Virus record (IMG/VR): IMGVR_UViG_3300044825_002173
Span: 1 to 64,000 of that record
Direction: 5' to 3' (one strand)
Source: a virus
DNA length: 64,000 bases
How positions within the stretch are numbered: position 1 is the stretch's first letter; the number at the start of each line of letters is the position of its first letter. This document shows positions 1 to 64,000 of the stretch, in pieces. A program made the translations under genes and the position numbers. A model generated the notes under the pieces. The model searched no databases and was not told the DNA's origin. It saw only the letters and a list, made by a program, of their open reading frames with translations.

Positions 1-875
1 CATCTGACAGTTGCTTCAAACTTCTTGAGAAATGGTACAACACCCGTGTGTTGAACTTCTCCACCTCTGATTTTGCTGTTGATGCCACGGATTCTACCAG
101 CGTTGATGCCGATTCCCGCCCTCTGTGCAACGTATCTGCCAATAGCCATATCACTAGTAAAGATACTATCGAGGGTGTCATCAACATCAACAAGGACACA
201 GCTAGCAAATTGTCTAAGCGGAGTTCGCACTCCCGCCATGATTGGTGTTGGGATGTTGATTTTGTGTTTGGAGATTGCGTCATAATACCTCTTGACATAT
301 GACATACGGGTTTCTTTTGGATACTCTGCAAAAATAGTCAAAGCAATCATCATGTACATAAATTGTGGTGTTTCATATACACCGCCACTGCTTCTATCTT
401 GCACGAGGTACTTATCAACGACTTGACGTAGACCTGCATAAGTAAAGAGATAGTCGCGGTCATGATCAATATAACCATTAGCGCGTTCAATCTCTTCTTT
501 AGAATACTTGTTAAAGATATCATCATCATACACTTCGTGGTTAACACATTGATAGATGTGCTGCTCCAAAGAAGGTAGTTCTTTCATTTTTCCATAAAGT
601 TGCTTACGCACCGAAAAAAGAAGTAGACGAGCAGCAACATACTGATAGTTAGGATGTTCCAGATCAATAAGATCTGATGCGGAACGAATCAGAATTTCTT
701 GAATTTCTGCTGTAGTAATTCCATCATAGAACTGAATACCAGATGTCATTTCAACTTGACTTGCAGAGACTCCTGCAAGACCTTTACACGACTCTTCAAC
801 CATCAAATGCATCTTATCTAGGTCAAGAGACTCAATTCGTCCATCACGCTTTTTTACTTTGGTGCCGTTACTCAT
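1..875 (-). CDS. nrdA: Ribonucleotide reductase class Ia alpha subunit (partial, C-terminus beyond left edge)
   Basis: Reduces ribonucleoside diphosphates to deoxy forms for phage DNA synthesis, together with NrdB, which is not in the window. The 291 residues visible follow E. coli NrdA closely: an N-terminal ATP-cone-like segment (KKRDGR, then IQFYDGI at about 47), the stretch YVKRYYDAIS, then IPTPIMAGVRTPLRQFASC carrying the first redox cysteine, and AQRAGIGINAGRIRG. The ATG at 873-875 overlaps the primase stop codon as ATGA, so the two genes are probably translationally coupled and share the sigma-70 promoter at 1865-1893. The product is cut by the window edge, so the active-site cysteine and the C-terminal cysteine pair cannot be checked. 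Confidence 0.95.
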   Translation of the reverse strand, partial: MSNGTKVKKRDGRIESLDLDKMHLMVEESCKGLAGVSASQVEMTSGIQFYDGITTAEIQEILIRSASDLIDLEHPNYQYVAARLLLFSVRKQLYGKMKELPSLEQHIYQCVNHEVYDDDIFNKYSKEEIERANGYIDHDRDYLFTYAGLRQVVDKYLVQDRSSGGVYETPQFMYMMIALTIFAEYPKETRMSYVKRYYDAISKHKINIPTPIMAGVRTPLRQFASCVLVDVDDTLDSIFTSDMAIGRYVAQRAGIGINAGRIRGINSKIRGGEVQHTGVVPFLKKFEATVR

Positions 876-1840
876 ATTTTCTTCCAGGTAGTAAATTTAA
901 GTTTTGCTTCTAATCCAGAATATGTATTTGATTCTATCACAGACTGCACATCCAGTCCAGATAAAACCATATCGTTAATATCCTTTTCTTTTATGTTGGA
1001 GGGCCATATTACGACCTTATCTCCTTTACTGATACAGTGTTCAATTCGTCGGTGGATTTCTGCATTACGTGGTTCGTTATCATAAATCCACACACAATCG
1101 CTAATACCCCACTTACTAATATCACCATCAGCTCCGCAAAGAGCAATTGAGTTGCGAATGAAAGTTGAGTCGAATGGACCTTCTGTGATGTAAACAGTTT
1201 GATCTTTTTTGATTTCATCGAGACCATATATTTTTGGGGCATAATCATCAAGCATTACGGTAATATATTTAATCTTACTAGGACCAAGTGCTCTACCTTG
1301 AAATCCTACAAGAGTATTTTGATAGAACAGAGGAATAATAATCCTAGGTTCATCTTTAAAAGTATTATCGAAGACTTCTTTAAAAGAATTAGTCCACGAC
1401 TTAAATTTTTCGGCGTAATAATAGTTATATGGGTTTAATTTTCTCTTTACCAAATACTCATTTGTACCAGAATTTTCTGATGCTTTTGGTAAATTTAATT
1501 TTGGTTTAAACTTTGGTACTTCAAAATTAAACTCCGGTTCATCTACTATAAAATTTTTACCAGTTTTTCCATCCTTAAATTTTTCAAAAGTATATTGCTT
1601 ATAGATTGTAGGATCTAATTGCTTAAGAAAGTTGTTAAAAGAAATATTAATTCCACAATTATGACACTTAAAATTTGTATTGTTTTTTACTTGATACAAA
1701 TATCCTCTTGCTTTATTTTTATTTTTTTGAGAATCACCACAAATAGGACAACGAAAATTGTAGAGATTGTGCTTTACTTTTTTAAACTTTTGAAATCGCG
1801 TAGAAATCAAATTGATGTACTTTACATCAACAAAATCCAT
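872..1840 (-). CDS. gp61: DNA primase subunit gp61
   Basis: T4-type primase that makes RNA primers for lagging-strand synthesis with the gp41 helicase. Of 322 residues (T4 gp61 has 342), the N-terminus holds a zinc-binding motif, CPIC at 31-34 and CHNC at 59-62. The middle carries TOPRIM-like elements, ITEGPFDSTF with the conserved glutamate and VWIYDNEP with the acidic metal-binding pair. I chose the ATG at 1838-1840; the open frame extends two codons further to a TTG. It is the first gene after the promoter at 1865-1893 and its stop overlaps the nrdA start, which puts a replication gene and a nucleotide-supply gene in one transcript. Confidence 0.93.
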   Translation of the reverse strand: MDFVDVKYINLISTRFQKFKKVKHNLYNFRCPICGDSQKNKNKARGYLYQVKNNTNFKCHNCGINISFNNFLKQLDPTIYKQYTFEKFKDGKTGKNFIVDEPEFNFEVPKFKPKLNLPKASENSGTNEYLVKRKLNPYNYYYAEKFKSWTNSFKEVFDNTFKDEPRIIIPLFYQNTLVGFQGRALGPSKIKYITVMLDDYAPKIYGLDEIKKDQTVYITEGPFDSTFIRNSIALCGADGDISKWGISDCVWIYDNEPRNAEIHRRIEHCISKGDKVVIWPSNIKEKDINDMVLSGLDVQSVIESNTYSGLEAKLKFTTWKKI

Positions 1841-1864
1841 AATCAAAAATTAACCTGTTGATGT

Positions 1865-1893
1865 ACTCTACATGACCTACCCAATTTTGTCAA
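1865..1893 (-). promoter_or_regulatory. Sigma-70 promoter for gp61-nrdA
   Basis: Reading the minus strand, a perfect TTGACA (-35, 1888-1893) is followed after exactly 17 bases by TAGAGT (-10, 1865-1870). The primase ATG begins 25 bases further on. This is a host sigma-70 layout and implies early or middle transcription by host RNA polymerase. Confidence 0.75.
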
Positions 1894-2006
1894 GACAAAG
1901 TGACGTGATTATTGCTGTCCATTTAACAACCGAGTTCGTCGCTTTTTGTATGGTGTAGAGAGTGATTTTCTTTTGAGTTTTCATTGGCGTTAATGCCAAC
2001 ACTCAA

Positions 2007-2354
2007 TTATTTATTTCTAACTTGATGAATAAAAGAATTTATAGATGAAGATATTACGTTATTAATAACAGGAAGAAACAATAAAGCAAAAGCAACTACT
2101 CCTGCTGCCATCCATCTAAATTTAAAAAGTTCCTCTATTTTAACTTCTATTTTTCCAACCTTCTCGCCAATATTGATGTCTTGCTTTATACATTGATCAA
2201 GTCTCTCATCATGGACTGCAAGCATTTTGCAGATATTTTGATTTGTTTCACTTAAGGTTTGAATGGCGGCATCTACACGCTCTACCATTTCCTCGTGAAT
2301 TTTTACTCTTTCTTCAAGAACTGCAACTTTTATTTTTGAGTCTTGACCGAACAT
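2007..2354 (-). CDS. Small coiled-coil membrane protein, unknown function
   Basis: 115 residues. The first 80 are strongly helical with heptad-like spacing of hydrophobic residues (VAVLEERVKIHEEMVERV onward), suggesting a coiled coil. A single hydrophobic segment follows at about 81-97 (WMAAGVVAFALLFLPVI), then a short basic tail. This shape, a soluble coil anchored by a C-terminal membrane segment, occurs in several phage proteins near the end of structural gene runs. A holin, spanin-like or injection-associated role is possible, but no diagnostic motif supports any of them. It lies 5 bases downstream of the 75-residue gene and is probably cotranscribed with it. Confidence 0.7.
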   Translation of the reverse strand: MFGQDSKIKVAVLEERVKIHEEMVERVDAAIQTLSETNQNICKMLAVHDERLDQCIKQDINIGEKVGKIEVKIEELFKFRWMAAGVVAFALLFLPVINNVISSSINSFIHQVRNK

Positions 2355-2359
2355 TGCTC

Positions 2360-2587
2360 TTATGGGGTTGATTTTTTTCTCTTTTTAATTAAATCAGTTC
2401 TATAAAGAGGTGGTAATCTTCTTGCAACTCCACTTCTACCATCAAATTTTATTTTTTTTGATCTTCCAGCAGTTGGTCCTTCAGCAGGTGATGTTTCTCC
2501 AAATCCACCAGAACCTCCAGGAGAATTTGCTGTCATCATCTCTTCTCTTATTATTGAGATAATCCAGTCAAGTTTCTTCTTTTCCAT
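2360..2587 (-). CDS. Conserved cyanophage hypothetical protein
   Basis: 75 residues of unknown function. It has an amphipathic helix at the N-terminus (MEKKKLDWIISIIREEM), a flexible Gly/Pro/Ser-rich middle (SPGGSGGFGETSPAEGPTAG) and a basic C-terminal tail ending KKRKKS. The start codon lies within the end of the upstream 130-residue gene (20-base overlap), so the two are coupled. I recall similar short proteins near structural genes in other cyanomyoviruses, but I cannot assign a role. Confidence 0.7.
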   Translation of the reverse strand: MEKKKLDWIISIIREEMMTANSPGGSGGFGETSPAEGPTAGRSKKIKFDGRSGVARRLPPLYRTDLIKKRKKSTP

Positions 2588-2960
2588 TGTAGATTTTATA
2601 AAGTTCTCCTAAACATTGTAAGTCAACTTGAATATCGTGAATTCCAGTTTTTGGATATTCTGGAAGTTTATTCAAAAAAATAATAAATGATTTTAATATA
2701 GACCACAATTCTTTTTCTATTTTAAAAAATAACATAGGTGTTGTTGCTTCACCAAAAATATTATAGAGAATAATAAAATGATTTAAAATCAGATGAATTT
2801 TAAGTTCACCTGATTTTTTATATCTTTTCAACAACCTTTTAATATACTTGAAATGATTTAAATCTTTTTCAAAATCCTCTTTTGTTACTGCTTGAGGGTT
2901 TTCATAATTTTTAATGGCAAATAAGAGAAAATTATCCTCATTCAATTCATTGAATATCAT
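2568..2960 (-). CDS. Conserved cyanophage hypothetical protein (130 aa)
   Basis: Predicted all-helical, with many aromatic and hydrophobic residues, starting MIFNELNEDNFLLFAIKNYE. I recognise the pattern as a widespread cyanomyovirus family without known function. It has no signal peptide, membrane segment or catalytic motif. It starts 6 bases after the 253-residue structural protein stops and overlaps the next gene by 20 bases, so it is part of the late transcript from the promoter at 3763-3770. That placement suggests a virion assembly or accessory role, which is inference. Confidence 0.75.
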   Translation of the reverse strand: MIFNELNEDNFLLFAIKNYENPQAVTKEDFEKDLNHFKYIKRLLKRYKKSGELKIHLILNHFIILYNIFGEATTPMLFFKIEKELWSILKSFIIFLNKLPEYPKTGIHDIQVDLQCLGELYKIYNGKEET

Positions 2961-2966
2961 TTAATA

Positions 2967-3728
2967 TCAAGCAAAAGGATTTGAATCATATAATGGAGTA
3001 TTTCCAGTAGTAATTCCAGACATTGCAACTAGAACTTCTTTTTTCACTCTCAAATTGCCTTCAGAATCCTTATAAGTTTGAATACCAACCCATCCCGAAT
3101 GAGTCAATTCGTAAGTAGTGGTTGCAGCATCAGCAAGTCCAGCATCAGCAACACCATAGATAGATGCTTCATAACCACCACTTATTCTATCGAAATTAAT
3201 GGCATTACCAGAGGTAATAGAAGAAGCAATAGTAGAAGCAAGAGAAACCGTTGTTGATGCGATTGAAGTAACAACTTTAGAAACACTTCCGCTAACTAAA
3301 GTATCACCAACTAAAATACCAGTTGTACTTGCAATTGCAACAACATTAGTTCCAACACCAGAGGTGGCAGCTGCTGTGGTCGTTACAACAGTCGTTGTTT
3401 CAGTTGGATCAGTGAATATCTGTTGATATCTCTTGTCCTTGATAGTGTATTTTGGAAGTTCGCTAATATCAAACTGAACTCCAGAAATAGCAGCACCACT
3501 TAATCCACAAGTTCTTCCAATTGACAATTGAGTTGTACTTGCAATACCAACGATTACGGCATCGCCATAATAAGTCCCTGCTCTATCACCAAATCTAATT
3601 ACATCTCCAGTGGCAGCAGCTCCAACTTGACCAAAAGTTGTTCCACTACCAGTTACAATAAGGGTATCATAATCCAGAGATACTGTTCCACCAGATCCTT
3701 TAGCATCATTATTTCCCCAGAGTGCCAT
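2967..3728 (-). CDS. Virion structural protein (MALWGNND family)
   Basis: 253 residues, rich in Ala, Gly, Ser and Thr with alternating beta-type segments such as VVAIASTTGILVGDTLVSG. Almost no cysteine and many short turns are typical of phage virion beta proteins. The N-terminus MALWGNNDAKGSGGTVSLDY is a recurring feature of structural proteins in cyanomyoviruses. A T4-type late promoter (TATAAATA, 3763-3770) lies 35 bases upstream of the ATG, supporting late expression. I cannot say where in the particle it sits. Confidence 0.8.
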   Translation of the reverse strand: MALWGNNDAKGSGGTVSLDYDTLIVTGSGTTFGQVGAAATGDVIRFGDRAGTYYGDAVIVGIASTTQLSIGRTCGLSGAAISGVQFDISELPKYTIKDKRYQQIFTDPTETTTVVTTTAAATSGVGTNVVAIASTTGILVGDTLVSGSVSKVVTSIASTTVSLASTIASSITSGNAINFDRISGGYEASIYGVADAGLADAATTTYELTHSGWVGIQTYKDSEGNLRVKKEVLVAMSGITTGNTPLYDSNPFA

Positions 3729-3762
3729 GTCTTTCTTCCGTATAAAAATTACTTGATAATAA

Positions 3763-3770
3763 TATTTATA
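3763..3770 (-). promoter_or_regulatory. T4-type late promoter TATAAATA
   Basis: Exact match to the T4 late -10 element on the minus strand, 35 bases upstream of the 253-residue structural gene. It directly follows the T-run of the terminator at 3771-3801. Confidence 0.7.
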
Positions 3771-3801
3771 AAAAAGGAGACTATTACTTTTTGTCTCCTT
3801 T
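3771..3801 (-). terminator. Rho-independent terminator overlapping the end of the 54-aa gene
   Basis: On the minus strand AAAGGAGAC and GTCTCCTTT form a perfect 9-bp stem (3773-3781 with 3793-3801), followed by a T-run that merges into the late promoter. The stop codon of the 54-residue gene lies inside the loop. Confidence 0.7.
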
Positions 3802-3948
3802 GTGTAAAACTATTCTTAAAAAATTAGTTGTTAAATCTAATAATCCATTCTCTTCAAATTTTTTTGTTTTTGCTAACCACTCAGAGGCAGTTAGTAACAG
3901 ACCAAGAACAATAGTTACTCCCCAGTTAGTTACAAAACAAGTAATCAT
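3784..3948 (-). CDS. Small membrane protein (54 aa)
   Basis: MITCFVTNWGVTIVLGLLLT begins a 54-residue protein with one hydrophobic segment (about residues 4-21) and a charged C-terminal half ending KGDKK. The ATG overlaps the upstream gene's TGA as ATGA, a coupling typical of real phage genes. A terminator hairpin spans its stop codon. I recognise the type as a common small cyanophage protein but know of no function; a lysis-related or envelope-associated role is only a guess. Confidence 0.65.
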   Translation of the reverse strand: MITCFVTNWGVTIVLGLLLTASEWLAKTKKFEENGLLDLTTNFLRIVLHKGDKK

Positions 3949-4118
3949 GCTTGTGGTGTAAAGAGTTTGTCTTTAACTAACTCAAGAACTACATCATCAA
4001 TACTATTGTCAGTTGATTTTACATATTTGGTTAAAAGTTCAACAACAAGATTTTTAACTGCCGGATGAGTCGCAATTGAAATAAGAAGTGGTTTTACCAC
4101 TGCTACTACTGCACTCAT
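3945..4118 (-). CDS. Small conserved protein (57 aa)
   Basis: MSAVVAVVKPLLISIATHPA opens a 57-residue, largely helical protein with a hydrophobic first third and an acidic, valine-rich remainder. Two features support it as a gene: a strong ribosome binding site (GGAGGA, 5 bases before the ATG) and a CTAAATA late promoter element 31 bases upstream. It is coupled by ATGA overlap to the 54-residue membrane protein that follows. The pair fills most of the 443-base interval between the 635-residue gene and the 253-residue gene. Function unknown. Confidence 0.7.
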   Translation of the reverse strand: MSAVVAVVKPLLISIATHPAVKNLVVELLTKYVKSTDNSIDDVVLELVKDKLFTPQA

Positions 4119-4148
4119 GATGTCCTCCGTGTGAAGAGTATCCTGTTC

Positions 4149-4155
4149 TATTTAG
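4149..4155 (-). promoter_or_regulatory. Late promoter element CTAAATA
   Basis: CTAAATA on the minus strand, the late motif variant described for cyanomyoviruses, 31 bases before the 57-residue gene with its strong Shine-Dalgarno sequence. Confidence 0.6.
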
Positions 4156-4172
4156 ATTTAATTATTTTAATT

Positions 4173-6080
4173 TTAGATTTCTTTCACGAGAAGATGACGA
4201 GTTGAAACTTCTTCATCAACAAGTTCACCATTTAATTCATAAGAAGAAGAAAGTGATTGCAAATTAACTCCTCTTTGAGCAGCAATTTTTTGTGCTTGAG
4301 ATAACTTTTGTTGAGCAGTATCAACATTTTTTCTTGCAGTTAAAACCTGACTAATTTGACTTGTGTTTTTTTGTTGAGATGATTTAGGTTCCTGTGTTTT
4401 TGGCTGAATAAGTTGTGCTGCCACTGATTGTTCTTCAATCTTTTCAATCATTTTAGAAAGAAGTGATTCTCTAATTGCTTCCTCTTTAGTTTGAACTTTT
4501 TTAGGAAGTCCTTCATGAGATGTCTTAGCAAAATCACGAATTTTCTTTTCACTCATTGAATCAACAATGTTAAGAACTTCAGCACTTACTTCAGATCTTG
4601 GAGTTTCTCCTCTCTTTACAGAAAGAGCAAGTCCAAAAATCCTTTGCTGTTGCTTACTTTCTGATTTTTCAGAAAGTTGCAACTCCTCTTTTGTTAAACT
4701 TTTTAACAATTCATTTGCTTTTTTACGTTTTTCTGCTCTTTCTTTTTTCGCCTTTTCTTTTGCATCAATTTGTGCTTTTACATCCTCAACCGATGGACCA
4801 CCTTTTCTTCTACGAGCACGACGTGGGTTTTTAGGTCCATCAGTTTTTATTGTCGTAGTTTTTACTTTTGGATTTGCTTTTGGTTTTGGTTTTGGTTTTT
4901 CTGGTGCAGATTTACCGACTCTAGGATTTTCTGATGTTCCTTCAGATGATTTTGGTTTTTTAGGAGTTACATCTTTTACAGAGACTTTTTTAACTTCCGA
5001 TTTAGATGGTTTTGGAGATCCTGCAACTTCAATTTTTTTACCAGCACCAATTCCTCTGCGAAGACTTGGTGCTCTCGTTCCTGTCTTAGAATGAACTTCA
5101 CTTGGTTTTTCTGGATTTTCTGGTTTTTCAACTTTCGTTTTCTTACCAAGTACTTTTTGAAGACCACGCTTTAATTTAGATGCAATTCTAGATAATAATC
5201 CAGGTTTTGATACAGAAGTAGAAGAACTATCAGATACTTGAGATTGAGATTTTTCAGATTTGCCATGTCTACCTCTTTGGTATCCACTCGATACTTCTCT
5301 ACGTAGTGCTTTTGCTCCTCTTACGGCAACTCCAGCAGCATATCCAGCACTTTTAGCAAGTGCTTTTCCCACTTTTTTAATAGCAGACTTAACTTTTTTA
5401 AGTCTGTCTTCTTTAATGGTAGTATCAGTATCTACAGATTCACTTATGATTTGAGATGATACCTCCAGAGATTCTAAAAGAATATCTTGAATTTCTAATA
5501 CATCATAACCTTCTTCAAGGCACTCTAAAAATACTTCTTCTACGACTTGTTCGATCAAATTGTCGCTGAGAAAAAATATTTCAGATTCTGAAAGATGATC
5601 AAGAACTCCTTCAAAATCTTCTATTTCAGAAAATTCTAAAAGAGTTCCTCCAAGATTTTCAATAGACTCTCTCATTCCATCACCAAGATCAATAGATGGA
5701 TTGATGGTAATTTTATTTTCTACTTTCTTTTCAACAACTTTTTCTGATTTTTCAATCTTATCAATTACTTCATATAAATCATTTCTCCAATTTGAGAAAC
5801 CTTCCTTGATTTTTTTCTTTTTCTTAAACTTACCAGAAACTTCTCCTGGTTCATATCCAATACCATCATCATCATCATCAAACCACTTCTTAATTTCTTT
5901 CGCTTCTTTTACCTTTTTTCTCTTAAACTTACCAGAAACTTCTCCTGGTTCATATCCAATACCATCATCATCATTATCCCACCAACGTTTTACTTTTGGT
6001 TTTTTTGCTTCATCAAGTTGTTGCCCAATAACTTGATTGAAATAAAGGTCAGTAATATCGTTTACAATATTATTATCCAT
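4173..6080 (-). CDS. Large basic virion protein with acidic DNDDDG repeats
   Basis: 635 residues. Residues 31-58 and 64-90 are two copies of a module (DNDDDGIGYEPGEVSGKFK) joining an Asp-rich, calcium-loop-like motif to a Lys-rich tail. About residues 130-225 are acidic and contain helical segments (LSESEIFFLSDNLIEQVVEE) like those in the proteins at 7563-8720 and 26295-27365. The rest is Lys/Ala/Ser/Pro-rich and very basic, including KKVGKALAKSAGYAAGVAVR and several proline-lysine stretches. I know no enzyme with this design. A capsid-internal, DNA-binding protein is the most likely role, given its neighbours with capsid-targeting N-termini. Its start overlaps the end of the nucleotidyltransferase gene by 8 bases. 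Confidence 0.75.
   Translation of the reverse strand: MDNNIVNDITDLYFNQVIGQQLDEAKKPKVKRWWDNDDDGIGYEPGEVSGKFKRKKVKEAKEIKKWFDDDDDGIGYEPGEVSGKFKKKKKIKEGFSNWRNDLYEVIDKIEKSEKVVEKKVENKITINPSIDLGDGMRESIENLGGTLLEFSEIEDFEGVLDHLSESEIFFLSDNLIEQVVEEVFLECLEEGYDVLEIQDILLESLEVSSQIISESVDTDTTIKEDRLKKVKSAIKKVGKALAKSAGYAAGVAVRGAKALRREVSSGYQRGRHGKSEKSQSQVSDSSSTSVSKPGLLSRIASKLKRGLQKVLGKKTKVEKPENPEKPSEVHSKTGTRAPSLRRGIGAGKKIEVAGSPKPSKSEVKKVSVKDVTPKKPKSSEGTSENPRVGKSAPEKPKPKPKANPKVKTTTIKTDGPKNPRRARRRKGGPSVEDVKAQIDAKEKAKKERAEKRKKANELLKSLTKEELQLSEKSESKQQQRIFGLALSVKRGETPRSEVSAEVLNIVDSMSEKKIRDFAKTSHEGLPKKVQTKEEAIRESLLSKMIEKIEEQSVAAQLIQPKTQEPKSSQQKNTSQISQVLTARKNVDTAQQKLSQAQKIAAQRGVNLQSLSSSYELNGELVDEEVSTRHLLVKEI
5822..5974. 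repeat. Two 54-bp perfect direct repeats
   Basis: 5822-5875 and 5921-5974 are identical 54-base copies inside the 635-residue gene and encode the two DNDDDGIGYEPGE modules. The DNA identity, not only protein similarity, indicates a recent duplication or gene conversion. Confidence 0.9.
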
Positions 6081-7371
6081 TAGAATAAATGCTTTCTTTT
6101 ATTTTTCTATACTTATTTATGAAATTGACTCCATATGCCTTTCCACCATACTGAAGATTTTCTTTTCCTGTTTCAATTGCTCCAGGAGTCTTACTTGCAT
6201 AATGCTTAAATGCACCTAAAGTTCCTACAAGTGTATTTGGATGAGTTTTATCTCTCATTGGACTATCCATTTTAACTTCAGTATATTCTGTTAAATCTTT
6301 AATCCAAGACTTAAACATATATCCTTCTTCAGTTACACAGATTAGATGATTGGTTCCTCTACGCATTACTTCACCAATCAATCCAGTATTTAAATTTTGT
6401 ATTTTATCTCCGATCTTAAAAATTTTACCAGTTACATAATTTTCACGAAGATTTTTCATATCATATTTTGGAGCAATCTCCCAAAGATTATAACTTTCTT
6501 TTTGGACTTTTGTTTTCTTAATTTTCATTCCTTGACGAACTTGATCAAACAATGCTTGAGTTTCAGCATCATCTAATGTTTTTGGTGTTCCTCTTCTAAA
6601 AGTTGCAAAGTCATTATCCATTACTGCTTTTCTCATTTTAGATGCAGACATTCCCATCACACCTTCCGCATCAGCATCTCTAACTCCAGCAGAAATTACA
6701 CGAATTAAATCAAAGTTGTAAAGATCTCCATTATACTTTTGAGCAAGATTTTCAAATTCTGACTGACGATCAGATCCACATACAATATTTACATTTGCAT
6801 ATCCTTCCTCTGCGGCAGTCACTAATACATTGAATATTGTTTTCATATCAGGATCATCAATAATATTGTCCTCGTATTGAGGAAACATTTTTCTCATATA
6901 ATGAATTTTAACTTCAGGACTCAAAGGATTTTTTTTCGGATCTTGAGTTCTAGAAGGATATATTTTTAAGTCTCCACCAACTGATACTTTTTTTGCCATG
7001 TTAAAAGTCTTATCATGCCCAATTGTCGGTGGATTAAATCTACCAAATACAATAGTGAGAGTACCACCTTCTTCCGGAACTTCTTCTTCTGGTGCTGGTG
7101 CTTGAATTCTTTGAGAAGCAGGTACTTGCGCTTTTGTTGATTGTGGTTGTGAGGTTACAGGTGCTTGTACTCCTTTTGCTTGTGCTGATGGTTCTTTAGA
7201 TGCTTGTCTGCCATCAAGAAATACCAACTTTCCACCCTCAGTTTTTGCGACCATTTTACCGGAGCGATTCAACCATCCACCATGACCATCACCAGTTAAT
7301 CCTAGTTTTTTGGCCTGTAAGGATGCTTGAGATTCTCTTGCTTCGGATAAAAATCGTAAAAAATTTTTCAT
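6073..7371 (-). CDS. Capsid-targeted nucleotidyltransferase
   Basis: 432 residues. The N-terminus MKNFLRFLSEARES resembles the capsid-targeting peptide of T4 internal proteins (IPIII begins MKTYQEFIAEA, cut by the gp21 protease after Glu). A Pro/Gln/Ala linker follows to about 100. A nucleotidyltransferase domain then runs from about 103, with GRFNPPTIGH (110-119, the HxGH-type nucleotide-binding motif) and SASKMR (242-247, the second signature). Such domains form NAD, CDP- or ADP-activated compounds; the substrate cannot be read from the sequence. A C-terminal domain (about 290-432) includes ITGLIGEVMRR-like beta segments and LGAFKHYASKTPG. I infer that the enzyme is packed in the head and possibly injected. 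Confidence 0.85.
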   Translation of the reverse strand: MKNFLRFLSEARESQASLQAKKLGLTGDGHGGWLNRSGKMVAKTEGGKLVFLDGRQASKEPSAQAKGVQAPVTSQPQSTKAQVPASQRIQAPAPEEEVPEEGGTLTIVFGRFNPPTIGHDKTFNMAKKVSVGGDLKIYPSRTQDPKKNPLSPEVKIHYMRKMFPQYEDNIIDDPDMKTIFNVLVTAAEEGYANVNIVCGSDRQSEFENLAQKYNGDLYNFDLIRVISAGVRDADAEGVMGMSASKMRKAVMDNDFATFRRGTPKTLDDAETQALFDQVRQGMKIKKTKVQKESYNLWEIAPKYDMKNLRENYVTGKIFKIGDKIQNLNTGLIGEVMRRGTNHLICVTEEGYMFKSWIKDLTEYTEVKMDSPMRDKTHPNTLVGTLGAFKHYASKTPGAIETGKENLQYGGKAYGVNFINKYRKIKESIYSNG

Positions 7372-7419
7372 ATAATTGTTTTTATATTTTTATTTATTTT
7401 TATCGCTTTTTTATATTTA

Positions 7420-7492
7420 TGGAGATAAGGGGGCACGATCCCCTAACCCCCAGCTTGCAAAGCTGGTGCTCTACCAATTGAGCTATATCCCC
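7420..7492 (-). tRNA. tRNA-Ala (anticodon UGC)
   Basis: A full 73-nt cloverleaf can be drawn by hand on the minus strand. It has an acceptor stem GGGGATA/TATCTCC, D stem GCTC/GAGC with loop AATTGGTA, anticodon stem CCAGC/GCTGG with loop TTTGCAA, a 5-nt variable loop, T stem AGGGG/CCCCT and discriminator A. The anticodon TGC reads alanine GCA codons. No CCA is encoded. The T loop reads ATCGTGC, so the usual T54-A58 pair is A54-T58. The tRNA lies between a terminator and the nucleotidyltransferase gene. Confidence 0.9.
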
Positions 7493-7509
7493 AGGTTTAA
7501 ATATTATAA

Positions 7510-7539
7510 AACCCTCTCAACTAAAAAGTCAAGAGGGTT
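7510..7539 (-). terminator. Rho-independent terminator after the 385-aa gene
   Basis: On the minus strand AACCCTCTTGAC and GTTGAGAGGGTT form a 12-bp stem (7528-7539 with 7510-7521, one mismatch and wobble) around TTTTTA, followed by TTATAATATTT. The tail is a weak T-run. The hairpin lies 18 bases upstream of the tRNA. Confidence 0.65.
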
Positions 7540-7562
7540 AGAGCAACCTTCCGATTTATTTA

Positions 7563-8720
7563 TCAACCACGAGAAGAATCAAGAATGTTATTTCTCCAAT
7601 CTTCACTCATGTTAACCATGATTGCTTCTGCAGACTCAACACTATCAGCATATCCTTCATCAAGAAGATGCTCAAGAACCACATCATAAAGATCAAGAGT
7701 TTCAACTTCTTCAATTAAATATGACTCTACTAAATTAGAGGTTTGATCATCACACAAATTCTCAATTAGGTCGTATGCTTCATAAACATTGTTCACATAT
7801 CCATCATTAATCAGGTCTTGAACTAAGATATCTAGAAGTTCAAAACTCTCTGAAGCAGTAAGTCTTGCTTCTCTTTTTTGTGCTTGTATTCTGGATTTTT
7901 TGGTTTTAAAAGTACCAGCAGGTTGTCCTTGTTGAACCGTTTCGGATGGACCAGATCCAGAAGCTGCTGAAGCAAGTTTAGCAGCTGCTGCTTTTCTTCT
8001 ATCTACGGAAACTGTCTTAGTTTTTGCTGCAGGAAGTGCCGGTCTCTCTTTTCCAGGTTGTCCAATTCTTGGATTTGCTGAGGTTCCAACTGGAGATGCT
8101 TTAAATTCACTAGTATCTCTTCCTCTAGAAGCAGCTGCTTGGCGTCTAGCAGCTCTTCTCATTTCTCTACCAGTTGTTCTTGCTTTTGCTTCTCTTGCAG
8201 ATTGTCCACTGAACTCTTTCTTAGCAGCAGAAGCACCTGCTTTAACTGCACTGCCAACTCTCTTAACTAGACCAACGATTTTTTCTTTAGCAGACTTAAG
8301 TTTACCACCAACTTTTGCAGCACCACCTGCTGCAGCAGAAACTGCTCCAGCACCTAGTGTCTTTGCTCTTTCTCCTGCTCTTTTTGCAGCACCCTTAATT
8401 CTTTCCATTCTTGCTGTTCTTCTTTCAGAAGCTTCAGCAGATCTCTTTGATTTAGTGGTTGATTTATTATATGCTTTTGCTTCTTTAGAACCTGCAGGAG
8501 CATATGGATTCATTTCTAAAATGAGTCCTTCAAAAACTTGAACACATTCAGAAAGTTCTACACCTTCAGAAAGAATTTCTTCCATTACTTGATCAAGTTC
8601 ATTGTCACTTAAATCATCAATAAAAGAAAGATCTTCTTCGATAGAAATATCATCACGAAGTTCTTCATCATAAACAGCAACATATGCTTCACACAAACCT
8701 CTAATCTGTTTTGAGTCCAT
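7563..8720 (-). CDS. Basic Ala/Lys/Arg-rich internal virion protein candidate
   Basis: 385 residues in three parts. The N-terminal acidic region (MDSKQIRGLCEAYVAVYDEE to about 75) matches the start of the 356-residue protein at 26295-27365 (MDAKDIRNLSEAYISVY). A long Ala/Lys/Arg-rich basic region follows (about 80-285). The C-terminus has helical acidic repeats including HLLDEGYADSVESAEAIMVN, again shared with that protein. The composition resembles histone-like or T4 internal head proteins that bind DNA. A TATAAATA late promoter sits 28 bases upstream of the ATG. The exact role is not known; packaged DNA-associated protein is my inference. Confidence 0.75.
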   Translation of the reverse strand: MDSKQIRGLCEAYVAVYDEELRDDISIEEDLSFIDDLSDNELDQVMEEILSEGVELSECVQVFEGLILEMNPYAPAGSKEAKAYNKSTTKSKRSAEASERRTARMERIKGAAKRAGERAKTLGAGAVSAAAGGAAKVGGKLKSAKEKIVGLVKRVGSAVKAGASAAKKEFSGQSAREAKARTTGREMRRAARRQAAASRGRDTSEFKASPVGTSANPRIGQPGKERPALPAAKTKTVSVDRRKAAAAKLASAASGSGPSETVQQGQPAGTFKTKKSRIQAQKREARLTASESFELLDILVQDLINDGYVNNVYEAYDLIENLCDDQTSNLVESYLIEEVETLDLYDVVLEHLLDEGYADSVESAEAIMVNMSEDWRNNILDSSRG

Positions 8721-8747
8721 TTGATAATTTTTATATTTTCTATGGAT

Positions 8748-8755
8748 TATTTATA
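8748..8755 (-). promoter_or_regulatory. T4-type late promoter TATAAATA
   Basis: Exact TATAAATA on the minus strand, 28 bases upstream of the ATG of the 385-residue basic protein. Confidence 0.7.
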
Positions 8756-8763
8756 AAATAAAA

Positions 8764-9177
8764 CTATCCACCTCTTCCTTTTGTGCCATAAGTTCTTCCA
8801 GATCTTGCAATATTTGTTCCTCTTCCTCCAGCAGTTCCTTTCTTAGCATATCTGTGCTGAGTAATTACATCCGGTTCCGCAGGAAGATCTGTTCTTTGAA
8901 CATTGCTGGTTGTTCCAACTCTACTTGCAACATCTTTTGGTTTTGATGCATAACCACCAACATATGAATTTGGTTTCGTCTGTGGTTTTGGTTTATCGCT
9001 AGTAGCAGCTCCTATTTTTGCCTGAGTTCCTGCTTGAAGTTCGCCCGCCTGAACATTTAATTTCTTAAATGTTTCCATATCGCCTTTTTGCATTGCTTGT
9101 CTTGCCTTTGCTCTTAATGCTGCAATTTGAGAAGAAACGTTTTCTGCTTCAGCAATAAACTCCGAAAAAGTTTTCAT
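8764..9177 (-). CDS. Small internal (capsid-targeted) protein
   Basis: 137 residues starting MKTFSEFIAEAENVSSQ, almost the same as the capsid-targeting peptide of T4 IPIII (MKTYQEFIAEA); cleavage after FIAE is expected. The rest is a short helix (QIAALRAKARQAMQKGDMET) followed by a Gly/Thr/Lys-rich basic tail ending in RSGRTYGTKGRGG. I chose the ATG at 9175-9177 because the targeting motif starts there; the frame could be extended ten codons to a TTG. A GATAAATA late-like element lies 21 bases upstream. This is the clearest injected-protein candidate in the window. Confidence 0.8.
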   Translation of the reverse strand: MKTFSEFIAEAENVSSQIAALRAKARQAMQKGDMETFKKLNVQAGELQAGTQAKIGAATSDKPKPQTKPNSYVGGYASKPKDVASRVGTTSNVQRTDLPAEPDVITQHRYAKKGTAGGRGTNIARSGRTYGTKGRGG

Positions 9178-9197
9178 TACACCTAAACACTTTTTAG

Positions 9198-9205
9198 TAT
9201 TTATC
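9198..9205 (-). promoter_or_regulatory. Late promoter-like GATAAATA
   Basis: One mismatch to TATAAATA, 21 bases before the capsid-targeted 137-residue protein. It overlaps the alternative upstream start, which argues for the downstream ATG. Confidence 0.45.
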
Positions 9206-9208
9206 AAA

Positions 9209-9718
9209 TTAAACCAATTCCATTGGATAATGCTCAGAATCTATGTTTATAGTTTTTTTCTTTTTTTTCTTTGCTTCGTTAACTGGAGCAAGAGCAAATA
9301 ATCCAGGATTTTTTTCTCCAAATTTTCTTACGATTGTTCCTGCAAGTCTATTTGCTTCATTTTCTGTAGGACTTCCTGCCTTACCACTTCCATGAACTCC
9401 ATAACTATGTTGACCATAATGAGTAAGTTCATGCGCTAATGTTCTTAGAATATCCATAATCTGACGACCTTTAATAGAAATCATAATACGATTATCTTTA
9501 ATCTGACCAAATGCTGCAATTCTTTTTGCAAACTTAGGATCATCAACAAAATGAATTTTTGGTAGTTTTTTGATTTTTAATTCTTTTTTTACAAAAGGAA
9601 GAAAGTTATGAACTATATTTTCAAATTGTTTTGTTGATATTCCTTCTGCAATAAAAGACAGTGAAATGATGAACATCTCACTGTCTCTTTGAAGTTTTCT
9701 CCACTCAGAAAAATACAT
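9209..9718 (-). CDS. Zincin-type metallopeptidase, probably packaged
   Basis: 169 residues with a clear HExxH zinc motif, AHELTHYGQH (HELTH at 96-100), and a downstream glutamate in TENEANRLAG (about 118-127) that could be the third ligand. The fold would be a small zincin. The N-terminus MYFSEWRKLQ... SLSFIAEGIS contains FIAEG, a good match to a gp21-type cleavage site (hydrophobic-x-Glu), so a processed N-terminus of about 25 residues is plausible. An alternative start is the ATG at 9674-9676. The C-terminus is Lys-rich. Whether it acts on host proteins after injection or during assembly is unknown. Confidence 0.8.
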   Translation of the reverse strand: MYFSEWRKLQRDSEMFIISLSFIAEGISTKQFENIVHNFLPFVKKELKIKKLPKIHFVDDPKFAKRIAAFGQIKDNRIMISIKGRQIMDILRTLAHELTHYGQHSYGVHGSGKAGSPTENEANRLAGTIVRKFGEKNPGLFALAPVNEAKKKKKKTINIDSEHYPMELV

Positions 9719-9732
9719 TGTCGTTTTCTAAG

Positions 9733-9740
9733 TATTTATT
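9733..9740 (-). promoter_or_regulatory. Late promoter-like AATAAATA
   Basis: One mismatch to TATAAATA, 15 bases upstream of the metallopeptidase ATG and overlapping the stop codon of the 61-residue gene. The short distance fits better if translation begins at 9676. Confidence 0.35.
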
Positions 9741-9924
9741 ATTCTCCAACTACAAATTCAATTCCATCATCAAGTTGTCGAATCACTCCACGAATATCAG
9801 TTACACGAGGAGGAACACTCACTTCATCATAAGTATATCCTTTTTGAGAATCAAACAAAACTTGACGAACTGCTGCGGCACTACGAGCATCAAGTTTTAG
9901 AGTTACTTGTTTTTCTTTAGTCAT
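9739..9924 (-). CDS. Conserved small cyanophage protein (61 aa)
   Basis: 61 residues, MTKEKQVTLKLDARSAAAVR onward, with charged and beta/alpha-mixed character and no membrane segment. I recognise it as a frequent small protein in cyanomyoviruses, without known function. It overlaps the mazG stop by 4 bases (ATGA) and so belongs to the gp41C-mazG transcript. Confidence 0.7.
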   Translation of the reverse strand: MTKEKQVTLKLDARSAAAVRQVLFDSQKGYTYDEVSVPPRVTDIRGVIRQLDDGIEFVVGE

Positions 9925-10325
9925 AGATCTCCCACCTTACGATTTTCTGAGCGTTCAATACTAAATGCACCTTCAGGATAACGAGCACTTAGTTTTTCAA
10001 AGTTCATTTGGATTACTTCTTCAATAGAAATATCAAGTCCAATACATGCCTGTGAAACATACCACATAATATCTCCAAGTTCACGCTTTAGATGAAAAAG
10101 ATTTTCTTCATTTACAGGTTTACCTTGGAATACAATTTTTTTCACCACCTCAGTAAATTCACCTGCCTCAGCACTCATACCTACAGCAGCAGTAAGCAAT
10201 CGCTCAGTAGGAAATCCTTTTTCACGAAGTTCAAGGAGACGATCGATGAAAGGTGTGTGTTCTTTACTAGGATTAGAGGTAGTGGCATTAACGAACTCAA
10301 CATACTTGTTCAAATCAATAGTCAT
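9921..10325 (-). CDS. mazG: MazG-like nucleotide pyrophosphohydrolase
   Basis: 134 residues with the all-alpha NTP-PPase signature: EAGEFTEVVKK (E53, E56) and RELGDIMWYV (E82, D85), which coordinate magnesium. Family members hydrolyse nucleoside triphosphates to monophosphates. In cyanophages the enzyme was proposed to alter host ppGpp, though biochemical work points to ordinary (d)NTPs; this is established for relatives, not shown here. Its ATG immediately adjoins the gp41 C-terminal fragment stop, so the downstream half of the fractured helicase and mazG share a transcript. Confidence 0.9.
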   Translation of the reverse strand: MTIDLNKYVEFVNATTSNPSKEHTPFIDRLLELREKGFPTERLLTAAVGMSAEAGEFTEVVKKIVFQGKPVNEENLFHLKRELGDIMWYVSQACIGLDISIEEVIQMNFEKLSARYPEGAFSIERSENRKVGDL

Positions 10326-10747
10326 TAGAATTTAAATCCTTCGAATGTTTTTTTGGGTTTCTTTTCTTCATAATCATACTCTTCATCCTTTCCGTTGTCA
10401 AGAATATCTTGTTGAGCAGATTGTTCGCAATCATAAAGACGCATTTTAGCACGATCAATACCAATCACAAAACGCTTATGAATGGTAGGATCATTATAGC
10501 GATTCTTAAGTTGTTTAACAAGAATCTGTCCAAGTCCTTCAAGTTCTTCTGTAGAAATCAAAGCAAACATCAAGTCAGCAGTAGCAGGCAAACCAAATGA
10601 CTCTGAAGTATCGGTCAATTCCACATCAGAACTACTATTATGCGTGAGAATATCATTCGCATAGAACAGATGATTTCCAGACACTTCAATATCTACAAGT
10701 TCTCTTTCATCAAGTTCTTCAATTTTTAGAATTTTTTTCAATAACAT
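10325..10747 (-). CDS. gp41: Replicative helicase gp41, C-terminal fragment with C-intein
   Basis: Residues 1-37 are a C-terminal split-intein half ending in HLFYANDILTHN, with the expected penultimate His and terminal Asn. Residue 38 onward (SSSDVELTDTSESFGLPATA) is the rest of the DnaB-like gp41 helicase, 103 residues. The +1 residue is Ser, as needed for splicing. The start is the ATG at 10745-10747; the frame extends two codons to a TTG. With the N-terminal fragment at 12112-13443 it would make a 458-residue helicase, close to T4 gp41 (475). The gene lies 2 bases after the 183-residue gene, without its own clear promoter. Confidence 0.95.
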   Translation of the reverse strand: MLLKKILKIEELDERELVDIEVSGNHLFYANDILTHNSSSDVELTDTSESFGLPATADLMFALISTEELEGLGQILVKQLKNRYNDPTIHKRFVIGIDRAKMRLYDCEQSAQQDILDNGKDEEYDYEEKKPKKTFEGFKF

Positions 10748-10749
10748 TT

Positions 10750-11301
10750 TCAATTCAAAATAGCATAACGAACTCTATAAAAAGCAACTAATTGAGGATA
10801 AGTCATTTTTCCATATCCATCTTCAACAACTAATGTTTCTGTTCTAGCAGGAGTATAAGAAACCTCATAAAGAAACACCATCTTGTTATTTTCTTTGAGT
10901 TCCTTTACAAACTTCACAATCTCATCAAAGTTCTCACCCACAACCTTATAAGTTTTTGCTTCAACACTCTTTCGGTTATAAAGAGCAGTTGGTCCCAAAA
11001 GAAATCCATCAATATAATCTTTGATTTGATTTACATAACCAATCGTATTCTCTTTTAGATTTTCTGGTTCCTCTTCTTTAAAAAGTTCATAATTCTTTTT
11101 CATAGAGGAAAGTGAATTCTCTAACCACTCATCAAAATCAAAAGTGATACAATAGTTTTCTTCTGGAATGGGTTCATCTTCCCATTCAAACTTTTTGTTT
11201 TCTCCAAACTCTTGGATTTGATTGAAATGAGACACTAATGCCTTATGCGTGTCTTCATCCGTAATCGCAAGGTTTTCGTTGTATTCATAAGTTTTAGTCA
11301 T
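10750..11301 (-). CDS. Unknown protein in the helicase gene break (183 aa)
   Basis: 183 residues, acidic in the first half (NKKFEWEDEPIPEENYCITF), then helical (EENTIGYVNQIKDYIDG-like stretch at about 85-100), with a mixed C-terminal domain ending MTYPQLVAFYRVRYAILN. I find no nuclease, zinc or nucleotide-binding motif and do not recognise the family. Its ATG overlaps the homing endonuclease stop as ATGA, and its stop lies 2 bases before the C-intein gene start, so it is tightly built into this locus. It may belong to the mobile unit, or be needed for expression of the downstream helicase half. Confidence 0.8.
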   Translation of the reverse strand: MTKTYEYNENLAITDEDTHKALVSHFNQIQEFGENKKFEWEDEPIPEENYCITFDFDEWLENSLSSMKKNYELFKEEEPENLKENTIGYVNQIKDYIDGFLLGPTALYNRKSVEAKTYKVVGENFDEIVKFVKELKENNKMVFLYEVSYTPARTETLVVEDGYGKMTYPQLVAFYRVRYAILN

Positions 11302-12062
11302 TTTTTAATCCTCCCACAAACAAATCCTTTTTCAGTATAATTTTCATAATCCCAAATATCAACACATAAACATTCTACCACATTATTAATCCAAATAACA
11401 CCTTTTCCATTTTCCCAACCATTCAATAAGTAAAGATTAATTTCTTCTTTTTTGATAAATTTTCTTTCTTTTAAATCTTTTTTATGTATCCAAGTTCTAC
11501 CAGAAGAACATTCTGCTATTTTATTTTTATGTTCCTCTGTAAGTTTTTTCCCTCTTTTACTCTCTGCTATTTTATTTTTAGTTTCTTGTGAATGATTCGT
11601 ATTGAATTTTGTGTATAAACCAAGAGAGTATCTATGCTTTTTAGTTTTTCTCATTTTTTCTTTTGATTGTGTAGAAAAACTTATTCCATAGTTCCACGCC
11701 CTACCATTTCTAATATTCTCTTCTATTTGTTCTTGATTTGCTCCGTGATAGTGTTTCTCATAATTACAAGTTTCATATCTCATATTATATCCACATCCAT
11801 CCATACAATGAGATTTGTATTTACGGATATAATAATCTTCTTTCATTCTTGCTTCACTTTCATCAACTTCTTCTATCACCTCAATAGTAAAGTTTCTTTT
11901 ACCATATTCAATAATAGCATCAGATAGAAGTTTATTTCCTTCGTGCCTTCCAAGAGTAATATGTTCTTGCAATCTTCTATCCAATTCATTTTTAGTCAAT
12001 CCAACATAATACATATGCGGATTGACTGCTGTGTTGGTAATTAGATAAATCTTTACTTTCAT
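11298..12062 (-). CDS. GIY-YIG homing endonuclease with NUMOD3-like repeats
   Basis: 254 residues. The GIY-YIG nuclease domain spans about 1-95: KIYLIT (4-9), YYVGLT (18-23), the conserved Arg in LDRRLQEH and the catalytic Glu in ARMKEDYYI (E75). Residues about 127-190 carry repeated short DNA-binding elements of NUMOD3 type (NHSQETKNKIAESKRGKKLT, then EEHKNKIAE). The C-terminus (about 190-254) may be a further DNA-binding part. Lying between the two halves of the intein-bearing helicase gene, it is the expected mobility enzyme, cutting intein-free or unbroken gp41 alleles. Expression is probably late and hairpin-controlled (12067-12106). Confidence 0.9.
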   Translation of the reverse strand: MKVKIYLITNTAVNPHMYYVGLTKNELDRRLQEHITLGRHEGNKLLSDAIIEYGKRNFTIEVIEEVDESEARMKEDYYIRKYKSHCMDGCGYNMRYETCNYEKHYHGANQEQIEENIRNGRAWNYGISFSTQSKEKMRKTKKHRYSLGLYTKFNTNHSQETKNKIAESKRGKKLTEEHKNKIAECSSGRTWIHKKDLKERKFIKKEEINLYLLNGWENGKGVIWINNVVECLCVDIWDYENYTEKGFVCGRIKK

Positions 12063-12066
12063 ATCA

Positions 12067-12106
12067 GTAAGTTATACTACTATTATTTATAAGAAGTATA
12101 ACTTAC
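12067..12106 (-). promoter_or_regulatory. Perfect 12-bp inverted repeat framing the homing endonuclease promoter
   Basis: gtaagttatact (12067-12078) and agtataacttac (12095-12106) are exact reverse complements, separated by 16 bases that contain TATAAATA. In read-through mRNA the arms would pair and cover the region 5-16 bases before the endonuclease ATG. The 5' arm lies 5 bases after the gp41 N-fragment stop. A late transcript starting inside the element would lack the 5' arm. Confidence 0.8.
12084..12091 (-). promoter_or_regulatory. T4-type late promoter TATAAATA for the homing endonuclease
   Basis: Exact TATAAATA on the minus strand, in the loop of the 12-bp inverted repeat and 22 bases upstream of the endonuclease ATG. 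Confidence 0.75.
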
Positions 12107-12111
12107 ACATA

Positions 12112-13443
12112 CTATTCCTTCACATAAAGATACATACCCTCGTTTAGTCCGCCCTTGATATTCATTTCGCCCGTTTGAGTTGGAAATAAGTGCTCCTCAC
12201 TACAAATGATTTCTTTACCATCTTCCAAAGTAATCTTATAAGATTTCTTTTTAGATTTTGGGAAGACATTTAGAACTTCATTATAACCAGTATTTGAAAG
12301 CAACAAATCTCCAACTTGAATATTTGAAAGTTCTTTCAGTCCTTGCGGTGTTTGAACTTGTGTTTTCAAATCCAAGCAATACCCTGAACGAGTAGTTTGA
12401 GTAGCACTTACAATCGGAACATTAAACTCAACAGCAAGTCCACGAAGTTCTTCGGCAATTGCTTTCACAAAAGTGTACGAATTAATATTTGCATTTCCAC
12501 GATATCTGGAAGAAGAACAAATGTTAAGATAGTCAATAAAGATAATATCTGGTTTGAATGACTTCTTAAGAGCAAGTTCGTTAAGAAGAGATTTAAAATG
12601 TCCAGCATGAGCAGAAGCAGTTGGATATTCCTTAATAATCAAAGTGCCTTGAGTCTTCTTTGCCAGATTATTAACTTTATTTTCAAAAATTTGCTTAGGA
12701 AGATCAACGATGTCTTGAATAGGAACATTCAAGAGGTTTGCGTCAATTCTTTCAGCAATGCGTTCTTCTGCCATTTCCAGCGTAATGTACAAAACGTTCC
12801 TCCCTTGGAGCAAGACGGAGCTAGCAACATGGCACATGAATAGAGACTTGCCGACGCCCGTACCAGCAAGAGCGATATTAAGAGTTTTGTTAGGGATCCC
12901 ACCTTTCGTGATTTTGTTAAAATATTCAAGATCAAATTCAATTTTATCCTCCTTTTTATGATATGATTCGTACCTTTGTTCATAATCTTGTAAGTAATCG
13001 TGTCCAATGTGAGTATCAAAACTCACAGAAAGAGCATCAGAAAGAATAGAAGGAATACTATCTCGATTTTTCTTTTCATCCTTACCATCAGCAATATGAA
13101 TTGATTCCATAAGTGCCAAATAAATGGCACGATCACGACACCACTTTTCAGTACAATTTACTAACCAGTTAAATTCAACTGAAATATCTTCGAGAGAAGA
13201 AATCAAATGAATAATCTCTTTAAAAGAAGTGTCATTGATGTCCTTACGTTTTTCTATCTCAATACAAAGAACTTCTTTGGTTGCTGGTTGATTATATTGC
13301 TCAACAAAAGAAAGTATTTCTTCAAATACAATCTTTTGGTTTTGATCTTCAAAATATTCAGATTTAATAAATGGTATAACTTTTCTGATGTATTGCTCAT
13401 TATATAACAGGTTTCTAAGAATTAGAAACTCAACCTTCTCCAT
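12112..13443 (-). CDS. gp41: Replicative helicase gp41, N-terminal fragment with N-intein
   Basis: 443 residues. Residues 1-355 are the N-terminal part of the T4 gp41 / DnaB-family helicase, with Walker A AGTGVGKS (193-200) and the recombinase-like core up to [10 protein letters not shown]. Residue 356 starts an N-terminal intein half of 88 residues: Cys1 in [13 protein letters not shown], the block B region [12 protein letters not shown] with its His, and the end at YLYVKE-TAG. The sequence matches the published split intein gp41-1 with only a few substitutions by memory. The protein cannot be complete without the fragment at 10325-10747. The start lies within the end of uvsX (14-base overlap), so the two are coupled. 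Confidence 0.95.
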
Positions 13444-14437
13444 AACTAAATTCCTTTCGTGCGATTTCGTCCAATTTTTGCATTACTTCTTCGGTAAAAT
13501 ATACTTCAGGTTCTTTTAGAATCTGTTTAGCATAAAGTTTTTTACCATCAATCTCATAGCGTCCCGCTACGTTTTTCCAAAGTCCGCCAATCTCACCGAG
13601 TTCAAGAAGACCATAATATCGATCAAGACCACGCTCATCATAAAACAAACGAATCTCAACATCTTTGTTCTCCTTACTCAAACGCGATTTAGCAGTCTTA
13701 GCCTTGATAATATTTCCGACCACTTCCGTTCCATCCTTTTCTTTCTTTTTGCTGAGATAAATGATCGTACTTGCTGCGTATTTGAGTCCAGAACCTCCTC
13801 CCATTTCTTTAGTTGGTACGTAAGCTCCGATGACATCGTATGTATGATTTGTGACAATGAGCGGGACATTTGCTTGACCTAGTTTGAGTGTGAGCATTCG
13901 AAATGCACCTTTAATAAGTTGAGATTTAGTCATATCTCGAACTTCTTTTTCATTAAGTGCGTCAGTAATCTCTTTAGATGTAGAAAGCATACCCAAAGAG
14001 TCTAGCACAAACATACATGGTTTGCGATCTTCTACAGGTGCCTTCAAATACATATCTACTGCTTTAAGTGCCTTTGTACGGAACTCTTCAATAGTAACTA
14101 CATTAACAACAACTAAACGAGATGTATCAACACCACGACTTTCTAGAAGAGATTTAGTGATAGCAGCCTCAGTGTCAAAGTAGAGACAGTAACCATCGGG
14201 ATTAGAATCAAGAAAGTTCTTAACCACGGCGAGAGAGAAAAAAGTCTTTCCAGTAGAAGACTCTCCAGCAATAGCAGTAATCTTATTCCCAGATACACCG
14301 CCAAATATACTACCTGAGACCAATGCATTAAAAACGTATGAACCCGTATCAACATAAGTTTCCGTCTCTTCTATGTCTGATGCTAATTTAGTGTAGTCAT
14401 CACCAATTTCTTTTACAATATCTTTAAGAAAATCCAT
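13430..14437 (-). CDS. uvsX: UvsX RecA-like recombinase
   Basis: 335 residues. It forms filaments on single-stranded DNA and catalyses strand exchange for recombination-dependent replication and repair, loaded by UvsY. Walker A is GESSTGKT (58-65), Walker B lies in [11 protein letters not shown], and the DNA-binding loop region is in [14 protein letters not shown]. The length is slightly below T4 UvsX (391). A good ribosome binding site, AAGGAG, precedes the ATG. It is followed by the helicase N-fragment with overlapping reading frames, placing recombination and helicase loading in one transcript. Confidence 0.95.
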
Positions 14438-14561
14438 GATTTTTCTCCTTATTCAAATAATTTATTTTATATGACCAAAGTTTAGTATATAACTTAGGAT
14501 GAACATTTTTTAAAATTTCTATAATTATTTCCAATTCTTTTTTATTGATAGGTAAATACAT
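14424..14561 (-). CDS. Small protein between gp43 and uvsX (45 aa)
   Basis: 45 residues, [20 protein letters not shown] onward, helical and basic. I chose the ATG at 14559-14561, which overlaps the gp43 stop as TGATG; an upstream in-frame start inside gp43 exists but is less likely. Its stop overlaps the uvsX start by 14 bases. Small helical proteins of this type occur next to gp43 in cyanomyoviruses; no function is known to me. Confidence 0.6.
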
Positions 14562-17056
14562 CACACGAAAAAAGATTCCAAGGTTGCGGTTTTTTCTATT
14601 TTCCACCCAATAATATCAAGAATTGCCTTAAGTGGTTCTAGAAATGATTTTTCAAATTGTAATTCATAATCTATGTATCTGTCAAGATTTAACTCACTAG
14701 GAAACTCTTGTATGAATGAAATTACATTTTCATGAATAGTATTTGGTTTCTTAAGGTAAATAAATTTGATCTTTTCTCCATTTTGTATAAGAGAATATTT
14801 ACTATTAAGTTTATTTTGTTTTATGTAATAATTAAAAAGAAGTGCTCCCCTAACATGAATGGGAGTTCCTTTAATATAAATGTCAGAATGTGAGGCATAT
14901 TTCTGAACATCAGAAGCAGAACGTGGAAATGAAATTTCTTCAGGAGAAAGACTTATAAATTTATTGCGAGATTCCTCAATAAATTTAATCATATCATCTT
15001 CGCTACCACTCATCATAAGATTGAAAGATTCCTTTAGCATCTTACGACAAGGAGATGGAGTAGAAGATTTAATTGCTTCAATTCCTTTGATTTTAAGTTT
15101 AGGAGATTCATAACGAACTCCTTCACTATCCCATACACTTAAAATATATCTCTTCTTCGCAGTCCAAATACCACGCTCAGCAATACACTCACGTTTCATA
15201 AACATTTTTTGATCGTAAGCATTCACGTATTCCGCCAATTCTTGGTAAGAATTTTCAATATACTTTTCAAGTTCCATAGAACAGATCTTATCAAGGAACG
15301 AGACAACGCTTTCAGTAGTTTTTTCTCTTCCTTTGTATACAGTTTCAACCAAAGGACCCATATTAATATAAAGAGAATCAGTATCTGAAGCAATAACATA
15401 ATCTTCACCATCAGTTTTAAGAATTTTGTTGAGATATGAATTCATTTTATTCATAATCCACTGAATTGATACTTGCCCTGAAAAAGTAATTGCTTCAGCA
15501 TTCGACAATTTATAGTAACGAAAATACTGATTACCAATAGCACCATAGGCAGAGTTGAGTTGAATCTTTCGTGCCATCTGAATGTTATTACAGCGAGCAA
15601 TCTCTTTAATCAATTGCTTGTTCTTCGTTTTTTCATATTCTTGTTCAGCAGCAAGCATCTTCTTTTTAAAGATTACACGTTCATTGTAAATCTTTTCCAT
15701 TAATTCTGGAAGAAAACCACGAACATCTTTACGATACATTGCACCATTTGCACAAATTGCATAATCTTTATACATCTCAAAAGTAAGTTCTTGATTCAGA
15801 ATCTTATCTACATTGACTGTTGGATGTTTTTCTTCAACCAATGTTTCGGGAGAAATATTGTATTGCATAATCAGGTGAGGGTATAGTGAGTTCAAGTCAA
15901 AACTCACAACCCAATCGTAAAGTCCAGGAATTGGTTCTTTTACATAGGCACCAGCATATTTTTCATCCTTACGTTCTTTATTTCGTGGAGGAATTACAAT
16001 GTTTCTTTTCTTGAGGTATGTGTAGATAATATTGTCCCACATGCGAACTTGATAAAACACATCGGCATAATTTACCTTTGCGTCATATGCCATAGTAAGA
16101 GCAAGTTCAATCAGTTTCATCTTGTCTTCTAGTTTATCGACAAGTTCTACGTCAATAATATTATACTCAATAAACTTCTGCCACCCTTTAGTGTAGAAAT
16201 CTTTAAATGTATCAAATTCAGAGTGATCCAACTTTTTCTGCCCAAGTTCAACTTCGGCAATATAATCAAGACGATAGGACTCTTGAACTTTATAAGTAAA
16301 CTTTTTATAAAGATCTAGATAATCAAGTTGAGTTAGTCCACCTACATCAAATGTCGTATGCTTTCGTCCATTAATAAAGATTTCTCCTTCAGTTACAAGT
16401 CCCCAGTTAGAAAAACGCTTCATTAGTTTCTCACCAAGAACACGATTCAGGCGCTTACAGATATAAGGAACGTCATACAACTGAATGTTCCATCCAGTAA
16501 TCACATCAGGAACATCAACCATCCAATAGTTAATGAAATGATTGAGAAGTTCATACTCAGAAGGACAATGATAGTATGTTACATCCTTACGAGTGTTATT
16601 GAATGGTTTAACTCCCCATGTTGTAATCTTCTTAGTAGTGTAATCCTGAATACTAATGGATAAGATTTCTTCTGAGGCAGATTCTACATCTGGGAATCCA
16701 CCTTCAGAAGCAACCTCAATATCTAGAGTTACAAGTTTGATTTTGCTAATGTCAAATTTGATTTCATCTTCTGGATATTTCTCCGAGATATACTGATAAA
16801 TGTAACGATCATTTCCGTAAATTTCGAATCCATCTACATTTTCATACTTACTATAAAACTCACGACAGTCTTTAACTGTACCAGGATTTACCGGTTCAAC
16901 TGCTTCGTCACTTAATGTTCTATATTTGGATTCTTTTTTAGTTTTTACATAAAGAGTTGGAAAAAACTCATCTCTTGTCTCAAATCTTTTTCCATTTTGT
17001 ACACCGCGAACCAAAAACTGATTTCCAATCAATTGAACATTAGTATAAAAATTCAT
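14561..17056 (-). CDS. gp43: DNA polymerase gp43 (family B)
   Basis: 831 residues (T4 gp43 has 898). The 3'-5' exonuclease begins at TLDIEVASEGG (D112, E114), with the second exonuclease motif at GWNIQLYDVPY. Polymerase motif A is DLNSLYPHL (387-395), motif B is KIQLNSAYGAIGN (497-509) and motif C is DTDSLY (558-563). The C-terminus ends LESFF, the kind of short hydrophobic tail that binds the sliding clamp gp45. The gene follows the 89-residue protein with a 4-base overlap and lies downstream of the promoter at 17349-17377. No intein or intron is visible in it. Confidence 0.97.
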   Translation of the reverse strand: MNFYTNVQLIGNQFLVRGVQNGKRFETRDEFFPTLYVKTKKESKYRTLSDEAVEPVNPGTVKDCREFYSKYENVDGFEIYGNDRYIYQYISEKYPEDEIKFDISKIKLVTLDIEVASEGGFPDVESASEEILSISIQDYTTKKITTWGVKPFNNTRKDVTYYHCPSEYELLNHFINYWMVDVPDVITGWNIQLYDVPYICKRLNRVLGEKLMKRFSNWGLVTEGEIFINGRKHTTFDVGGLTQLDYLDLYKKFTYKVQESYRLDYIAEVELGQKKLDHSEFDTFKDFYTKGWQKFIEYNIIDVELVDKLEDKMKLIELALTMAYDAKVNYADVFYQVRMWDNIIYTYLKKRNIVIPPRNKERKDEKYAGAYVKEPIPGLYDWVVSFDLNSLYPHLIMQYNISPETLVEEKHPTVNVDKILNQELTFEMYKDYAICANGAMYRKDVRGFLPELMEKIYNERVIFKKKMLAAEQEYEKTKNKQLIKEIARCNNIQMARKIQLNSAYGAIGNQYFRYYKLSNAEAITFSGQVSIQWIMNKMNSYLNKILKTDGEDYVIASDTDSLYINMGPLVETVYKGREKTTESVVSFLDKICSMELEKYIENSYQELAEYVNAYDQKMFMKRECIAERGIWTAKKRYILSVWDSEGVRYESPKLKIKGIEAIKSSTPSPCRKMLKESFNLMMSGSEDDMIKFIEESRNKFISLSPEEISFPRSASDVQKYASHSDIYIKGTPIHVRGALLFNYYIKQNKLNSKYSLIQNGEKIKFIYLKKPNTIHENVISFIQEFPSELNLDRYIDYELQFEKSFLEPLKAILDIIGWKIEKTATLESFFV

Positions 17057-17322
17057 TCTTTAATCAAATCCTCGTATTTTTCAAGAAGTGTTGGAGTAGG
17101 ATCGGCAAGAGTAAGAATCTTATCCGAACTCATCATAAATGTATCTTGTTTTGTAACTCCCATTAGAAAAGGTTCCAATGTTCTCGAAAGTCCTTCAATT
17201 TGTGGTTCTTTTATAAGAAATGGTTTAACTAATTTGCAGTCAGGTTCTCCAATATCAGCACCTATCTCTTCAATCTGACTGATCAAAATGCAATTATTAA
17301 CTAAAAACAATATCTTAATCAT
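17053..17322 (-). CDS. Conserved protein upstream of DNA polymerase (89 aa)
   Basis: 89 residues, MIKILFLVNNCILISQIEEI onward, mostly beta-type with the stretch ADIGEPDCKLVKPFLI; the small-barrel (Sm-like) appearance is an impression only. The ATG at 17320-17322 is preceded by GGAGG at an 11-base spacing; a longer frame starts 12 codons upstream but would precede this site. I recognise it as a regular cyanomyovirus neighbour of gp43 with unknown function. It is the first gene after the terminator-promoter element at 17349-17401. Confidence 0.75.
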   Translation of the reverse strand: MIKILFLVNNCILISQIEEIGADIGEPDCKLVKPFLIKEPQIEGLSRTLEPFLMGVTKQDTFMMSSDKILTLADPTPTLLEKYEDLIKE

Positions 17323-17348
17323 TTTAGACAATACCTCCAATAACTCAT

Positions 17349-17377
17349 ATTTTAGCAATAAAAAAAGGAGGAGTCAA
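17349..17377 (-). promoter_or_regulatory. Sigma-70 promoter for the gp43 operon
   Basis: TTGACT (-35, 17372-17377), a 17-base spacer, and TAAAAT (-10, 17349-17354) preceded by TGC (extended -10). The -35 box lies inside the stem of the terminator at 17368-17401 and the T-run forms the spacer. Confidence 0.65.
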
Positions 17378-17401
17378 CCTGGATTTTGCCAGGTGCTCCT
17401 C
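17357..17401 (-). terminator. Rho-independent terminator, shared with the gp43 promoter
   Basis: On the minus strand GAGGAG..ACCTGG and CCAGGT..CTCCTC pair around CAAAAT (17368-17401), followed by a 7-T run. It would stop transcripts from hsp20 and the 60-residue gene. Confidence 0.8.
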
Positions 17402-17424
17402 GCGCCGACGATATTCTTTTTTAT

Positions 17425-17607
17425 TTAGTCGCCATTCCCACCACCATCACCAGCACCAGATCCAGGATTAATTGGAACTGCTCTACCAGCACCAACATTT
17501 GTGATTATAGATTTACCTCTTTTATTGGTACGATAAACTTTATGTGGTTTTGCTGCTGGATACGAAATTGTTTTTATTTCGTTAAAAAATTGGCGGAAAG
17601 ATTTCAT
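17425..17607 (-). CDS. Small capsid-targeted protein (60 aa)
   Basis: 60 residues beginning MKSFRQFFNEIKTISYPAAK, a match to the T4 internal-protein targeting pattern (MKxFxxFxxE). A basic middle (KVYRTNKRGKSI) and a Gly/Asn/Asp-rich tail ending GDGGGNGD follow. The gene lies 13 bases after hsp20 and just before a strong terminator. A CTAAATA element 11 bases upstream could drive late expression apart from hsp20. I infer a small packaged protein; function unknown. Confidence 0.6.
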   Translation of the reverse strand: MKSFRQFFNEIKTISYPAAKPHKVYRTNKRGKSIITNVGAGRAVPINPGSGAGDGGGNGD

Positions 17608-17617
17608 TTTTTATTTT

Positions 17618-17624
17618 TATTTAG
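17618..17624 (-). promoter_or_regulatory. Late promoter element CTAAATA
   Basis: CTAAATA on the minus strand, including the hsp20 stop codon TAA, 11 bases upstream of the 60-residue capsid-targeted gene. The leader would be very short, so this is tentative. Confidence 0.4.
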
Positions 17625-18055
17625 AGATAGTCCTTTCGTGCGTGATGTTCTGGAACTATTTTCCCAAGTACGATCCGTAGAAGTCCGTCTTCGAATACAA
17701 CCTCCCTGACTTCTGTGTCGTCGGATAAAGTCCACGCTCGTTTAAAACTTCTGCTAGCCACTCCCTTGTGGATAAACGTCCTATCCGATTCGGTATCTGC
17801 TTTTTGTCCTTCGACAAAAAGTTTTCCATACTCTGTGTATACATTTACTTCTCCTTTTTTGAATCCTGCAAGTGCAAGTTCCAGATGGGATTCAACATTA
17901 TTTATTTGAATAAGATTATACGGCGGATAATTTGTAGTGGTTTCATGAAGATTAAATAAACGATCAAAGTATTCATCCATTCCAATGCTATTGCGAGTAA
18001 TCTTGTCCATTAAGGATGAAAGATCCGCAGCAGTATACCTTGCGAGGTTAGTCAT
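17621..18055 (-). CDS. hsp20: Hsp20-family small heat shock protein
   Basis: 144 residues. The alpha-crystallin domain covers about 45-135: NVESHLELALAGFKKGEVNV, FVEGQKA, FIHKGVASRSFKRAWTLSDD and the closing DGLLRIVL. Small heat shock proteins hold unfolding proteins in a refoldable state; cyanomyoviruses carry one almost universally and it may protect assembly intermediates. The ATG at 18053-18055 has AAAGGAG upstream, so the 17 extra N-terminal codons of the open frame are not needed. The C-terminal IxI motif is replaced by KIVPEHHARKDYL. A TATAAT hexamer lies 61 bases before the start. Confidence 0.93.
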   Translation of the reverse strand: MTNLARYTAADLSSLMDKITRNSIGMDEYFDRLFNLHETTTNYPPYNLIQINNVESHLELALAGFKKGEVNVYTEYGKLFVEGQKADTESDRTFIHKGVASRSFKRAWTLSDDTEVREVVFEDGLLRIVLGKIVPEHHARKDYL

Positions 18056-18115
18056 TATAGTAGCTCCTTTACAGCGAGTTTGTGTTTTGTGGATCCTTTT
18101 CGGCATCCAATACTA

Positions 18116-18121
18116 ATTATA
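18116..18121 (-). promoter_or_regulatory. Possible -10 element (TATAAT) for hsp20
   Basis: A perfect TATAAT follows the terminator T-run at 18130-18136. No good -35 box is found at a 16 to 18-base spacing, so it may depend on an activator. Confidence 0.4.
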
Positions 18122-18129
18122 CAAGAAAC

Positions 18130-18161
18130 AAAAAAAGAGGTATCGGTAAAACCGAACCTCT
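18130..18161 (-). terminator. Rho-independent terminator after regA
   Basis: On the minus strand AGAGGTTCGGT and ACCGATACCTCT pair around TTT (18136-18161, one bulge), followed by a 7-T run. It ends the gp45-gp44-gp62-regA transcript. Confidence 0.85.
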
Positions 18162-18212
18162 TTTTAGGGTTTTCCGACTTTTGTAGAGACCGCACGAAAG
18201 TCTCAATAATAT

Positions 18213-18650
18213 TTATTCGGTTTCTACTACTTTTCCTTTTTTACCAATATTATACTTTTGCTCTAGAATCCAATCACCCTTATCCTTATAAGAAAGAACT
18301 TTAATCTGATTGAGTGGAGCAATATCAGATACCCTGTCTTCTTTAACGATTGTAATCAATCCCCAATCAGCAAGAAGACGTGCAATACGATTGCGACGCT
18401 GAACATCATTTACAGTAAGATTTGCGTGCTTACCATCAAGTGCAAATAGTTCTTTAAAGTGGACAATGTAATATCTACCCTGCTTATGCAGAATATGGCA
18501 AGATTGATAAAGTTTTTTCTCCTTACGTGATGCAACTCCGATGCGGGTCAAAGTTTCACGAACTTTCAAAAAGTCATCAGGTTCATTAAGAATTACCTCC
18601 ACCATTTGGTCCTGAGACCAATCAACAGTAGGTTCTACCGTAGTAGTCAT
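18213..18650 (-). CDS. regA: RegA translational repressor
   Basis: 145 residues. RegA binds the ribosome-binding regions of early mRNAs, including the clamp loader genes, and blocks translation. Similarity to T4 RegA is high along its length: VILNEPDDFLKVRETLTRIG, LYQSCHILHKQGRYYIVHFK and LLADWGLITIV, with the C-terminal YNIG. It has about 20 extra residues at the N-terminus compared with T4 (122). The ATG overlaps the gp62 stop codon as in T4, where gp44, gp62 and regA are also consecutive. A strong terminator follows 52 bases after the stop. Confidence 0.95.
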   Translation of the reverse strand: MTTTVEPTVDWSQDQMVEVILNEPDDFLKVRETLTRIGVASRKEKKLYQSCHILHKQGRYYIVHFKELFALDGKHANLTVNDVQRRNRIARLLADWGLITIVKEDRVSDIAPLNQIKVLSYKDKGDWILEQKYNIGKKGKVVETE

Positions 18651-19027
18651 TTTGATCCTCCAGTTTCAAGTCGTTTTTTAATAAAGTTAATTTGTTCTTT
18701 TGTCAGGATTTTCAGTGCTTGAGATGCCTTTTCATTACTATATCCATAATAACGTTTAACACATTCTAAGTCTGTGATTTTATCCTTACGGAGCCAGGGA
18801 GAAAATCTCTTCCGTTTCCTAAGACTATTTAGATAAAATGAATATTGCATATCTTTATCGAGATGATGATTCATATTCATTTCATTTGCAAATAAAATAG
18901 TATCAATTTGCCCCGACAAACATTTATTGATAATGAATGGAGAATATTCTTTTTTAAGTTCTGGGTCTTCTTCAATCAAATTTTCTTTCGTAAAGTTGAT
19001 GGAATTCAACCAATCTTTAAGTTCCAT
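18647..19027 (-). CDS. gp62: Clamp loader small subunit gp62
   Basis: 126 residues (T4 gp62 has 187). It pairs with four gp44 subunits to load the gp45 clamp. The start MELKDWLNSINFTKENLIEE and the central KCLSGQIDTILFANEMN are typical. It ends KRLETGGSK, overlapping regA by 4 bases. The segment SPWLRKDKITDLECVKRYYG corresponds to the conserved C-terminal half. It is shorter than in T4 but in the range seen in cyanophages. Its identity rests on sequence and on its place between the clamp loader gene pair and regA. Confidence 0.92.
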   Translation of the reverse strand: MELKDWLNSINFTKENLIEEDPELKKEYSPFIINKCLSGQIDTILFANEMNMNHHLDKDMQYSFYLNSLRKRKRFSPWLRKDKITDLECVKRYYGYSNEKASQALKILTKEQINFIKKRLETGGSK

Positions 19028-20142
19028 TATCTTATAATTTCAATTTCATCATCATCAGTCCAAAGTTCTACTTTGGTCCTAAATCTATTTTCTTTTTTCA
19101 GTTTTTCATACCGTTTTGTTGCCTTCTTTTTCCACCAAAAAATAATATTTTCAAGATAAAATTTATCCCAATTAGGTCCACGAATGAGTTCTTCTTGTTC
19201 ACCAAGAATTACTTCACGAACATTTGAGTAACCATACTCTGAGATATAAAATCTCTTCTTCTGCGTAAGATTAAAAGCAGTATCAATCACACAATTAAAC
19301 TCATCAAGTTTCTCTTTATCTTGAAGAGAGTTTCGAATGATAGAAATCATCTTTGTCTGACGTTTCATCTTTTTAGATGATGCCTTGTTATCAGTCAACG
19401 GAGTATTATTATTCAAGTAAGTAAACCTATCATGGAGTTTATGAAATATTTCATCATGGAGAAGTGGAAGAAATTTACTTTCAGTAAGACCCTTATATCT
19501 AATGAAAGGTTTGAGTCCATCATATTGAGATGCATCTGTGGTAGAACCATAGAGAGAGGTAGTTTCAAAAAGAGCAATGTCTTTTTCAAATACTTCGTTA
19601 AGAGTCTCACGCGCAAAGTGAGAACAGCACATAAGTGCTAGAAGTTTTCCACCAAGATAGTTGTACCCAAAAGGTTGAGAAGGAACGATTACAAAACCCA
19701 TCGCAGCGTGGCGATTAAAAATGGAAAGATCTGGAGTTTTACCCAACCATTCATTCCTAGGTTTTGAGTTGATTGTGGGAGAACCAAAGCGAATAAATCC
19801 AATAACCTTTTTCGTATTCTTCTCAAAAATAACCCAACGCAATTCTCTACCAGGAATATTTGACTCGTTATTATGCGAAGATACCACCTTAAGCAAGGTG
19901 TTGTAATATTCTTGCGGAAGTGCTTGTTGAAATCTATCTCCAACAAACTTGATATCAAACTCCATGTCATTAGGATGAATGTCTTCATTAAAGAACTCAT
20001 CATGAAGAGGAACAATAGAGTTATTGGTTTTAATAACTTCTTTCTTTACAAAACGCAGATAATCTTCAATATTTCCCATGTTAGAGAAATACTGAATAAA
20101 TTCATTTGCAGACCATTGTGCATCTTGTTCAGAAATAATCAT
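19027..20142 (-). CDS. Conserved protein between gp44 and gp62, DUF4338/GNAT-like
   Basis: 371 residues from the ATG at 20140-20142, which overlaps the gp44 stop as ATGA. The middle (about 100-205) reads RELRWVIFEKNTKKVIGFIR, then FGSPTINSKPRNEWLG, FVIVPSQPFGYNYLGGKLLA and DIALFETTSLYGS. This order of elements resembles the DUF4338 (DruA) family and GNAT acyltransferase-like folds, but I cannot confirm it without profile comparison. The C-terminal third is basic and helical. It sits in the clamp loader operon of cyanomyoviruses, where T4 has nothing. A DNA modification or DNA-binding role is a guess. Confidence 0.8.
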   Translation of the reverse strand: MIISEQDAQWSANEFIQYFSNMGNIEDYLRFVKKEVIKTNNSIVPLHDEFFNEDIHPNDMEFDIKFVGDRFQQALPQEYYNTLLKVVSSHNNESNIPGRELRWVIFEKNTKKVIGFIRFGSPTINSKPRNEWLGKTPDLSIFNRHAAMGFVIVPSQPFGYNYLGGKLLALMCCSHFARETLNEVFEKDIALFETTSLYGSTTDASQYDGLKPFIRYKGLTESKFLPLLHDEIFHKLHDRFTYLNNNTPLTDNKASSKKMKRQTKMISIIRNSLQDKEKLDEFNCVIDTAFNLTQKKRFYISEYGYSNVREVILGEQEELIRGPNWDKFYLENIIFWWKKKATKRYEKLKKENRFRTKVELWTDDDEIEIIR

Positions 20143-21083
20143 CGGAATTCGCATTCACACATAATTTCAGTAAGTGCTGCTAAGAGGTTAATTTCTTGGT
20201 CAACCACGAACGCACATTGGTATTGATACTTAGCAATAACAAGAACGGCAGCAGGGATAGATTGGGGGAGTAAGCAATCATAAAGAGCGTCATAAACCCT
20301 GCGAAGAAGGTGAGAAGCATCGTTATCCAAGTTGGAGACCACCCACTTTCGGACTTCAGGAAAGTTTTTATCCTTGAGAAATTTAACAAGTTCATTTACA
20401 GAGATGTCAGAGAAAGATGCAAGAATGCCCGTGTCGATTTTTCCGCCCGTAGCGTACCTCTGACACTCGTTGAGAACACGTCTGAAATCAGGAAAGTGCT
20501 TTGATACAAGTTCCGCAAGGACTTTTTGATCATATTCAATTTTTTCTTGATCCAAAATCGTTTGGAGACGTTTAAAGAATGCTCCTGCAAGTTGTTGTTT
20601 CTGTTTCCCCTTGATTGTGAAATCGATGACTGCACATCGAGAATGGAGGGGTTCGATGATCTTGTTCTTGTAGTTGCAGGTGAAGATGAATCGGCAGTTG
20701 TTATAAAATGCCTCAATATTTGCCCGTAGTAAGAGTTGTACGTCGTTTCCTGTGTTATCAGCTTCATCGATAATGATGACTTTGTGTTTAGAAGATCCCG
20801 TAAGTGAGACGGTCGAAGCGAAGTTCTTTGCTTGGTTCCGTACAGTATCCAAGAAACGTCCTTCGTCGGATCCGTTGATGACATAATAATCTGCTCCTAA
20901 TTCGTTACATAGTGCCTTTGCAATTGTAGTTTTACCAATACCAGGAGGTCCAGCAAGAAGAAGGTTTGGAATCTCGCCCTTTTCTACAAACTCCTTAAAT
21001 GTTTTTTTAGTTTCATCAGGAAGAATACAATCGTCAATTACTTGAGGACGGTATTTTTCCGTGAGAAGAAATTCACTTGCCAT
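20139..21083 (-). CDS. gp44: Clamp loader large subunit gp44 (AAA+ ATPase)
   Basis: 314 residues (T4 gp44 has 319). It forms the ATP-driven ring that opens the gp45 clamp on primer ends. Walker A is AGPPGIGKT (44-52), Walker B is VIIIDEAD (102-109), sensor 1 lies in RFIFTCNYKNKI, and the arginine finger region is LHSRCAVIDF. The gene is followed without gap by the DUF4338-like gene, then gp62 and regA. The initial MASEFLLTEKYRPQVIDDCI is the standard gp44 beginning. Confidence 0.96.
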   Translation of the reverse strand: MASEFLLTEKYRPQVIDDCILPDETKKTFKEFVEKGEIPNLLLAGPPGIGKTTIAKALCNELGADYYVINGSDEGRFLDTVRNQAKNFASTVSLTGSSKHKVIIIDEADNTGNDVQLLLRANIEAFYNNCRFIFTCNYKNKIIEPLHSRCAVIDFTIKGKQKQQLAGAFFKRLQTILDQEKIEYDQKVLAELVSKHFPDFRRVLNECQRYATGGKIDTGILASFSDISVNELVKFLKDKNFPEVRKWVVSNLDNDASHLLRRVYDALYDCLLPQSIPAAVLVIAKYQYQCAFVVDQEINLLAALTEIMCECEFR

Positions 21084-21086
21084 AAT

Positions 21087-21602
21087 TTAATTTATCCACG
21101 AAGGTTTTCTTTCAGGCATTTTAAGGTAATTATCAGACACCCAAGGTTTGGATGCGATGTACCTTTTGTATGCTTCAAATGTATCAATAGTGTCGTCAAA
21201 CTTCCACTCCTCAGGCATAGCACGAGCAAATGGAGTCACTTCTGTAATCTTACCCTTTGGAAACAAGTAATATGCCTCCACAAGAGTTTTATAACAGGAG
21301 TGAATTTTATTATACCGCAGGCAGTATTCATCAGACAAGTTCAATCCCCATTTGATTAACCAGTAGGCATTATGGATACTTTCCATTGCCCACTTGGTAC
21401 AGGGATGATTGCGGAATGCTCCTTTCTCGGTCTTGTAGGGGGTTCCATCTGCCTTAGGAAGAGTGCCGTACCCATACCCCCATTTCTCTGATGCCACGAT
21501 AGAGAGCATCTGACAGCACTCTAGAGGCATCTTAACAATGTGTTTGTCGGGGAGACAAATGGCACTCTCAGCAGGCCAAGGCGATGTAACGAATATATTC
21601 AT
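21087..21602 (-). CDS. Pyrimidine dimer glycosylase-related protein
   Basis: 171 residues. The start MNIFVTSPWPAESAICLPDK, the HIVKMPLECCQMLS motif, NHPCTKWAMES and LSDEYCLRYNKIHSCYK match the general outline of the Pyr_excise / endonuclease V-like superfamily and of related phage proteins of unknown activity. Whether it keeps the catalytic N-terminal residue used by T4 DenV (Thr2) is uncertain, since residue 2 is Asn. It lies between gp45 and gp44, coupled to gp45 by a 4-base overlap. DNA repair is plausible but unproven. Confidence 0.75.
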   Translation of the reverse strand: MNIFVTSPWPAESAICLPDKHIVKMPLECCQMLSIVASEKWGYGYGTLPKADGTPYKTEKGAFRNHPCTKWAMESIHNAYWLIKWGLNLSDEYCLRYNKIHSCYKTLVEAYYLFPKGKITEVTPFARAMPEEWKFDDTIDTFEAYKRYIASKPWVSDNYLKMPERKPSWIN

Positions 21603-22264
21603 CCGAAAGTAGAATCAGGTTCCAGAGCAATATAGTAGCATAGGTCGTGGTTCTTGGATTGGAACCGTGACAAAAGTTTTTGTGACACAATCACTTCATA
21701 AGTTCCAGGAAGGATCTTAATATTCTCCACCTTGAAGTTGAATACAAACTCACTGTCAGTTTCACCAACAACAATAGAAAAATCGTTGGAAGTATCATTC
21801 TTCTTATCACGGACAACCAGTTTCACAACACCTGCTTCACCAACAGCAGAAATGTCAGGAAGTTGATAAACAGCAGCTGCTTTTAGCAGTTTATCCATTT
21901 GCTCTGTAGACAGTTCAAAACAAACATCCTCGCTGGGAAGATTGATTGCTTTATCAGGAGGAGTAACAATCACACTAGGATCTGCAAAGAAATACTTGGA
22001 TCGCATCTTACCTTCACGAATGACAACATAACCATCATTCTCAAAGTCCAATTCAGGTGCTTTATGAAGACCAAGACCATTCAAGAACTGATTCAGATCA
22101 TAAATTCCAAAATCCTTAGGAAATTGTTCGGTAATCGTTGCTTCAGCAAGGATGTTTTTCATCACACTAATTGTTCGAAGTTTGTTTCCTTCCTTAAAAA
22201 GAATAGATTGATTGATGCCAGAAAAGTTCTTGAGAACCGAAAGAGTTTTATCGGATAGTTTCAT
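21599..22264 (-). CDS. gp45: Sliding clamp gp45
   Basis: 221 residues (T4 gp45 has 228). It forms a trimeric ring that tethers gp43 to DNA and, in T4, also activates late transcription with gp55 and gp33. The start MKLSDKTLSVLKNFSGINQS and the end YYIALEPDSTFG align well with T4, as do IYDLNQFLNGL and ADPSVIVTPPDKAI. Its stop overlaps the start of the next gene by 4 bases. No promoter was found directly upstream; the gene begins 6 bases after the DUF3310-like gene. Confidence 0.95.
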   Translation of the reverse strand: MKLSDKTLSVLKNFSGINQSILFKEGNKLRTISVMKNILAEATITEQFPKDFGIYDLNQFLNGLGLHKAPELDFENDGYVVIREGKMRSKYFFADPSVIVTPPDKAINLPSEDVCFELSTEQMDKLLKAAAVYQLPDISAVGEAGVVKLVVRDKKNDTSNDFSIVVGETDSEFVFNFKVENIKILPGTYEVIVSQKLLSRFQSKNHDLCYYIALEPDSTFG

Positions 22265-22269
22265 AATAA

Positions 22270-22623
22270 TCAGCGAAATTCAGAGAGACCATTTTCTTGA
22301 CGATTATAGTGTCCGTCAAAGTGGAGAAGCAACATAGCATAGTGAATAACTTTCATCAAATCACGTTTGCTACGACCATCCTTATCTCCATAGCGAGAAC
22401 CATATTTGATGATGTTTGCTTGACAGAAAGCAGAAGCAAGTTCTTTTGCTGCCATCAAATCAATTGTTTGAACATCTTTGTAATCTTGTTGATGTCCGCA
22501 GTAGTGACTTCCATAAGTACTCGTCACATAGTCCTGAATGTCTTTCAGGATTTTATCTTCATTGTATTTCCAAAGATGATTAGTAGATTCACTCATAGTA
22601 ATAGTAAAAGTTGATTCAGTCAT
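22270..22623 (-). CDS. DUF3310-like protein
   Basis: 117 residues from the ATG at 22621-22623. QTIDLMAAKELASAFCQANI and IKYGSRYGDKDGRSKRDLMK, then VIHYAMLLLHFD, follow the DUF3310 pattern (a short helical domain sometimes called nucleotide kinase-like; its activity is unproven). The start codon directly follows the cobS terminator T-run, with no Shine-Dalgarno sequence. The downstream ATG at 22594-22596 is an alternative. It heads the clamp and clamp-loader transcript. Confidence 0.75.
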   Translation of the reverse strand: MTESTFTITMSESTNHLWKYNEDKILKDIQDYVTSTYGSHYCGHQQDYKDVQTIDLMAAKELASAFCQANIIKYGSRYGDKDGRSKRDLMKVIHYAMLLLHFDGHYNRQENGLSEFR

Positions 22624-22651
22624 AAAAAGAGGAGGCACTTTTTACCTCCTC
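22624..22651 (-). terminator. Rho-independent terminator after cobS
   Basis: On the minus strand GAGGAGG and CCTCCTC (22645-22651 with 22629-22635) form a perfect 7-bp stem with a 9-base loop, followed by TTTTT that abuts the next ATG. Confidence 0.75.
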
Positions 22652-22659
22652 ATATTCTA

Positions 22660-23778
22660 TCAGTTTGCTTGCCTATCGTCAATATATTGTTCAGTCCGTT
22701 CAGGTTGTGACGGCATTTGGAAATCAGCATCTACTTTATCATAAAGTTCAAGGAATGCTTGTTTGGTTTCATCATCAAAGCGGTTTACACACACTTGGAT
22801 TGCCTTTGCTTTATCTTGGAAGATGCTATAGGCACGGATGATATGAACCAAACGGCGGGTACTGATGATTTCCTCAATACCACCATCATAAAATGTTTTA
22901 CGAATAATGTCACTCCAATCAACCAACCGCTTGCAGAAATCACGGTCTTCCACGCCAAGATCCAGAGCAACGCCTTCAAGGATCTTCTGCTCGGTGGCAG
23001 GAGCAGGATAGGACTGCTCAAAGGTCACGGGGAAACGTTCCAGGAATGCCTCATTGAGCACGTTGGTGCCGATGAACCTACCGTCATCAGAACCCTTGCC
23101 CTTAGTGTTTGCGGTGGCAATCACGTTGAATCCAGCAGCGGGTTTGACCCAGCGACCAATCTTCTTCAGGAAGACACCTTTACCCTCCAGAATGGATTGG
23201 AGACACAAGATTTTGTTGGAAGCAAGGTCAATCTCATCAAGAAGAAGAATCGCGCCACGCTCCAGTGCCTCAATCACAGGACCATTATGCCAGGCAGTAT
23301 TTCCATCAACAAGACGGAAACCTCCGATAAGATCGTCTTCATCAGTCTCAATAGTGATGTTAACACGAATCAATTCACGCTTAAGTTGAGCACACGCTTG
23401 CTCCACCGAGAACGTTTTACCGTTACCCGAAAGACCCGTAATGAACGTAGGGTAAAAGAGACGGGACTGAATAATCTTTTTAATATCGTTAAAGTTACCA
23501 AACTTGACGAAGGTATCATCTTTATCAGGAATAAGGTTTTGCTCTACAGGAGGAACCACGGCAGGTGCTTGGAAAGTACGTTCGATTTCTTCTACCTTTT
23601 GTTGAGTTACTTCAAGATTCCATTTACCACGACCGACTTTAAACGGTTCAAGTTTTTTAGTTACAGTCTGATAGTTAGAGTCATTCAGAGCACACCAAGC
23701 ACGAATATCGGCACCAGTCACAGTGTTGCCGTAGAGTGCCTGAAGAGAAGTGCGGATGTAGTCGGAAGAGAGTGTCAT
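22660..23778 (-). CDS. cobS: CobS-like AAA+ ATPase
   Basis: 372 residues. It belongs to the MoxR/CobS branch of AAA+ ATPases: Walker A GLSGNGKT (115-122), Walker B ILLLDEIDLA (177-186), sensor 1 in FNVIATANTKGKG and the arginine-rich SVERF-like NEAFLERFPVTF. In bacteria CobS works with CobT in cobalt insertion during B12 synthesis; in cyanophages the substrate is unproven. I chose the ATG at 23776-23778 (MTLSSDYIRTSLQ), because a TATAAT hexamer at 23804-23809 overlaps the next upstream ATG. It follows a VWA-domain protein, a typical MoxR-VWA pairing. Confidence 0.92.
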   Translation of the reverse strand: MTLSSDYIRTSLQALYGNTVTGADIRAWCALNDSNYQTVTKKLEPFKVGRGKWNLEVTQQKVEEIERTFQAPAVVPPVEQNLIPDKDDTFVKFGNFNDIKKIIQSRLFYPTFITGLSGNGKTFSVEQACAQLKRELIRVNITIETDEDDLIGGFRLVDGNTAWHNGPVIEALERGAILLLDEIDLASNKILCLQSILEGKGVFLKKIGRWVKPAAGFNVIATANTKGKGSDDGRFIGTNVLNEAFLERFPVTFEQSYPAPATEQKILEGVALDLGVEDRDFCKRLVDWSDIIRKTFYDGGIEEIISTRRLVHIIRAYSIFQDKAKAIQVCVNRFDDETKQAFLELYDKVDADFQMPSQPERTEQYIDDRQAN

Positions 23779-23803
23779 TCGTTTGTTTTGTTTCAACCTA
23801 GTC

Positions 23804-23809
23804 ATTATA
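23804..23809 (-). promoter_or_regulatory. Possible -10 element (TATAAT) for cobS
   Basis: A perfect TATAAT, 26 bases before the chosen cobS ATG and 5 bases after a terminator T-run. No convincing -35 is visible. Confidence 0.4.
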
Positions 23810-23813
23810 AACG

Positions 23814-23836
23814 AAAAAGGGGTCCTCTTGTGACCC
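23814..23836 (-). terminator. Weak rho-independent terminator before cobS
   Basis: On the minus strand GGGTC and GACCC pair around ACAAGAG (23820-23836), followed by CTTTTT. The stem has only 5 bp, so the call is moderate. Confidence 0.5.
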
Positions 23837-23879
23837 ACATGGTCAGTTCGCTAACTGGTCGTCGAATTTCTCAAGTAAA

Positions 23880-24029
23880 TCACTTCAATTCATAATCTGG
23901 ATATTTTTCTCGAACTTTATCTCTAAATCTACCATTAAATGATGGAGGATTTAGTTCTCTTTTTTGGGTGATAATTTTATTGTTGTGATCAATATTTAAA
24001 AGTTTATCGATGTTGTCAGTTTTTTTCAT
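23880..24029 (-). CDS. Small basic protein (49 aa) coupled to the VWA gene
   Basis: 49 residues, MKKTDNIDKLLNIDHNNKII then TQKRELNPPSFNGRFRDKVR, polar and basic. The ATG overlaps the VWA gene stop as ATGA, the same coupling seen throughout the genome, and a terminator follows 43 bases after its stop. This placement is the main support. I do not recognise it. Confidence 0.55.
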   Translation of the reverse strand: MKKTDNIDKLLNIDHNNKIITQKRELNPPSFNGRFRDKVREKYPDYELK

Positions 24030-26215
24030 GCTACCAATGAAATAAACTCACCAAGAACTTTTTTATTTAGTTTCTTAGTCTTCAAAGACTTGACAAAAGC
24101 AGATTTGATTTGTGCTTTGGTTGCACATTCATGAACATCAAACTCAGTGTCTTGAGCAAGTGCAGATGCAGACATACCAAAGTATGCATCATATCCAGAG
24201 TTGGTGATAGTAAAACTTTTCATTTTTTTCCAGTCACTTTGAATTTTTTCATACTGCTTATCAAGTTGCGAATGATAAAGTTGAATAAAACGACTTGCGT
24301 TACGGTTCTCAAGAACACGAATACCAATAAAGTTCATAGAAGAAAACTTATCCTTCAGGTTCTTCAGAAGAGCGTCAGTAAATGCATGATAACCATAACC
24401 AACACTATAGGTTGTTCCAAGTTTACGATCACGAAGAAATGTAGAACCAGGATAAGTATAACCAGTACCAAGAACAGGTTCTTTTGAGTAAGAACGACGA
24501 ACTTCTTTGTGGTAAACAAGTTGATTTGCTTCACCATCAGTAAGAACAATACACTGAACTTTCTGAAGTTTGTTTTCTTTTTGGAACTTAGGAAGAATTT
24601 GATGCAGAGCAATCAATGATTCATTCAAAGGAGTTCCGGACAAAGACATACGATGAGAGAAAGTATAAGGAGAACTATAAGTCCTACCAAAGCAATAAGC
24701 AAGACGCCAGATGTTAAGCAGTTGATGCTCCAGTTCTTTACCAGAAACTTTGCTTGTGAGAATATTCATCATTGTGAATGTTTCATCTACAAGCAATAGA
24801 TTTTCCTTTTTCTTATAGTGAGGAGTGCGATCAGCCGCAAGATACCTATCATTCTCATAATCATATTCTCCACGACGCCATTCATTAGTGAAAGCATATA
24901 CTTCAAAGGGAATAGAAACCTTCTTGCAGAACCAAACGAGATTGAAGAGTTGCTTGCAAGTATCAAGCATCACATCTCCCATAGAACCACTCCAGTCCAG
25001 TACAAATACAAGACCATGATTCTTTCCATCAGGAAGTACGGAAACTTTCTTGAATAGATCTTCATTATACTTGTAAGTGTGAAGACGGGAGGTATCAAGA
25101 ACTCCAGTACGAGCAGTTGATGCACGAGCATACTGATCTGCTGCTTTGCGACATTCAAACTCTTTCACTAGATAGTTGACTTCTTTCTGAGCAGAAGACT
25201 TGAACTTCCTAAACTCAGTATCAGATTCTTTATAAAGATTTGTTGGAGTAATATTTTTTTCTTGTGACCAATCATTATGAATTTTTTGTTGATGAGCAAA
25301 TGAGTTGTCAATATCTTTATGAACTTCAGAATTCTTAGCAATTACGGTGTCAAGATTCAATTGAGGAACTTCTACATAGGTATTTTCATAAGGATCATTT
25401 CCCACAAGATCACGAATCTTTTCTTCTAGAGAATCTGCAGTGCGAACTTCAGGTTCATACTCATCACTAGAAGAATTTACTGGAGTTTGCTCTCCTTGAG
25501 CAGTTCCACCATAAGAACCATCATCCTCTTTTGGTTGTGGGTTATCACTCTCACCATCTTGTTCCGAAGAGGAGTCATTAGTCTCCACTATTTCATTGGC
25601 AGGAGACTGAGAGTTTCCTTGAGTTTCGTGCGTATCAAAATCAGAAACTTTTTGTTCTTGCTCTTTTTCTTTCTTACAATACTTATAAAGTTCTTCAGCA
25701 GCAATCAGAACATCGGCAAAAGTTTCTGTTGCAGAAATCAAATTGACAATTTCTGATTCTTCACCATCTTCAATAGGAATATAAGTATAATTTCCAATTT
25801 TGAAAAGAAGATTTGCACGGTCAGCAAGATTAAATTTAGAAATGTCTTCTTCTTTAATTTGAAAGAAGTCATCTTCGTTCAGTTCCTTATAACCATTGAA
25901 GAAAGTCTTAGCAAGACCTGCATACTTACGTTTCATTAATTTTTCAACGCGAACATCTTCTACAACGTTCACAAACTGAGCAGGAATCTTTACCGTATCT
26001 GTCCAATCCTCATCAGGTGTATAGAGAGCGTGACCGACCTCATGACCCACCAGAAGGTCATATACAAGACCACTTGCCTTCTCCCATAGAGGAAGCGTAA
26101 GAACACGAGTATGGACGTTGAAGCAGGCAGTAGAGACCTTCTTGTGCTCTACCACCAAATCTTCAGTGGCAAGCAGTTTGGCAAGTTGAGATTTGATTTC
26201 GTGACGAACAGGCAT
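24026..26215 (-). CDS. VWA-domain protein with N-terminal zincin motif (CobT-like)
   Basis: 729 residues. The N-terminal domain has HEVGH (58-62) and a downstream NVVEDVRVEKLM (84-94) that could provide the third zinc ligand, as in zincin peptidases. An acidic low-complexity linker (about 180-260) follows. The C-terminal domain is a von Willebrand A fold with the MIDAS motif DWSGS (407-411) and later ITDGE-like VLTDGEAN. CobT and other MoxR partners have VWA domains after acidic linkers, so this is the likely partner of the CobS-like ATPase two genes downstream. I start at the ATG at 26213-26215; the open frame continues to a TTG across a terminator and is not credible. Confidence 0.88.
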   Translation of the reverse strand: MPVRHEIKSQLAKLLATEDLVVEHKKVSTACFNVHTRVLTLPLWEKASGLVYDLLVGHEVGHALYTPDEDWTDTVKIPAQFVNVVEDVRVEKLMKRKYAGLAKTFFNGYKELNEDDFFQIKEEDISKFNLADRANLLFKIGNYTYIPIEDGEESEIVNLISATETFADVLIAAEELYKYCKKEKEQEQKVSDFDTHETQGNSQSPANEIVETNDSSSEQDGESDNPQPKEDDGSYGGTAQGEQTPVNSSSDEYEPEVRTADSLEEKIRDLVGNDPYENTYVEVPQLNLDTVIAKNSEVHKDIDNSFAHQQKIHNDWSQEKNITPTNLYKESDTEFRKFKSSAQKEVNYLVKEFECRKAADQYARASTARTGVLDTSRLHTYKYNEDLFKKVSVLPDGKNHGLVFVLDWSGSMGDVMLDTCKQLFNLVWFCKKVSIPFEVYAFTNEWRRGEYDYENDRYLAADRTPHYKKKENLLLVDETFTMMNILTSKVSGKELEHQLLNIWRLAYCFGRTYSSPYTFSHRMSLSGTPLNESLIALHQILPKFQKENKLQKVQCIVLTDGEANQLVYHKEVRRSYSKEPVLGTGYTYPGSTFLRDRKLGTTYSVGYGYHAFTDALLKNLKDKFSSMNFIGIRVLENRNASRFIQLYHSQLDKQYEKIQSDWKKMKSFTITNSGYDAYFGMSASALAQDTEFDVHECATKAQIKSAFVKSLKTKKLNKKVLGEFISLVA

Positions 26216-26236
26216 TAGTTTGTTGCGTATGAAATC

Positions 26237-26242
26237 ATTATA
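26237..26242 (-). promoter_or_regulatory. Possible -10 element (TATAAT) for the VWA-cobS cluster
   Basis: A perfect TATAAT one base after an 8-T terminator run and 22 bases upstream of the VWA gene ATG. No consensus -35 is present. Confidence 0.45.
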
Positions 26243-26243
26243 C

Positions 26244-26267
26244 AAAAAAAAGAGGCCTTGCGACCTC
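26244..26267 (-). terminator. Rho-independent terminator after the 356-aa gene
   Basis: On the minus strand GAGGTC GCAA GGCCTC is a 6-bp stem closed by a GNRA tetraloop and followed by TTTTTTTT. Confidence 0.8.
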
Positions 26268-26294
26268 CTAGTGGACAGTTTGAAAAGTGTCTTA

Positions 26295-27365
26295 TTACAT
26301 TCCATACTTTTCAAAATCAGCTCGCGCATCTGCAGCTGCTTGCTTATGTTGATTTTGCCTATATTCTCCGGATTTCGATCTATTTTTTCTCGCCTGAGAA
26401 GTTGAATATTTTCTTTCAATAGGAGTATCTAATTTATCTGCCACAATTCTAAGGACATCTCCACGATCACCGCCAAGTCTTTTTGCTTGTCTTTCTATTT
26501 TTCCTCGATTCATTCTTTTAAATCCTTCGTCTAAAACTTCCCCACACCACTCTTCACTCATATTCATAAGAATTACTTCAGCACCTTCAACAGTTTCGGC
26601 ATATCCTTCATCAAGAAGATGTGAAAGGATGTAGTCATATTCCTCTTTACTGAGAGCACGTCTTCTAGCAGTAGATGCTCCAAGAGTGCGCCCAAGAGCA
26701 CCTCCAGCGGCAGTAAGAACTTGAGTGTGACGTTTAACACCTTTATGAGTAGCAACTCTTGCTTGCCTTGCCAGTCTAGAATCACTTGCTGTATTTAAAG
26801 CATCAATTCCAGTTTTAACTGCTTTACCTACAGTTTGAGCGGTTTTTTTAGTCAATTCAATATCCTGCTTGGCTTTCTTAACAGCACCGCCAAGAGCAGC
26901 TCCAAGTCTTCCAGCAATTCCCATTCTAGTTTGAGTTGGAGTTGAGGAAGATGCTGGTTGTTTTGCTTGTGCGGATGCAACAGCACCTTCTCTTTTCTTA
27001 ATTACACCAGAAACTCCACCAGAAATACCACCTCTTACGGTTCCACCATATTTTTTAATAGCTGCTTTTGTGGTGCTTTGCGGTCTGCTTCCCTTAGGTC
27101 CAACTAAAATTTTATTTTTCTTATCTGCCATTTTTTGGAGGCGAGTTTGAGATGCCTCTTCCAAATAAGACTCCTCTACAATTTCATCAACCCAATCAAC
27201 AAACTCATCTTCACCAAGTTCTTCAATTAGAATATCAATTCCATACTCATTCAGACCCATCTCATAGAAATACTCAGTAGCAATTTCAACCTCTTCACTA
27301 ATATACTGAGGTTGATAAACAGAAATATATGCTTCTGAAAGATTGCGAATGTCTTTTGCGTCCAT
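26295..27365 (-). CDS. Basic internal virion protein candidate (356 aa)
   Basis: 356 residues, paralogous in layout to the protein at 7563-8720. The N-terminus MDAKDIRNLSEAYISVYQ is followed by an acidic region to about 75, a Gly/Ala/Lys-rich basic centre, then LLDEGYAETVEGAEVILMNM and SEEWCGEVLDEGFKRMNRGK, ending in a Lys/Arg/Gln-rich tail. A TATAAATA late promoter stands 21 bases upstream and a strong terminator downstream, so it is an isolated late unit between early-type genes. A packaged, DNA-associated role fits, but is inferred. Confidence 0.78.
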   Translation of the reverse strand: MDAKDIRNLSEAYISVYQPQYISEEVEIATEYFYEMGLNEYGIDILIEELGEDEFVDWVDEIVEESYLEEASQTRLQKMADKKNKILVGPKGSRPQSTTKAAIKKYGGTVRGGISGGVSGVIKKREGAVASAQAKQPASSSTPTQTRMGIAGRLGAALGGAVKKAKQDIELTKKTAQTVGKAVKTGIDALNTASDSRLARQARVATHKGVKRHTQVLTAAGGALGRTLGASTARRRALSKEEYDYILSHLLDEGYAETVEGAEVILMNMSEEWCGEVLDEGFKRMNRGKIERQAKRLGGDRGDVLRIVADKLDTPIERKYSTSQARKNRSKSGEYRQNQHKQAAADARADFEKYGM

Positions 27366-27385
27366 TGTTACAAATACTTTTTAGT

Positions 27386-27393
27386 TATTTATA
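27386..27393 (-). promoter_or_regulatory. T4-type late promoter TATAAATA
   Basis: Exact TATAAATA, 21 bases upstream of the 356-residue late gene and fused to the T-run of the terminator at 27393-27425. Confidence 0.75.
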
Positions 27394-27526
27394 AAAAAGA
27401 AGCGCCTCGGTGATGGAGACGCTTCTTAAGTGCTTGTCTTCGGGATTTTGCTTGTCGCAATGCTTGTGGTTTAAGTTTTCGTTTTTGCTGTTTACCGGAG
27501 TTGTGTTGCCAGTTTGGAGTGTTCAT
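27389..27526 (-). CDS. Small Arg/Lys-rich protein (45 aa)
   Basis: 45 residues, MNTPNWQHNSGKQQKRKLKP then QALRQAKSRRQALKKRLHHR, about one third basic. It starts 15 bases after the gp46 stop. Its last codons form the terminator hairpin at 27399-27425 and its stop codon lies in the TATAAATA of the next gene. The composition suggests RNA or DNA binding. Its small size and the overlap with control signals leave some doubt that it is translated. Confidence 0.55.
   Translation of the reverse strand: MNTPNWQHNSGKQQKRKLKPQALRQAKSRRQALKKRLHHRGASFL
27393..27425 (-). terminator. Rho-independent terminator of the gp55-gp46 operon
   Basis: On the minus strand GAAGCGTCTC and GAGGCGCTTC pair (27416-27425 with 27399-27408, one wobble) around CATCACC, followed by TTTTTT that continues into TATAAATA. 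Confidence 0.85.
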
Positions 27527-27540
27527 TATTCTTAAGAGGT

Positions 27541-29253
27541 TTAGACTATCATACGCGAAAAACCTTTGACTTTCTCAAACTTTATGACACTTTCAAATCT
27601 GTCCTCTAGACCAGTCTTATGAGAGATGACAAATATATTAGCATCTTTAATGACATAACGGATAATCTTAAGGAACTCTTCTGTTCCAAATCCATCAAGT
27701 GAAGAATCAAACACCTCATCCATAATCAAAAGATTTGTATTGACTGAGTTTTTCATTCTTGCAACTTCTCTCCAAGTAAAGAGTAATGCAAGGTCTATTC
27801 TCATTTTTTCACCTTCACTAAAAGAGGCATATGAGAAATCTTCATGAATTGGAGACTGGACGGTTTCGTTAAATTCCTCATCAAGAGTGAAGTTAATATA
27901 GAAATCCATCATCTGAAGATAACGGTTTACTTGCTGATTTATCAGCGGTAGATACTTCTTAATGATTTTGGATTTTACTCCACCGTCTTTAAGCAAACTA
28001 TACGAAAAATCGTAATAGTTGATTGTGTCTTTTTTAGAAGCGAGTTCGTCGTATGTTGTTTTTAAGTTTTTATTGAAGGATTCTAACTTCTCATGTTCAG
28101 AATTTCGGTTTGCAAGTTGTTCGGTAATTTTTTGAATTTCCGATTCAAGATTTCGGATTTGTCTCCGCAATCCATTAATCTTAATATTGTTTTGAGAAAT
28201 GCCATTCGTTAAGTTTGAAATCTCCTTCGATAGAGTATTGAATTGACGCTCTCGCTCCTCTTCCTCTTTAATTGCCTCTTCTAGTTCTTTATAACCAGAT
28301 TGCAACTCCTTTGCTTTATCTTGAGCGTTCTTAATTCTATTTATTCTAAACTCTTCATCAATGGATTGTGTGCATGTAGGGCATACCGTATTCTCAGTAA
28401 AGAACTTATGTTCTTTTGTAATTGTGGATACTTTTTGAGAAATTTTTCCTTTAAGATTTCCTAGTTTACGAAGTTTTTCAGCATATCCAGTAATTGCATC
28501 TTGCTCACGAATAAGTGCTCTAAGAGGTTCTTCTACAGACTCATTTTCTTGCGTATATTGTTCAATTTCTTTATCCAAATCGGAAATTTTCCGATTATTA
28601 TTGTTTATATTATCTTTTCCTCTATTTTCAAGTTCTTCAATAAATTCTTCCTGCATCTGAACTTTATCAAGAAGAGATTCTTTCTTAAGTTCAAGAGTTT
28701 TAATTTCATCTTTAATTGAACGAATCTTTTCTTTAATTACAACATTCATAGAAGAAAATATTTTAATATCAAGAAGATCCTCAATTACTTCTCTACGATG
28801 AGATGCAGGCAGTTGCATGAAAGGAACAAAAGTACTACTACCCAAAATCACGATTTGAGTAAAAGACTTGTAGTTCATCTTTAAAACATTTTGCTCTAAC
28901 CACTTCTGCTGATCTATAGCTGCAGCAGACTGATCTAAAAGAGAGTCATCACGATAAATCTCAAAAATATTAGGTTTGATACCTCTCACCACTTTCCACG
29001 AAGTGCTTCCAATATCAAACTCAACCTCAACTCTACAATCCTTATCATTTACAGAATTGATGAGTTGAGGTTTATTAATTTTACGGAATGGTTTACCAAA
29101 CAAAGAAAATGTTAGAGCATCAAGAACTGTACTTTTTCCCGCACCATTAGAACCAATAATGAGATTTGTTGAATTTTTTGTAAAATCAACCTCAGTTTCA
29201 TGTTGTCCGGTAGAAAGAAAATTACGCCATTTTATAGTTTTAAATAAAATCAT
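27541..29253 (-). CDS. gp46: Recombination endonuclease subunit gp46 (Rad50-like)
   Basis: 570 residues (T4 gp46 has 560). It is an SMC-type ATPase that works with gp47 to resect DNA ends. Walker A is GSNGAGKST (34-42), a zinc hook CPTC sits at 291-294 between two long coiled coils, and the C-terminal signature SFSEGEKMR and Walker B LLIMDEVFDS follow. It overlaps the DUF3110-like gene by 14 bases and is the last large gene of the gp55 operon. Confidence 0.96.
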   Translation of the reverse strand: MILFKTIKWRNFLSTGQHETEVDFTKNSTNLIIGSNGAGKSTVLDALTFSLFGKPFRKINKPQLINSVNDKDCRVEVEFDIGSTSWKVVRGIKPNIFEIYRDDSLLDQSAAAIDQQKWLEQNVLKMNYKSFTQIVILGSSTFVPFMQLPASHRREVIEDLLDIKIFSSMNVVIKEKIRSIKDEIKTLELKKESLLDKVQMQEEFIEELENRGKDNINNNNRKISDLDKEIEQYTQENESVEEPLRALIREQDAITGYAEKLRKLGNLKGKISQKVSTITKEHKFFTENTVCPTCTQSIDEEFRINRIKNAQDKAKELQSGYKELEEAIKEEEERERQFNTLSKEISNLTNGISQNNIKINGLRRQIRNLESEIQKITEQLANRNSEHEKLESFNKNLKTTYDELASKKDTINYYDFSYSLLKDGGVKSKIIKKYLPLINQQVNRYLQMMDFYINFTLDEEFNETVQSPIHEDFSYASFSEGEKMRIDLALLFTWREVARMKNSVNTNLLIMDEVFDSSLDGFGTEEFLKIIRYVIKDANIFVISHKTGLEDRFESVIKFEKVKGFSRMIV

Positions 29254-29515
29254 GAGTTACATTACTTGGAGGAATAACAATATCATTTGAGGTAATTACT
29301 GTATATTGATAATCATGAAGTTCGCAAGTTTTTATCATAACTTCATCTTCAATTTCAATTACATGCATTTCTGGATATCCATCATCTTCTAACATCATAG
29401 CATATCTAACTGCATCATCCTCCTCTTCAAACAGATAGAGAATATGATCACCATCATCGTTTAAAACGGAATATGCACCTTCAGTTTCTCTGCCGTTGAT
29501 TGTTAGAATAAACAT
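29240..29515 (-). CDS. DUF3110-like small protein between gp47 and gp46
   Basis: 91 residues. EGAYSVLNDDGDHILYLFEE then EDDAVRYAMMLEDDGYPEMH is close in pattern to DUF3110, a small cyanobacterial family whose hallmark is a FEEEDDAxRYAxxLE-like segment. The function of the family is unknown. Its start abuts the gp47 stop and its end overlaps gp46 by 14 bases, so it is fully inside the operon. Its likeness to a cyanobacterial family suggests host ancestry, or that it targets a host pathway; both are inference. Confidence 0.8.
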   Translation of the reverse strand: MFILTINGRETEGAYSVLNDDGDHILYLFEEEDDAVRYAMMLEDDGYPEMHVIEIEDEVMIKTCELHDYQYTVITSNDIVIPPSNVTHDFI

Positions 29516-30555
29516 TAAACCATCTCACATGCCTCTTGATAAACTTCTTGCAATAGTTTTTGAACTAGTGATTTATCAAGATTTACTTCAGACTCCTCAA
29601 TATATCTATTCAGAATTGAAAGTGTATCTTCAGATTCAAATACTTCGAAATTTTCAGATTCTTGAATATCAAAATTTTCAATTACCTTAAGTTCCGCAAC
29701 ATTAGATGTGTATAGTTTATCAATAAATTTTTCAAACTTTTTGGTGTCTGTTTTTTTACGAACAACTACTTTTACGATTTTATTCTCATATTCTCGTGTA
29801 TCAAAAGTTTGATAGTTAGTATCTTCATAATAAATGTTATGAAACATTTTATAAGGATTATCAATAGATTCGTGATCTAAAGTTTCAGTATCAAAGATAG
29901 TAAACCCACGGGTATCACCTACGTCTGTCCAATAAATCTCATAAGGATTTCCTAGATAAAAGACTACTCCGTTATTCGATCTAGTGTGATAGTGTCCCGA
30001 ATAGACCCTGGTGAACTTATCAAATAGTTTGCTTTCCAGACCATGCTCCATGACGATTTGTCTATTAACTCTAAATCCTTGGAGTTCAAGGTGCCCCATC
30101 GCACACTTGCAAGCAGTCTTTTTAATGAGTTTGAGAGTTTGCTCTTCATTTTCTTGATTAATCCAGGGTATAAAAAGTATAGGTAGTTTACCCAACATTA
30201 CTTCTGTTGGTTCAGAATAAACGGTTACATTATCATATTCACGTAGAAGCAAATCTACTGCGTTTACATTATTAGTATTTTTATAATAAGCAGTATGATT
30301 TCCAACGATCGTATGAACTCGCACTCCCATTTCCTGGAGACGATCATAATAATTGTTTTTAGCCCAGGAAAGTGATGAAAAATCAATACCTTTACGACTA
30401 TCAAATGTATCGCCCATATCAACAACTGTGGTAATCCCGTACTGTTCCAGCGTAGGGAAAAACACGTCATTATAGAACTTTAAAAAATAATCATGAAAAA
30501 GTTTTGAATTTTTTCTGGCACCAAAGTGCTGATCTGTGATGATTGCGACTTTCAT
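29515..30555 (-). CDS. gp47: Recombination endonuclease subunit gp47 (Mre11-like)
   Basis: 346 residues (T4 gp47 has 339). Its calcineurin-type phosphoesterase motifs are: DQH (8-10), DMGDTFDS (46-53), GNH (85-87), then MGHLELQGF and YSGHYHTR. The gp46/gp47 complex processes double-strand ends for recombination-dependent replication and degrades host DNA. The gene starts one base after gp55 stops and touches the DUF3110-like gene. All metal-binding motifs are present, so the enzyme should be active. Confidence 0.96.
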   Translation of the reverse strand: MKVAIITDQHFGARKNSKLFHDYFLKFYNDVFFPTLEQYGITTVVDMGDTFDSRKGIDFSSLSWAKNNYYDRLQEMGVRVHTIVGNHTAYYKNTNNVNAVDLLLREYDNVTVYSEPTEVMLGKLPILFIPWINQENEEQTLKLIKKTACKCAMGHLELQGFRVNRQIVMEHGLESKLFDKFTRVYSGHYHTRSNNGVVFYLGNPYEIYWTDVGDTRGFTIFDTETLDHESIDNPYKMFHNIYYEDTNYQTFDTREYENKIVKVVVRKKTDTKKFEKFIDKLYTSNVAELKVIENFDIQESENFEVFESEDTLSILNRYIEESEVNLDKSLVQKLLQEVYQEACEMV

Positions 30556-31050
30556 TCAATAGCGAAGTTTAGAATGCACTGCGTCTTTAATCGAATTATA
30601 GTCGCTATAGTTGCTTCCGTCAATAGAGTTGTCCTCAAATACTTCAGAGTATCCAGAACGCTCAAGGATTTTGTTCTTGATTTCTAACTGACGCTTCTCT
30701 CTTTGAATACGACGAAGAAAAGCGTAGTGAATGATTTGAGTGAAGTAAGCAAAAGGATTCTGTGACTTCTCAGGATTGAAGTTGTGAATATACTGAACGC
30801 AGTTTTCAATACCATCGGAAATCATGTCTTCCTTAAACATATAGTTTACGAAGTTAGGTTTAAAGGAAAGATGATTTGCGATCTTCAGGAAACACTCTCC
30901 AATGTAGCGAGGAATGGGAGGTTTTGGTTTTCCTTGAATCTCTGCGATTTCTTTATCTTCGCGGTATTTAATCAATGCTGCAAGAAACTCTTTGTTATTG
31001 ACGTAATGCTCTGACCTCTTTCTTTTGGTCATGACTGCTGTGGTAATCAT
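30556..31050 (-). CDS. gp55: Late sigma factor gp55
   Basis: 164 residues (T4 gp55 has 185). It directs host RNA polymerase to TATAAATA late promoters with the gp45 clamp as activator. The segment MFKEDMISDGIENCVQYIHN, NPFAYFTQIIHYAFLRRIQR is the sigma region 2-like core, with the aromatic and basic residues that contact the -10 element. The first ATG is at 31048-31050; a second in-frame ATG at 31030-31032 (MTKRKRSEHY) may be the true start. A clear sigma-70 promoter with a dyad lies upstream, so gp55 is an early gene as expected. Confidence 0.95.
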   Translation of the reverse strand: MITTAVMTKRKRSEHYVNNKEFLAALIKYREDKEIAEIQGKPKPPIPRYIGECFLKIANHLSFKPNFVNYMFKEDMISDGIENCVQYIHNFNPEKSQNPFAYFTQIIHYAFLRRIQREKRQLEIKNKILERSGYSEVFEDNSIDGSNYSDYNSIKDAVHSKLRY

Positions 31051-31075
31051 AAGTTTTTATCATTATTATGTATAA

Positions 31076-31104
31076 ATTATACCATCTATAAAAATACTTG
31101 ACAA
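31076..31104 (-). promoter_or_regulatory. Sigma-70 promoter for the gp55-gp47-gp46 operon
   Basis: TTGTCA (-35, 31099-31104), exactly 17 bases, then a perfect TATAAT (-10, 31076-31081). The gp55 ATG begins 26 bases downstream of the -10. Confidence 0.85.
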
Positions 31105-31121
31105 GGTATTCAAAACCTTGT
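31101..31121. promoter_or_regulatory. Operator-like inverted repeat overlapping the gp55 -35 box
   Basis: ACAAGGT (31101-31107) and ACCTTGT (31115-31121) are perfect inverted repeats separated by 7 bases. The half site nearest gp55 includes most of the -35 hexamer. A repressor bound here would block polymerase. The length also permits a short RNA hairpin, but no T-run follows. Confidence 0.55.
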
Positions 31122-31154
31122 ACAATTACCTTTGTCGAGGTTGAAAAGATTGAT

Positions 31155-31547
31155 TTAGCTATTTTTATAAAGCTTTTCTAATATCTCCTTAGCATCATTA
31201 ACATTAGCAAGATATCCCATTCTACGATTAATTTTAGAATGATTATTCCTATCTTTTACAGATTGACGAACATAAGATTGATACATCATAATTATTTCTA
31301 TATCAGAAGATTCAGAGAGAGTTAATACATCATCAAGATTAATAATAAACATATCTTCTGTTGTTGTTTTTAACCATGGTTCTATTTTATATCCAACTGT
31401 TCCAGATCTACTTTTTATTTCATTAATAATAATTGGGTTTGTAATAATTAATAAGGTTTTATCTTCTTCTTCAGAAGCTGCTACTTTGGCAAAGATTTCT
31501 TCACCTGTTTTAAGTTTTAAAGTTGCATAAAAATCATCTTCTATCAT
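31155..31547 (-). CDS. Conserved protein downstream of uvsW (130 aa)
   Basis: 130 residues. The first half (FYATLKLKTGEEIFAKVAAS, then a repeat of short beta strands) has a small-barrel look; the second half is helical and basic (MMYQSYVRQSVKDRNNHSKI). I recognise it as a regular cyanomyovirus neighbour of uvsW with no known function. Its start overlaps the uvsW stop by 14 bases, so it is cotranscribed. It is the last gene before the 107-base control region of gp55. Confidence 0.75.
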   Translation of the reverse strand: MIEDDFYATLKLKTGEEIFAKVAASEEEDKTLLIITNPIIINEIKSRSGTVGYKIEPWLKTTTEDMFIINLDDVLTLSESSDIEIIMMYQSYVRQSVKDRNNHSKINRRMGYLANVNDAKEILEKLYKNS

Positions 31548-33009
31548 TTTTCTTAAGTTGTATGGTGATTATTTCATAATTAAACTTTTCTTCGTTATAA
31601 ATTTTAATTCTTTCTATCAAATGATTTAAAGTATAATTTTTTCTTGAATTATAAGTACAATCATCAGAAATATCATATAAGACTGCTTTTGTTTTGTTGT
31701 TACCTTTTCTTAGAACTCTTCCAATTGATTGTAAATTACGAATTCTAGACTTTGAAGGTGATGCAAAAATAACGTTATGTAAATTTTTAATGTTAATTCC
31801 TGTGCTAAATGTGCCGTATGATGCAACAATAATTGCATTGTTTTCTCTTTCTGCAATTTCTCTAACTAATTCTCTTTCCTCAGTATCAACTCCACCATGA
31901 ATAAAAAATACTTTGCGATCACCTCGCTTAGTATTATTTATCTTTTCATATAAAACTGCTCCATGTGCTTCTACTCGTGAAAATAAAACAAGAGTATTTC
32001 CTTTTAAAGAAAGCGAAAGATTTGTAATAAACTTATTTCTTTGTTCATGTTGAATTAAATATTGAATTTCATCTTCATAAGTTTCAAACTTTTGTTGAGG
32101 ATGTTTAAGAACAAGACAACGAATATCTAACTGAGAAATATGTCCTTGTTCCATCAGTTCATAAGTTCTGGTAACTTTATATGATGGACCAAACAATCCT
32201 TCTAAAACCCATTTATGAGTTTGAGTTCCATCAAGAGTTCCAGTAAATCCAAAACGATATTTTGCATGATGAAGTTTAGTCATAATGTCAATAAGTGACT
32301 TACTCTTAAATAAATGAGCTTCATCTCCTATAACTACTCCATAGTTTTCAAAGAATGAACGTTCTAACTTATAGACAGATTGCCAAGTTGTAATTGTTAC
32401 CGAATGTTCGTTTGTTTTTTCTCTGCCAGAATAAATTTTATGACAATATGACTCAGCATCCCAACCATAATCTTGGAAATCCTTGTACATCTGCTCTACC
32501 AAAGATGTCGTTGGAACAACTAAGAGAATTTTTTCTCCTTTATCTACATAATACCTTACAAGGGAATAAATCATTAAGGATTTACCTGAGGCTGTGGGTG
32601 ATATCAATAATTTTCTATTATGTCGTAGAGCATCGTATACTCCCTCTACTTGATACTCTCGTGGAGAATGAGCACAAATAGAAGACATATAATCTTTAAC
32701 ACCCTCATAAGAAATACCTTGATTTACTTCAAAAGGTAATCCATAGAATTTATTTTCTTTAAACTCATATGTATAGTTATGTAGAGTTAGTTTGTCAATG
32801 ACTTTAGCCAACAAACCAGTGTAAATTTCTCCCGTGTGAGTACTTAAAAGTCTGATTTTTCCGTCCCAATGTCTACTTCTATATTGAGACATGAATTTTG
32901 CAGACTCAACTTCAAATGTAAAGTATGGTTGAAGTTCGTAAAGAATATGTGGTTCGCAATGAAGTTTTAAAAAAACTTCATTTTTCTTTTCAATAATTAC
33001 GTCACTCAT
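31534..33009 (-). CDS. uvsW: UvsW helicase
   Basis: 491 residues (T4 UvsW has 502). This superfamily 2 helicase unwinds R-loops and branched DNA, ending origin-dependent initiation in T4. Walker A lies in SPTASGKS (137-144), the DEAH box at 229-232, motif III in FGFTGTLDG, and motif VI in QSIGRVLRKG. A 12-bp palindrome and an AATAAATA element are upstream, in keeping with late expression of uvsW in T4. Its stop overlaps the 130-residue gene. Confidence 0.96.
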   Translation of the reverse strand: MSDVIIEKKNEVFLKLHCEPHILYELQPYFTFEVESAKFMSQYRSRHWDGKIRLLSTHTGEIYTGLLAKVIDKLTLHNYTYEFKENKFYGLPFEVNQGISYEGVKDYMSSICAHSPREYQVEGVYDALRHNRKLLISPTASGKSLMIYSLVRYYVDKGEKILLVVPTTSLVEQMYKDFQDYGWDAESYCHKIYSGREKTNEHSVTITTWQSVYKLERSFFENYGVVIGDEAHLFKSKSLIDIMTKLHHAKYRFGFTGTLDGTQTHKWVLEGLFGPSYKVTRTYELMEQGHISQLDIRCLVLKHPQQKFETYEDEIQYLIQHEQRNKFITNLSLSLKGNTLVLFSRVEAHGAVLYEKINNTKRGDRKVFFIHGGVDTEERELVREIAERENNAIIVASYGTFSTGINIKNLHNVIFASPSKSRIRNLQSIGRVLRKGNNKTKAVLYDISDDCTYNSRKNYTLNHLIERIKIYNEEKFNYEIITIQLKKNDRR

Positions 33010-33029
33010 ATCATTAATGATGCTATGAG

Positions 33030-33037
33030 TATTTATT
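33030..33037 (-). promoter_or_regulatory. Late promoter-like AATAAATA for uvsW
   Basis: One mismatch to TATAAATA, 21 bases upstream of uvsW and touching the uvsY stop codon. T4 uvsW is late, which supports the call. Confidence 0.45.
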
Positions 33038-33474
33038 TACCCCAGACCAGCATTAAAACGCATAAATTCTATGGAGTTTTTAATTTGATAGGTTCTATTT
33101 TGAATCATTTTCAAAATACTTTCAATATACACTAACATTGTATCGTAGTAATCAATCTTTAAACATACTGTAGAAAGTTTTTCATCTGCATCAAGATACT
33201 TTTGCATTGTATCTTTGTCGCGGATTTTTTTAGGAAAAGGATTTTCTACATATACATCAGGATCTGCTTTTCCAGAATAATATTCATAACGTTCGTGTCG
33301 AATATTTCTTTTTTGCTGCTCTGCTTTTTTCCTGAGTAGAAAAATTGTATTATAAAGATCAAAATATTTTGCATGAAGTATTGGGATATTCAAAGATTCT
33401 GTATGAAGATTATCTATATCTATCTTTGAATCTTGCTCCCACATTTTTTGTATAGAATCAAGATCTAAAGTCAT
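33037..33474 (-). CDS. uvsY: UvsY recombination mediator
   Basis: 145 residues (T4 UvsY has 137). It binds single-stranded DNA, displaces gp32 and loads UvsX. The typical features are the start MTLDLDSIQKMWEQDSKID, NIPILHAKYFDLYN, then the basic KKAEQQKRNIRHERYEYYSG and the C-terminal NRTYQIKNSIEFMRFNAG. The start overlaps the stop of the structural protein upstream by 4 bases, so a recombination gene lies in a late structural transcript, as is usual in cyanomyoviruses. Confidence 0.93.
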   Translation of the reverse strand: MTLDLDSIQKMWEQDSKIDIDNLHTESLNIPILHAKYFDLYNTIFLLRKKAEQQKRNIRHERYEYYSGKADPDVYVENPFPKKIRDKDTMQKYLDADEKLSTVCLKIDYYDTMLVYIESILKMIQNRTYQIKNSIEFMRFNAGLG

Positions 33475-34019
33475 AAAGGATTTCCGCCAAGATCAACTAT
33501 ATTGTAAATAGTATACTTGAAACTAACATCTGCTGTAAAGTATTGTATATCTGTATTTGTGGCATCAAAGATTAAAGTTGACAATGAATATGGAAATAAA
33601 TCTTTAAAAACAATTTGAAAATTTGGTATCTGACTACTAGTTAAAACTTGTAAAGTTCCATCAGAATATATGTTTTGTCTATCTTTTGGATAATTTGCTT
33701 GAATTTGTCCAGATTTTTCTAAATCCTCAAATTGACTTAACCTTTCTGGAAATCCAAGACCCCGAATCCAATTTTGAATTTGCATGTAATTTTCAAGATT
33801 TTCATCTACCAAAAATCTTAAATTTAAATCACCAAATTCTATAATGTCACCTGGAGTTGGCAACATTTTAGTATAAGATGGTTGTGTAGCTACTCCAAGA
33901 TTTAAATCAGGAATATTAGCTTCATTACAAAAAAAACCAACCTTTGGAGTTCTTGTAAGAGTAAATTTAAATCCTGTTGGTGATAAAAAATTTCTATTCT
34001 CTATTTGTCCTACTGTCAT
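33471..34019 (-). CDS. Virion protein, tail-tube-like fold (182 aa)
   Basis: 182 residues. RNFLSPTGFKFTLTRTPKVG, then EANIPDLNLG, MLPTPGDIIEFGDLNLRFLV and a late VSFKYTIYNI resemble the order of elements in tail tube proteins (compare gp19 at 41703-42290), but the likeness is structural in style and weak. It may be a tube-like baseplate or tail-completion protein. A CTAAATA late element lies 11 bases upstream, just after the gp23 terminator. It overlaps uvsY by 4 bases. Confidence 0.75.
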   Translation of the reverse strand: MTVGQIENRNFLSPTGFKFTLTRTPKVGFFCNEANIPDLNLGVATQPSYTKMLPTPGDIIEFGDLNLRFLVDENLENYMQIQNWIRGLGFPERLSQFEDLEKSGQIQANYPKDRQNIYSDGTLQVLTSSQIPNFQIVFKDLFPYSLSTLIFDATNTDIQYFTADVSFKYTIYNIVDLGGNPL

Positions 34020-34030
34020 CTTTTTTTAAA

Positions 34031-34037
34031 TATTTAG
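34031..34037 (-). promoter_or_regulatory. Late promoter element CTAAATA
   Basis: CTAAATA on the minus strand just after the gp23 terminator T-run, upstream of the 182-residue structural gene and uvsY. Confidence 0.5.
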
Positions 34038-34067
34038 ATAAAAAAAGAGGACCCCGAAGGATCCTCT
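34038..34067 (-). terminator. Rho-independent terminator after gp23
   Basis: On the minus strand AGAGGA and TCCTCT with an inner CC/GG pair around a TTCG-type loop (34046-34067), then TTTTTT running into a CTAAATA element. Confidence 0.85.
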
Positions 34068-34088
34068 GTATTTCTTATGTGAAATAGA

Positions 34089-35522
34089 TTACATAAGATT
34101 TTTCACCGCAACTCTTCTGTAGTAACGGTTAGAGTTGACTTGGAGACGACCAAGACCCTGATCAAGACCCTCAGCGAATGGGTTAGCAACAAGACCATAG
34201 CGGGTCTTAAAGCCAATCTTGGGTTGGAAGCTGTTCTCACCAACGGCACGTACCATTTGGAGAGGAACATAAGGACAATAGAAGAGTCCAGCGTCATAAG
34301 GTGATGAACCCTTATAACCTACAACATAATACTGATTGCCAGGAGATGCATTACCTGAAGTGAGGTTAGCAGCATATGGGTCAATGTAGACACGGAATTT
34401 GCCCATGAGAGTACCAGCAAAGGTGTTGCCGGTGTCGTCTACGTTGAGGTTTGCGTTGAGTGCAGGGGTGTAGTCGAGAACACCAGCCATGGTCAGTGCT
34501 GAAGCAACGTCAGCAGAGCACATGATGATGTTACCCTTTCCTCTACGAGTTCTCTGAGCGATAGCGTTAGCATCACGCTCAATTTGGAACAGAAGACCCT
34601 TGAACTTCTCAACAGACCAACGACCATTGGAGTCGATGTCTAGGTCAAAGATACCAGCAGTTGCAACGTTCTGAACAGCACCTTGCTCAGCAACTTTATA
34701 GATGGTACGAATAACTTCGCGGTTGATCTCAGCAAGAATCTCAGTTGAGAGAATGTTTGCGAGTTCCGCTTCAGCATTCAGTCCATGAATTGCCTTGAGG
34801 TCCTGAGCGAGTTCGAGTGAATACTCAGCTTTCAGAGCGCGTGACTTTGCAGTAACAGTGACTTTCTCGATTGAGAATGCCATCTGGTTGAACTGGTCAC
34901 CATTTACGCCATCGCCAAGTGCTTCTGCATCACCAGTTGGCATACCTTGACCAACGTTATAAGCAGTTTGACTGCCAGCACCACCGACTGGGTTGAGGAC
35001 TGATGGATTAGAACCTGTTTGTGCAGTCGTACCAATACCAGCAGCAGTGCTACCGAATCCAACAACATCAAATGCTGAGTTTTGACCAGAATATGCAGTA
35101 TCTACTTCGTTGTAGAATGTTTCTGCTCCACTCTGATTGGTGTAGCGAGAACGCATTGCAAAGATGAGTCCTGTTGGACCACTCATTGGTTGAACGCCTG
35201 CGAGGTCATAAGCGACCAGGTTAGGCATTGAACGACGAATGAGTGAAATTAGAACGGGGTCAAAACCTGCGGTAGGACCACCAGCAGCAGCACTACCACC
35301 AAATCCTCCACCAAATCCAGCAGCATTGCCACTGTTTGTTGGTGATTCCATCAGGTTAGTAATACCACCTGAATTAAATGCTGACTCTTCTCTTAAGAAT
35401 TTTTCTTGGTTTTCGAGCAGGACAGCGGTTACAGCTCTACGATGAGAATCTTTGATTGGATCAAGACCCTGATAGTCGAGAAGAGGTGCCCACTTTTCCT
35501 GCAGATGCTCGGAATGAAACAT
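34089..35522 (-). CDS. gp23: Major capsid protein gp23
   Basis: 477 residues (T4 gp23 has 521). It builds the icosahedral head. The start MFHSEHLQEKWAPLLDYQGL and the later segments SLIRRSMPNLVAYDLAGVQP, MSGPTGLIFAMRSRY, GRWSVEKFKGLLFQIERDAN and PYVPLQMVRAVGENSF are diagnostic. The pre-sequence before about residue 65 should be removed by gp21; LMES at about 57-60 fits the hydrophobic-x-Glu rule. The 55-base upstream gap has no TATAAATA; a TATAAT hexamer occurs at 35566-35571 and AAAGG precedes the ATG. A strong terminator follows. Confidence 0.97.
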   Translation of the reverse strand: MFHSEHLQEKWAPLLDYQGLDPIKDSHRRAVTAVLLENQEKFLREESAFNSGGITNLMESPTNSGNAAGFGGGFGGSAAAGGPTAGFDPVLISLIRRSMPNLVAYDLAGVQPMSGPTGLIFAMRSRYTNQSGAETFYNEVDTAYSGQNSAFDVVGFGSTAAGIGTTAQTGSNPSVLNPVGGAGSQTAYNVGQGMPTGDAEALGDGVNGDQFNQMAFSIEKVTVTAKSRALKAEYSLELAQDLKAIHGLNAEAELANILSTEILAEINREVIRTIYKVAEQGAVQNVATAGIFDLDIDSNGRWSVEKFKGLLFQIERDANAIAQRTRRGKGNIIMCSADVASALTMAGVLDYTPALNANLNVDDTGNTFAGTLMGKFRVYIDPYAANLTSGNASPGNQYYVVGYKGSSPYDAGLFYCPYVPLQMVRAVGENSFQPKIGFKTRYGLVANPFAEGLDQGLGRLQVNSNRYYRRVAVKNLM

Positions 35523-35577
35523 TTGCGTTTTACCTTTTTACTAAGTGTTTGTTTTTTGCGTTTGAATTATATTAAAT

Positions 35578-36744
35578 TCAATTTTTTCTAAATCCTGAAA
35601 GTGTTCTCAGGTAAGCAGCCATTGCATCAGAAACTGGTTCTTGAACTGCTTCAGTGCTTTCCGAAAGAGTTTCAGTTTTAGCTGAAGGAGAAACTACTCT
35701 TGAAGGAAAATATGATTCCTTCAAAGTCTCCAGTTTTTCACGATATTCTGTTTCACTTTCAAACTCAACACTTTCGGCAAGTGAAGCGAGCTTGTCTTTC
35801 TGAGTGTCTGCAAGACCATCAGCGACCTGTTCAAAGATTCCATCAGCAACCGACTCTGCGAGACGCTTGTTTAGGGAAACATTCTTTTCGATTTGCTCGT
35901 TGAGTTTTGTCTCCATTTCATCAAGTTTTTCTACCATGCTCTCAAGCACATCATATTTATCTTCAGGGATTGATACATAATGTTCTTCAAAAAGACCTTT
36001 CATTCCTTGGAGGAATGATTCGGTCATTTCGGTCTTAAGACCTTGCTCAATGACGAGTGCATTTTCTTGCATCCACTCGTCAGCAACATACTCTAGATAA
36101 GCATCTACACGCTCGCTGAGTTCTAATTTAATTTCTTCAACTTCCTCAGCAAGAGCAACTGCATATTGCTCCTCAAGTGCTTCCTGAATATCAGAAACCT
36201 TGGAGCGAAGAGCAGCTTCAAAGATAGTGCGTGCTTTTTCTTGGAACTCTTCGGAGAGTTCTTCACCTTCTAGAAGAGCATTGACATCTTCTTCAATGTC
36301 AAACTCTTCTTCCATTTTCTTTTTCTTACCACCCTCTTCTTCCTCTTCTTCTTCGCCTTCCTCTTCTTCCTCTTCTTCCTCTTCCTTATGCTTAGCTTCT
36401 ACAAGTTCTTCGTCCTCATCACTTTCTTCATCGATTAAATCTTCATCATCCAGTTCTTCTTCTTCTTTCATACCCTTCATTGCTTCCGCAGACTTAGCTC
36501 CCTTATTTACAACATCTTTAACTTGCTTAAGAGTTGCTCCTGGGGTTTTAAGTTTTGCTGAGTCATCATCTGGACGATAGTTGGAAGGATCTGGACCACC
36601 AAGATCTTCCCAACCTGCGGTTTGACCATCAGGAATACCTGTAGTTAGTTTTGGCATCGCATCCGCTGCTTTAGCATTAGCATTAACAGCGGTTCTGGAT
36701 TGCTTAGTGCCTACTTCCATTTCTTGTAAATCTCCACGAGACAT
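35578..36744 (-). CDS. gp22: Prohead core scaffold gp22
   Basis: 388 residues, larger than T4 gp22 (269). It forms the assembly core and is degraded by gp21 during maturation. An extremely acidic block (about 94-150, long Glu runs) is followed by coiled-coil-like helices (FQEKARTIFEAALRSKVSDI, MVEKLDEMETKLNEQIEKNV) and the typical end VSDAMAAYLRTLSGFRKN. A late promoter TATAAATA is 39 bases upstream and GGAGAG precedes the ATG. The added Glu tract probably accounts for the length. Confidence 0.95.
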   Translation of the reverse strand: MSRGDLQEMEVGTKQSRTAVNANAKAADAMPKLTTGIPDGQTAGWEDLGGPDPSNYRPDDDSAKLKTPGATLKQVKDVVNKGAKSAEAMKGMKEEEELDDEDLIDEESDEDEELVEAKHKEEEEEEEEEGEEEEEEEGGKKKKMEEEFDIEEDVNALLEGEELSEEFQEKARTIFEAALRSKVSDIQEALEEQYAVALAEEVEEIKLELSERVDAYLEYVADEWMQENALVIEQGLKTEMTESFLQGMKGLFEEHYVSIPEDKYDVLESMVEKLDEMETKLNEQIEKNVSLNKRLAESVADGIFEQVADGLADTQKDKLASLAESVEFESETEYREKLETLKESYFPSRVVSPSAKTETLSESTEAVQEPVSDAMAAYLRTLSGFRKN

Positions 36745-36782
36745 TTGAACTCTCCGTTTAACCTTTAGTTATAAACTATATT

Positions 36783-36790
36783 TATTTATA
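36783..36790 (-). promoter_or_regulatory. T4-type late promoter TATAAATA
   Basis: Exact TATAAATA 39 bases upstream of gp22, in the 56-base gap between gp21 and gp22. Confidence 0.7.
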
Positions 36791-36800
36791 ATTTAATAAA

Positions 36801-37451
36801 TTACAATGAGTTTAAAAACTCATTAAAAAGTGATAATTTATATTCCTCAAGAATTCTTTGATCAACTAAGTTATTTATTTTAATTTTTGTATTCTCTGCT
36901 ACTCTTTCTTTTAGAATTCCACCATCCCAACACCACTCTTTACCTTCCATAATTCCTTGAACAAAAGCATCAGGTGCTGAGGGGTCTGCAACAATGTCAG
37001 CAGCAGTTGCAAGCATAAAATCTTCGCCAACTTCTTTATATCCTTTATTATTTTCTCTTAGTGAACCAATACCACGAGAAGAAACGCCAAGACAAACACC
37101 TTCTTTAAGAAGTGATTCTGCAATCTTACCCATTGGAGTGGAAAGAATCTGTGCCTTACCAATAAAATTGTTTCCTTCTTGTGTAAGAGAAACAATCTTA
37201 TGTGATACTCTGTCAAGATTTACAGTAGGGCCATCAGGATGTCCTAGTTCTCCAAGAGCACGACCCTTATCTACATACTGCTCAGTATATCTTTTTACTT
37301 CACGCTCCATAATGGACATAGGATACATACGTCCATTACGATTGACGCATTCTGCCTGTAAAAAAGGACCCTGAATGTAGAGTTTTTGGTTAGTACCTTT
37401 TCCTTCAGTAATAACTTCTACCTTTTCGATTTCTTCTGTGATGAGTTTCAT
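36801..37451 (-). CDS. gp21: Prohead protease gp21
   Basis: 216 residues (T4 gp21 has 212). This serine protease cuts head proteins after (hydrophobic)-x-Glu during maturation. The catalytic His is in ELGHPDGP (H71) and the Ser in GVSSRG (122-127), with the following conserved DPSAPDAFVQGI. Its likely substrates in this window are gp22, gp23 and the proteins with capsid-targeting N-termini. The start codon touches the stop of the 185-residue gene. Confidence 0.95.
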   Translation of the reverse strand: MKLITEEIEKVEVITEGKGTNQKLYIQGPFLQAECVNRNGRMYPMSIMEREVKRYTEQYVDKGRALGELGHPDGPTVNLDRVSHKIVSLTQEGNNFIGKAQILSTPMGKIAESLLKEGVCLGVSSRGIGSLRENNKGYKEVGEDFMLATAADIVADPSAPDAFVQGIMEGKEWCWDGGILKERVAENTKIKINNLVDQRILEEYKLSLFNEFLNSL

Positions 37452-38008
37452 TATGCTTGACCTGTGATTTGTACTTGTTGGTAATAAAGAGTTCCTGAAC
37501 CTGCTCCATAAGCAGAAACTTTATTTGAAATTGATATTGTTGCATCTAAAGGTGCAAATGCAGTTACAATTCCACTTGAATTATTAGCAACGGTCATTCT
37601 AGTTTGATAATATCCATTTACTCCTGCAGAAGTATCAACCGATAATACTTCTTTATGAGTAAAATCGTAATAAGATTGACCACTTGCACTTAATGTTACA
37701 TAATCACCAACACCAAATGGAACTTGAGTACCTTCTGGGACAGTAACAATTGTTGTTGTTCCAGTCGTCACTCCAACAACACGATTCGATGCTTTGGTAA
37801 GAGCAAGTGTTGCAGTTCCACCTGAAGGAATATAATAATCAGTATTTGTAGCAGAAGGAGTTCCTACTCCAATTTTGACATATGCACCTGCACCTTCAGC
37901 AACAACTCTCAGAACACTTGATTGAACTGTAAAAGAGTTTGCCGATGTTGTTGCAGTGCCTGCTGAAAATGTAAATGAGGAACCAACCCCAACTGGTCTA
38001 TGAGCCAT
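37451..38008 (-). CDS. Virion structural protein (185 aa)
   Basis: 185 residues, mostly beta-type and rich in Gly, Ser, Thr and Val, starting MAHRPVGVGSSFTFSAGTAT. The middle has a repeat-like stretch VGVTTGTTTIVTVPEGTQVP. There is no enzyme motif. I recognise the family as a cyanomyovirus structural protein next to gp21, with no assigned location. An AATAAATA late-like element is 24 bases upstream and the stop codon touches the gp21 start. Confidence 0.8.
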   Translation of the reverse strand: MAHRPVGVGSSFTFSAGTATTSANSFTVQSSVLRVVAEGAGAYVKIGVGTPSATNTDYYIPSGGTATLALTKASNRVVGVTTGTTTIVTVPEGTQVPFGVGDYVTLSASGQSYYDFTHKEVLSVDTSAGVNGYYQTRMTVANNSSGIVTAFAPLDATISISNKVSAYGAGSGTLYYQQVQITGQA

Positions 38009-38031
38009 TATTTTAAATATACACTTTTAGT

Positions 38032-38039
38032 TATTTATT
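38032..38039 (-). promoter_or_regulatory. Late promoter-like AATAAATA
   Basis: One mismatch to TATAAATA, 24 bases upstream of the 185-residue gene, followed by ACTAAAAG as at the promoter 27386-27393. Confidence 0.5.
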
Positions 38040-38041
38040 AT

Positions 38042-39472
38042 TTAATAAATCTCTCTCCACTGAAGAGCAGCAGCAACGTTAGCAGTAGCATTACCTGTAG
38101 TAGTAATGGTTCTTACAGCAAGCACATAAATTTCAGAGTTTGATGAATCAATATTTTGAACAATGATATTTTTCTTTGCAGCACTTAATGCTCCAGAAGC
38201 AACTGGTGAAAGTGAGTTTTGTGATGCGCCAGAAGGAACATAGCCCGATGCAAATTCATCACCATCACTATAAGTTGTAGCATCCACACAATATTCAACT
38301 CCACTATTGGCAGAGGCAGAAGTCCAAGTTAAAGTTCCAGCATTGCTCAAATAAGCAGAACTTGGAAGTTTCACGACCCTATAAATGATACTATTTGTTT
38401 CACAATGTATTGAAAGGTTATTTAACCTTACTGATATTCTATTTGGATATCCTTGGAACGTATTTTTGAGACGAATTGCGATCAATGGAAGTTCAGTTCC
38501 TGCTGGTGTTGGAGTTGTTCTTGATGTGGTCATTGTAACAGCAAAGTCAATACCACTTTCTACATATCCACCTTCCGACATTACAGAAGAACAGATTTGA
38601 TCAAAAGATGCTCCAATACCAACACCAGTGTTTCTAATTTCACAACGAACTGGTAAATTTGGATTGGCAATATAAACAGTTGCTAGATTGTTAGAGTGGT
38701 AAAATTCGTGTGCTGTGATAAGTTGTCCATTATGAGCAAAACCACAACGAACTCTACCAACACCTAACCACTGGAAATCTATAAACGCAAGTTGAGTTTT
38801 TGTGACATCTAAATCAAATCCAGATGTTCCTGTACCATCACACTTGTCTCTGTTCCATTGTGATTGTGGAATTCTGGTTTCTGTTGCAATTCCACTTGTA
38901 AAAGATCTAATTACCCAGTTGAGAGTTCCAATATCAGGGTTTACCCCATCTGAGGTATTAATTCCAACTTGCTCAAGATAGATTCCATCTCTATCATCAA
39001 AATATCCCGTTCTTTTCGTTGCGTTTTGTTGAGGGGCATAAAAGTTAAAAGAACTAAAAATTAATTGCCCTTTTCCTGGTTGATAATGATGATAAAATTT
39101 TGTTTGGTGAATACAAGACGCTGTAGATCCAATCCCAGTTTGTAATCTTGCTGCTGCCTGGTTTTGGAAGAACGTTACCGTTGAACCTGCCCCAGAAACA
39201 CTATCTAAAAAGTTTGGGTCAATAGCATAAACGTGCTTATAGTCACCAAGAGTAAATAATTCAGAAACTCTTGCTCTACCAAATGCATCAACAGCATTTG
39301 TATCTGGATTGATAGTTATAAGAGTTTCAGAAGAAATTCCAACCGTTCCCGTAACTGGAAATGGATTTTGTGGACTAATTATTCGACCATCGCTTGATGC
39401 AACACCTACAACTTCAAATAGAGATCTTTCCTGATTAAGATAATCTTGAGTTGTTATATTCCACTGAGCCAT
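38042..39472 (-). CDS. Virion structural protein (476 aa)
   Basis: 476 residues. The N-terminus MAQWNITTQDYLNQERSLFE is followed by NPFPVTGTVGISSETLITIN and DAFGRARVSELFTLGDYKHV, then long beta-rich regions to the end. I recognise it as a common cyanomyovirus structural protein. The order near the prohead genes suggests a head or head-surface protein such as a decoration or head fibre; this is inference. Its ATG lies 3 bases after the stop of the 106-residue capsid-targeted gene. Confidence 0.85.
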   Translation of the reverse strand: MAQWNITTQDYLNQERSLFEVVGVASSDGRIISPQNPFPVTGTVGISSETLITINPDTNAVDAFGRARVSELFTLGDYKHVYAIDPNFLDSVSGAGSTVTFFQNQAAARLQTGIGSTASCIHQTKFYHHYQPGKGQLIFSSFNFYAPQQNATKRTGYFDDRDGIYLEQVGINTSDGVNPDIGTLNWVIRSFTSGIATETRIPQSQWNRDKCDGTGTSGFDLDVTKTQLAFIDFQWLGVGRVRCGFAHNGQLITAHEFYHSNNLATVYIANPNLPVRCEIRNTGVGIGASFDQICSSVMSEGGYVESGIDFAVTMTTSRTTPTPAGTELPLIAIRLKNTFQGYPNRISVRLNNLSIHCETNSIIYRVVKLPSSAYLSNAGTLTWTSASANSGVEYCVDATTYSDGDEFASGYVPSGASQNSLSPVASGALSAAKKNIIVQNIDSSNSEIYVLAVRTITTTGNATANVAAALQWREIY

Positions 39473-39475
39473 TTA

Positions 39476-39796
39476 TCAATCAATCCATTCTAATTTTGAT
39501 GGGTGGTATCTTTGTGCGTTTTTGATGTTTAAATTTTTTTCCATTACAGGATAAATTTGATGAACAACTGCTCCTGGATAGTCTAGTTGTAATTGCTCAC
39601 CAAGTTCTCTAGTAGAAGGAATGCCAGTTTTAGTGACTAACTCCAAACGATATAAACTACCTTGCCACATTACATCGGCAACATATTCTTCACCAACTTG
39701 CTGTGGTTGTTCTGGTTCTGAGTTGATATAAAGATTTCCTGTGAAATCGCCAGCAATATTAACTGATTCTGAGATAAATTGCTTGAAGGATTTCAT
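39476..39796 (-). CDS. Capsid-targeted small protein with a DUF-like domain (106 aa)
   Basis: 106 residues beginning MKSFKQFISESVNIAGDF, a match to the T4 internal-protein targeting peptide. The domain at about 38-85 (VADVMWQGSLYRLELVTKTG, ELGEQLQLDYPGAVVHQIYP) is repeated in the mosaic protein at 46851-48758 (GVTLNWRGKYYSLKMFFP, EINDELQKVYPGSIVVYHSV). The gene lies 1 base after the gp67-like core protein and belongs to the prohead cluster. I infer that it is packaged; the function of the domain is unknown. Confidence 0.75.
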   Translation of the reverse strand: MKSFKQFISESVNIAGDFTGNLYINSEPEQPQQVGEEYVADVMWQGSLYRLELVTKTGIPSTRELGEQLQLDYPGAVVHQIYPVMEKNLNIKNAQRYHPSKLEWID

Positions 39797-39797
39797 A

Positions 39798-39959
39798 TCA
39801 TTCCTCTTCTTGGTCGTCTTGTCCGAACATACTCATCGCTACCACTGGACGAAACGTATCAATTTTTTCTGCAGATTTCGCAAAAATAAGTTCTTTAATT
39901 TTATCGCTAATTTGAGAAGGAGATTCGTCAGTAGCAATCATATCTAAAAGATCATCCAT
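39798..39959 (-). CDS. Small prohead core protein, gp67-like (53 aa)
   Basis: 53 residues: MDDLLDMIATDESPSQISDK, then IKELIFAKSAEKIDTFRPVV, ending MSMFGQDDQEEE. Compared with T4 gp67 (starts MEGLIEAIKSNDLVAARKLF and ends in a long acidic tail), the helical start, the basic/aliphatic middle and the acidic end correspond, though the acidic tail is much shorter. It lies between portal gp20 and protease gp21, the place of gp67/gp68 in T4. A TATAAATA late promoter is 24 bases upstream. Confidence 0.75.
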   Translation of the reverse strand: MDDLLDMIATDESPSQISDKIKELIFAKSAEKIDTFRPVVAMSMFGQDDQEEE

Positions 39960-39982
39960 TTTAATACCTAAGTAATTTTCTT

Positions 39983-39990
39983 TATTTATA
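39983..39990 (-). promoter_or_regulatory. T4-type late promoter TATAAATA
   Basis: Exact TATAAATA containing the gp20 stop codon, 24 bases upstream of the gp67-like gene. Confidence 0.7.
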
Positions 39991-41671
39991 TCTCACCACC
40001 CTTGGGCATTTCTGCTACTTTTGCATTAACTTGAGTTTCTTTTCCTTGAGATTCTAAATCTGGTTCCATTACTGGTTGTCCCAAATCCATTTGAGAAGTT
40101 TGATCTAAAGGCATACCAGTCATAGGATCAACAGGTGCATTTGGATCCGGAATAATACCATCTGCAATTTCTTTTTTCATAATTTTGTCTTGTTCAATAA
40201 TTTCCTCATCAGTTTGACGAAGAATCTTTCTCCTAAGATAATCTTGTGAAAAATATTTTCCAACATAAGGTTCTGCAATTTGAACCATATTTAATCTCTC
40301 ATTTAATAGTTCAGAATCTTTTAATTCTGCAAAATGGTTATCATATAAGAAATTATATTGAATATGCTCTTCCATCATATTCCAGTCTTCTGGAGTAATG
40401 ATATTTTTAAGAATTAATTGTGTCTTGAGCATATCATGGAACATATAAGAGAATCTTTTCCTCAATCGAGCAACAAATTTGCTAAATTTGACTTCATCAC
40501 GAAGAATTTCTGATGATCTTCCAAGATTAAATCCACCATCTCCACCAATTCTTGTTGTAGGAACATTTAAAGATCTATAAAGTTTTTCTTGAAAATAATT
40601 AATATCTGTAATTTCGCCAAGATTCTGTCCACCAGGAAGTGTAGAAATTTCTGTTCCTCTTCCACCTTCTCTTCTTGGAAGCCAAAAATCTTCAAGCATC
40701 GCCATAAATTTCTTATCATCACGAATTTCTCCAGTGCTTGCGTCATAAACCATTTTATTTCTATAACGCATCATTACATCACGAAGATATTGTTCCGCTT
40801 TTACTTTAGGAAGATTTCCAACATCGATATAAAAAATTCTTCTTTCGGGAGCTCTTGATAATCTGTAAATAACAAGAGAATCTTCAATCATACGAAGTTG
40901 ATTGAGAGATTTAATTGCTTTGTGGAGATATGATAGAGTCGATCCTTTATTACGATCTACAAGTCCAGAAGTACAATAGGTTATTGAATCTCTAGTAAAT
41001 TTAATTCCACCAGTTCCACCCAAAGAAGCTGGATTACTGGTTGGATAAGTCATTTTTGGATTATAAATGAAATATTCCTCAATTTGAGGAAATTCAAAAT
41101 TCATAGGGTCATCTGAATTGACACCAGCCATCCTATAAGTTCTTTTATCTTTTTCAGATTTTTTTTGTTGACGCACATATCGCATCTTCATTGCGTCAAT
41201 ATATCTTAATTCTTGAATTCCCAAGTGAGGGTTCTTCAAATCAATTACTTTATGATAATAAAGTCTTCCATCAACATACCAGTTTCTATAAATTTCATGA
41301 GATTTTTTGTCAAAATCCAAAAGTGAAAGAATATATTTAAATTCTTGCCTAATTTTATTTTTGATACCATCACTTGCATTCAGATTAGATAATTCAATTT
41401 CAATTGGAGTATCATTCGTATCACTAACAATAGCTTCGTTTACAATATCTTCAATGGCACTATCACATTCTGGGTGAAGTGCCATTTCACGATATCTTTT
41501 GATAAGATCAAATTCTGTTCTATAAACACCCTCAATATCTACATATGAACCAAAAAAACCACTGCTCAAGTAATAATCTGATTCGTCCTCTCTATTATCA
41601 GGAACAGGAGAAGCAATACTCGGAGACAGTGGTTCTGTATCTTCAATAGAAAATCCAAATAATTTTGCCAT
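39986..41671 (-). CDS. gp20: Portal protein gp20
   Basis: 561 residues (T4 gp20 has 524). A dodecameric ring at one head vertex, it nucleates assembly and is the DNA channel for gp17 packaging. The segments TEFDLIKRYREMALHPECDS, DVGNLPKVKAEQYLRDVMMR, REGGRGTEISTLPGGQNLGE and DGGFNLGRSSEILRDEVKFS are the diagnostic stretch used in cyanophage diversity surveys. The start MAKLFGFSIEDTEPL is typical. An AATAAATA element is 23 bases upstream. Confidence 0.97.
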   Translation of the reverse strand: MAKLFGFSIEDTEPLSPSIASPVPDNREDESDYYLSSGFFGSYVDIEGVYRTEFDLIKRYREMALHPECDSAIEDIVNEAIVSDTNDTPIEIELSNLNASDGIKNKIRQEFKYILSLLDFDKKSHEIYRNWYVDGRLYYHKVIDLKNPHLGIQELRYIDAMKMRYVRQQKKSEKDKRTYRMAGVNSDDPMNFEFPQIEEYFIYNPKMTYPTSNPASLGGTGGIKFTRDSITYCTSGLVDRNKGSTLSYLHKAIKSLNQLRMIEDSLVIYRLSRAPERRIFYIDVGNLPKVKAEQYLRDVMMRYRNKMVYDASTGEIRDDKKFMAMLEDFWLPRREGGRGTEISTLPGGQNLGEITDINYFQEKLYRSLNVPTTRIGGDGGFNLGRSSEILRDEVKFSKFVARLRKRFSYMFHDMLKTQLILKNIITPEDWNMMEEHIQYNFLYDNHFAELKDSELLNERLNMVQIAEPYVGKYFSQDYLRRKILRQTDEEIIEQDKIMKKEIADGIIPDPNAPVDPMTGMPLDQTSQMDLGQPVMEPDLESQGKETQVNAKVAEMPKGGEI

Positions 41672-41693
41672 AATTTATTTTAGGTATTTTGAC

Positions 41694-41701
41694 TATTTAT
41701 T
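41694..41701 (-). promoter_or_regulatory. Late promoter-like AATAAATA for gp20
   Basis: One mismatch to TATAAATA, 23 bases upstream of gp20, in the 31-base gap after gp19. Confidence 0.4.
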
Positions 41702-41702
41702 A

Positions 41703-42290
41703 TTATCTTAAACGTGTCCAATATTGAACTTGGAAGTCAACAGTAAACTCTTCAATGGTATCAGTAGTATCATAAGATAAATCGATTGCAGAAATATTTG
41801 TTGGGAAAATATCATAAAACTGATATTCAGCAGCAACATCAAGTCCAGGACCAAAAGGAGGTTCTGCACCTACAGACCCACCAGTTGTTCCTGTAGCGCC
41901 ACCTCTCTTTAGTTGTTTGACAATTGCATTCTGCATATAAACTTCAGGATTAGCAAAACCGCTTGCATCTCCATATTGTGCAATTGCTTGCATCCAATTT
42001 TCCATAGTATTTCTAATAGCAAAATCCTGGTCATTAATTACCGTAACTGTCCAAACATCAAATGTTCTATCTCCAGCAACTTTAAAAACTCTTCCTCTGA
42101 AAGGAACATCAATAGAAGCTATGGTTGAAGCTGGAAGAGCAGCTGATTTACAAAGAATGGAGAATTTATTATCTGCATAATTTGCATCTTTTTCAATAGC
42201 AGTTGGTAGTGTGAGATCCACTTGGAATAAATTGGGGCGAGCGCCGCCTCCAATAAGTGCTGATTTAAAATCCTGAATGTTGTGAGCCAT
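41703..42290 (-). CDS. gp19: Tail tube protein gp19
   Basis: 195 residues (T4 gp19 has 163). It polymerises into the inner tube of the contractile tail. The beginning MAHNIQDFKSALIGGGARPN, then NLFQVDLTLP, the conserved SAALPASTIASIDVPFRGRV and the final VDFQVQYWTRL are standard. A Gly/Thr-rich loop near 135-150 (GGATGTTGGSVGAEPP) is an insertion relative to T4. A strong GGAGG Shine-Dalgarno sequence precedes the ATG. Confidence 0.96.
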   Translation of the reverse strand: MAHNIQDFKSALIGGGARPNLFQVDLTLPTAIEKDANYADNKFSILCKSAALPASTIASIDVPFRGRVFKVAGDRTFDVWTVTVINDQDFAIRNTMENWMQAIAQYGDASGFANPEVYMQNAIVKQLKRGGATGTTGGSVGAEPPFGPGLDVAAEYQFYDIFPTNISAIDLSYDTTDTIEEFTVDFQVQYWTRLR

Positions 42291-42322
42291 TTTTAGTTCC
42301 TCCTTTTTTGTTTATTTTAAAA

Positions 42323-44869
42323 TCAAACAGTACCAGCAACTTCTTCAAAACTTACACCTGTTCTGGTAGCAACAAAGGTAAGTGTGACATAATTAATTGA
42401 TTTAGTTGGTTTCAGGAAGATGTCTGCTCTAAATTCATTGTTATCGATAACATCAGGAGTATTGTTTGAAGAATCACAAACTACCAGGAATCCATAAAGA
42501 CCTCGTTTTGCCTGAACATCACGCAGATAAGGTTCAACAATATTTTTAAAGTTTGCTCTAGTGATTTCATCATTTAATTCAAAAAGTTGAGCTTGAGCAC
42601 TTCTTTGAAGTGCCTGTTCAATAGTAAGGAATAGGCGACGTACATTAATGCGATCAAATGCAGATGCATAACCAAGACCAGTTTTATCTCCAAACAAGAG
42701 AGTTCCAACACCAGGTTGAGTTATAATTGAATTAACTCTGCTGGAATAAAGTCTATCTCTTTGTGCTTTATTTGGATTATATGCTAATTTTATTGCATTA
42801 TTAAGTATTCCTCTTTGCTGTCCTGCTGGAGAGAACCAAGGATATGCAACAATATTTGTACGACACATAAGTCCAGCAACATCTGGGTTGCATGGAATGT
42901 ACACAAATCTATTGTTAAATCTATCATAAGTGTACTTATATCCACTATCAAATACTGCATAAGAAGATGATGGCATTTGAGTGAAGAATCCAATTATATT
43001 ATCAGTTTGAGTATTAGTGTTTGTAACACCAATAACATTTCCTCTATGTGGAGAAACAACTGCAATACAATCTTTTCTTTGCTCTGCAATTGAAACTAGA
43101 TAATTTGCTTTAGTTTTGGATTCATCTTCATTTGCTAATCCAGGACCCATAATTAAATAATCTACTTCAATTTCATCTCTATTTTCAAATAGATCGTAGG
43201 AATTTAATAGATCACCAAGTAATGGAGTAAAACTTCCGGTTTCTCCATTTCCATTTTGCTTATAGTCATTTCCTCCACCTAATGTATATAATGCATTTCC
43301 AAGAGCACTAAAGACTTTATCTTGAGAAGGTTCATTCCACAATCCTTCAGTTTGTGAATAAGGTGAAAAATCTTCACTAAATCCAGTTGCAAAAATTTCT
43401 TCATTGTTTGATGCATCTGATGGATTATCTCCAACATAAACATAATTAGAATATTGTGCAAGATATTCTTTCCACCAAATTCTTTGTGGTGAATTTACTG
43501 CAGAAACTGCATCGCTTGCTTTTGATAGGAATAAGTGCTTCTCAAGAAGGTTTCCTTGGACACCTGTAATACTTCCGGTGTCGTCAAATATTGCCACATG
43601 GAGTGCATCATTTTTACCATTTCTATCAAGGACATACTTATTAGAAACTGGTTTCGGTGCAATTGATTTCCAATAAATTGATCCATTAAGTAGATCAATT
43701 CTTTGCTCATCATACCAGTCTTTTACATTTGAAGAAGAACTTCCAACAGTATTAACTCCAACAGCGCCAAGAACACCACCATCTTCAGTGAATCTTAAAG
43801 TATTTCCAGGTCTAATTGATGCTGCCTGGTTTCTCTCCTGATACGTAATAGGAATATCAGTGGAAGTTCCGGCTGCCACTCTAGAAACAATCTTAACATC
43901 TATTGCATCTGTTTGAACTCCAGTTATAATTCCTTTCAAATAACCATTAAATGAAGTTGTTACTCCAGGAATATTTTGATTGACTAAAGCAACAGTAACC
44001 CCAAGTCCAATGCCATTATCTGCTCTTGCAGTTAATGTCTGAGCAAATGTAGAACCAACAGTAATAATTTGATCCGCTTTATCGTCAATAATACAAACTT
44101 TTAGATCATTTGCCCAAGAACCAGGAGTTTTTGCTGAAAAAATGTAACTTGCAATATCATCAGCGTGAGATTCGTTATAATTATCAAAATTAGTAATTTT
44201 TAAAGTAGAATCACCTACTACAGATGTGCCGGATGTTGTGTAAATATCAGTAATATCAAGAGTGATAGAACCGGTTGTTGCCACACCCACTGTAGCGCCA
44301 ATTTTAGTATTACTGATCGTAATGGTATCTGCGGTAGTAAATCCAACACCACCGTTAGTAATTAAAACTGATGAAAACTTTGCGTTTGCAATTCCATCTG
44401 TAGATGCAATACTAACCTTTAATATTGCACCTGTACCACTACCACTTGTACTATAATCCGTTTCAGTAAGAGTAAAATCTCCACCAACAGTGGTTCCAAT
44501 ACCTGTAGTTTCGTTGGTAACGTTATAAACGACAGTGGTATCAAATCCAGTTATCTCACCAGTTCTTGTTCTCTTTGCATTTGCATTTACAAGATAATCT
44601 CCATCAGTTCTTACTACTTTAAGAACTCCTCCATAAGTCAAATAAGAGGATGCGCTCATCCAGTATTCATACTGACCATCTAAAGTTAGTGGTTTTCCAA
44701 AATTGTTGATTAACTCTTGTTCAGTTGCAATATCAATTGGATAATCTACAGGTCCAATTGAAAAAGGTCCTGCAATTCCTCCAATATTATCTAAAACATT
44801 ATCAGCTCTTCCTACTGTTAAATCAACCTCTCTGACGAGTACGCCTGGAGATAATTGAGGAGTCGCCAT
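42323..44869 (-). CDS. gp18: Tail sheath protein gp18
   Basis: 848 residues (T4 gp18 has 659). It forms the contractile sheath. The N-terminus MATPQLSPGVLVREVDLTVG and the C-terminal region NIVEPYLRDVQAKRGLYGFL, then DVIDNNEFRADIFLKPTKSI, are conserved. About residues 120-340 hold inserted beta material including a NGGVGFTTAD element like the repeats in gp14 and gp7. The extra length comes from this insertion, likely exposed on the outer sheath. A GGAG ribosome site and an AATAAATA element precede the gene. Confidence 0.96.
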   Translation of the reverse strand: MATPQLSPGVLVREVDLTVGRADNVLDNIGGIAGPFSIGPVDYPIDIATEQELINNFGKPLTLDGQYEYWMSASSYLTYGGVLKVVRTDGDYLVNANAKRTRTGEITGFDTTVVYNVTNETTGIGTTVGGDFTLTETDYSTSGSGTGAILKVSIASTDGIANAKFSSVLITNGGVGFTTADTITISNTKIGATVGVATTGSITLDITDIYTTSGTSVVGDSTLKITNFDNYNESHADDIASYIFSAKTPGSWANDLKVCIIDDKADQIITVGSTFAQTLTARADNGIGLGVTVALVNQNIPGVTTSFNGYLKGIITGVQTDAIDVKIVSRVAAGTSTDIPITYQERNQAASIRPGNTLRFTEDGGVLGAVGVNTVGSSSSNVKDWYDEQRIDLLNGSIYWKSIAPKPVSNKYVLDRNGKNDALHVAIFDDTGSITGVQGNLLEKHLFLSKASDAVSAVNSPQRIWWKEYLAQYSNYVYVGDNPSDASNNEEIFATGFSEDFSPYSQTEGLWNEPSQDKVFSALGNALYTLGGGNDYKQNGNGETGSFTPLLGDLLNSYDLFENRDEIEVDYLIMGPGLANEDESKTKANYLVSIAEQRKDCIAVVSPHRGNVIGVTNTNTQTDNIIGFFTQMPSSSYAVFDSGYKYTYDRFNNRFVYIPCNPDVAGLMCRTNIVAYPWFSPAGQQRGILNNAIKLAYNPNKAQRDRLYSSRVNSIITQPGVGTLLFGDKTGLGYASAFDRINVRRLFLTIEQALQRSAQAQLFELNDEITRANFKNIVEPYLRDVQAKRGLYGFLVVCDSSNNTPDVIDNNEFRADIFLKPTKSINYVTLTFVATRTGVSFEEVAGTV

Positions 44870-44903
44870 GTTTTTCTCCGTAAATCTCAGTTTAACTAAA
44901 AAT

Positions 44904-44911
44904 TATTTATT
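44904..44911 (-). promoter_or_regulatory. Late promoter-like AATAAATA for gp18
   Basis: One mismatch to TATAAATA, 35 bases upstream of the gp18 ATG. Confidence 0.45.
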
Positions 44912-44950
44912 AAAAATGTACTTTACGTGGAGAAAACGTGACGTGAATAT

Positions 44951-45184
44951 TCACCAATCAGGATATTGCCATTGCAAAGTAGTTGATATATTTCTTTTCT
45001 TTGACTCAATAACTCTCTTTACCGTACATTCTTTACACTCATATGAAAAGGATGATGCAACAGGACCTCTATCTTTACGAGTTCTATAAAAACCATCAAT
45101 TAAATTTTTGTCTTCACCACAAGTCCTGCATTTTCTATCTGTGAGTAGTAAATGCCCCAATTTGATTTGCTTATCCAAATCCAT
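44951..45184 (-). CDS. Zinc-ribbon protein between gp17 and gp18 (77 aa)
   Basis: 77 residues from the ATG at 45182-45184, which overlaps the gp17 stop as TAATG. It carries two CxxC pairs, CRTC (about 19-22) and CKEC (about 47-50), with the aromatic FYRTRKDRGPVASSFSYE between them: a zinc ribbon or treble-clef type element. Similar proteins next to phage nucleases and packaging genes exist, but this one has no HNH His-Asn-His. It could bind DNA or the terminase; unproven. Confidence 0.75.
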   Translation of the reverse strand: MDLDKQIKLGHLLLTDRKCRTCGEDKNLIDGFYRTRKDRGPVASSFSYECKECTVKRVIESKKRNISTTLQWQYPDW

Positions 45185-46833
45185 TATTGATATTCCCACA
45201 TATATGCCATATCACCATATTCATCAACAAACCATCTATCACCATTTACATCAACAAAACTACTATCGTTTAATCCATCGGTTATAAAACCAAATGGTGC
45301 CATATCTTGTTCTATTTGATTTTTTTGTTCTTCATATAATCTTTTTCTAACATCTTGGTCAGTAAGTTCTTTGAAATAATCTTGTGCGACTAACCAAGCA
45401 TAAATTACCAAACACATTGCCAAGTCATCATTACAACCTTCTTCTGCTTCAAATGAATTATGCTTTTGTATAAAAGTTGTAAGTTCACTCATAATATCGT
45501 AATCTTTAAAGAGAAGTTTATTCTCCTCAATCATAGTTTTTAGGTTAAGACATCCAACTTTTTTTACGGTTTTGGACATCTTTACTCCAAGTTGAGTTTT
45601 CTTTCCTGAAAAACCTTGTCCAACAATTTGACCTGCTCTTCCTCTCATAGAGCACATCAAAAGATTAGTATATTCCAAATCATAATGTATAATTGATGCT
45701 ACTTGATCTCCAACATCATTAACTTCACATAAAATATATGCATTATTATAATTTTTTGCTACATCTACGATAATGCTTGGAAATAACATTGGTTTAATTT
45801 CATTATTTCTATATTTTGCAACTACCTGATGTGGAAATGTAGTAATATCGACTACAATAAATGCTGAATAATCATTACCAACTCCTCTAGCAACGTCCAC
45901 TGAAATTAAATAATCATGGTTTTCCATAGAATCTTCATAAACATCCAACCCACCACTACTTGTTTTTGGATGATCATATACAAGTGCTCTAAGTTTTGAT
46001 GGTGCTATTAAAGTATCTACTGACCCTAAAAACTCACATTCAAACTCAACTTTGAATTGATTTTCTGAAGTGTTTGCAATAGTCTGCTTCTTCCATTCTT
46101 CGTCTCTACCGGGAACTTCACTCCAATGAACGTCAGTATAAACATACTCATTTTTGCCTTTTTCTGCATCATGCCACATACGGTAGAAATGATTCATACC
46201 GTGCGGAGTTGAAACTATAATAACTTTAGTTTGTTTACCTGAAGTAATGGTAGGATATACTGATGCAAAGAACGAATCTGCAATATGATTTGGGACGAAA
46301 GCAAATTCGTCCAAGAATAAAATGTTAAATGACATTCCTCGGACAGCAGATGCAGATGTTGAAGCTGCAAGAATCTTAGAACCATTTTCAAGTTCAAGAG
46401 AACCTTTGTTCCAAGAAATAATACCTTGCTGCATCCACTTTGGAAGGTTTTCATAAGCAGTCTGTAACCTATCCAGAAGTTCTCTGGCTGTCGCTGCTTT
46501 ATTTGCCAAGATACCAATATTTACGTTGTCATTAAAAACAGCATAATGCAAGAGAAAGGATACCACAGTCGTTGACTTACCAGTCTGTCTTGGCATCTTA
46601 CAGATATTAAATCTGTGCTTATGAAAATTATTAATTAATTTCTCTTGAAAATGATATGGTTGAAATGGTTGTAATCCATGATCAAGAGTAACAATTTTTA
46701 CATAATTTTTGGAAAAATAAACCGGATCATTCTGGCATTTGACAAACTCAAGAATTTGTTCTTGAGTAAATTCGTGAGTAGTATTTGCCTTTTTTAAAAG
46801 TGGATTACCAAGATATACATCATTATTTGCCAT
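45184..46833 (-). CDS. gp17: Terminase large subunit gp17
   Basis: 549 residues (T4 gp17 has 610). This ATP-driven DNA packaging motor and headful nuclease has the classical PRQTGKST (81-88), Walker B ILFLDEFAF (171-179, D175, E176), the coupling motif VSTPHG (208-213) and the nuclease domain DVARG (313-317). No intein is present. The start MANNDVYLGNPLLKKANTTH is typical of cyanomyoviruses. It is followed by a zinc-ribbon protein with overlapping codons. Confidence 0.97.
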   Translation of the reverse strand: MANNDVYLGNPLLKKANTTHEFTQEQILEFVKCQNDPVYFSKNYVKIVTLDHGLQPFQPYHFQEKLINNFHKHRFNICKMPRQTGKSTTVVSFLLHYAVFNDNVNIGILANKAATARELLDRLQTAYENLPKWMQQGIISWNKGSLELENGSKILAASTSASAVRGMSFNILFLDEFAFVPNHIADSFFASVYPTITSGKQTKVIIVSTPHGMNHFYRMWHDAEKGKNEYVYTDVHWSEVPGRDEEWKKQTIANTSENQFKVEFECEFLGSVDTLIAPSKLRALVYDHPKTSSGGLDVYEDSMENHDYLISVDVARGVGNDYSAFIVVDITTFPHQVVAKYRNNEIKPMLFPSIIVDVAKNYNNAYILCEVNDVGDQVASIIHYDLEYTNLLMCSMRGRAGQIVGQGFSGKKTQLGVKMSKTVKKVGCLNLKTMIEENKLLFKDYDIMSELTTFIQKHNSFEAEEGCNDDLAMCLVIYAWLVAQDYFKELTDQDVRKRLYEEQKNQIEQDMAPFGFITDGLNDSSFVDVNGDRWFVDEYGDMAYMWEYQ

Positions 46834-46850
46834 AACAAATTCCTAAAAAA

Positions 46851-48758
46851 TTAATTACAATTCCAGCGTTTGCGTGCTGCCTTACCTCTTTCTCCAGTCC
46901 AACTTCTAGAACGACTACAGAAATTTCTTCTCCTTTTCCAGTCTGCCGAACCTGGTTTTAATTCTGAAGGAGGTGTGGTAACAGCAGTTTTAAGTTTTGA
47001 ACCTTTATTTTCTCTTCGATATGCCTTTACTGCAGCACGACTCAAACCATCAGTTCTGTCTTGACGATTAATCCTTTGCCAGTCTTCATCAACCTCAACT
47101 TCTTCTCCCATTGGTTTTACATAATTTCTACTAGGACCAGGTTTTGCTGCACTTCCACCTTGAGGTCCAAATGCCTGGATTAAAGGTTGTCCTGGTTGAA
47201 TTTCAGAGACGGAATGATAAACAACTATTGATCCTGGATAAACTTTTTGAAGTTCATCATTGATTTCTTTACGTGTTGGAAGTTTGACTTGAGGAAAAAA
47301 CATTTTAAGAGAATAATATTTTCCTCTCCAATTTAAAGTTACTCCAATTACATTGCCAGTTTGTGCCTGAAGTCTTGTCGCTTCATCTACTTGAGATTTA
47401 AATCCTTTAATTGGTTCAGGTTTAATAATATCAACAACTTCTGCAAATGTATTTCCATTTGCATCCTCAATAGTAACATTTTCCGATTTTACGCAAGAAC
47501 CTTTTTCAAATTTAGTAGTTCCTTTTTTTCTTTTATAACCTTTCCAACATGGACCACTTTCTCCTAGTTCTGATAAAATTTTATCTACTATGGATGGTTC
47601 GTATTCGGCATTTATGTTTCTAATATTAGTATCTCCAGGTCTCACCAAAGGCATTCTAGGTTCTTTTCTTTTTGATTGTGCCGCCTCTCTTTCTCCTTCA
47701 GTTGCACCTTGCTGAGAAAGATTTCTAATACTTGTAGAACGTTTAGATTTTCTAATATCTTTAGGATTTACTTCAAAACTTATTCCCTCTTCCATCTCTC
47801 CACTCGCAACATAGTCTGCAGCAGTATCAATATAATCTGCAGCCTTAGTAATTTTTGATTGAACCCATGCCTCAAGATCACCTTCGCCTTTACCAACTTT
47901 TGCTTTAAGTCTTTTTACTGCGTCCTCAATGGTCTTGAGTTCTGATCTTGCCATCGAATATTCTTCATCTTTCACAGATACTTTATCCCATGCTTTCTCT
48001 CCATAAGAACACTCAGATCTTGTTTCTCTTTTATCACATAAAGGACAGTATCTTTCTTCTTCGTGCATGGTTTCCTCCGATTTAGTTCCCCAGTTTGCAG
48101 CACCAACTTTACGGCATTTTACAAGTGCTCCAGATGCATATGCACTTGGCCATACATCATATTTAGACTTTACTTTATGATAGCAAGCATCTTTTTTACC
48201 GCTACCTTTACCTGGTTTATCTTTCACTTCTAGCAAATCCATTTCTTCTTTCCTTGTTTTTCTATCTGTTCTTACCATAGTTGGTTTAGCAGCACCAGAT
48301 TTTTGTGGTTGATTTGGATCTTCTCTTCTCTTCGCTGCTCGTGCAGCAAGTCTTTCTGCTCTAGTCATCGAAGCACGCTTTTCGGATGATACGCATTTAG
48401 GAGTGGCAGTTTCTCCTTCTTCTCTAGCACAAGCATCTCCATCTACAACATCAACCCAACCTTTTTCGCCTTTTTTTGATTTGGACTTACCAAACCAATC
48501 ACGAAGACCTTCTTCAGTTACATCTTTAAACTTTTTATGATGTTTTTTAGCGTCTGCTTCCATTTTTTTGAGACGAGTATAATAATCTGGAATTTCATCT
48601 AGATGCTGAAGAGCAATATCCATCGCTAACTCATGATCTTTTGTGTGTTCATGTTCAATAGGTTCGCCCATATCAAGTTGCTTTTGTATAAAAGAAACAT
48701 CAAGACGATGCTTCTTTGCAATTTGCTCAACTGTTTTATGAGATTTGAGTTTATTCAT
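46851..48758 (-). CDS. Mosaic virion protein with several small domains (635 aa)
   Basis: 635 residues with a modular design. Residues about 1-80 (VEQIAKKHRLDVSFIQKQLD, EHTKDHELAMDIALQHLDEI) match a DUF5661-like start. Then come basic stretches, KKDACYHKVKSKYDVWPSAY and ASGALVKCRKVGAANWG (a DUF5872-like element), CPLC-RSEC cysteines, and the domain shared with the 106-residue protein at 39476-39796. The C-terminus RRRNFCSRSRSW...AARKRWNCN is a small basic cysteine motif found in other marine phages. I know no function. The basic, domain-shuffled character and its position between gp16 and gp17 suggest a packaged DNA-binding protein. Confidence 0.8.
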   Translation of the reverse strand: MNKLKSHKTVEQIAKKHRLDVSFIQKQLDMGEPIEHEHTKDHELAMDIALQHLDEIPDYYTRLKKMEADAKKHHKKFKDVTEEGLRDWFGKSKSKKGEKGWVDVVDGDACAREEGETATPKCVSSEKRASMTRAERLAARAAKRREDPNQPQKSGAAKPTMVRTDRKTRKEEMDLLEVKDKPGKGSGKKDACYHKVKSKYDVWPSAYASGALVKCRKVGAANWGTKSEETMHEEERYCPLCDKRETRSECSYGEKAWDKVSVKDEEYSMARSELKTIEDAVKRLKAKVGKGEGDLEAWVQSKITKAADYIDTAADYVASGEMEEGISFEVNPKDIRKSKRSTSIRNLSQQGATEGEREAAQSKRKEPRMPLVRPGDTNIRNINAEYEPSIVDKILSELGESGPCWKGYKRKKGTTKFEKGSCVKSENVTIEDANGNTFAEVVDIIKPEPIKGFKSQVDEATRLQAQTGNVIGVTLNWRGKYYSLKMFFPQVKLPTRKEINDELQKVYPGSIVVYHSVSEIQPGQPLIQAFGPQGGSAAKPGPSRNYVKPMGEEVEVDEDWQRINRQDRTDGLSRAAVKAYRRENKGSKLKTAVTTPPSELKPGSADWKRRRNFCSRSRSWTGERGKAARKRWNCN

Positions 48759-48775
48759 TGATAAAATAGAACCTT

Positions 48776-48787
48776 TATTTATTTATT
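48776..48787 (-). promoter_or_regulatory. Late promoter-like AATAAATAAATA
   Basis: Two overlapping AATAAATA elements, 17 bases upstream of the 635-residue mosaic protein and overlapping the gp16 stop. Confidence 0.35.
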
Positions 48788-49217
48788 ATTCCTGTTCTCC
48801 TTGCGATTGTTGCTTAAGAAGTTTTGCTAATTCTGCAGTTGATCCAACAAAAAGTGCATTGTTTACTGTTGTAGGTCCTTTTGTCGTCTCTTCTTCAACA
48901 TCTTTTTTAATTTTATGTAGTGCCATAAGTTTTTCGGCAATTTCACTTGTGTTTTTGATTAACTGTCCAGCAACTTCATATGCTCTTGGCATCTCACTTT
49001 CTTGCGCTAATTCAAGAATACCATTAATTGCCTCTTGACCTTTTTCGACTAGAGAATATAAATTTCCTCTTGCATATTCATAATCTTTCTTGATATCATC
49101 AGCAGTTGATGCTAATTTTTCTATTTTTTCATCAACGGTTTGCTTTTCTATGGAAACTACTTCTCCATCTACATTAAAAGCATCATTTAATCCATCAAAT
49201 TTTTTAGTCATTTTCAT
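48786..49217 (-). CDS. gp16: Terminase small subunit gp16
   Basis: 143 residues (T4 gp16 has 164). It recognises DNA ends and stimulates gp17. The central coiled-coil KKDYEYARGNLYSLVEKGQE, MPRAYEVAGQLIKNTSEIAE and the closing NNALFVGSTAELAKLLKQQS align with T4. A second in-frame ATG at 49209-49211 is possible. Its start overlaps the gp15 stop by 4 bases. Confidence 0.93.
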   Translation of the reverse strand: MKMTKKFDGLNDAFNVDGEVVSIEKQTVDEKIEKLASTADDIKKDYEYARGNLYSLVEKGQEAINGILELAQESEMPRAYEVAGQLIKNTSEIAEKLMALHKIKKDVEEETTKGPTTVNNALFVGSTAELAKLLKQQSQGEQE

Positions 49218-50215
49218 AACACAGAACCATTAAATCCAAAATCATCGCCTTCTTCGACTAAGATGTTGTCTGCCTCAGTAATGGATTTAATAGCAGTTCC
49301 TGAAAGATGAGATGCAATTGGTGTGTTATCTCTTCCTCTATCTACAGTTAACACATTTCCAGATTTAGATTTAACATAAATTTCTTCACCTTCAATATCC
49401 AAATAGGTGTCTATAAGAATAGAAGATGCATCATTGACAGTAATTAAAGTATCAGATATTGAAATGTCTTGTGTAAGATTTGTTAGTACTGTACCAGTAT
49501 AATTTTTAATAGCCCTTGGTGTTGTTGAATAAACAATTTCTCTTGTTGGTGATGTAGCGGAATCTCCTGCAATATATCCAATGGTAGTCTTTTTGATAAT
49601 ATCTTTTGTTGCACTGATAACTGGACCAAACAAATATGTTTTTGCAGTAAATCTTAAAGTGTATATAAGAACTCTTCTTGTAGTAAAATCACCCTCATAA
49701 TCATCCTGCATTGTTATATTTTCAAGAACCACAGGAATATCTCTTTTTTCATTAATAATGTCTACCAATTCAACTGTCATTGTATAGGCTGGTTGAAAAT
49801 ACGGAAGAATTTGTTCAACTATTTGAAGAGCATCATCATTTAACTTTGACATTATGCTTAGTTCAAATTGCATATTATATGGAACTGGTAAATATGTTTT
49901 TTTTACTTCTTTACCATCTTCTACAGATTTTGCAGTAAATGTCTGAGTTGTTGTTGCCTTTCTCGCTGAATCGTAAGTTAAACCTGTAAATTCAAATGAC
50001 ATCCTAGGTAATGTTATCTGAACTGGTTTATTCAAATCCGGCGATTGTTGAAGTCTTGCTAGAAATTTTTGTGTAGGTCCATATGCTAATGGAACTTTAA
50101 TGACACTTGATATATCACCTGAATTATTTTTATGTTTAATAGTTATGTTGTTAAATAGAGAACCAAAAGCAACAACAGTGTTTCTTAAAATTTCGTGATA
50201 AAAATAATCAAACAT
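49214..50215 (-). CDS. gp15: Tail sheath stabilizer gp15
   Basis: 333 residues (T4 gp15 has 272). It closes the tail and joins it to the neck. The features are the start MFDYFYHEILRNTVVAFGSL, PLAYGPTQKFLARLQQSPDL, TLPRMSFEFTGLTYDSARK and the C-terminal RVLIYTLRFTAKTYLFGPV. A C-terminal extension (about 230-333) of beta character (GNVLTVDRGRDNTPIASHL) is extra relative to T4 and may be surface-exposed. A TATAAATA late promoter lies 50 bases upstream. Confidence 0.95.
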   Translation of the reverse strand: MFDYFYHEILRNTVVAFGSLFNNITIKHKNNSGDISSVIKVPLAYGPTQKFLARLQQSPDLNKPVQITLPRMSFEFTGLTYDSARKATTTQTFTAKSVEDGKEVKKTYLPVPYNMQFELSIMSKLNDDALQIVEQILPYFQPAYTMTVELVDIINEKRDIPVVLENITMQDDYEGDFTTRRVLIYTLRFTAKTYLFGPVISATKDIIKKTTIGYIAGDSATSPTREIVYSTTPRAIKNYTGTVLTNLTQDISISDTLITVNDASSILIDTYLDIEGEEIYVKSKSGNVLTVDRGRDNTPIASHLSGTAIKSITEADNILVEEGDDFGFNGSVL

Positions 50216-50264
50216 ATTGGTAACTTACAATACTACTATTTAACATAATTAAATTAATAACTAA

Positions 50265-50272
50265 TATTTATA
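50265..50272 (-). promoter_or_regulatory. T4-type late promoter TATAAATA
   Basis: Exact TATAAATA, 50 bases upstream of gp15 and 5 bases after the gp14 stop. The A/T-rich leader contains ATTAATTTAATTAT. Confidence 0.65.
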
Positions 50273-50276
50273 AGAA

Positions 50277-51680
50277 TTATGGCATTCCAAATGGATTACT
50301 TTCACTAAAATCTATAATTTTATCTGCTTCTTCCTCAATTTCATCATTTGCAGAATATCCATCTTTAACAGTATATGTATCGATAAAACGCAAATAATGA
50401 GATGCGCTAGAAGCACTTCCCACAATATTTTCTCCCGGAATAAACTGACCATCAACTTTAGAAACCTCAAGTATATTAGTAACAGAGTTCCATGATCTAA
50501 CTCTTGCAGTAACTCCACTTTGAGATCCAGTAACTACCTCATTAAATACAAAGTTTCCTGTAGAGTTTAATGCTGGATTTTGGATTGTTATTGATGGTGT
50601 TTGAGTATATCCAAGACCAGCATTTGTAATATAAATTGCAGTAATAGTTCCTGCTGTAGATACAACAGCAGTTGCTGCGGCTGATACTGTAGAAATTCCT
50701 GTAAATGTAATTGTTGGCGGATTTACATACCCAGATCCTCCATTAGTTACTGTAATAATACCAACAATTCCATTTCCAACAGTTGCGGTTGCAGTTGCTC
50801 CTTTTCCTCCACCACCGTAAATTTTTACACCAGGATTAACTGTATATCCATATCCGGCATTTACCACTTGAACATATTGAACAGACTTTGCAACCGGATT
50901 TGCATTATCATTACATACAACTATTCCACTGATCATTTGGGCAATTGCAGTCGCTGTTTTTCCGCCAGATGGAGCAGAGGAAATGCCAACACTAGGAACA
51001 CTTGTGTATCCTCCACCACGATTTGTTACCGTAATGAATCTTACTCCGCCATTTACAATATTGGAAATTGCAGTTGCCGTAATTCCAACCCCAACCATAG
51101 TAAGTTTTTGTATATTTCCTGCAGCAGATAACCCATCTGTACTTCCACTTATATTGTCATCGATTTCTTCAACACTTGTATCAATAATTTCGTCTTCATA
51201 TCTAAAGAGTTCACATCTTAACTCATATGTATATAATCCTTGGAGTTGATAAAAAGGTTTTTCGTGTTCAACATATTTAATTTCAAATAGACGGTCACCT
51301 AAAGGAAAATAAATTAAATCTCCCTCTTTTGGTCTAGATGATAATTTAATGTTAGGATGATTTGCGATTAAAGGAGAAATATAATTTTTAAATCTTTCTC
51401 TTGAAATTGTCAGTGTTATTTCATTAAGTGCTTGTATTCCAAATTTTGATAAAATTGTTGGATTATCAGAGTATCCTTCATAAGTATTTACGTATGCTTC
51501 AATTGGATAAGCACTATCAAAGGCAGATTCTATAACTTCTCTTATTACTTTTTTTTCTGTAATGTATTTTCTGGGCAAGTAATGAATTTCAACACCATAC
51601 ATTCTCAATTGCTCATTGATTAAGTCTTGTATTAAACCCTGTTCTGGTCTTGATCCGTTTAAAAAGAATGGATTTAACAT
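50277..51680 (-). CDS. gp14: Neck protein gp14 with inserted NGGxGY repeats
   Basis: 467 residues (T4 gp14 has 256). The N-terminal part (MLNPFFLNGSRPEQGLIQDL, YLPRKYITEKKVIREVIESA) and the C-terminal VKDGYSANDEIEEEADKIID-FSESNPFG match gp14. Residues about 200-370 are an insertion with four copies of a short beta motif, for example VTNRGGGYTSVP, VVNAGYGYTVNP, VTNGGSGYVNPP and ITNAGLGYTQTP. The insertion accounts for the extra length. It probably forms an exposed beta solenoid or fibre-like projection on the neck. The gene lies 5 bases after gp13. Confidence 0.92.
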   Translation of the reverse strand: MLNPFFLNGSRPEQGLIQDLINEQLRMYGVEIHYLPRKYITEKKVIREVIESAFDSAYPIEAYVNTYEGYSDNPTILSKFGIQALNEITLTISRERFKNYISPLIANHPNIKLSSRPKEGDLIYFPLGDRLFEIKYVEHEKPFYQLQGLYTYELRCELFRYEDEIIDTSVEEIDDNISGSTDGLSAAGNIQKLTMVGVGITATAISNIVNGGVRFITVTNRGGGYTSVPSVGISSAPSGGKTATAIAQMISGIVVCNDNANPVAKSVQYVQVVNAGYGYTVNPGVKIYGGGGKGATATATVGNGIVGIITVTNGGSGYVNPPTITFTGISTVSAAATAVVSTAGTITAIYITNAGLGYTQTPSITIQNPALNSTGNFVFNEVVTGSQSGVTARVRSWNSVTNILEVSKVDGQFIPGENIVGSASSASHYLRFIDTYTVKDGYSANDEIEEEADKIIDFSESNPFGMP

Positions 51681-51685
51681 AGATC

Positions 51686-52534
51686 TTAACCAATCATGTC
51701 TAGAGGTGGAAGTTCATAAGTATTTGACATTTTTTCCATTAAGATATCAATCTCTCTTTGAGCATCATCATACAATTGTCTTCCATTAAACTCTACTCCT
51801 CCAGGCAACTTAACTCCTGTAAATTTAATTAAATTTTGACCCCATTGCCTCTTTATCAATGCAGTTAAATAAGGTTTTAAAAATGAATCATTCCAAACTC
51901 TTGAATAATCATTTGGATCTAGTGTTGAATAACAATCAATTATAAAATATTGATTTGTTGTAACTGATCCCCAATCAATATCAAGATAAAGGCGATCTTG
52001 TCTTTTATTAAAACGTATCTGTTTTTGTGTATTAAGTAGAAAATCTAAATCTTCGAGATATGTTTTAACCATAGCATAACTCAATAGTTCAGTAGTTCCC
52101 CAGTAGTAAATATCATTTAAAAATAACTGATATTTAACGCTAAACATGTTATGAGTAATAGTATTAGCACCATCAAAAGTAAAAATTTTATTTACTCCAA
52201 TAACATTTGGAGGAACCTGCAAATAATTACTATTTTCATAATATGAAAATGTAGTTGCCGTTCCTACTATATTTGTAGTTACCGTTGTAGTAGCTATTCC
52301 TGGCGAACCATCTAAGTTTGGTTTTGCTCTTCCCCTATCTATATCTTCTTGAGTTACTTTATACTTATAAAAAGTTGGGTAGACTCCATCAAAATGTCTT
52401 TCTTGAAAAAATTGAACAGCATCATCTACTAAATCTTCAATTTGCTCGTCGGCAACATTAATTTCTAAAACTGGATATCCCAATTTTCTTTTACAATAAT
52501 CAATAAGTTCTTGTCTAGTAGATGGTTGTGCCAT
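51686..52534 (-). CDS. gp13: Neck protein gp13
   Basis: 282 residues (T4 gp13 has 309). It forms the head-completion ring. The start STRQELIDYCKRKLGYPVLE and NVADEQIEDLVDDAVQFFQE, then the central FTFDGANTITHNMFSVKYQL, and the end LYDDAQREIDILMEKMSNTY match the family. The start overlaps the stop of the 54-residue gene (TAATG). Together with gp14 it should seal the packaged head to the tail. Confidence 0.95.
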   Translation of the reverse strand: MAQPSTRQELIDYCKRKLGYPVLEINVADEQIEDLVDDAVQFFQERHFDGVYPTFYKYKVTQEDIDRGRAKPNLDGSPGIATTTVTTNIVGTATTFSYYENSNYLQVPPNVIGVNKIFTFDGANTITHNMFSVKYQLFLNDIYYWGTTELLSYAMVKTYLEDLDFLLNTQKQIRFNKRQDRLYLDIDWGSVTTNQYFIIDCYSTLDPNDYSRVWNDSFLKPYLTALIKRQWGQNLIKFTGVKLPGGVEFNGRQLYDDAQREIDILMEKMSNTYELPPLDMIG

Positions 52535-52698
52535 TATAGTTTTGATAAAACTTCTTGTTGTTTAAGATAAAGCTTTAAGTAAGATTTTGCGTAGTTCCGC
52601 AAAATATCAAAATCTTCTATACTATCTATATCTCTAGCAAGTTTTTCATATTCAAATGATTTATTCAAATCATCTAAGGTAATTTTATTTGGATCCAT
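52534..52698 (-). CDS. Small conserved protein before gp13 (54 aa)
   Basis: 54 residues: MDPNKITLDDLNKSFEYEKL, ARDIDSIEDFDILRNYAKSY, LKLYLKQQEVLSKL. It is helical, with a pattern familiar from small cyanomyovirus proteins next to gp13. Its stop overlaps the gp13 start as TAATG and its start lies inside the end of the 75-residue gene (14-base overlap). The coupling on both sides supports translation. Function unknown. Confidence 0.7.
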   Translation of the reverse strand: MDPNKITLDDLNKSFEYEKLARDIDSIEDFDILRNYAKSYLKLYLKQQEVLSKL

Positions 52699-52912
52699 TT
52701 GATAAATTCCTTAATAAGTTTTTAATTTCATCCAAGTCATTTTTAATATCATTCATATCATTTTCTAAATTATCAATTCTCTTTTTTTCATTATCTTTCA
52801 TTTGTTTTATTTTTATATAATTATTATAGTCATTCATATTTGTATTTAAAATAGCACTTGTTTTTGCATCTCTTATTAAATTTGGGTGACCTTCAACTTT
52901 TAAATATTTCAT
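52685..52912 (-). CDS. Small coiled-coil protein (75 aa)
   Basis: 75 residues from the ATG at 52910-52912: MKYLKVEGHPNLIRDAKTSA, ILNTNMNDYNNYIKIKQMKD, then a heptad-rich end (RIDNLENDMNDIKNDLDEIK, NLLRNL). Its ATG follows the 831-residue gene's TGA within one base, so a five-codon extension inside that gene is unlikely to be used. A coiled-coil accessory of the tail fibre or baseplate proteins is plausible from position. Confidence 0.75.
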   Translation of the reverse strand: MKYLKVEGHPNLIRDAKTSAILNTNMNDYNNYIKIKQMKDNEKKRIDNLENDMNDIKNDLDEIKNLLRNLSNGSK

Positions 52913-52913
52913 A

Positions 52914-55409
52914 TCAAGCAAGTGCAATAACTCTAAAGTCTTTTACTCTTGGTGGAAAAGCTTGGTTTGTTCCTGATCCAATTAATTTAATACTGAAATA
53001 TTTAAAGGGTGGAAGACTAGGCACAGTAAATTCATAATCTTTAAATACCAAATCACTGGAAATATATCCAATAGAATCGGTTTTAATCATTTTTTTATCT
53101 GAGGTTCCATCACTAAGTGATTCTGAAATAACAACTCCTTCATTCGTTAGATTTGAGTACCCAGGAAATGGATAATAAATTGTTTTTTCGTTAAGATTAT
53201 TCTTAATAGAATATAATGCTCTCAAATCACTAAAAACATTGACATAAGCAGATACAATTACCTTTAAAGAAGTTGCAGGAATTTCTAATTGAATAATATT
53301 TGTTGCATACACAAAGGATGATGGATCTTCTGTTAAATTACTAACTCTATTATCTTCAGCATAATCCTGAATAGGACTATTGATTCTATTACTAGTAAAT
53401 ATCATAGAAACCCTATCCAAATCCACAACTGGTGACAAATAAGAATCTGAAGTTTCTAAAAATAAATCTATAGACATAGATTTATTTCCAGGAAGAGTAG
53501 TTAATCTCTCCGTCTCATTAATTTTTGAACAAATTAATCTTGGCGAATCAAAATAATTATTTTTGCTCAATTCAATATCAACAAATCCTTTATCCTCAAA
53601 AGAATTTTCTGTTCCATCAACACTAGTTCCGGAAATAGTTCTCATTCTTGAAGTTATGTTAGTTCCATTTAATATTGTAGTTTGTATATTTGGATTTGCA
53701 ATTTCATATTGAATATTTTGAGTGGCATTTATAAAAGACCCACCAGTTGATTTTGTTTCATTTGAATAAAGTTTAGGAAAATTTGTTCCAATACTTCTAT
53801 CGACTTGTCCATATGGAAGAGAACTTGTCTTTCCATCTTGTGAAGTATCTATTTTAATAGTATAATAATCAAAATCAATAGGATCTGAAACTTCAGCATC
53901 CTGAAGAGTATGTGTAGTATTAATCCTCCTCAAAGATATTCCATTTAATTCGTATTTGTAGATTGAAGTATTTTGAGTGTAAGAAGCAGATAATGTTTGA
54001 TCAATTCCTCTAGTTATTCCAGTTAAAGAGTTGGAAGTAACTCCATCATAGGATATAATTTCATTTCCAATTAAAATATATCCTGGATTTGTAGTTCCAA
54101 CTCCAACATTTTCAAATGTAGAGAAATTTGTTGTACTATCAACTAAAATGCTTGCAGTAGAAGTTCTATCATAATTAGATGTTAATTTTATCGGTGGCAC
54201 ATCACTTAAAACATTAGATATTCTTACAATGTTTTCTCCAGCGTGCATTCCATGATTTCTATGATTTACTTTTATATGCAATCCATCAGTTTCTGTTTGA
54301 ATACCATCGGCAGGTATAAAAACATTTCCACCAACAGATTGATTTAAATTAGTAGTTATACCAGAATTATTAACATATTGTATTGTTTTTCCTACTCCTG
54401 TTGCAAAATCTCCCTGTACGTTATCAAGTATTAACTCATTTATTCCACTTAAATTAGAAACAGAAAGTTGTAAATTTCTACCAAGAGTTTCTGATCCAAT
54501 TTGAGATGCTGTTAAAACATCACCAATAACATATCCAGTTCCTCCATTTAATATAGTTGCTCCAATCGCAACTCCATTTGAGATCGTAATATCTGCCGTT
54601 GCGTTTCTACCATTTCCTGTAATATTAGTTAATGTAATATTTGAATATGTGGCATTTCCGGTATAACCAATTCCAGAGTTTATAATATTTAAAGTTCCTG
54701 TCGCAATTCCAGCAGATGCAACATAATTTCCAGTTGCATTACTTCCTACTTGTAAAATTGTATTTCCTAAAGTAAGATTTGTGTCTTGCACTGTAGTCCC
54801 TAATCCCACTCTTATTCTTTTCGATGAAAACTCAAGTGGATTTGAAACTAGTGTTGCTATTTGTTTGTTTCCTAAACCTAATTCTGGGTTATAAAAACTA
54901 AAGTTTCCTTCGGTTTGTGTAAAATTTGCTCTATACAAGGTAAATTTTAAGTCTTCATATGGACTTTCATTCCAAGTTGAAGCATTTTGTGATTTAAAAA
55001 GACCTCCAGAAACTGGTTGCTTAGTCACAAAAATCTGTCTAGATTCTGGTCCTGACAAAGTTGTAACATCAACTTCACCAAGTCTAGAAACCCAAACATT
55101 ATAATTTTGTGACTGAGAGAGTATTACAAGCGCATGAAATCTTTGTCCAAGCAAATATATTGGAGATGGAAAAGTAATTCTTGTTGGAACTGAAGCATCA
55201 TTAAATGCCTTAATATCTTTTGGATCTATTACAACTTCACTAAATGGATAAACTTTTTGTGTAGGAAGACCAAGTTCCATTGGTCTAAGTTGAATAGTTA
55301 CTGGTAAAGTTTCATCCTTTGATAAAAAATATAAATCAACAGAGGTAATAAAGGCTCCTTTTGGATTTTCAATATAAAATGATTGTGCTAATGGATCTAT
55401 AACATTCAT
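52914..55409 (-). CDS. Large virion (baseplate or fibre) protein, 831 aa
   Basis: 831 residues. The start DPLAQSFYIENPKGAFITSV and DLYFLSKDETLPVTIQLRPM matches a module common in cyanomyovirus tail proteins. The rest is beta-rich with two NGGxGY-type elements (NIINSGIGYTG, ILNGGTGYVIGD) and a C-terminal segment PPFKYFSIKLIGSGTNQAFP. It lies next to the 1846-residue DUF4815 protein, where T4 has gp9-gp12, so a baseplate or short-fibre role is likely but cannot be fixed. An AATAAATA element is 23 bases upstream. Confidence 0.85.
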   Translation of the reverse strand: MNVIDPLAQSFYIENPKGAFITSVDLYFLSKDETLPVTIQLRPMELGLPTQKVYPFSEVVIDPKDIKAFNDASVPTRITFPSPIYLLGQRFHALVILSQSQNYNVWVSRLGEVDVTTLSGPESRQIFVTKQPVSGGLFKSQNASTWNESPYEDLKFTLYRANFTQTEGNFSFYNPELGLGNKQIATLVSNPLEFSSKRIRVGLGTTVQDTNLTLGNTILQVGSNATGNYVASAGIATGTLNIINSGIGYTGNATYSNITLTNITGNGRNATADITISNGVAIGATILNGGTGYVIGDVLTASQIGSETLGRNLQLSVSNLSGINELILDNVQGDFATGVGKTIQYVNNSGITTNLNQSVGGNVFIPADGIQTETDGLHIKVNHRNHGMHAGENIVRISNVLSDVPPIKLTSNYDRTSTASILVDSTTNFSTFENVGVGTTNPGYILIGNEIISYDGVTSNSLTGITRGIDQTLSASYTQNTSIYKYELNGISLRRINTTHTLQDAEVSDPIDFDYYTIKIDTSQDGKTSSLPYGQVDRSIGTNFPKLYSNETKSTGGSFINATQNIQYEIANPNIQTTILNGTNITSRMRTISGTSVDGTENSFEDKGFVDIELSKNNYFDSPRLICSKINETERLTTLPGNKSMSIDLFLETSDSYLSPVVDLDRVSMIFTSNRINSPIQDYAEDNRVSNLTEDPSSFVYATNIIQLEIPATSLKVIVSAYVNVFSDLRALYSIKNNLNEKTIYYPFPGYSNLTNEGVVISESLSDGTSDKKMIKTDSIGYISSDLVFKDYEFTVPSLPPFKYFSIKLIGSGTNQAFPPRVKDFRVIALA

Positions 55410-55431
55410 TTGACTATTCTTTATTATTCTT

Positions 55432-55439
55432 TATTTATT
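55432..55439 (-). promoter_or_regulatory. Late promoter-like AATAAATA
   Basis: One mismatch to TATAAATA, 23 bases before the 831-residue gene, in the 41-base gap after the 1846-residue gene. Confidence 0.35.
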
Positions 55440-55450
55440 TTGCTTAAATA

Positions 55451-58400
55451 TTATTTTTTATTTTTATTATTTTTATTATTGTTATTGTTGTTACTGCCGA
55501 AGGGATTTCCGCCAGTGAATCCCGATGGCAGTCCTCCAGAAGATGGGTTGTTTGGTTTGGTAGGTGCTGTAGATGGTTTGGCAGGCACAGTGTTATTACC
55601 TCCACCTCCACTGCCGAAGGGATTTCCGCCGGTGAATCCCGATGGTAGATTAGATCCTCCACTACTAGATATAGGAGTACGGACAATACTATTCATAAAT
55701 TTATCGCCTGTTACGTTGTTATTTTTATTACTTCCTGGTGGTGGTTCATTAACTCTAGCCTTAGTTTCTCCAGATCCTATCCTTTCAGGTTGTACTGCAA
55801 CTACTTGCCCAGTTCCAATTGTAGTTTTAGCTGAATTGTAAGCATTTCCTGTAGATACTTTTATATTATTATTGCTAGAATAAGAACTGTTATTAATTTG
55901 ATTAACAATTCTTTTTTCTTGGGTTCTCGACATATTTTCATCAATTTTTTCGATAAGATCTTTTGAAACACCTCCTTTTCTTGCAAGGTCTTTTAATCTC
56001 TGCCTACCACTATCATCTAAATCTGGTTTATAATAATTGTAGTAAACTGTAGTTGGTAGTGTTGTGAGTGGTCCTGTGATGGGTGCTGGTAACTGTTGTG
56101 GTGTTGCTGCTGGTTGTGCTGCTGGTTGTGCTGCTGGTTGTGCTGCTGGTTGTGCTGCTGGTTCTGATGATGGTCTTGATGATGGTCTTGATGATGGTGC
56201 TGAAGGTGGAGGTGTTCCAGGACCAGGAATCATTGGTTCATCTTGAGGAGCTTCTATTCTAATTGGTCTAGAAACAATAACATTTTCTTGAACTGTATTT
56301 ATCTTACCTTCGGAAACATACTTTTCTTCAGCACTAGTTGTATATGTACCAAATATTAATGAATTAGTATTACTGCTAGTTAATCTAAAAGTTTTACTAC
56401 CACATTCAAATTTTGGATTAACATCTACATTTGGATTTGGAATAAAGAAAGAACCAAGAACCGCACCAGTGTCGTCAGTTATTAATTTAACATCTACAAT
56501 AGTTGCTTCTGCTTGACTTGTTTGTCCTCTTAATTTCATTCCAATTGCAACATATCCACTAAATTGTCCTTGTGGTTGATTAGATAAACTATAAGTATCA
56601 ATATTAAGAATAGATGATGTTGAAGAATATGATTCTGAAATATTAGTGGTAGAATTATATGGGTTTATTGTATAGACATCAGAAGGACTGTTGTATGTTC
56701 CATACTTATGATTTTGCTGAGCAACTCTAAAAGTTATTTTTGGTAATAATCCATTAGGATCATCAAAACTACCTATAACAGTTTCTCCTACCTGAAAAAC
56801 ACCGCTAATCATAGTAATTTCAAGTAATTTTGGTATAATATACTTATTAGTATCAATACCACCAAAGAATGAATAAACTTTTGTCAATGGTTTTAATCTT
56901 TTAGCGATAAATTCAATATTTCTAGATCTCATATATGGTATTAATCTAGTATTAAGAACTACATCTCCGAAAGAAGTTCTTTTTTCTGATACGGCCCAAG
57001 TATTTGTTGCTGCATCCCAAGTAGCTCCAGCAAACCCCGTTTGTGGATCAGATTGAAGAATTTTTTGTATTTCAGATTCTTCTCTATCAACAAAAATAGT
57101 ATTTCCAGTAGATCTAGATTGGTCTACCCAAACATCGGATGATGGTTGTAGGAAAATGGTTCCCGTATAAAAATCGGTAGTATATGGGTTTACATTTACT
57201 GCTCTTGATGCATATGGTTGATCAATAATTATAGACTCTGTGTAATCTAATGTTACAAGTTGTCCAGTTCTTTTTACTCCACTTCCAATTAAACTAGTAT
57301 CTGTTCTTGCATCTGCTAAAGGATTTGCTTCTGTTCCTAACCCAATGGAAGAATTTGTTCCAAGTAACAGATCAACTGATGTTGTAAAATGAGTTGGTCT
57401 TAATTCTAAGTTATTAGGATCAATAGAATTTTTATAAACTGTCAATCTATCTTGATTATCATTTGAAGTAAAATTATCAACAAAAAATCCACATTTAAAT
57501 CTGTTGCGTTGATTATCATCTAATGTTGAAAAATTAGAAGCATTAACCTCAAGTAAAGAAAGCGAGGTGTAATATTCTAAATTTTCAATTCTATCTTCTA
57601 GTTTACCAATATCTGACATCCTATATCTTTTATGTTCCTTTAATTCAATATTAATTTCATTCACATTAATAAGATATGGTTGTAAATATGCAGTGGCAAT
57701 TTCTAGAACATCTTCATTGATAATTGGTGGTTGAGGAGTTTCTGCAGGAGTTCCTATTTTTAATTGAAATCCGCCAGTTTTATCGATAAGAATTTTATCA
57801 ATTCTTGGAAGATAGAACGAATATGATAAAAGAATCGATTCATCTGATGCTAAAACATTGGAAGCAGAATTTCCGGAAGATGTAAAATTCCTTGCTAAAA
57901 ATTCAAATGGAGATCTTGAATTTAAAGACGGTGAAATAGTAGAAACTCTTGGTCTAATATCTAGAATATCTGAATTTCTTAAAGTAGTGTAAACACTTGG
58001 TATATTAGAATAATTAAATTGCTCATAAGAATTTACCGTTGTTATGTCACCAGTGTCCGATGCGGAAAAACTTGCAGATTCATAAACAATTTTTAATTTT
58101 CTTATGGGTTCTTTTGAGTTACTATTTCTAATAATCTTAGAATAGTCATAAATAGTTTCCTTTTGATTTGAATCGAAAGTAAAAGAAGAACTAATATCTT
58201 TATCTCCAGAATTTATAACAGAAATAAATGCAGTAATTCCAGATTCTCCAAATGTTACTTTTTCACCTTCAATAAAACTATTTGAATTCAAATTTACAAA
58301 TCCTATCTGTAAATCATTAATTTTTTCTGCATATACTCCTAAAGATTGACTGCGTTCTCCAATAAAAGATTCTCCAATTAAAAGATCTCCAGTTTTATTG

Positions 58401-60991
58401 GTTGGACCATTTATAGAAGTTAAAACAATAGATGGGATGTTAGGATCGGTTACATCACTTGATTCAAATATACCATAAACACCTGTTACATCAGATTCAA
58501 GTAAACAAATTTCTTCATCATGTACTCTAGTACCATATGGATAGTTTCCATATGTAAGACCATCATTTAAGGTAGTGGCACCAACTCCAGATGCAGAATA
58601 TATTGATTTATCAACAACTATAGATTTTATTCTATTTCTATTTTTAATTTTTGATTTTACATTGTTTTTTCTAAGAGTAGCAATTAATTTTGCAGATCCA
58701 CTTCCAGAAATACCATTGATAGTTAATGAACTTGATCCAGGACCAAAAGAAAATTTATCTTCAGTTAATGTTTCTGTTTGACCACTGCTCATTATTAAAA
58801 CATATCGTTCTTCATCGAATGGTAAAAATGTTTCATTTGTTCCGGCATTAATCACTCCAGTAGAACTAGAGGTAATAGTAACATCAAACTGTTTTCTTAT
58901 TGTTAAACTAGAATTGGTTAAATCGACGTTTGATACATATTGTTTTGGAAGAATGGTGTATAAAGAATTATCCTCTGATGATTGCAATGTTGTGGTTATG
59001 ATTTTAAAATCTGAAGGATTAATCTCAACTGTCGGAAGATCACCATTACAAACACCAACAACTGATGTAACACTACTAATTCCTAATGTTCTATCAGATA
59101 CTGAGGTAATTTTGGCGTAACTAATTGTAGAAATTCCGGGATTAGAAAATGCTACTAGATTTCCTGTAGTTACAATTCCGGTAAAAATTACATTAGAAGA
59201 AGTTACTGTACTAATTCCACCAGATTCTGCAGTTATCTTCACTTGCCCAATAAGTCCAGAAGAACTCTGAATCGTATCTGCATTAAATGTATATGCAGTT
59301 CCAACTACACCATAAATTGATTTTACATCACTTATTCCATATTCTTTTATTGATTTAGTTACTCTAGTGTTCTCTACGCCATCAAAAATAAGTTTTTCTC
59401 CTAATGAAAATTTGCCGCTAGAACTATAAACTGTAACTGCTGTTCCTGCAGAAACATCATATCTAAGAAAACCTACAGCACCACTTTGCTTCCCTTTAAT
59501 ATGAGTAGGGGTATTTAAAGTTATTGGTTCATTTAATTGAATAGTTGTATATGGTTGTATATCATACAGAGTAATATCCCACTGATTTTCTTGTGGATTT
59601 GATGTGGTGTATGAACCAGATTCTAAAGCAAAGTCATATACTCTAGCAAGACCAATTTCATTTCCCGATTCAATATGAGAAGATACTCCTACTCTAGAGT
59701 CTCTTAAACTAACATAATAAGTAGTAGCAATGCTAACTATTGGTGAACCATAAACTCTGTTAAGTGTAATTGTAGATCCTGTAAAATAATTTATACTTTG
59801 ATTTTCTAAAGTTTTCGTATTTCTTGGTTTAGGAAAATCTAAAAATGTTGGACTAATAGTTTCAATTTCAAATCCTCTCACATATGCTTTAAGTGGAGAT
59901 ATATTATAAGTTCCAAGATCTTCACTTGGAGTATTATTATTATATGTTAATTGATCTGAATTGAAGATACCATTATTCCCTAAAAAATTATTAAGAGTTT
60001 CTTGCGCCTTTACAATAGGGGGATTTACATAATAGTCTCCAGATTCATCAAATGTTCTTCTTGCAAATTCTTGCGATAATACATTATATTCCACCTTGCC
60101 TGAAATATTAACAAGTTTTCCTGCATTAATCTCTAATAATTGTACAAAATTATTAGTGTCAATTGAGTCTAAAGGTATTTGTTCTAATGTTGCAAAAATC
60201 GAAAATCTGTCTGCTCCAGGTGCTGCATAATTTGAGAATCCTTGAGAATTATCGTATAAAGAATCATCGTCATATGATGTTTTAATTTCTTCATATATTC
60301 TAAGACCTACTTTAGCACTTGGAACATTTGAATATGGGTCTAAGTATAAAATACTTGTAGGAACAGTTACAAAGTATCCTCTTAGAAAATATATTCCTTC
60401 TTCCAAATAAACTGCGGAACCTATGGATGTGCTATTTTGTGAGATTGTAGTTGCAAATCCTTCTCCTGTTCTAATTAAAATTTCTGAGGGATCCTCTTCA
60501 TCTATGGTATTTGGATCTAATACTAAAATGTCTTGATCCAATAATAAGTTTTCGCCATCTATAAAAGTTTTTTGTGAATTATCTTGATTTCCTGAGGTTA
60601 AATATTTTACAAATAAAGTATTCTTACTTACACCGTTACCCGTTTTTAAATAACTTTCAATCGTAGCAGTAACACCACTCTGTTGACCTTTTATTTTTGT
60701 TCCCAATAAACTTTCAAGATAGATATCAGAAGGAAGTCCTTGATAATAATCATCTAAAATTACACTATTAAGATCATTTTTATAAACTATGTTTCCAGGA
60801 ACAACTACAGAACCCTCTTTAAAAATATGATTTCCAAATTGTTCAATTTGATTTTGTAATATAGATTGTAATGTAGTTAATTCTCTTGCCTGGACTGGAT
60901 ATCCGGGTTTAAAAAGAACTTTATAATATTCGTTTTTAAAATCAAAGTCATCAAAATAAGGAGAGACATTAAGGTTTGTTTCTTGTGACAT
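55451..60991 (-). CDS. Giant DUF4815-type tail protein (1846 aa)
   Basis: 1846 residues, the largest gene here. The N-terminus SQETNLNVSPYFDDFDFKNE, YYKVLFKPGYPVQARELTTL and QSILQNQIEQFGNHIFKEGS is the DUF4815 signature of cyanophage structural proteins. A long beta-rich body follows, then a helical stretch (KEHKRYRMSDIGKLEDRIEN) and a low-complexity C-terminus with Pro/Ala/Gln repeats (QPAA), Ser/Arg-Pro and two PSGFTGGNPFGS copies, ending in Asn/Lys. It occupies the place of T4 gp9-gp12. I infer a baseplate-proximal fibre or receptor-contacting protein; the repeats are likely variable between strains. Confidence 0.88.
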   Translation of the reverse strand: MSQETNLNVSPYFDDFDFKNEYYKVLFKPGYPVQARELTTLQSILQNQIEQFGNHIFKEGSVVVPGNIVYKNDLNSVILDDYYQGLPSDIYLESLLGTKIKGQQSGVTATIESYLKTGNGVSKNTLFVKYLTSGNQDNSQKTFIDGENLLLDQDILVLDPNTIDEEDPSEILIRTGEGFATTISQNSTSIGSAVYLEEGIYFLRGYFVTVPTSILYLDPYSNVPSAKVGLRIYEEIKTSYDDDSLYDNSQGFSNYAAPGADRFSIFATLEQIPLDSIDTNNFVQLLEINAGKLVNISGKVEYNVLSQEFARRTFDESGDYYVNPPIVKAQETLNNFLGNNGIFNSDQLTYNNNTPSEDLGTYNISPLKAYVRGFEIETISPTFLDFPKPRNTKTLENQSINYFTGSTITLNRVYGSPIVSIATTYYVSLRDSRVGVSSHIESGNEIGLARVYDFALESGSYTTSNPQENQWDITLYDIQPYTTIQLNEPITLNTPTHIKGKQSGAVGFLRYDVSAGTAVTVYSSSGKFSLGEKLIFDGVENTRVTKSIKEYGISDVKSIYGVVGTAYTFNADTIQSSSGLIGQVKITAESGGISTVTSSNVIFTGIVTTGNLVAFSNPGISTISYAKITSVSDRTLGISSVTSVVGVCNGDLPTVEINPSDFKIITTTLQSSEDNSLYTILPKQYVSNVDLTNSSLTIRKQFDVTITSSSTGVINAGTNETFLPFDEERYVLIMSSGQTETLTEDKFSFGPGSSSLTINGISGSGSAKLIATLRKNNVKSKIKNRNRIKSIVVDKSIYSASGVGATTLNDGLTYGNYPYGTRVHDEEICLLESDVTGVYGIFESSDVTDPNIPSIVLTSINGPTNKTGDLLIGESFIGERSQSLGVYAEKINDLQIGFVNLNSNSFIEGEKVTFGESGITAFISVINSGDKDISSSFTFDSNQKETIYDYSKIIRNSNSKEPIRKLKIVYESASFSASDTGDITTVNSYEQFNYSNIPSVYTTLRNSDILDIRPRVSTISPSLNSRSPFEFLARNFTSSGNSASNVLASDESILLSYSFYLPRIDKILIDKTGGFQLKIGTPAETPQPPIINEDVLEIATAYLQPYLINVNEINIELKEHKRYRMSDIGKLEDRIENLEYYTSLSLLEVNASNFSTLDDNQRNRFKCGFFVDNFTSNDNQDRLTVYKNSIDPNNLELRPTHFTTSVDLLLGTNSSIGLGTEANPLADARTDTSLIGSGVKRTGQLVTLDYTESIIIDQPYASRAVNVNPYTTDFYTGTIFLQPSSDVWVDQSRSTGNTIFVDREESEIQKILQSDPQTGFAGATWDAATNTWAVSEKRTSFGDVVLNTRLIPYMRSRNIEFIAKRLKPLTKVYSFFGGIDTNKYIIPKLLEITMISGVFQVGETVIGSFDDPNGLLPKITFRVAQQNHKYGTYNSPSDVYTINPYNSTTNISESYSSTSSILNIDTYSLSNQPQGQFSGYVAIGMKLRGQTSQAEATIVDVKLITDDTGAVLGSFFIPNPNVDVNPKFECGSKTFRLTSSNTNSLIFGTYTTSAEEKYVSEGKINTVQENVIVSRPIRIEAPQDEPMIPGPGTPPPSAPSSRPSSRPSSEPAAQPAAQPAAQPAAQPAATPQQLPAPITGPLTTLPTTVYYNYYKPDLDDSGRQRLKDLARKGGVSKDLIEKIDENMSRTQEKRIVNQINNSSYSSNNNIKVSTGNAYNSAKTTIGTGQVVAVQPERIGSGETKARVNEPPPGSNKNNNVTGDKFMNSIVRTPISSSGGSNLPSGFTGGNPFGSGGGGNNTVPAKPSTAPTKPNNPSSGGLPSGFTGGNPFGSNNNNNNKNNKNKK
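55493..55645. repeat. 36-bp direct repeats encoding PSGFTGGNPFGS
   Basis: 55493-55528 and 55610-55645 agree in 35 of 36 bases. Both encode the same dodecapeptide near the C-terminus of the 1846-residue protein. Confidence 0.9.
56105..56164. repeat. 12-bp tandem repeat (5 copies) encoding QPAA
   Basis: Five successive copies of tgctgctggttg on the plus strand (last copy with one change), followed by three copies of a related tgatgatggtct unit. It is in frame and encodes Ala-Ala-Gln-Pro repeats in the 1846-residue protein. Confidence 0.9.
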
Positions 60992-61003
60992 AGTGTTTAA
61001 TCT

Positions 61004-62557
61004 TTAAAATTGCAAAATAACTTTGATATCTTCTTTTTGATTTGTAGACCTAGTTATTGACGGTCTATGATCAACATAAATTATATTTCCCGAATATTTT
61101 TTAACCTCAGGATTTGATATTCCTTTGGTAAAGGATTGTCCAAGATAGTATGTTCTACTATTTATTGAAGTGGATACACCACTAAAGGAAGTATCTATTC
61201 CCAAAACTACACTTCCACCAGTAATATTTAATGATCCTCCTGTTGAAAGAGAAGAGGTGAATCTATTTAAATTAAATCCATAAGTTGGAGAAGAATTTTG
61301 CGTTCCATCACTATTAAATCCAACTAAAGATTTATCTTGCCAATATTTTAGAACACCAGTATTCTTATCATAAGAAATTACTCTACCAACAGCGGTAGAT
61401 GCAGTTCCAATAGTTTGTGTAATTCTAGAATCTGGAACAAAGGTTGCTGAATCATATCCATTTCCAGATAACTTAAGTGCATAAACTGCACTCGCTTTGT
61501 TTTCTACCAATAGAGAAGATGACCCATATACTTCAGGATTTTCAACAATTCCAATTCTAGAAATTTGATTTCCTGTTATAAAATCAGGATTTTCTGAATC
61601 ATTTTCAATTCTAGAAAAAATTAAAACGTTTTTTGCTCCTAATTCTCTATAAATATCTGCTCCATGACCACCTTTTGGCGGAATAATCACATCAAAAGAT
61701 GGCGTTGTAGACCCCGTAGGAACTCCACCAGAAACCAAATCAACCGTTCCATAAGTATACCCAGATCCACCCTTAGAAACAGTAATTGAATCTATTTTTG
61801 AGTCATTATTGACAATTATTGTAACCTCAGCTCCAGATCCATCACCTACAATAGGAACTTTTACATATGATCTATTAGGAGGTCCAACTTCAACTCCACG
61901 ATTTGTAATTGTTACTACTTTTATTTGACCACTAGTTAATGCATTATCTCTTACTGTGGCATTGTCATCACTAGTTTCCCAATTCTTTGGAACAGGTATA
62001 AAATTAGCAGAATCAAATTTTATAATTTCACTAGGTTTAATTGTATACAAATATTTCCAAACATACCCGTCTCCACTATCTCCTGCGATTCTTGGTTCCA
62101 GATCTGTAAATGTAGGTTGATCTAAAGATGGTCTTCCTTCAGGGTTTTCTGGATCAGTTCCATTTTGAAGACAGATATAAACTCTATAATCTTCATTTAT
62201 CACATAATAGTTTGCAGAATATAAACTAGTTGCTCCTGATGGTTTTGATGTATTAGTTCTACTAATATTATGGCGGTACATATCATATATTGTACCTGAT
62301 GTCCAAACATTCTTTTTTACAACTTGATTTATATCACTAGGATAGATTTTTTTTAATCCAACCATTGTATCCCAATAATCATTCTCTTGATCAAAACTAT
62401 CTTTAGGTGCTGGTGGATTAAAATCCCAATTTGAATCATAATCAGTAGGATTTGTCAGACCAACAAAGCAATAATAAGAATTTGTAGTAGAAGTTGCGGT
62501 CGCTACAAAGTTTTTTGCATTTAAAATTCTAAGTTGATCAGTTATTATTGCAGACAT
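61004..62557 (-). CDS. gp8: Baseplate wedge protein gp8
   Basis: 517 residues (T4 gp8 has 334). The framework of T4 gp8 is visible: FNPPAPKDSFDQENDYWDTM and VGLKKIYPSDINQVVKKNVW, then DGYVWKYLYTIKPSEIIKF, and the very end YVDHRPSITRSTNQKEDIKV-ILQF. Inserted beta material at about 215-290 (with SKGGSGYTYG) and 380-460 explains the larger size. It binds the gp7 wedge in T4; gp7 is the next gene upstream here. AATAAATA elements lie about 13 bases before the ATG. Confidence 0.9.
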   Translation of the reverse strand: MSAIITDQLRILNAKNFVATATSTTNSYYCFVGLTNPTDYDSNWDFNPPAPKDSFDQENDYWDTMVGLKKIYPSDINQVVKKNVWTSGTIYDMYRHNISRTNTSKPSGATSLYSANYYVINEDYRVYICLQNGTDPENPEGRPSLDQPTFTDLEPRIAGDSGDGYVWKYLYTIKPSEIIKFDSANFIPVPKNWETSDDNATVRDNALTSGQIKVVTITNRGVEVGPPNRSYVKVPIVGDGSGAEVTIIVNNDSKIDSITVSKGGSGYTYGTVDLVSGGVPTGSTTPSFDVIIPPKGGHGADIYRELGAKNVLIFSRIENDSENPDFITGNQISRIGIVENPEVYGSSSLLVENKASAVYALKLSGNGYDSATFVPDSRITQTIGTASTAVGRVISYDKNTGVLKYWQDKSLVGFNSDGTQNSSPTYGFNLNRFTSSLSTGGSLNITGGSVVLGIDTSFSGVSTSINSRTYYLGQSFTKGISNPEVKKYSGNIIYVDHRPSITRSTNQKEDIKVILQF

Positions 62558-62569
62558 TTTGCAGTTTTT

Positions 62570-62577
62570 TATTTATT
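62570..62577 (-). promoter_or_regulatory. Late promoter-like AATAAATA for gp8
   Basis: One mismatch to TATAAATA, one of two overlapping copies, 13 bases upstream of gp8 and next to the gp7 stop. Confidence 0.3.
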
Positions 62578-62579
62578 TA

Positions 62580-64000
62580 TTAGATATATTTTGAATAATT
62601 AAGAGGATTATATCTTTCTACGATTGGTGATGTTGAAATTCCAACTAAACCATTATTATAAAATTCAAAATCTTTTGGATTTGATCTAAATGGAGCAGAA
62701 ATTCTTCCCCAACTAAATTCTCCAAAAAATTCACTATAACCGGTTCCAACAAGACCATTATAATTTCTAACACTTACTGTTACTTTAGCAACATGTGTAA
62801 TTCCTAACCCAGGAACACTTGTTTGGGCAATTGAAACTGCGGCAACTTGATATACATTATCTAAGAAAGAATTTCCAATTGAAACTATTGATCCATTTGA
62901 TCTTAAAGAAGTGACACCATATCCAATATTTGAATTGTATACAACAAAATAATAACCAGTTTGAATTCCACTTACCGTTATTGCAGTGCCAACTATTGAA
63001 GAATCTCTTAGGAAGGAATCTTTGGGTATAACAAGATCAAATACAATTCCTGTAGATGCAACTCCCACAGACACTGTTGAAACTCCAGAAATAATTCCAA
63101 AATCTCCAGTATATGTAACTAATGAAATGTCTTCTACATAATCTGAAATTTTAGGATTTTCAATAATAACTATTGGCGGATTTGTTGATGTATATCCAAA
63201 TCCAGAATTTGTAATACTAATAGAAGTAACAATTCCAGATGTAATTGATGAAGTTGCACTAGCTTTTTCATTGTTTACTCCAAATTCAAATGTTGTTGTT
63301 GCAATTCCAAGATTAGTAGTTGTAGTTCCAAGACCAACTTGACTAGATCCCAAAGAAACAACCACAGTTCCAGTAGGAACATATTCATTTTGAACTATCA
63401 ATCCTGTAGTTATTCCTATTGTATTAATTCCAGTAACAATGTTTGTACTCACTCCAATTATACCTTCAGCAGATACAATCGAAACAAAATCTCCAACATC
63501 TATTGGATCAGCAAAAATAACTGTTGGAGCAGATATATAACCAATACCACCGTTTGTAATAGATATTGAAGTTATTGTGCCAGCAGTAGAGACTATTGCA
63601 GTAGCAGAAGCTCCAACAAGATTGTCTTGCGATACTATTCTAATCTTATTTTGTTTTAAAGAATTTTCTTTTGCACTATCAAAAAATGTTTTTACACTTT
63701 CAACAAAAATAACTGTAGATCCTATACCAACAGATTGTATAATTTTTGTATTTGGATAAATTAAAGGTTCATACCAAATTCTATCTTTTGTGATCGGTTT
63801 TCCATCAACAAATAAATCATCAGTTTGTTTACACCAAATTAATGGTCTAGTATAATTTGTATCAACATTTATTCCTGGTCCAGGATATGAATTGGTATCA
63901 ATACTATCAATAGAGTTAACTGACATTACAATTCTCTCTTCTTCACTATAAGCAAAGTTATCATCATTTAATCTTACATTATCTCCAACTTTAATTGTCT
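62580..64000 (-). CDS. gp7: Baseplate wedge protein gp7 (partial, N-terminus beyond right edge)
   Basis: The reading frame stays open to the window edge. The residues before the internal Met at 63924-63926 (KVGDNVRLNDDNFAYSEEER) are plainly coding, so that Met is not the start. About 472 residues of the C-terminal part are visible. PLIWCKQTDDLFVDGKPITK and DRIWYEPLIYP begin the conserved wedge domain. Two NGGxGY elements (ITNGGIGYISAP, ITNSGFGYTSTN) follow, and the closing SEFFGEFSWGRISAPFRSNP carries the family ending. The position immediately upstream of gp8 fits T4 gene order. The gp7 assignment rests mainly on that order and on the cyanophage family. Confidence 0.8.
   Translation of the reverse strand, partial: TIKVGDNVRLNDDNFAYSEEERIVMSVNSIDSIDTNSYPGPGINVDTNYTRPLIWCKQTDDLFVDGKPITKDRIWYEPLIYPNTKIIQSVGIGSTVIFVESVKTFFDSAKENSLKQNKIRIVSQDNLVGASATAIVSTAGTITSISITNGGIGYISAPTVIFADPIDVGDFVSIVSAEGIIGVSTNIVTGINTIGITTGLIVQNEYVPTGTVVVSLGSSQVGLGTTTTNLGIATTTFEFGVNNEKASATSSITSGIVTSISITNSGFGYTSTNPPIVIIENPKISDYVEDISLVTYTGDFGIISGVSTVSVGVASTGIVFDLVIPKDSFLRDSSIVGTAITVSGIQTGYYFVVYNSNIGYGVTSLRSNGSIVSIGNSFLDNVYQVAAVSIAQTSVPGLGITHVAKVTVSVRNYNGLVGTGYSEFFGEFSWGRISAPFRSNPKDFEFYNNGLVGISTSPIVERYNPLNYSKYI

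What the first reader, a model, noticed from the sequence alone, without database searches (positions are those of the whole stretch)
42323..64000. A NGGxGY beta repeat spread over unrelated tail proteins
Short elements of the form (I/V)TNxGxGYxxxP occur in gp7 (two), gp8 (one), gp14 (four), gp18 (one) and the 831-residue protein (two), each time within an insertion relative to T4. The repeat seems to be a mobile surface module that decorates the tail and neck. Such modules might bind glycans or host surface polymers, or contact each other.
Basis: partly seen in the sequence, partly recalled or inferred. Interest (0 to 1): 0.5.

Follow-up and report, generated by a model that had tools for sequence, protein, structure and literature searches.

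The report
Portable beta module in phage tails
A roughly 40-residue protein building block recurs in several unrelated tail and neck proteins of this cyanobacterial virus; the same block turns up in many other viral structural proteins, in a known outward-facing domain of the phage T4 tail sheath in a worn-down form, and in loops of a few exported bacterial and archaeal enzymes, so it looks like a portable, assembly-neutral surface module rather than something invented by this phage.

Summary
Models built from one gene find the copies in others (gp14 to gp7 1e-9, gp7 to gp14 3e-12), so the five proteins share one unit, about 40 residues with three predicted strands. It is in seven of seven whole Kyanoviridae records searched and none of five Straboviridae/Ackermannviridae records at that threshold. 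No Pfam or NCBIfam model covers it.

Two points change the reading. First, gp18 is not a new insertion relative to T4: it sits where T4 has sheath domain I, and domain I of T4-like phages carries a degenerate copy in register. T4 domain I has a crystal structure, points outward and docks baseplate and retracted fibres. Second, the unit is no phage-tail speciality: it occurs in about 1-3% of sampled genomes of four bacterial and archaeal phyla, inside multicopper oxidases, a cytochrome c peroxidase, SusD lipoproteins and an adhesin. Best reading: a portable, surface-exposed beta module used as spacer or docking surface. Glycan binding is untested.

The parts
50961..51086 (-). gp14 copy 1 (residues 199-240), ITVTNRGGGYTSVP
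   Evidence: profile E 3e-11
50796..50927 (-). gp14 copy 2 (residues 252-295)
   Evidence: profile E 8.7e-11
50679..50810 (-). gp14 copy 3 (residues 291-334)
   Evidence: profile E 6.5e-10
50562..50690 (-). gp14 copy 4 (residues 331-373)
   Evidence: profile E 2.8e-13
50373..51119 (-). gp14 residues 188-436: confidently modelled beta region that holds the four copies; matches of solved small barrels span 188-436 but align only 55-81 residues
   Evidence: pLDDT 79-95 in nearly all ten-residue blocks from 191 to 430, one block (251-260) at 52; VIA-align rows
63501..63617 (-). gp7 copy (residues 128-166 of the ORF in the window)
   Evidence: profile E 1.3e-12
63153..63263 (-). gp7 copy (residues 246-282 of the ORF in the window)
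   Evidence: profile E 3e-12
61709..61840 (-). gp8 copy (residues 240-283), in a stretch absent from T4 gp8
   Evidence: profile E 1.2e-11; alignment
54492..54611 (-). 831-aa protein copy 2 (residues 267-306), variant with GY..GD
   Evidence: profile E 4.3e-7
54618..54743 (-). 831-aa protein copy 1 (residues 223-264), weak
   Evidence: E 2.9e-5 with own-gene model, 0.71 with the all-copy model
44204..44578 (-). gp18 insert (residues 98-222), at the site of T4 sheath domain I
   Evidence: alignment of 101 sheath proteins
44303..44404 (-). gp18 copy (residues 156-189)
   Evidence: profile E 8.7e-6; 1.4e-8 with a model that leaves gp18 out, E-value for one sequence

Best explanation
The unit is a portable beta module of about 40 residues: strand A (ATAxV), a turn, strand B (ITxITVTN), the NGGxGY loop, strand C (PTVTF or GDxITI). 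One or several units are accepted into loops of already folded proteins without disturbing the host fold. In the cyanophage virion it sits in the neck (gp14), the baseplate wedge (gp7, gp8), the VrlC-like baseplate protein and, in some lineages, in the outward domain of the sheath (gp18). Shown: the shared unit, its places, its presence/absence. Inferred: that it works as an assembly-neutral, outward-facing spacer and docking surface, as T4 sheath domain I does for baseplate and retracted long tail fibres. Extra copies in gp14 would then enlarge the collar-side surface of a phage family that carries large and variable tail appendages.
For: Family: cross-gene profile hits; controls empty. Place: gp18 insert borders lie at T4 residues 94-96; domain I of 12 Straboviridae-type sheaths against the all-copy profile: hhalign probability 80, E 1.5e-5, score 26.0, against a maximum of 17.0 in 100 column shuffles, and only windows that cover domain I score; single sheaths 44RR2 and avDM10 reach E 0.001 and 0.00047 (for 12 sequences). 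T4 domain I protrudes, is not in gp18-gp18 contacts, binds baseplate and retracted fibres (PMC3004832 section 12). Insertability: gp18 with and without the insert (18 and 83 of 101 rows), one row with the module twice, gp14 with 0, 2, 3 or 4 copies between a conserved core and a conserved C-terminal peptide, and insertion into unrelated exported enzymes. Confidently modelled beta structure in gp14 188-436. Copies lie only in structural, tail-fibre or unnamed large late-gene ORFs where I looked up the annotation.
Against: No structure of the unit outside T4 domain I was matched: Foldseek and sequence searches of the PDB gave nothing convincing for the gp14 repeats, and the two-unit alignment of T4 domain I with gp14 copies 3-4 is within the shuffle range (score 18.5, 1 of 100 shuffles as high). 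Exposure of the gp7, gp8 and gp14 copies was not tested. In T4 the gp14 C-terminal region 178-256 contacts gp15 (PMC12270204), so the gp14 insert could be partly buried at that joint. Function is by analogy.
Confidence: 0.5

Rival explanations
1. Adhesion module: the units bind glycans or envelope polymers of the host and help the virion to hold on before irreversible adsorption.
For: Some carriers are cell-surface or carbohydrate proteins: three SusD lipoproteins, a TPS-secreted adhesin, tail fibre proteins of P-SSM2, and a protein with a weak CBM_5_12 match below its cut-off. Sheath accessory domains have been proposed to help adhesion (PMC9230969).
Against: Other carriers are multicopper oxidases and a di-haem cytochrome c peroxidase, for which sugar binding is not expected. 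No carbohydrate-binding family matched the phage units.
Confidence: 0.2
2. Interface module: the units of neighbouring proteins pair with each other or with the fibres and lock the tail together.
For: They occur in proteins that touch or lie near each other in the T4 virion (gp7 with gp8; sheath with baseplate; PMC3004832); T4 domain I binds baseplate and fibres.
Against: The gp18 unit is absent from 83 of 101 sheath rows, among them named cyanophages that keep the gp7, gp8 and gp14 units, so it is not needed as a partner.
Confidence: 0.15
3. Convergence: N-G-G turns between two exposed strands arise again and again in loops of beta proteins, and the family is a sequence style, not a lineage.
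For: The unit is short, its alphabet is small, many copies are under 30% identical, and the profile drifted onto the sheath core (gp18 711-748) before that was removed.
Against: 0 hits in reversed and shuffled sets; only 2 of 2659 unassigned ORFs and 0 of 192 gp13 and gp15 ORFs of the related loci hit; fixed register over about 40 positions including strand A; whole cyanophage records show hits only in a few ORFs.
Confidence: 0.15

Closest known systems
T4 gp18 tail sheath domain I (residues 98-188; PDB 3FOA, 3FO8)
   Same: Same site in the orthologous protein; conserved motif TISxxGSNYxVGDxIxVKY in register with the NGGxGY loop and strands B and C; beta domain; Aeromonas phage 44RR2 has TITTEGQGYTVGDAITVKY.
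   Different: T4's copy is degenerate and single by sequence; cyanophage inserts are longer (112-209 residues) and their modelled strands (106-209) were not superposed on domain I by themselves.
Ig-like and other additional domains of phage virion proteins (PMC9230969)
   Same: Optional beta domains added to sheath and other virion proteins, away from the tube, exchanged between phages.
   Different: Those are described as often Ig-like sandwiches; the unit here is about 40 residues with three strands, and none of the five stretches scanned (which cover the gp14, gp18, gp8 and 831-aa units and the end of gp14) hits a Pfam model up to E 1.
PHROG families 460, 701, 708, 2885, 4406, 5342, 19630 and others
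   Same: The gp14 repeats alone hit 14 PHROG families below 1e-3, of which 12 are annotated as head closure, virion structural, baseplate wedge or tail fibre and 2 have no function.
   Different: These are whole-protein families; none is defined by the repeat.

Membership tests
T4-type sheath domain I | Inserted at T4 gp18 residues 98-188 between the two parts of domain II | tested here: met
   window insert borders align to T4 residues 94-96; gp18 model matches 3foa_C at Z 21.1, rmsd 3.2, 342 aligned; domain limits from PMC3004832 section 12
T4-type sheath domain I | Shared sequence motif | tested here: met
   hhalign E 1.5e-5, 0 of 100 shuffles as high
T4-type sheath domain I | Six-stranded beta barrel plus a helix | tested here: inconclusive
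   model has seven strands and a short helix between 106 and 209, block pLDDT 41-82; not superposed alone
T4-type sheath domain I | Protrudes from the sheath, docks baseplate and retracted fibres | not testable with these tools
   no map of this phage
Phage Ig-like accessory domain | Match to an Ig-like family model | tested here: not met
   no Pfam family up to E 1 for five stretches that include gp14, gp18, gp8 and 831-aa units; gp7 units only as part of the whole protein, up to E 0.1
Phage Ig-like accessory domain | Beta-sandwich fold of about 80-100 residues (size recalled) | tested here: inconclusive
   the 50 rows shown by the second-look fold search of gp14 align at most 81 residues, many of them to barrel domains of translation factors and ATP synthases

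The most novel reading that the evidence does not exclude
One portable beta unit, without a family name in Pfam or NCBIfam, is shared by virion proteins of many phages, by the solved outward domain of the T4 sheath, and by loops of exported enzymes and lipoproteins of bacteria and archaea: a protein-level insertion module that is taken up wherever a surface loop can hold it, and that gave T4-like phages their docking domain for fibres.
Probability: 0.35. Interest if true: 0.7.

Novelty: new variant of a known kind. Interest (0 to 1): 0.52.

Why it matters
If right, a motif that recurs through marine phage baseplates and necks gets a solved structural anchor (T4 sheath domain I) and a working hypothesis. 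It would allow annotation of many unnamed virion proteins and of odd loops in cellular enzymes, and it offers a natural example of a module that proteins accept in loops without losing their fold.

Tried and rejected
tblastn with the gp14 repeats alone found only 4 phage records, probably because of low-complexity filtering and short divergent units, so profiles were used instead. The first iterated profile drifted onto the sheath core (gp18 711-748, TGLGYASAFDRINVRRLFL); this made gp18 look positive in nearly all relatives and was removed by dropping gp18 hits from the C-terminal half. With the cleaned model at the strict whole-set threshold no gp18 of a relative passes (0 of 102); scored one sequence at a time with a model that leaves gp18 out, 15 of 18 inserts (the window's included) hit below 0.01, 3 of 18 below 0.001, and no row hits outside the insert.

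Considered: that the C-terminus of T4 gp14 (VVVNNRGKSFESSPF) is a copy. HMMER aligns it with gp14 copy 1, but the other Straboviridae looked at do not keep it; judged chance or a C-terminal peptide.

Considered: recent copying between genes of this genome. DNA identity of copies is at most 59%: rejected. Considered: two T4 domain I units aligned with gp14 copies 3-4; score inside the shuffle range: left open.

NCBIfam: no family up to E 1 for six whole window proteins. Foldseek of the gp14 model against the PDB: only T4 gp14 below 1e-3.

Paper searches for motif strings: ten strings, one paper found, on ColE1 plasmids by its title and not opened; phage Ig-like, T4 neck and cyanomyovirus structure searches gave no description of this repeat in their listings. 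The library is open-licence PubMed Central only, so this does not show that it is undescribed. One search found no paper. Papers: PMC3004832 passages and section 12; PMC12270204, PMC9230969 and PMC7029224 passages; all others search listing only.

Rows dropped: in making the 764-copy model, hits without G.G[YF], or not 44 residues long, and gp18 C-half hits were left out. For the gp14 structure 54 sequences (window plus 53 of 80 fetched relatives) and for gp18 39 (window plus 38 of 80) were used. In the gp18 tree, row L191 is cut at its 5' end, so its 'no insert' label is an artefact and the true number of changes is probably 3, not 4. In the archaeal survey one of the two positive genomes has its match in a frame with three stops.
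Full report
What the window is. The window is part of a virus record of 65,133 bases. Its late genes lie on the minus strand in the order of T4-like cyanophages: sheath gp18, terminase gp17, gp15, gp14, gp13, a VrlC-like protein in two ORFs (831 and 1846 aa), gp8 and the C-terminal part of gp7. The nearest named phages are Kyanoviridae such as S-SM2, and SynMITS9220M01.

Is the repeat there? Yes. A profile of 764 distinct 44-residue copies from the window and its relatives hits five of 241 window ORFs below 1e-3 and nothing in one reversed and two shuffled sets. Among ORFs of related loci it hits gp7 81 of 81, gp14 101 of 107, gp8 102 of 113, the VrlC-like ORFs 52 of 120 and 29 of 40, but gp13 0 of 111, gp15 0 of 81, gp18 0 of 102 and unassigned ORFs 2 of 2659. 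These ORF sets come from loci fetched with gp14, gp8 and gp18 as queries and from four named phages, so they are centred on this region of the genome. Single-gene models find the other genes' copies, so the unit is shared and not five separate repeats.

What the unit looks like. Consensus of one unit: xGxGAxATAxVxxGxVxxIxVTNxGxGYTxxPxxTIxxPx; G25, G27 and Y28 of the first row are invariant over 20 chosen copies, A4, G14 and P32 nearly so. The gp14 model has three strands per unit, for instance 293-302, 305-313 and 324-327, with pLDDT mostly 79 to 95 over 191-430; the gp14 core was modelled poorly. Matches of solved structures span model residues 188 to 436 but align only 55 to 81 residues, best a T4-like phage baseplate chain (9f4a_A0, 765-853, Z 7.7, rmsd 4.2, 81 aligned) and the barrel domains of translation factors; Z below 8 is weak by the tool's own note. 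I read this as units inserted into a small barrel, an inference. No solved structure matches the units by sequence.

Place by place. gp14: T4, the pelagiphage HTVC008M, three other Straboviridae and an Ackermannviridae phage have no units there; S-RIM8 and ACG-2014b have two, the window four, always between the conserved core and, in Kyanoviridae, a conserved C-terminal peptide (DF-S/T-E-x-NPFG). gp8: one copy in 91 of 92 near-full-length relatives, in a stretch missing from T4 gp8, and one match in the ORF annotated baseplate wedge of HTVC008M. gp7: several copies per protein in long proteins. gp18: an insert in 18 of 101 sheath proteins, of 112-209 residues, with clean borders; one relative has it twice. 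On the tree the insert needs 4 changes, probably 3 once a truncated row is set aside, against 16.9 on average in shuffles, so it is inherited within clades and gained or lost a few times.

The T4 link. The gp18 insert starts where T4 domain I starts. Domain I of T4-like sheaths has a conserved motif, TISxxGSNYxVGDxIxVKY in T4 relatives and TITTEGQGYTVGDAITVKY in Aeromonas phage 44RR2. Against the all-copy profile this region scores 26.0 (E 1.5e-5), above all of 100 column shuffles (maximum 17.0), and no other part of the sheath scores. With the narrower gp18-insert profile the margin is thin (22.8 against a maximum of 22.4), and with the gp14 double-unit profile 1 of 100 shuffles is as high. 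So T4 very probably does have a worn copy, at one of the five places. Domain I protrudes from the tail, is not in sheath-sheath contacts, and binds baseplate and retracted long tail fibres (PMC3004832 section 12). Since most kyanoviral sheaths looked at lack the insert while Straboviridae have domain I, loss in many cyanophages is as good as gain in some; the data do not decide.

Wider spread. Whole-record scans: 7 of 7 Kyanoviridae records (the window's fragment not counted) have 2 to 23 matches, 0 of 5 records of T4, ValKK3, 44RR2, SFP10 and avDM12 have any at E 1e-3. Besides gp7, gp8, gp14 and VrlC, copies lie in a virion structural protein of Bellamy, two tail fibre proteins of P-SSM2 and a putative structural protein of HTVC008M; in S-RIM8 several lie in large ORFs annotated only as hypothetical, among the baseplate genes. 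The repeats alone hit 14 PHROG families below 1e-3, and the gp14 model has 69 matches below 1e-3 among predicted viral structures, including an uncultured phage protein named after P22 gp10, a Sinorhizobium phage baseplate wedge protein and a Sylvanvirus protein; these last may rest on the gp14 core or barrel and were not checked.

Cellular copies. A scan of bacterial and archaeal contigs with the window's own repeats gave four loci, all from metagenome-assembled genomes. Three look like multicopper oxidases and one like a SusD lipoprotein, with one to four units inside. A profile search of drawn genomes found units in 3 of 296, 6 of 198, 4 of 198 and 2 of 196 species of the four phyla, each count including the seed genome. 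Pfam names among nine carriers scanned: SusD (three), di-haem cytochrome c peroxidase, TPS-secreted adhesin, multicopper oxidase, one with a sub-threshold CBM match; two oxidase-like carriers had no Pfam hit and are named from their sequence by eye. The seed genome of the SusD locus has units in five ORFs. Misbinned contigs cannot be excluded for metagenome-assembled genomes.

Function. The unit's hosts share one thing: they are, as far as named, exported or virion proteins, and the unit sits in or at the edge of otherwise known domains. That speaks for a module that tolerates insertion and faces outward. The best-founded role is that of T4 domain I: a docking surface for baseplate and fibres. 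Adhesion to the host stays possible. Sheath accessory domains have been proposed to help adhesion or virion stability (PMC9230969, passages). In T4 the gp14 C-terminal region, where the cyanophage units are inserted, meets gp15 in the virion (PMC12270204, passages), so part of the gp14 insert may touch the tail top.

Verdict. Observation right in substance, one premise wrong for gp18, interpretation half right. The finding is more general than proposed: a portable beta unit, unnamed in the libraries searched, with one probable solved relative.

Noticed in passing
window 52914-55409 and 55451-60991: The VrlC-like protein is split into two ORFs (1846 and 831 aa) with a 41-base AT-rich gap; 71 relatives have one fused ORF and 18 have an ORF like the 831-aa protein without the long N-terminal part, two of these cut at a contig edge.
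   Followed up: partly
L179 sheath gene: One relative carries the sheath module twice in tandem (209-residue insert).
   Followed up: no
window gp14 residues about 375-436 and 1846-aa protein residue about 97: A second recurring element, GExIxGxxSGAxAxV, is seen by eye in gp14 and by pattern in the 1846-aa protein; it may be the small barrel that holds the gp14 units.
   Followed up: no
L256, L257, L258, L262, L263, L268, L270, L272: NGGxGY units inside bacterial and archaeal multicopper oxidases, a cytochrome c peroxidase, SusD lipoproteins and an adhesin.
   Followed up: partly
window gp18 residues 711-748: The conserved sheath core TGLGYASAFDRINVRRLFL mimics the motif and can pull an iterated profile off course.
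   Followed up: yes
P-SSM2 record 216077-216283 and 32047-32133: Units also occur in annotated tail fibre proteins far from the neck and baseplate genes.
   Followed up: no
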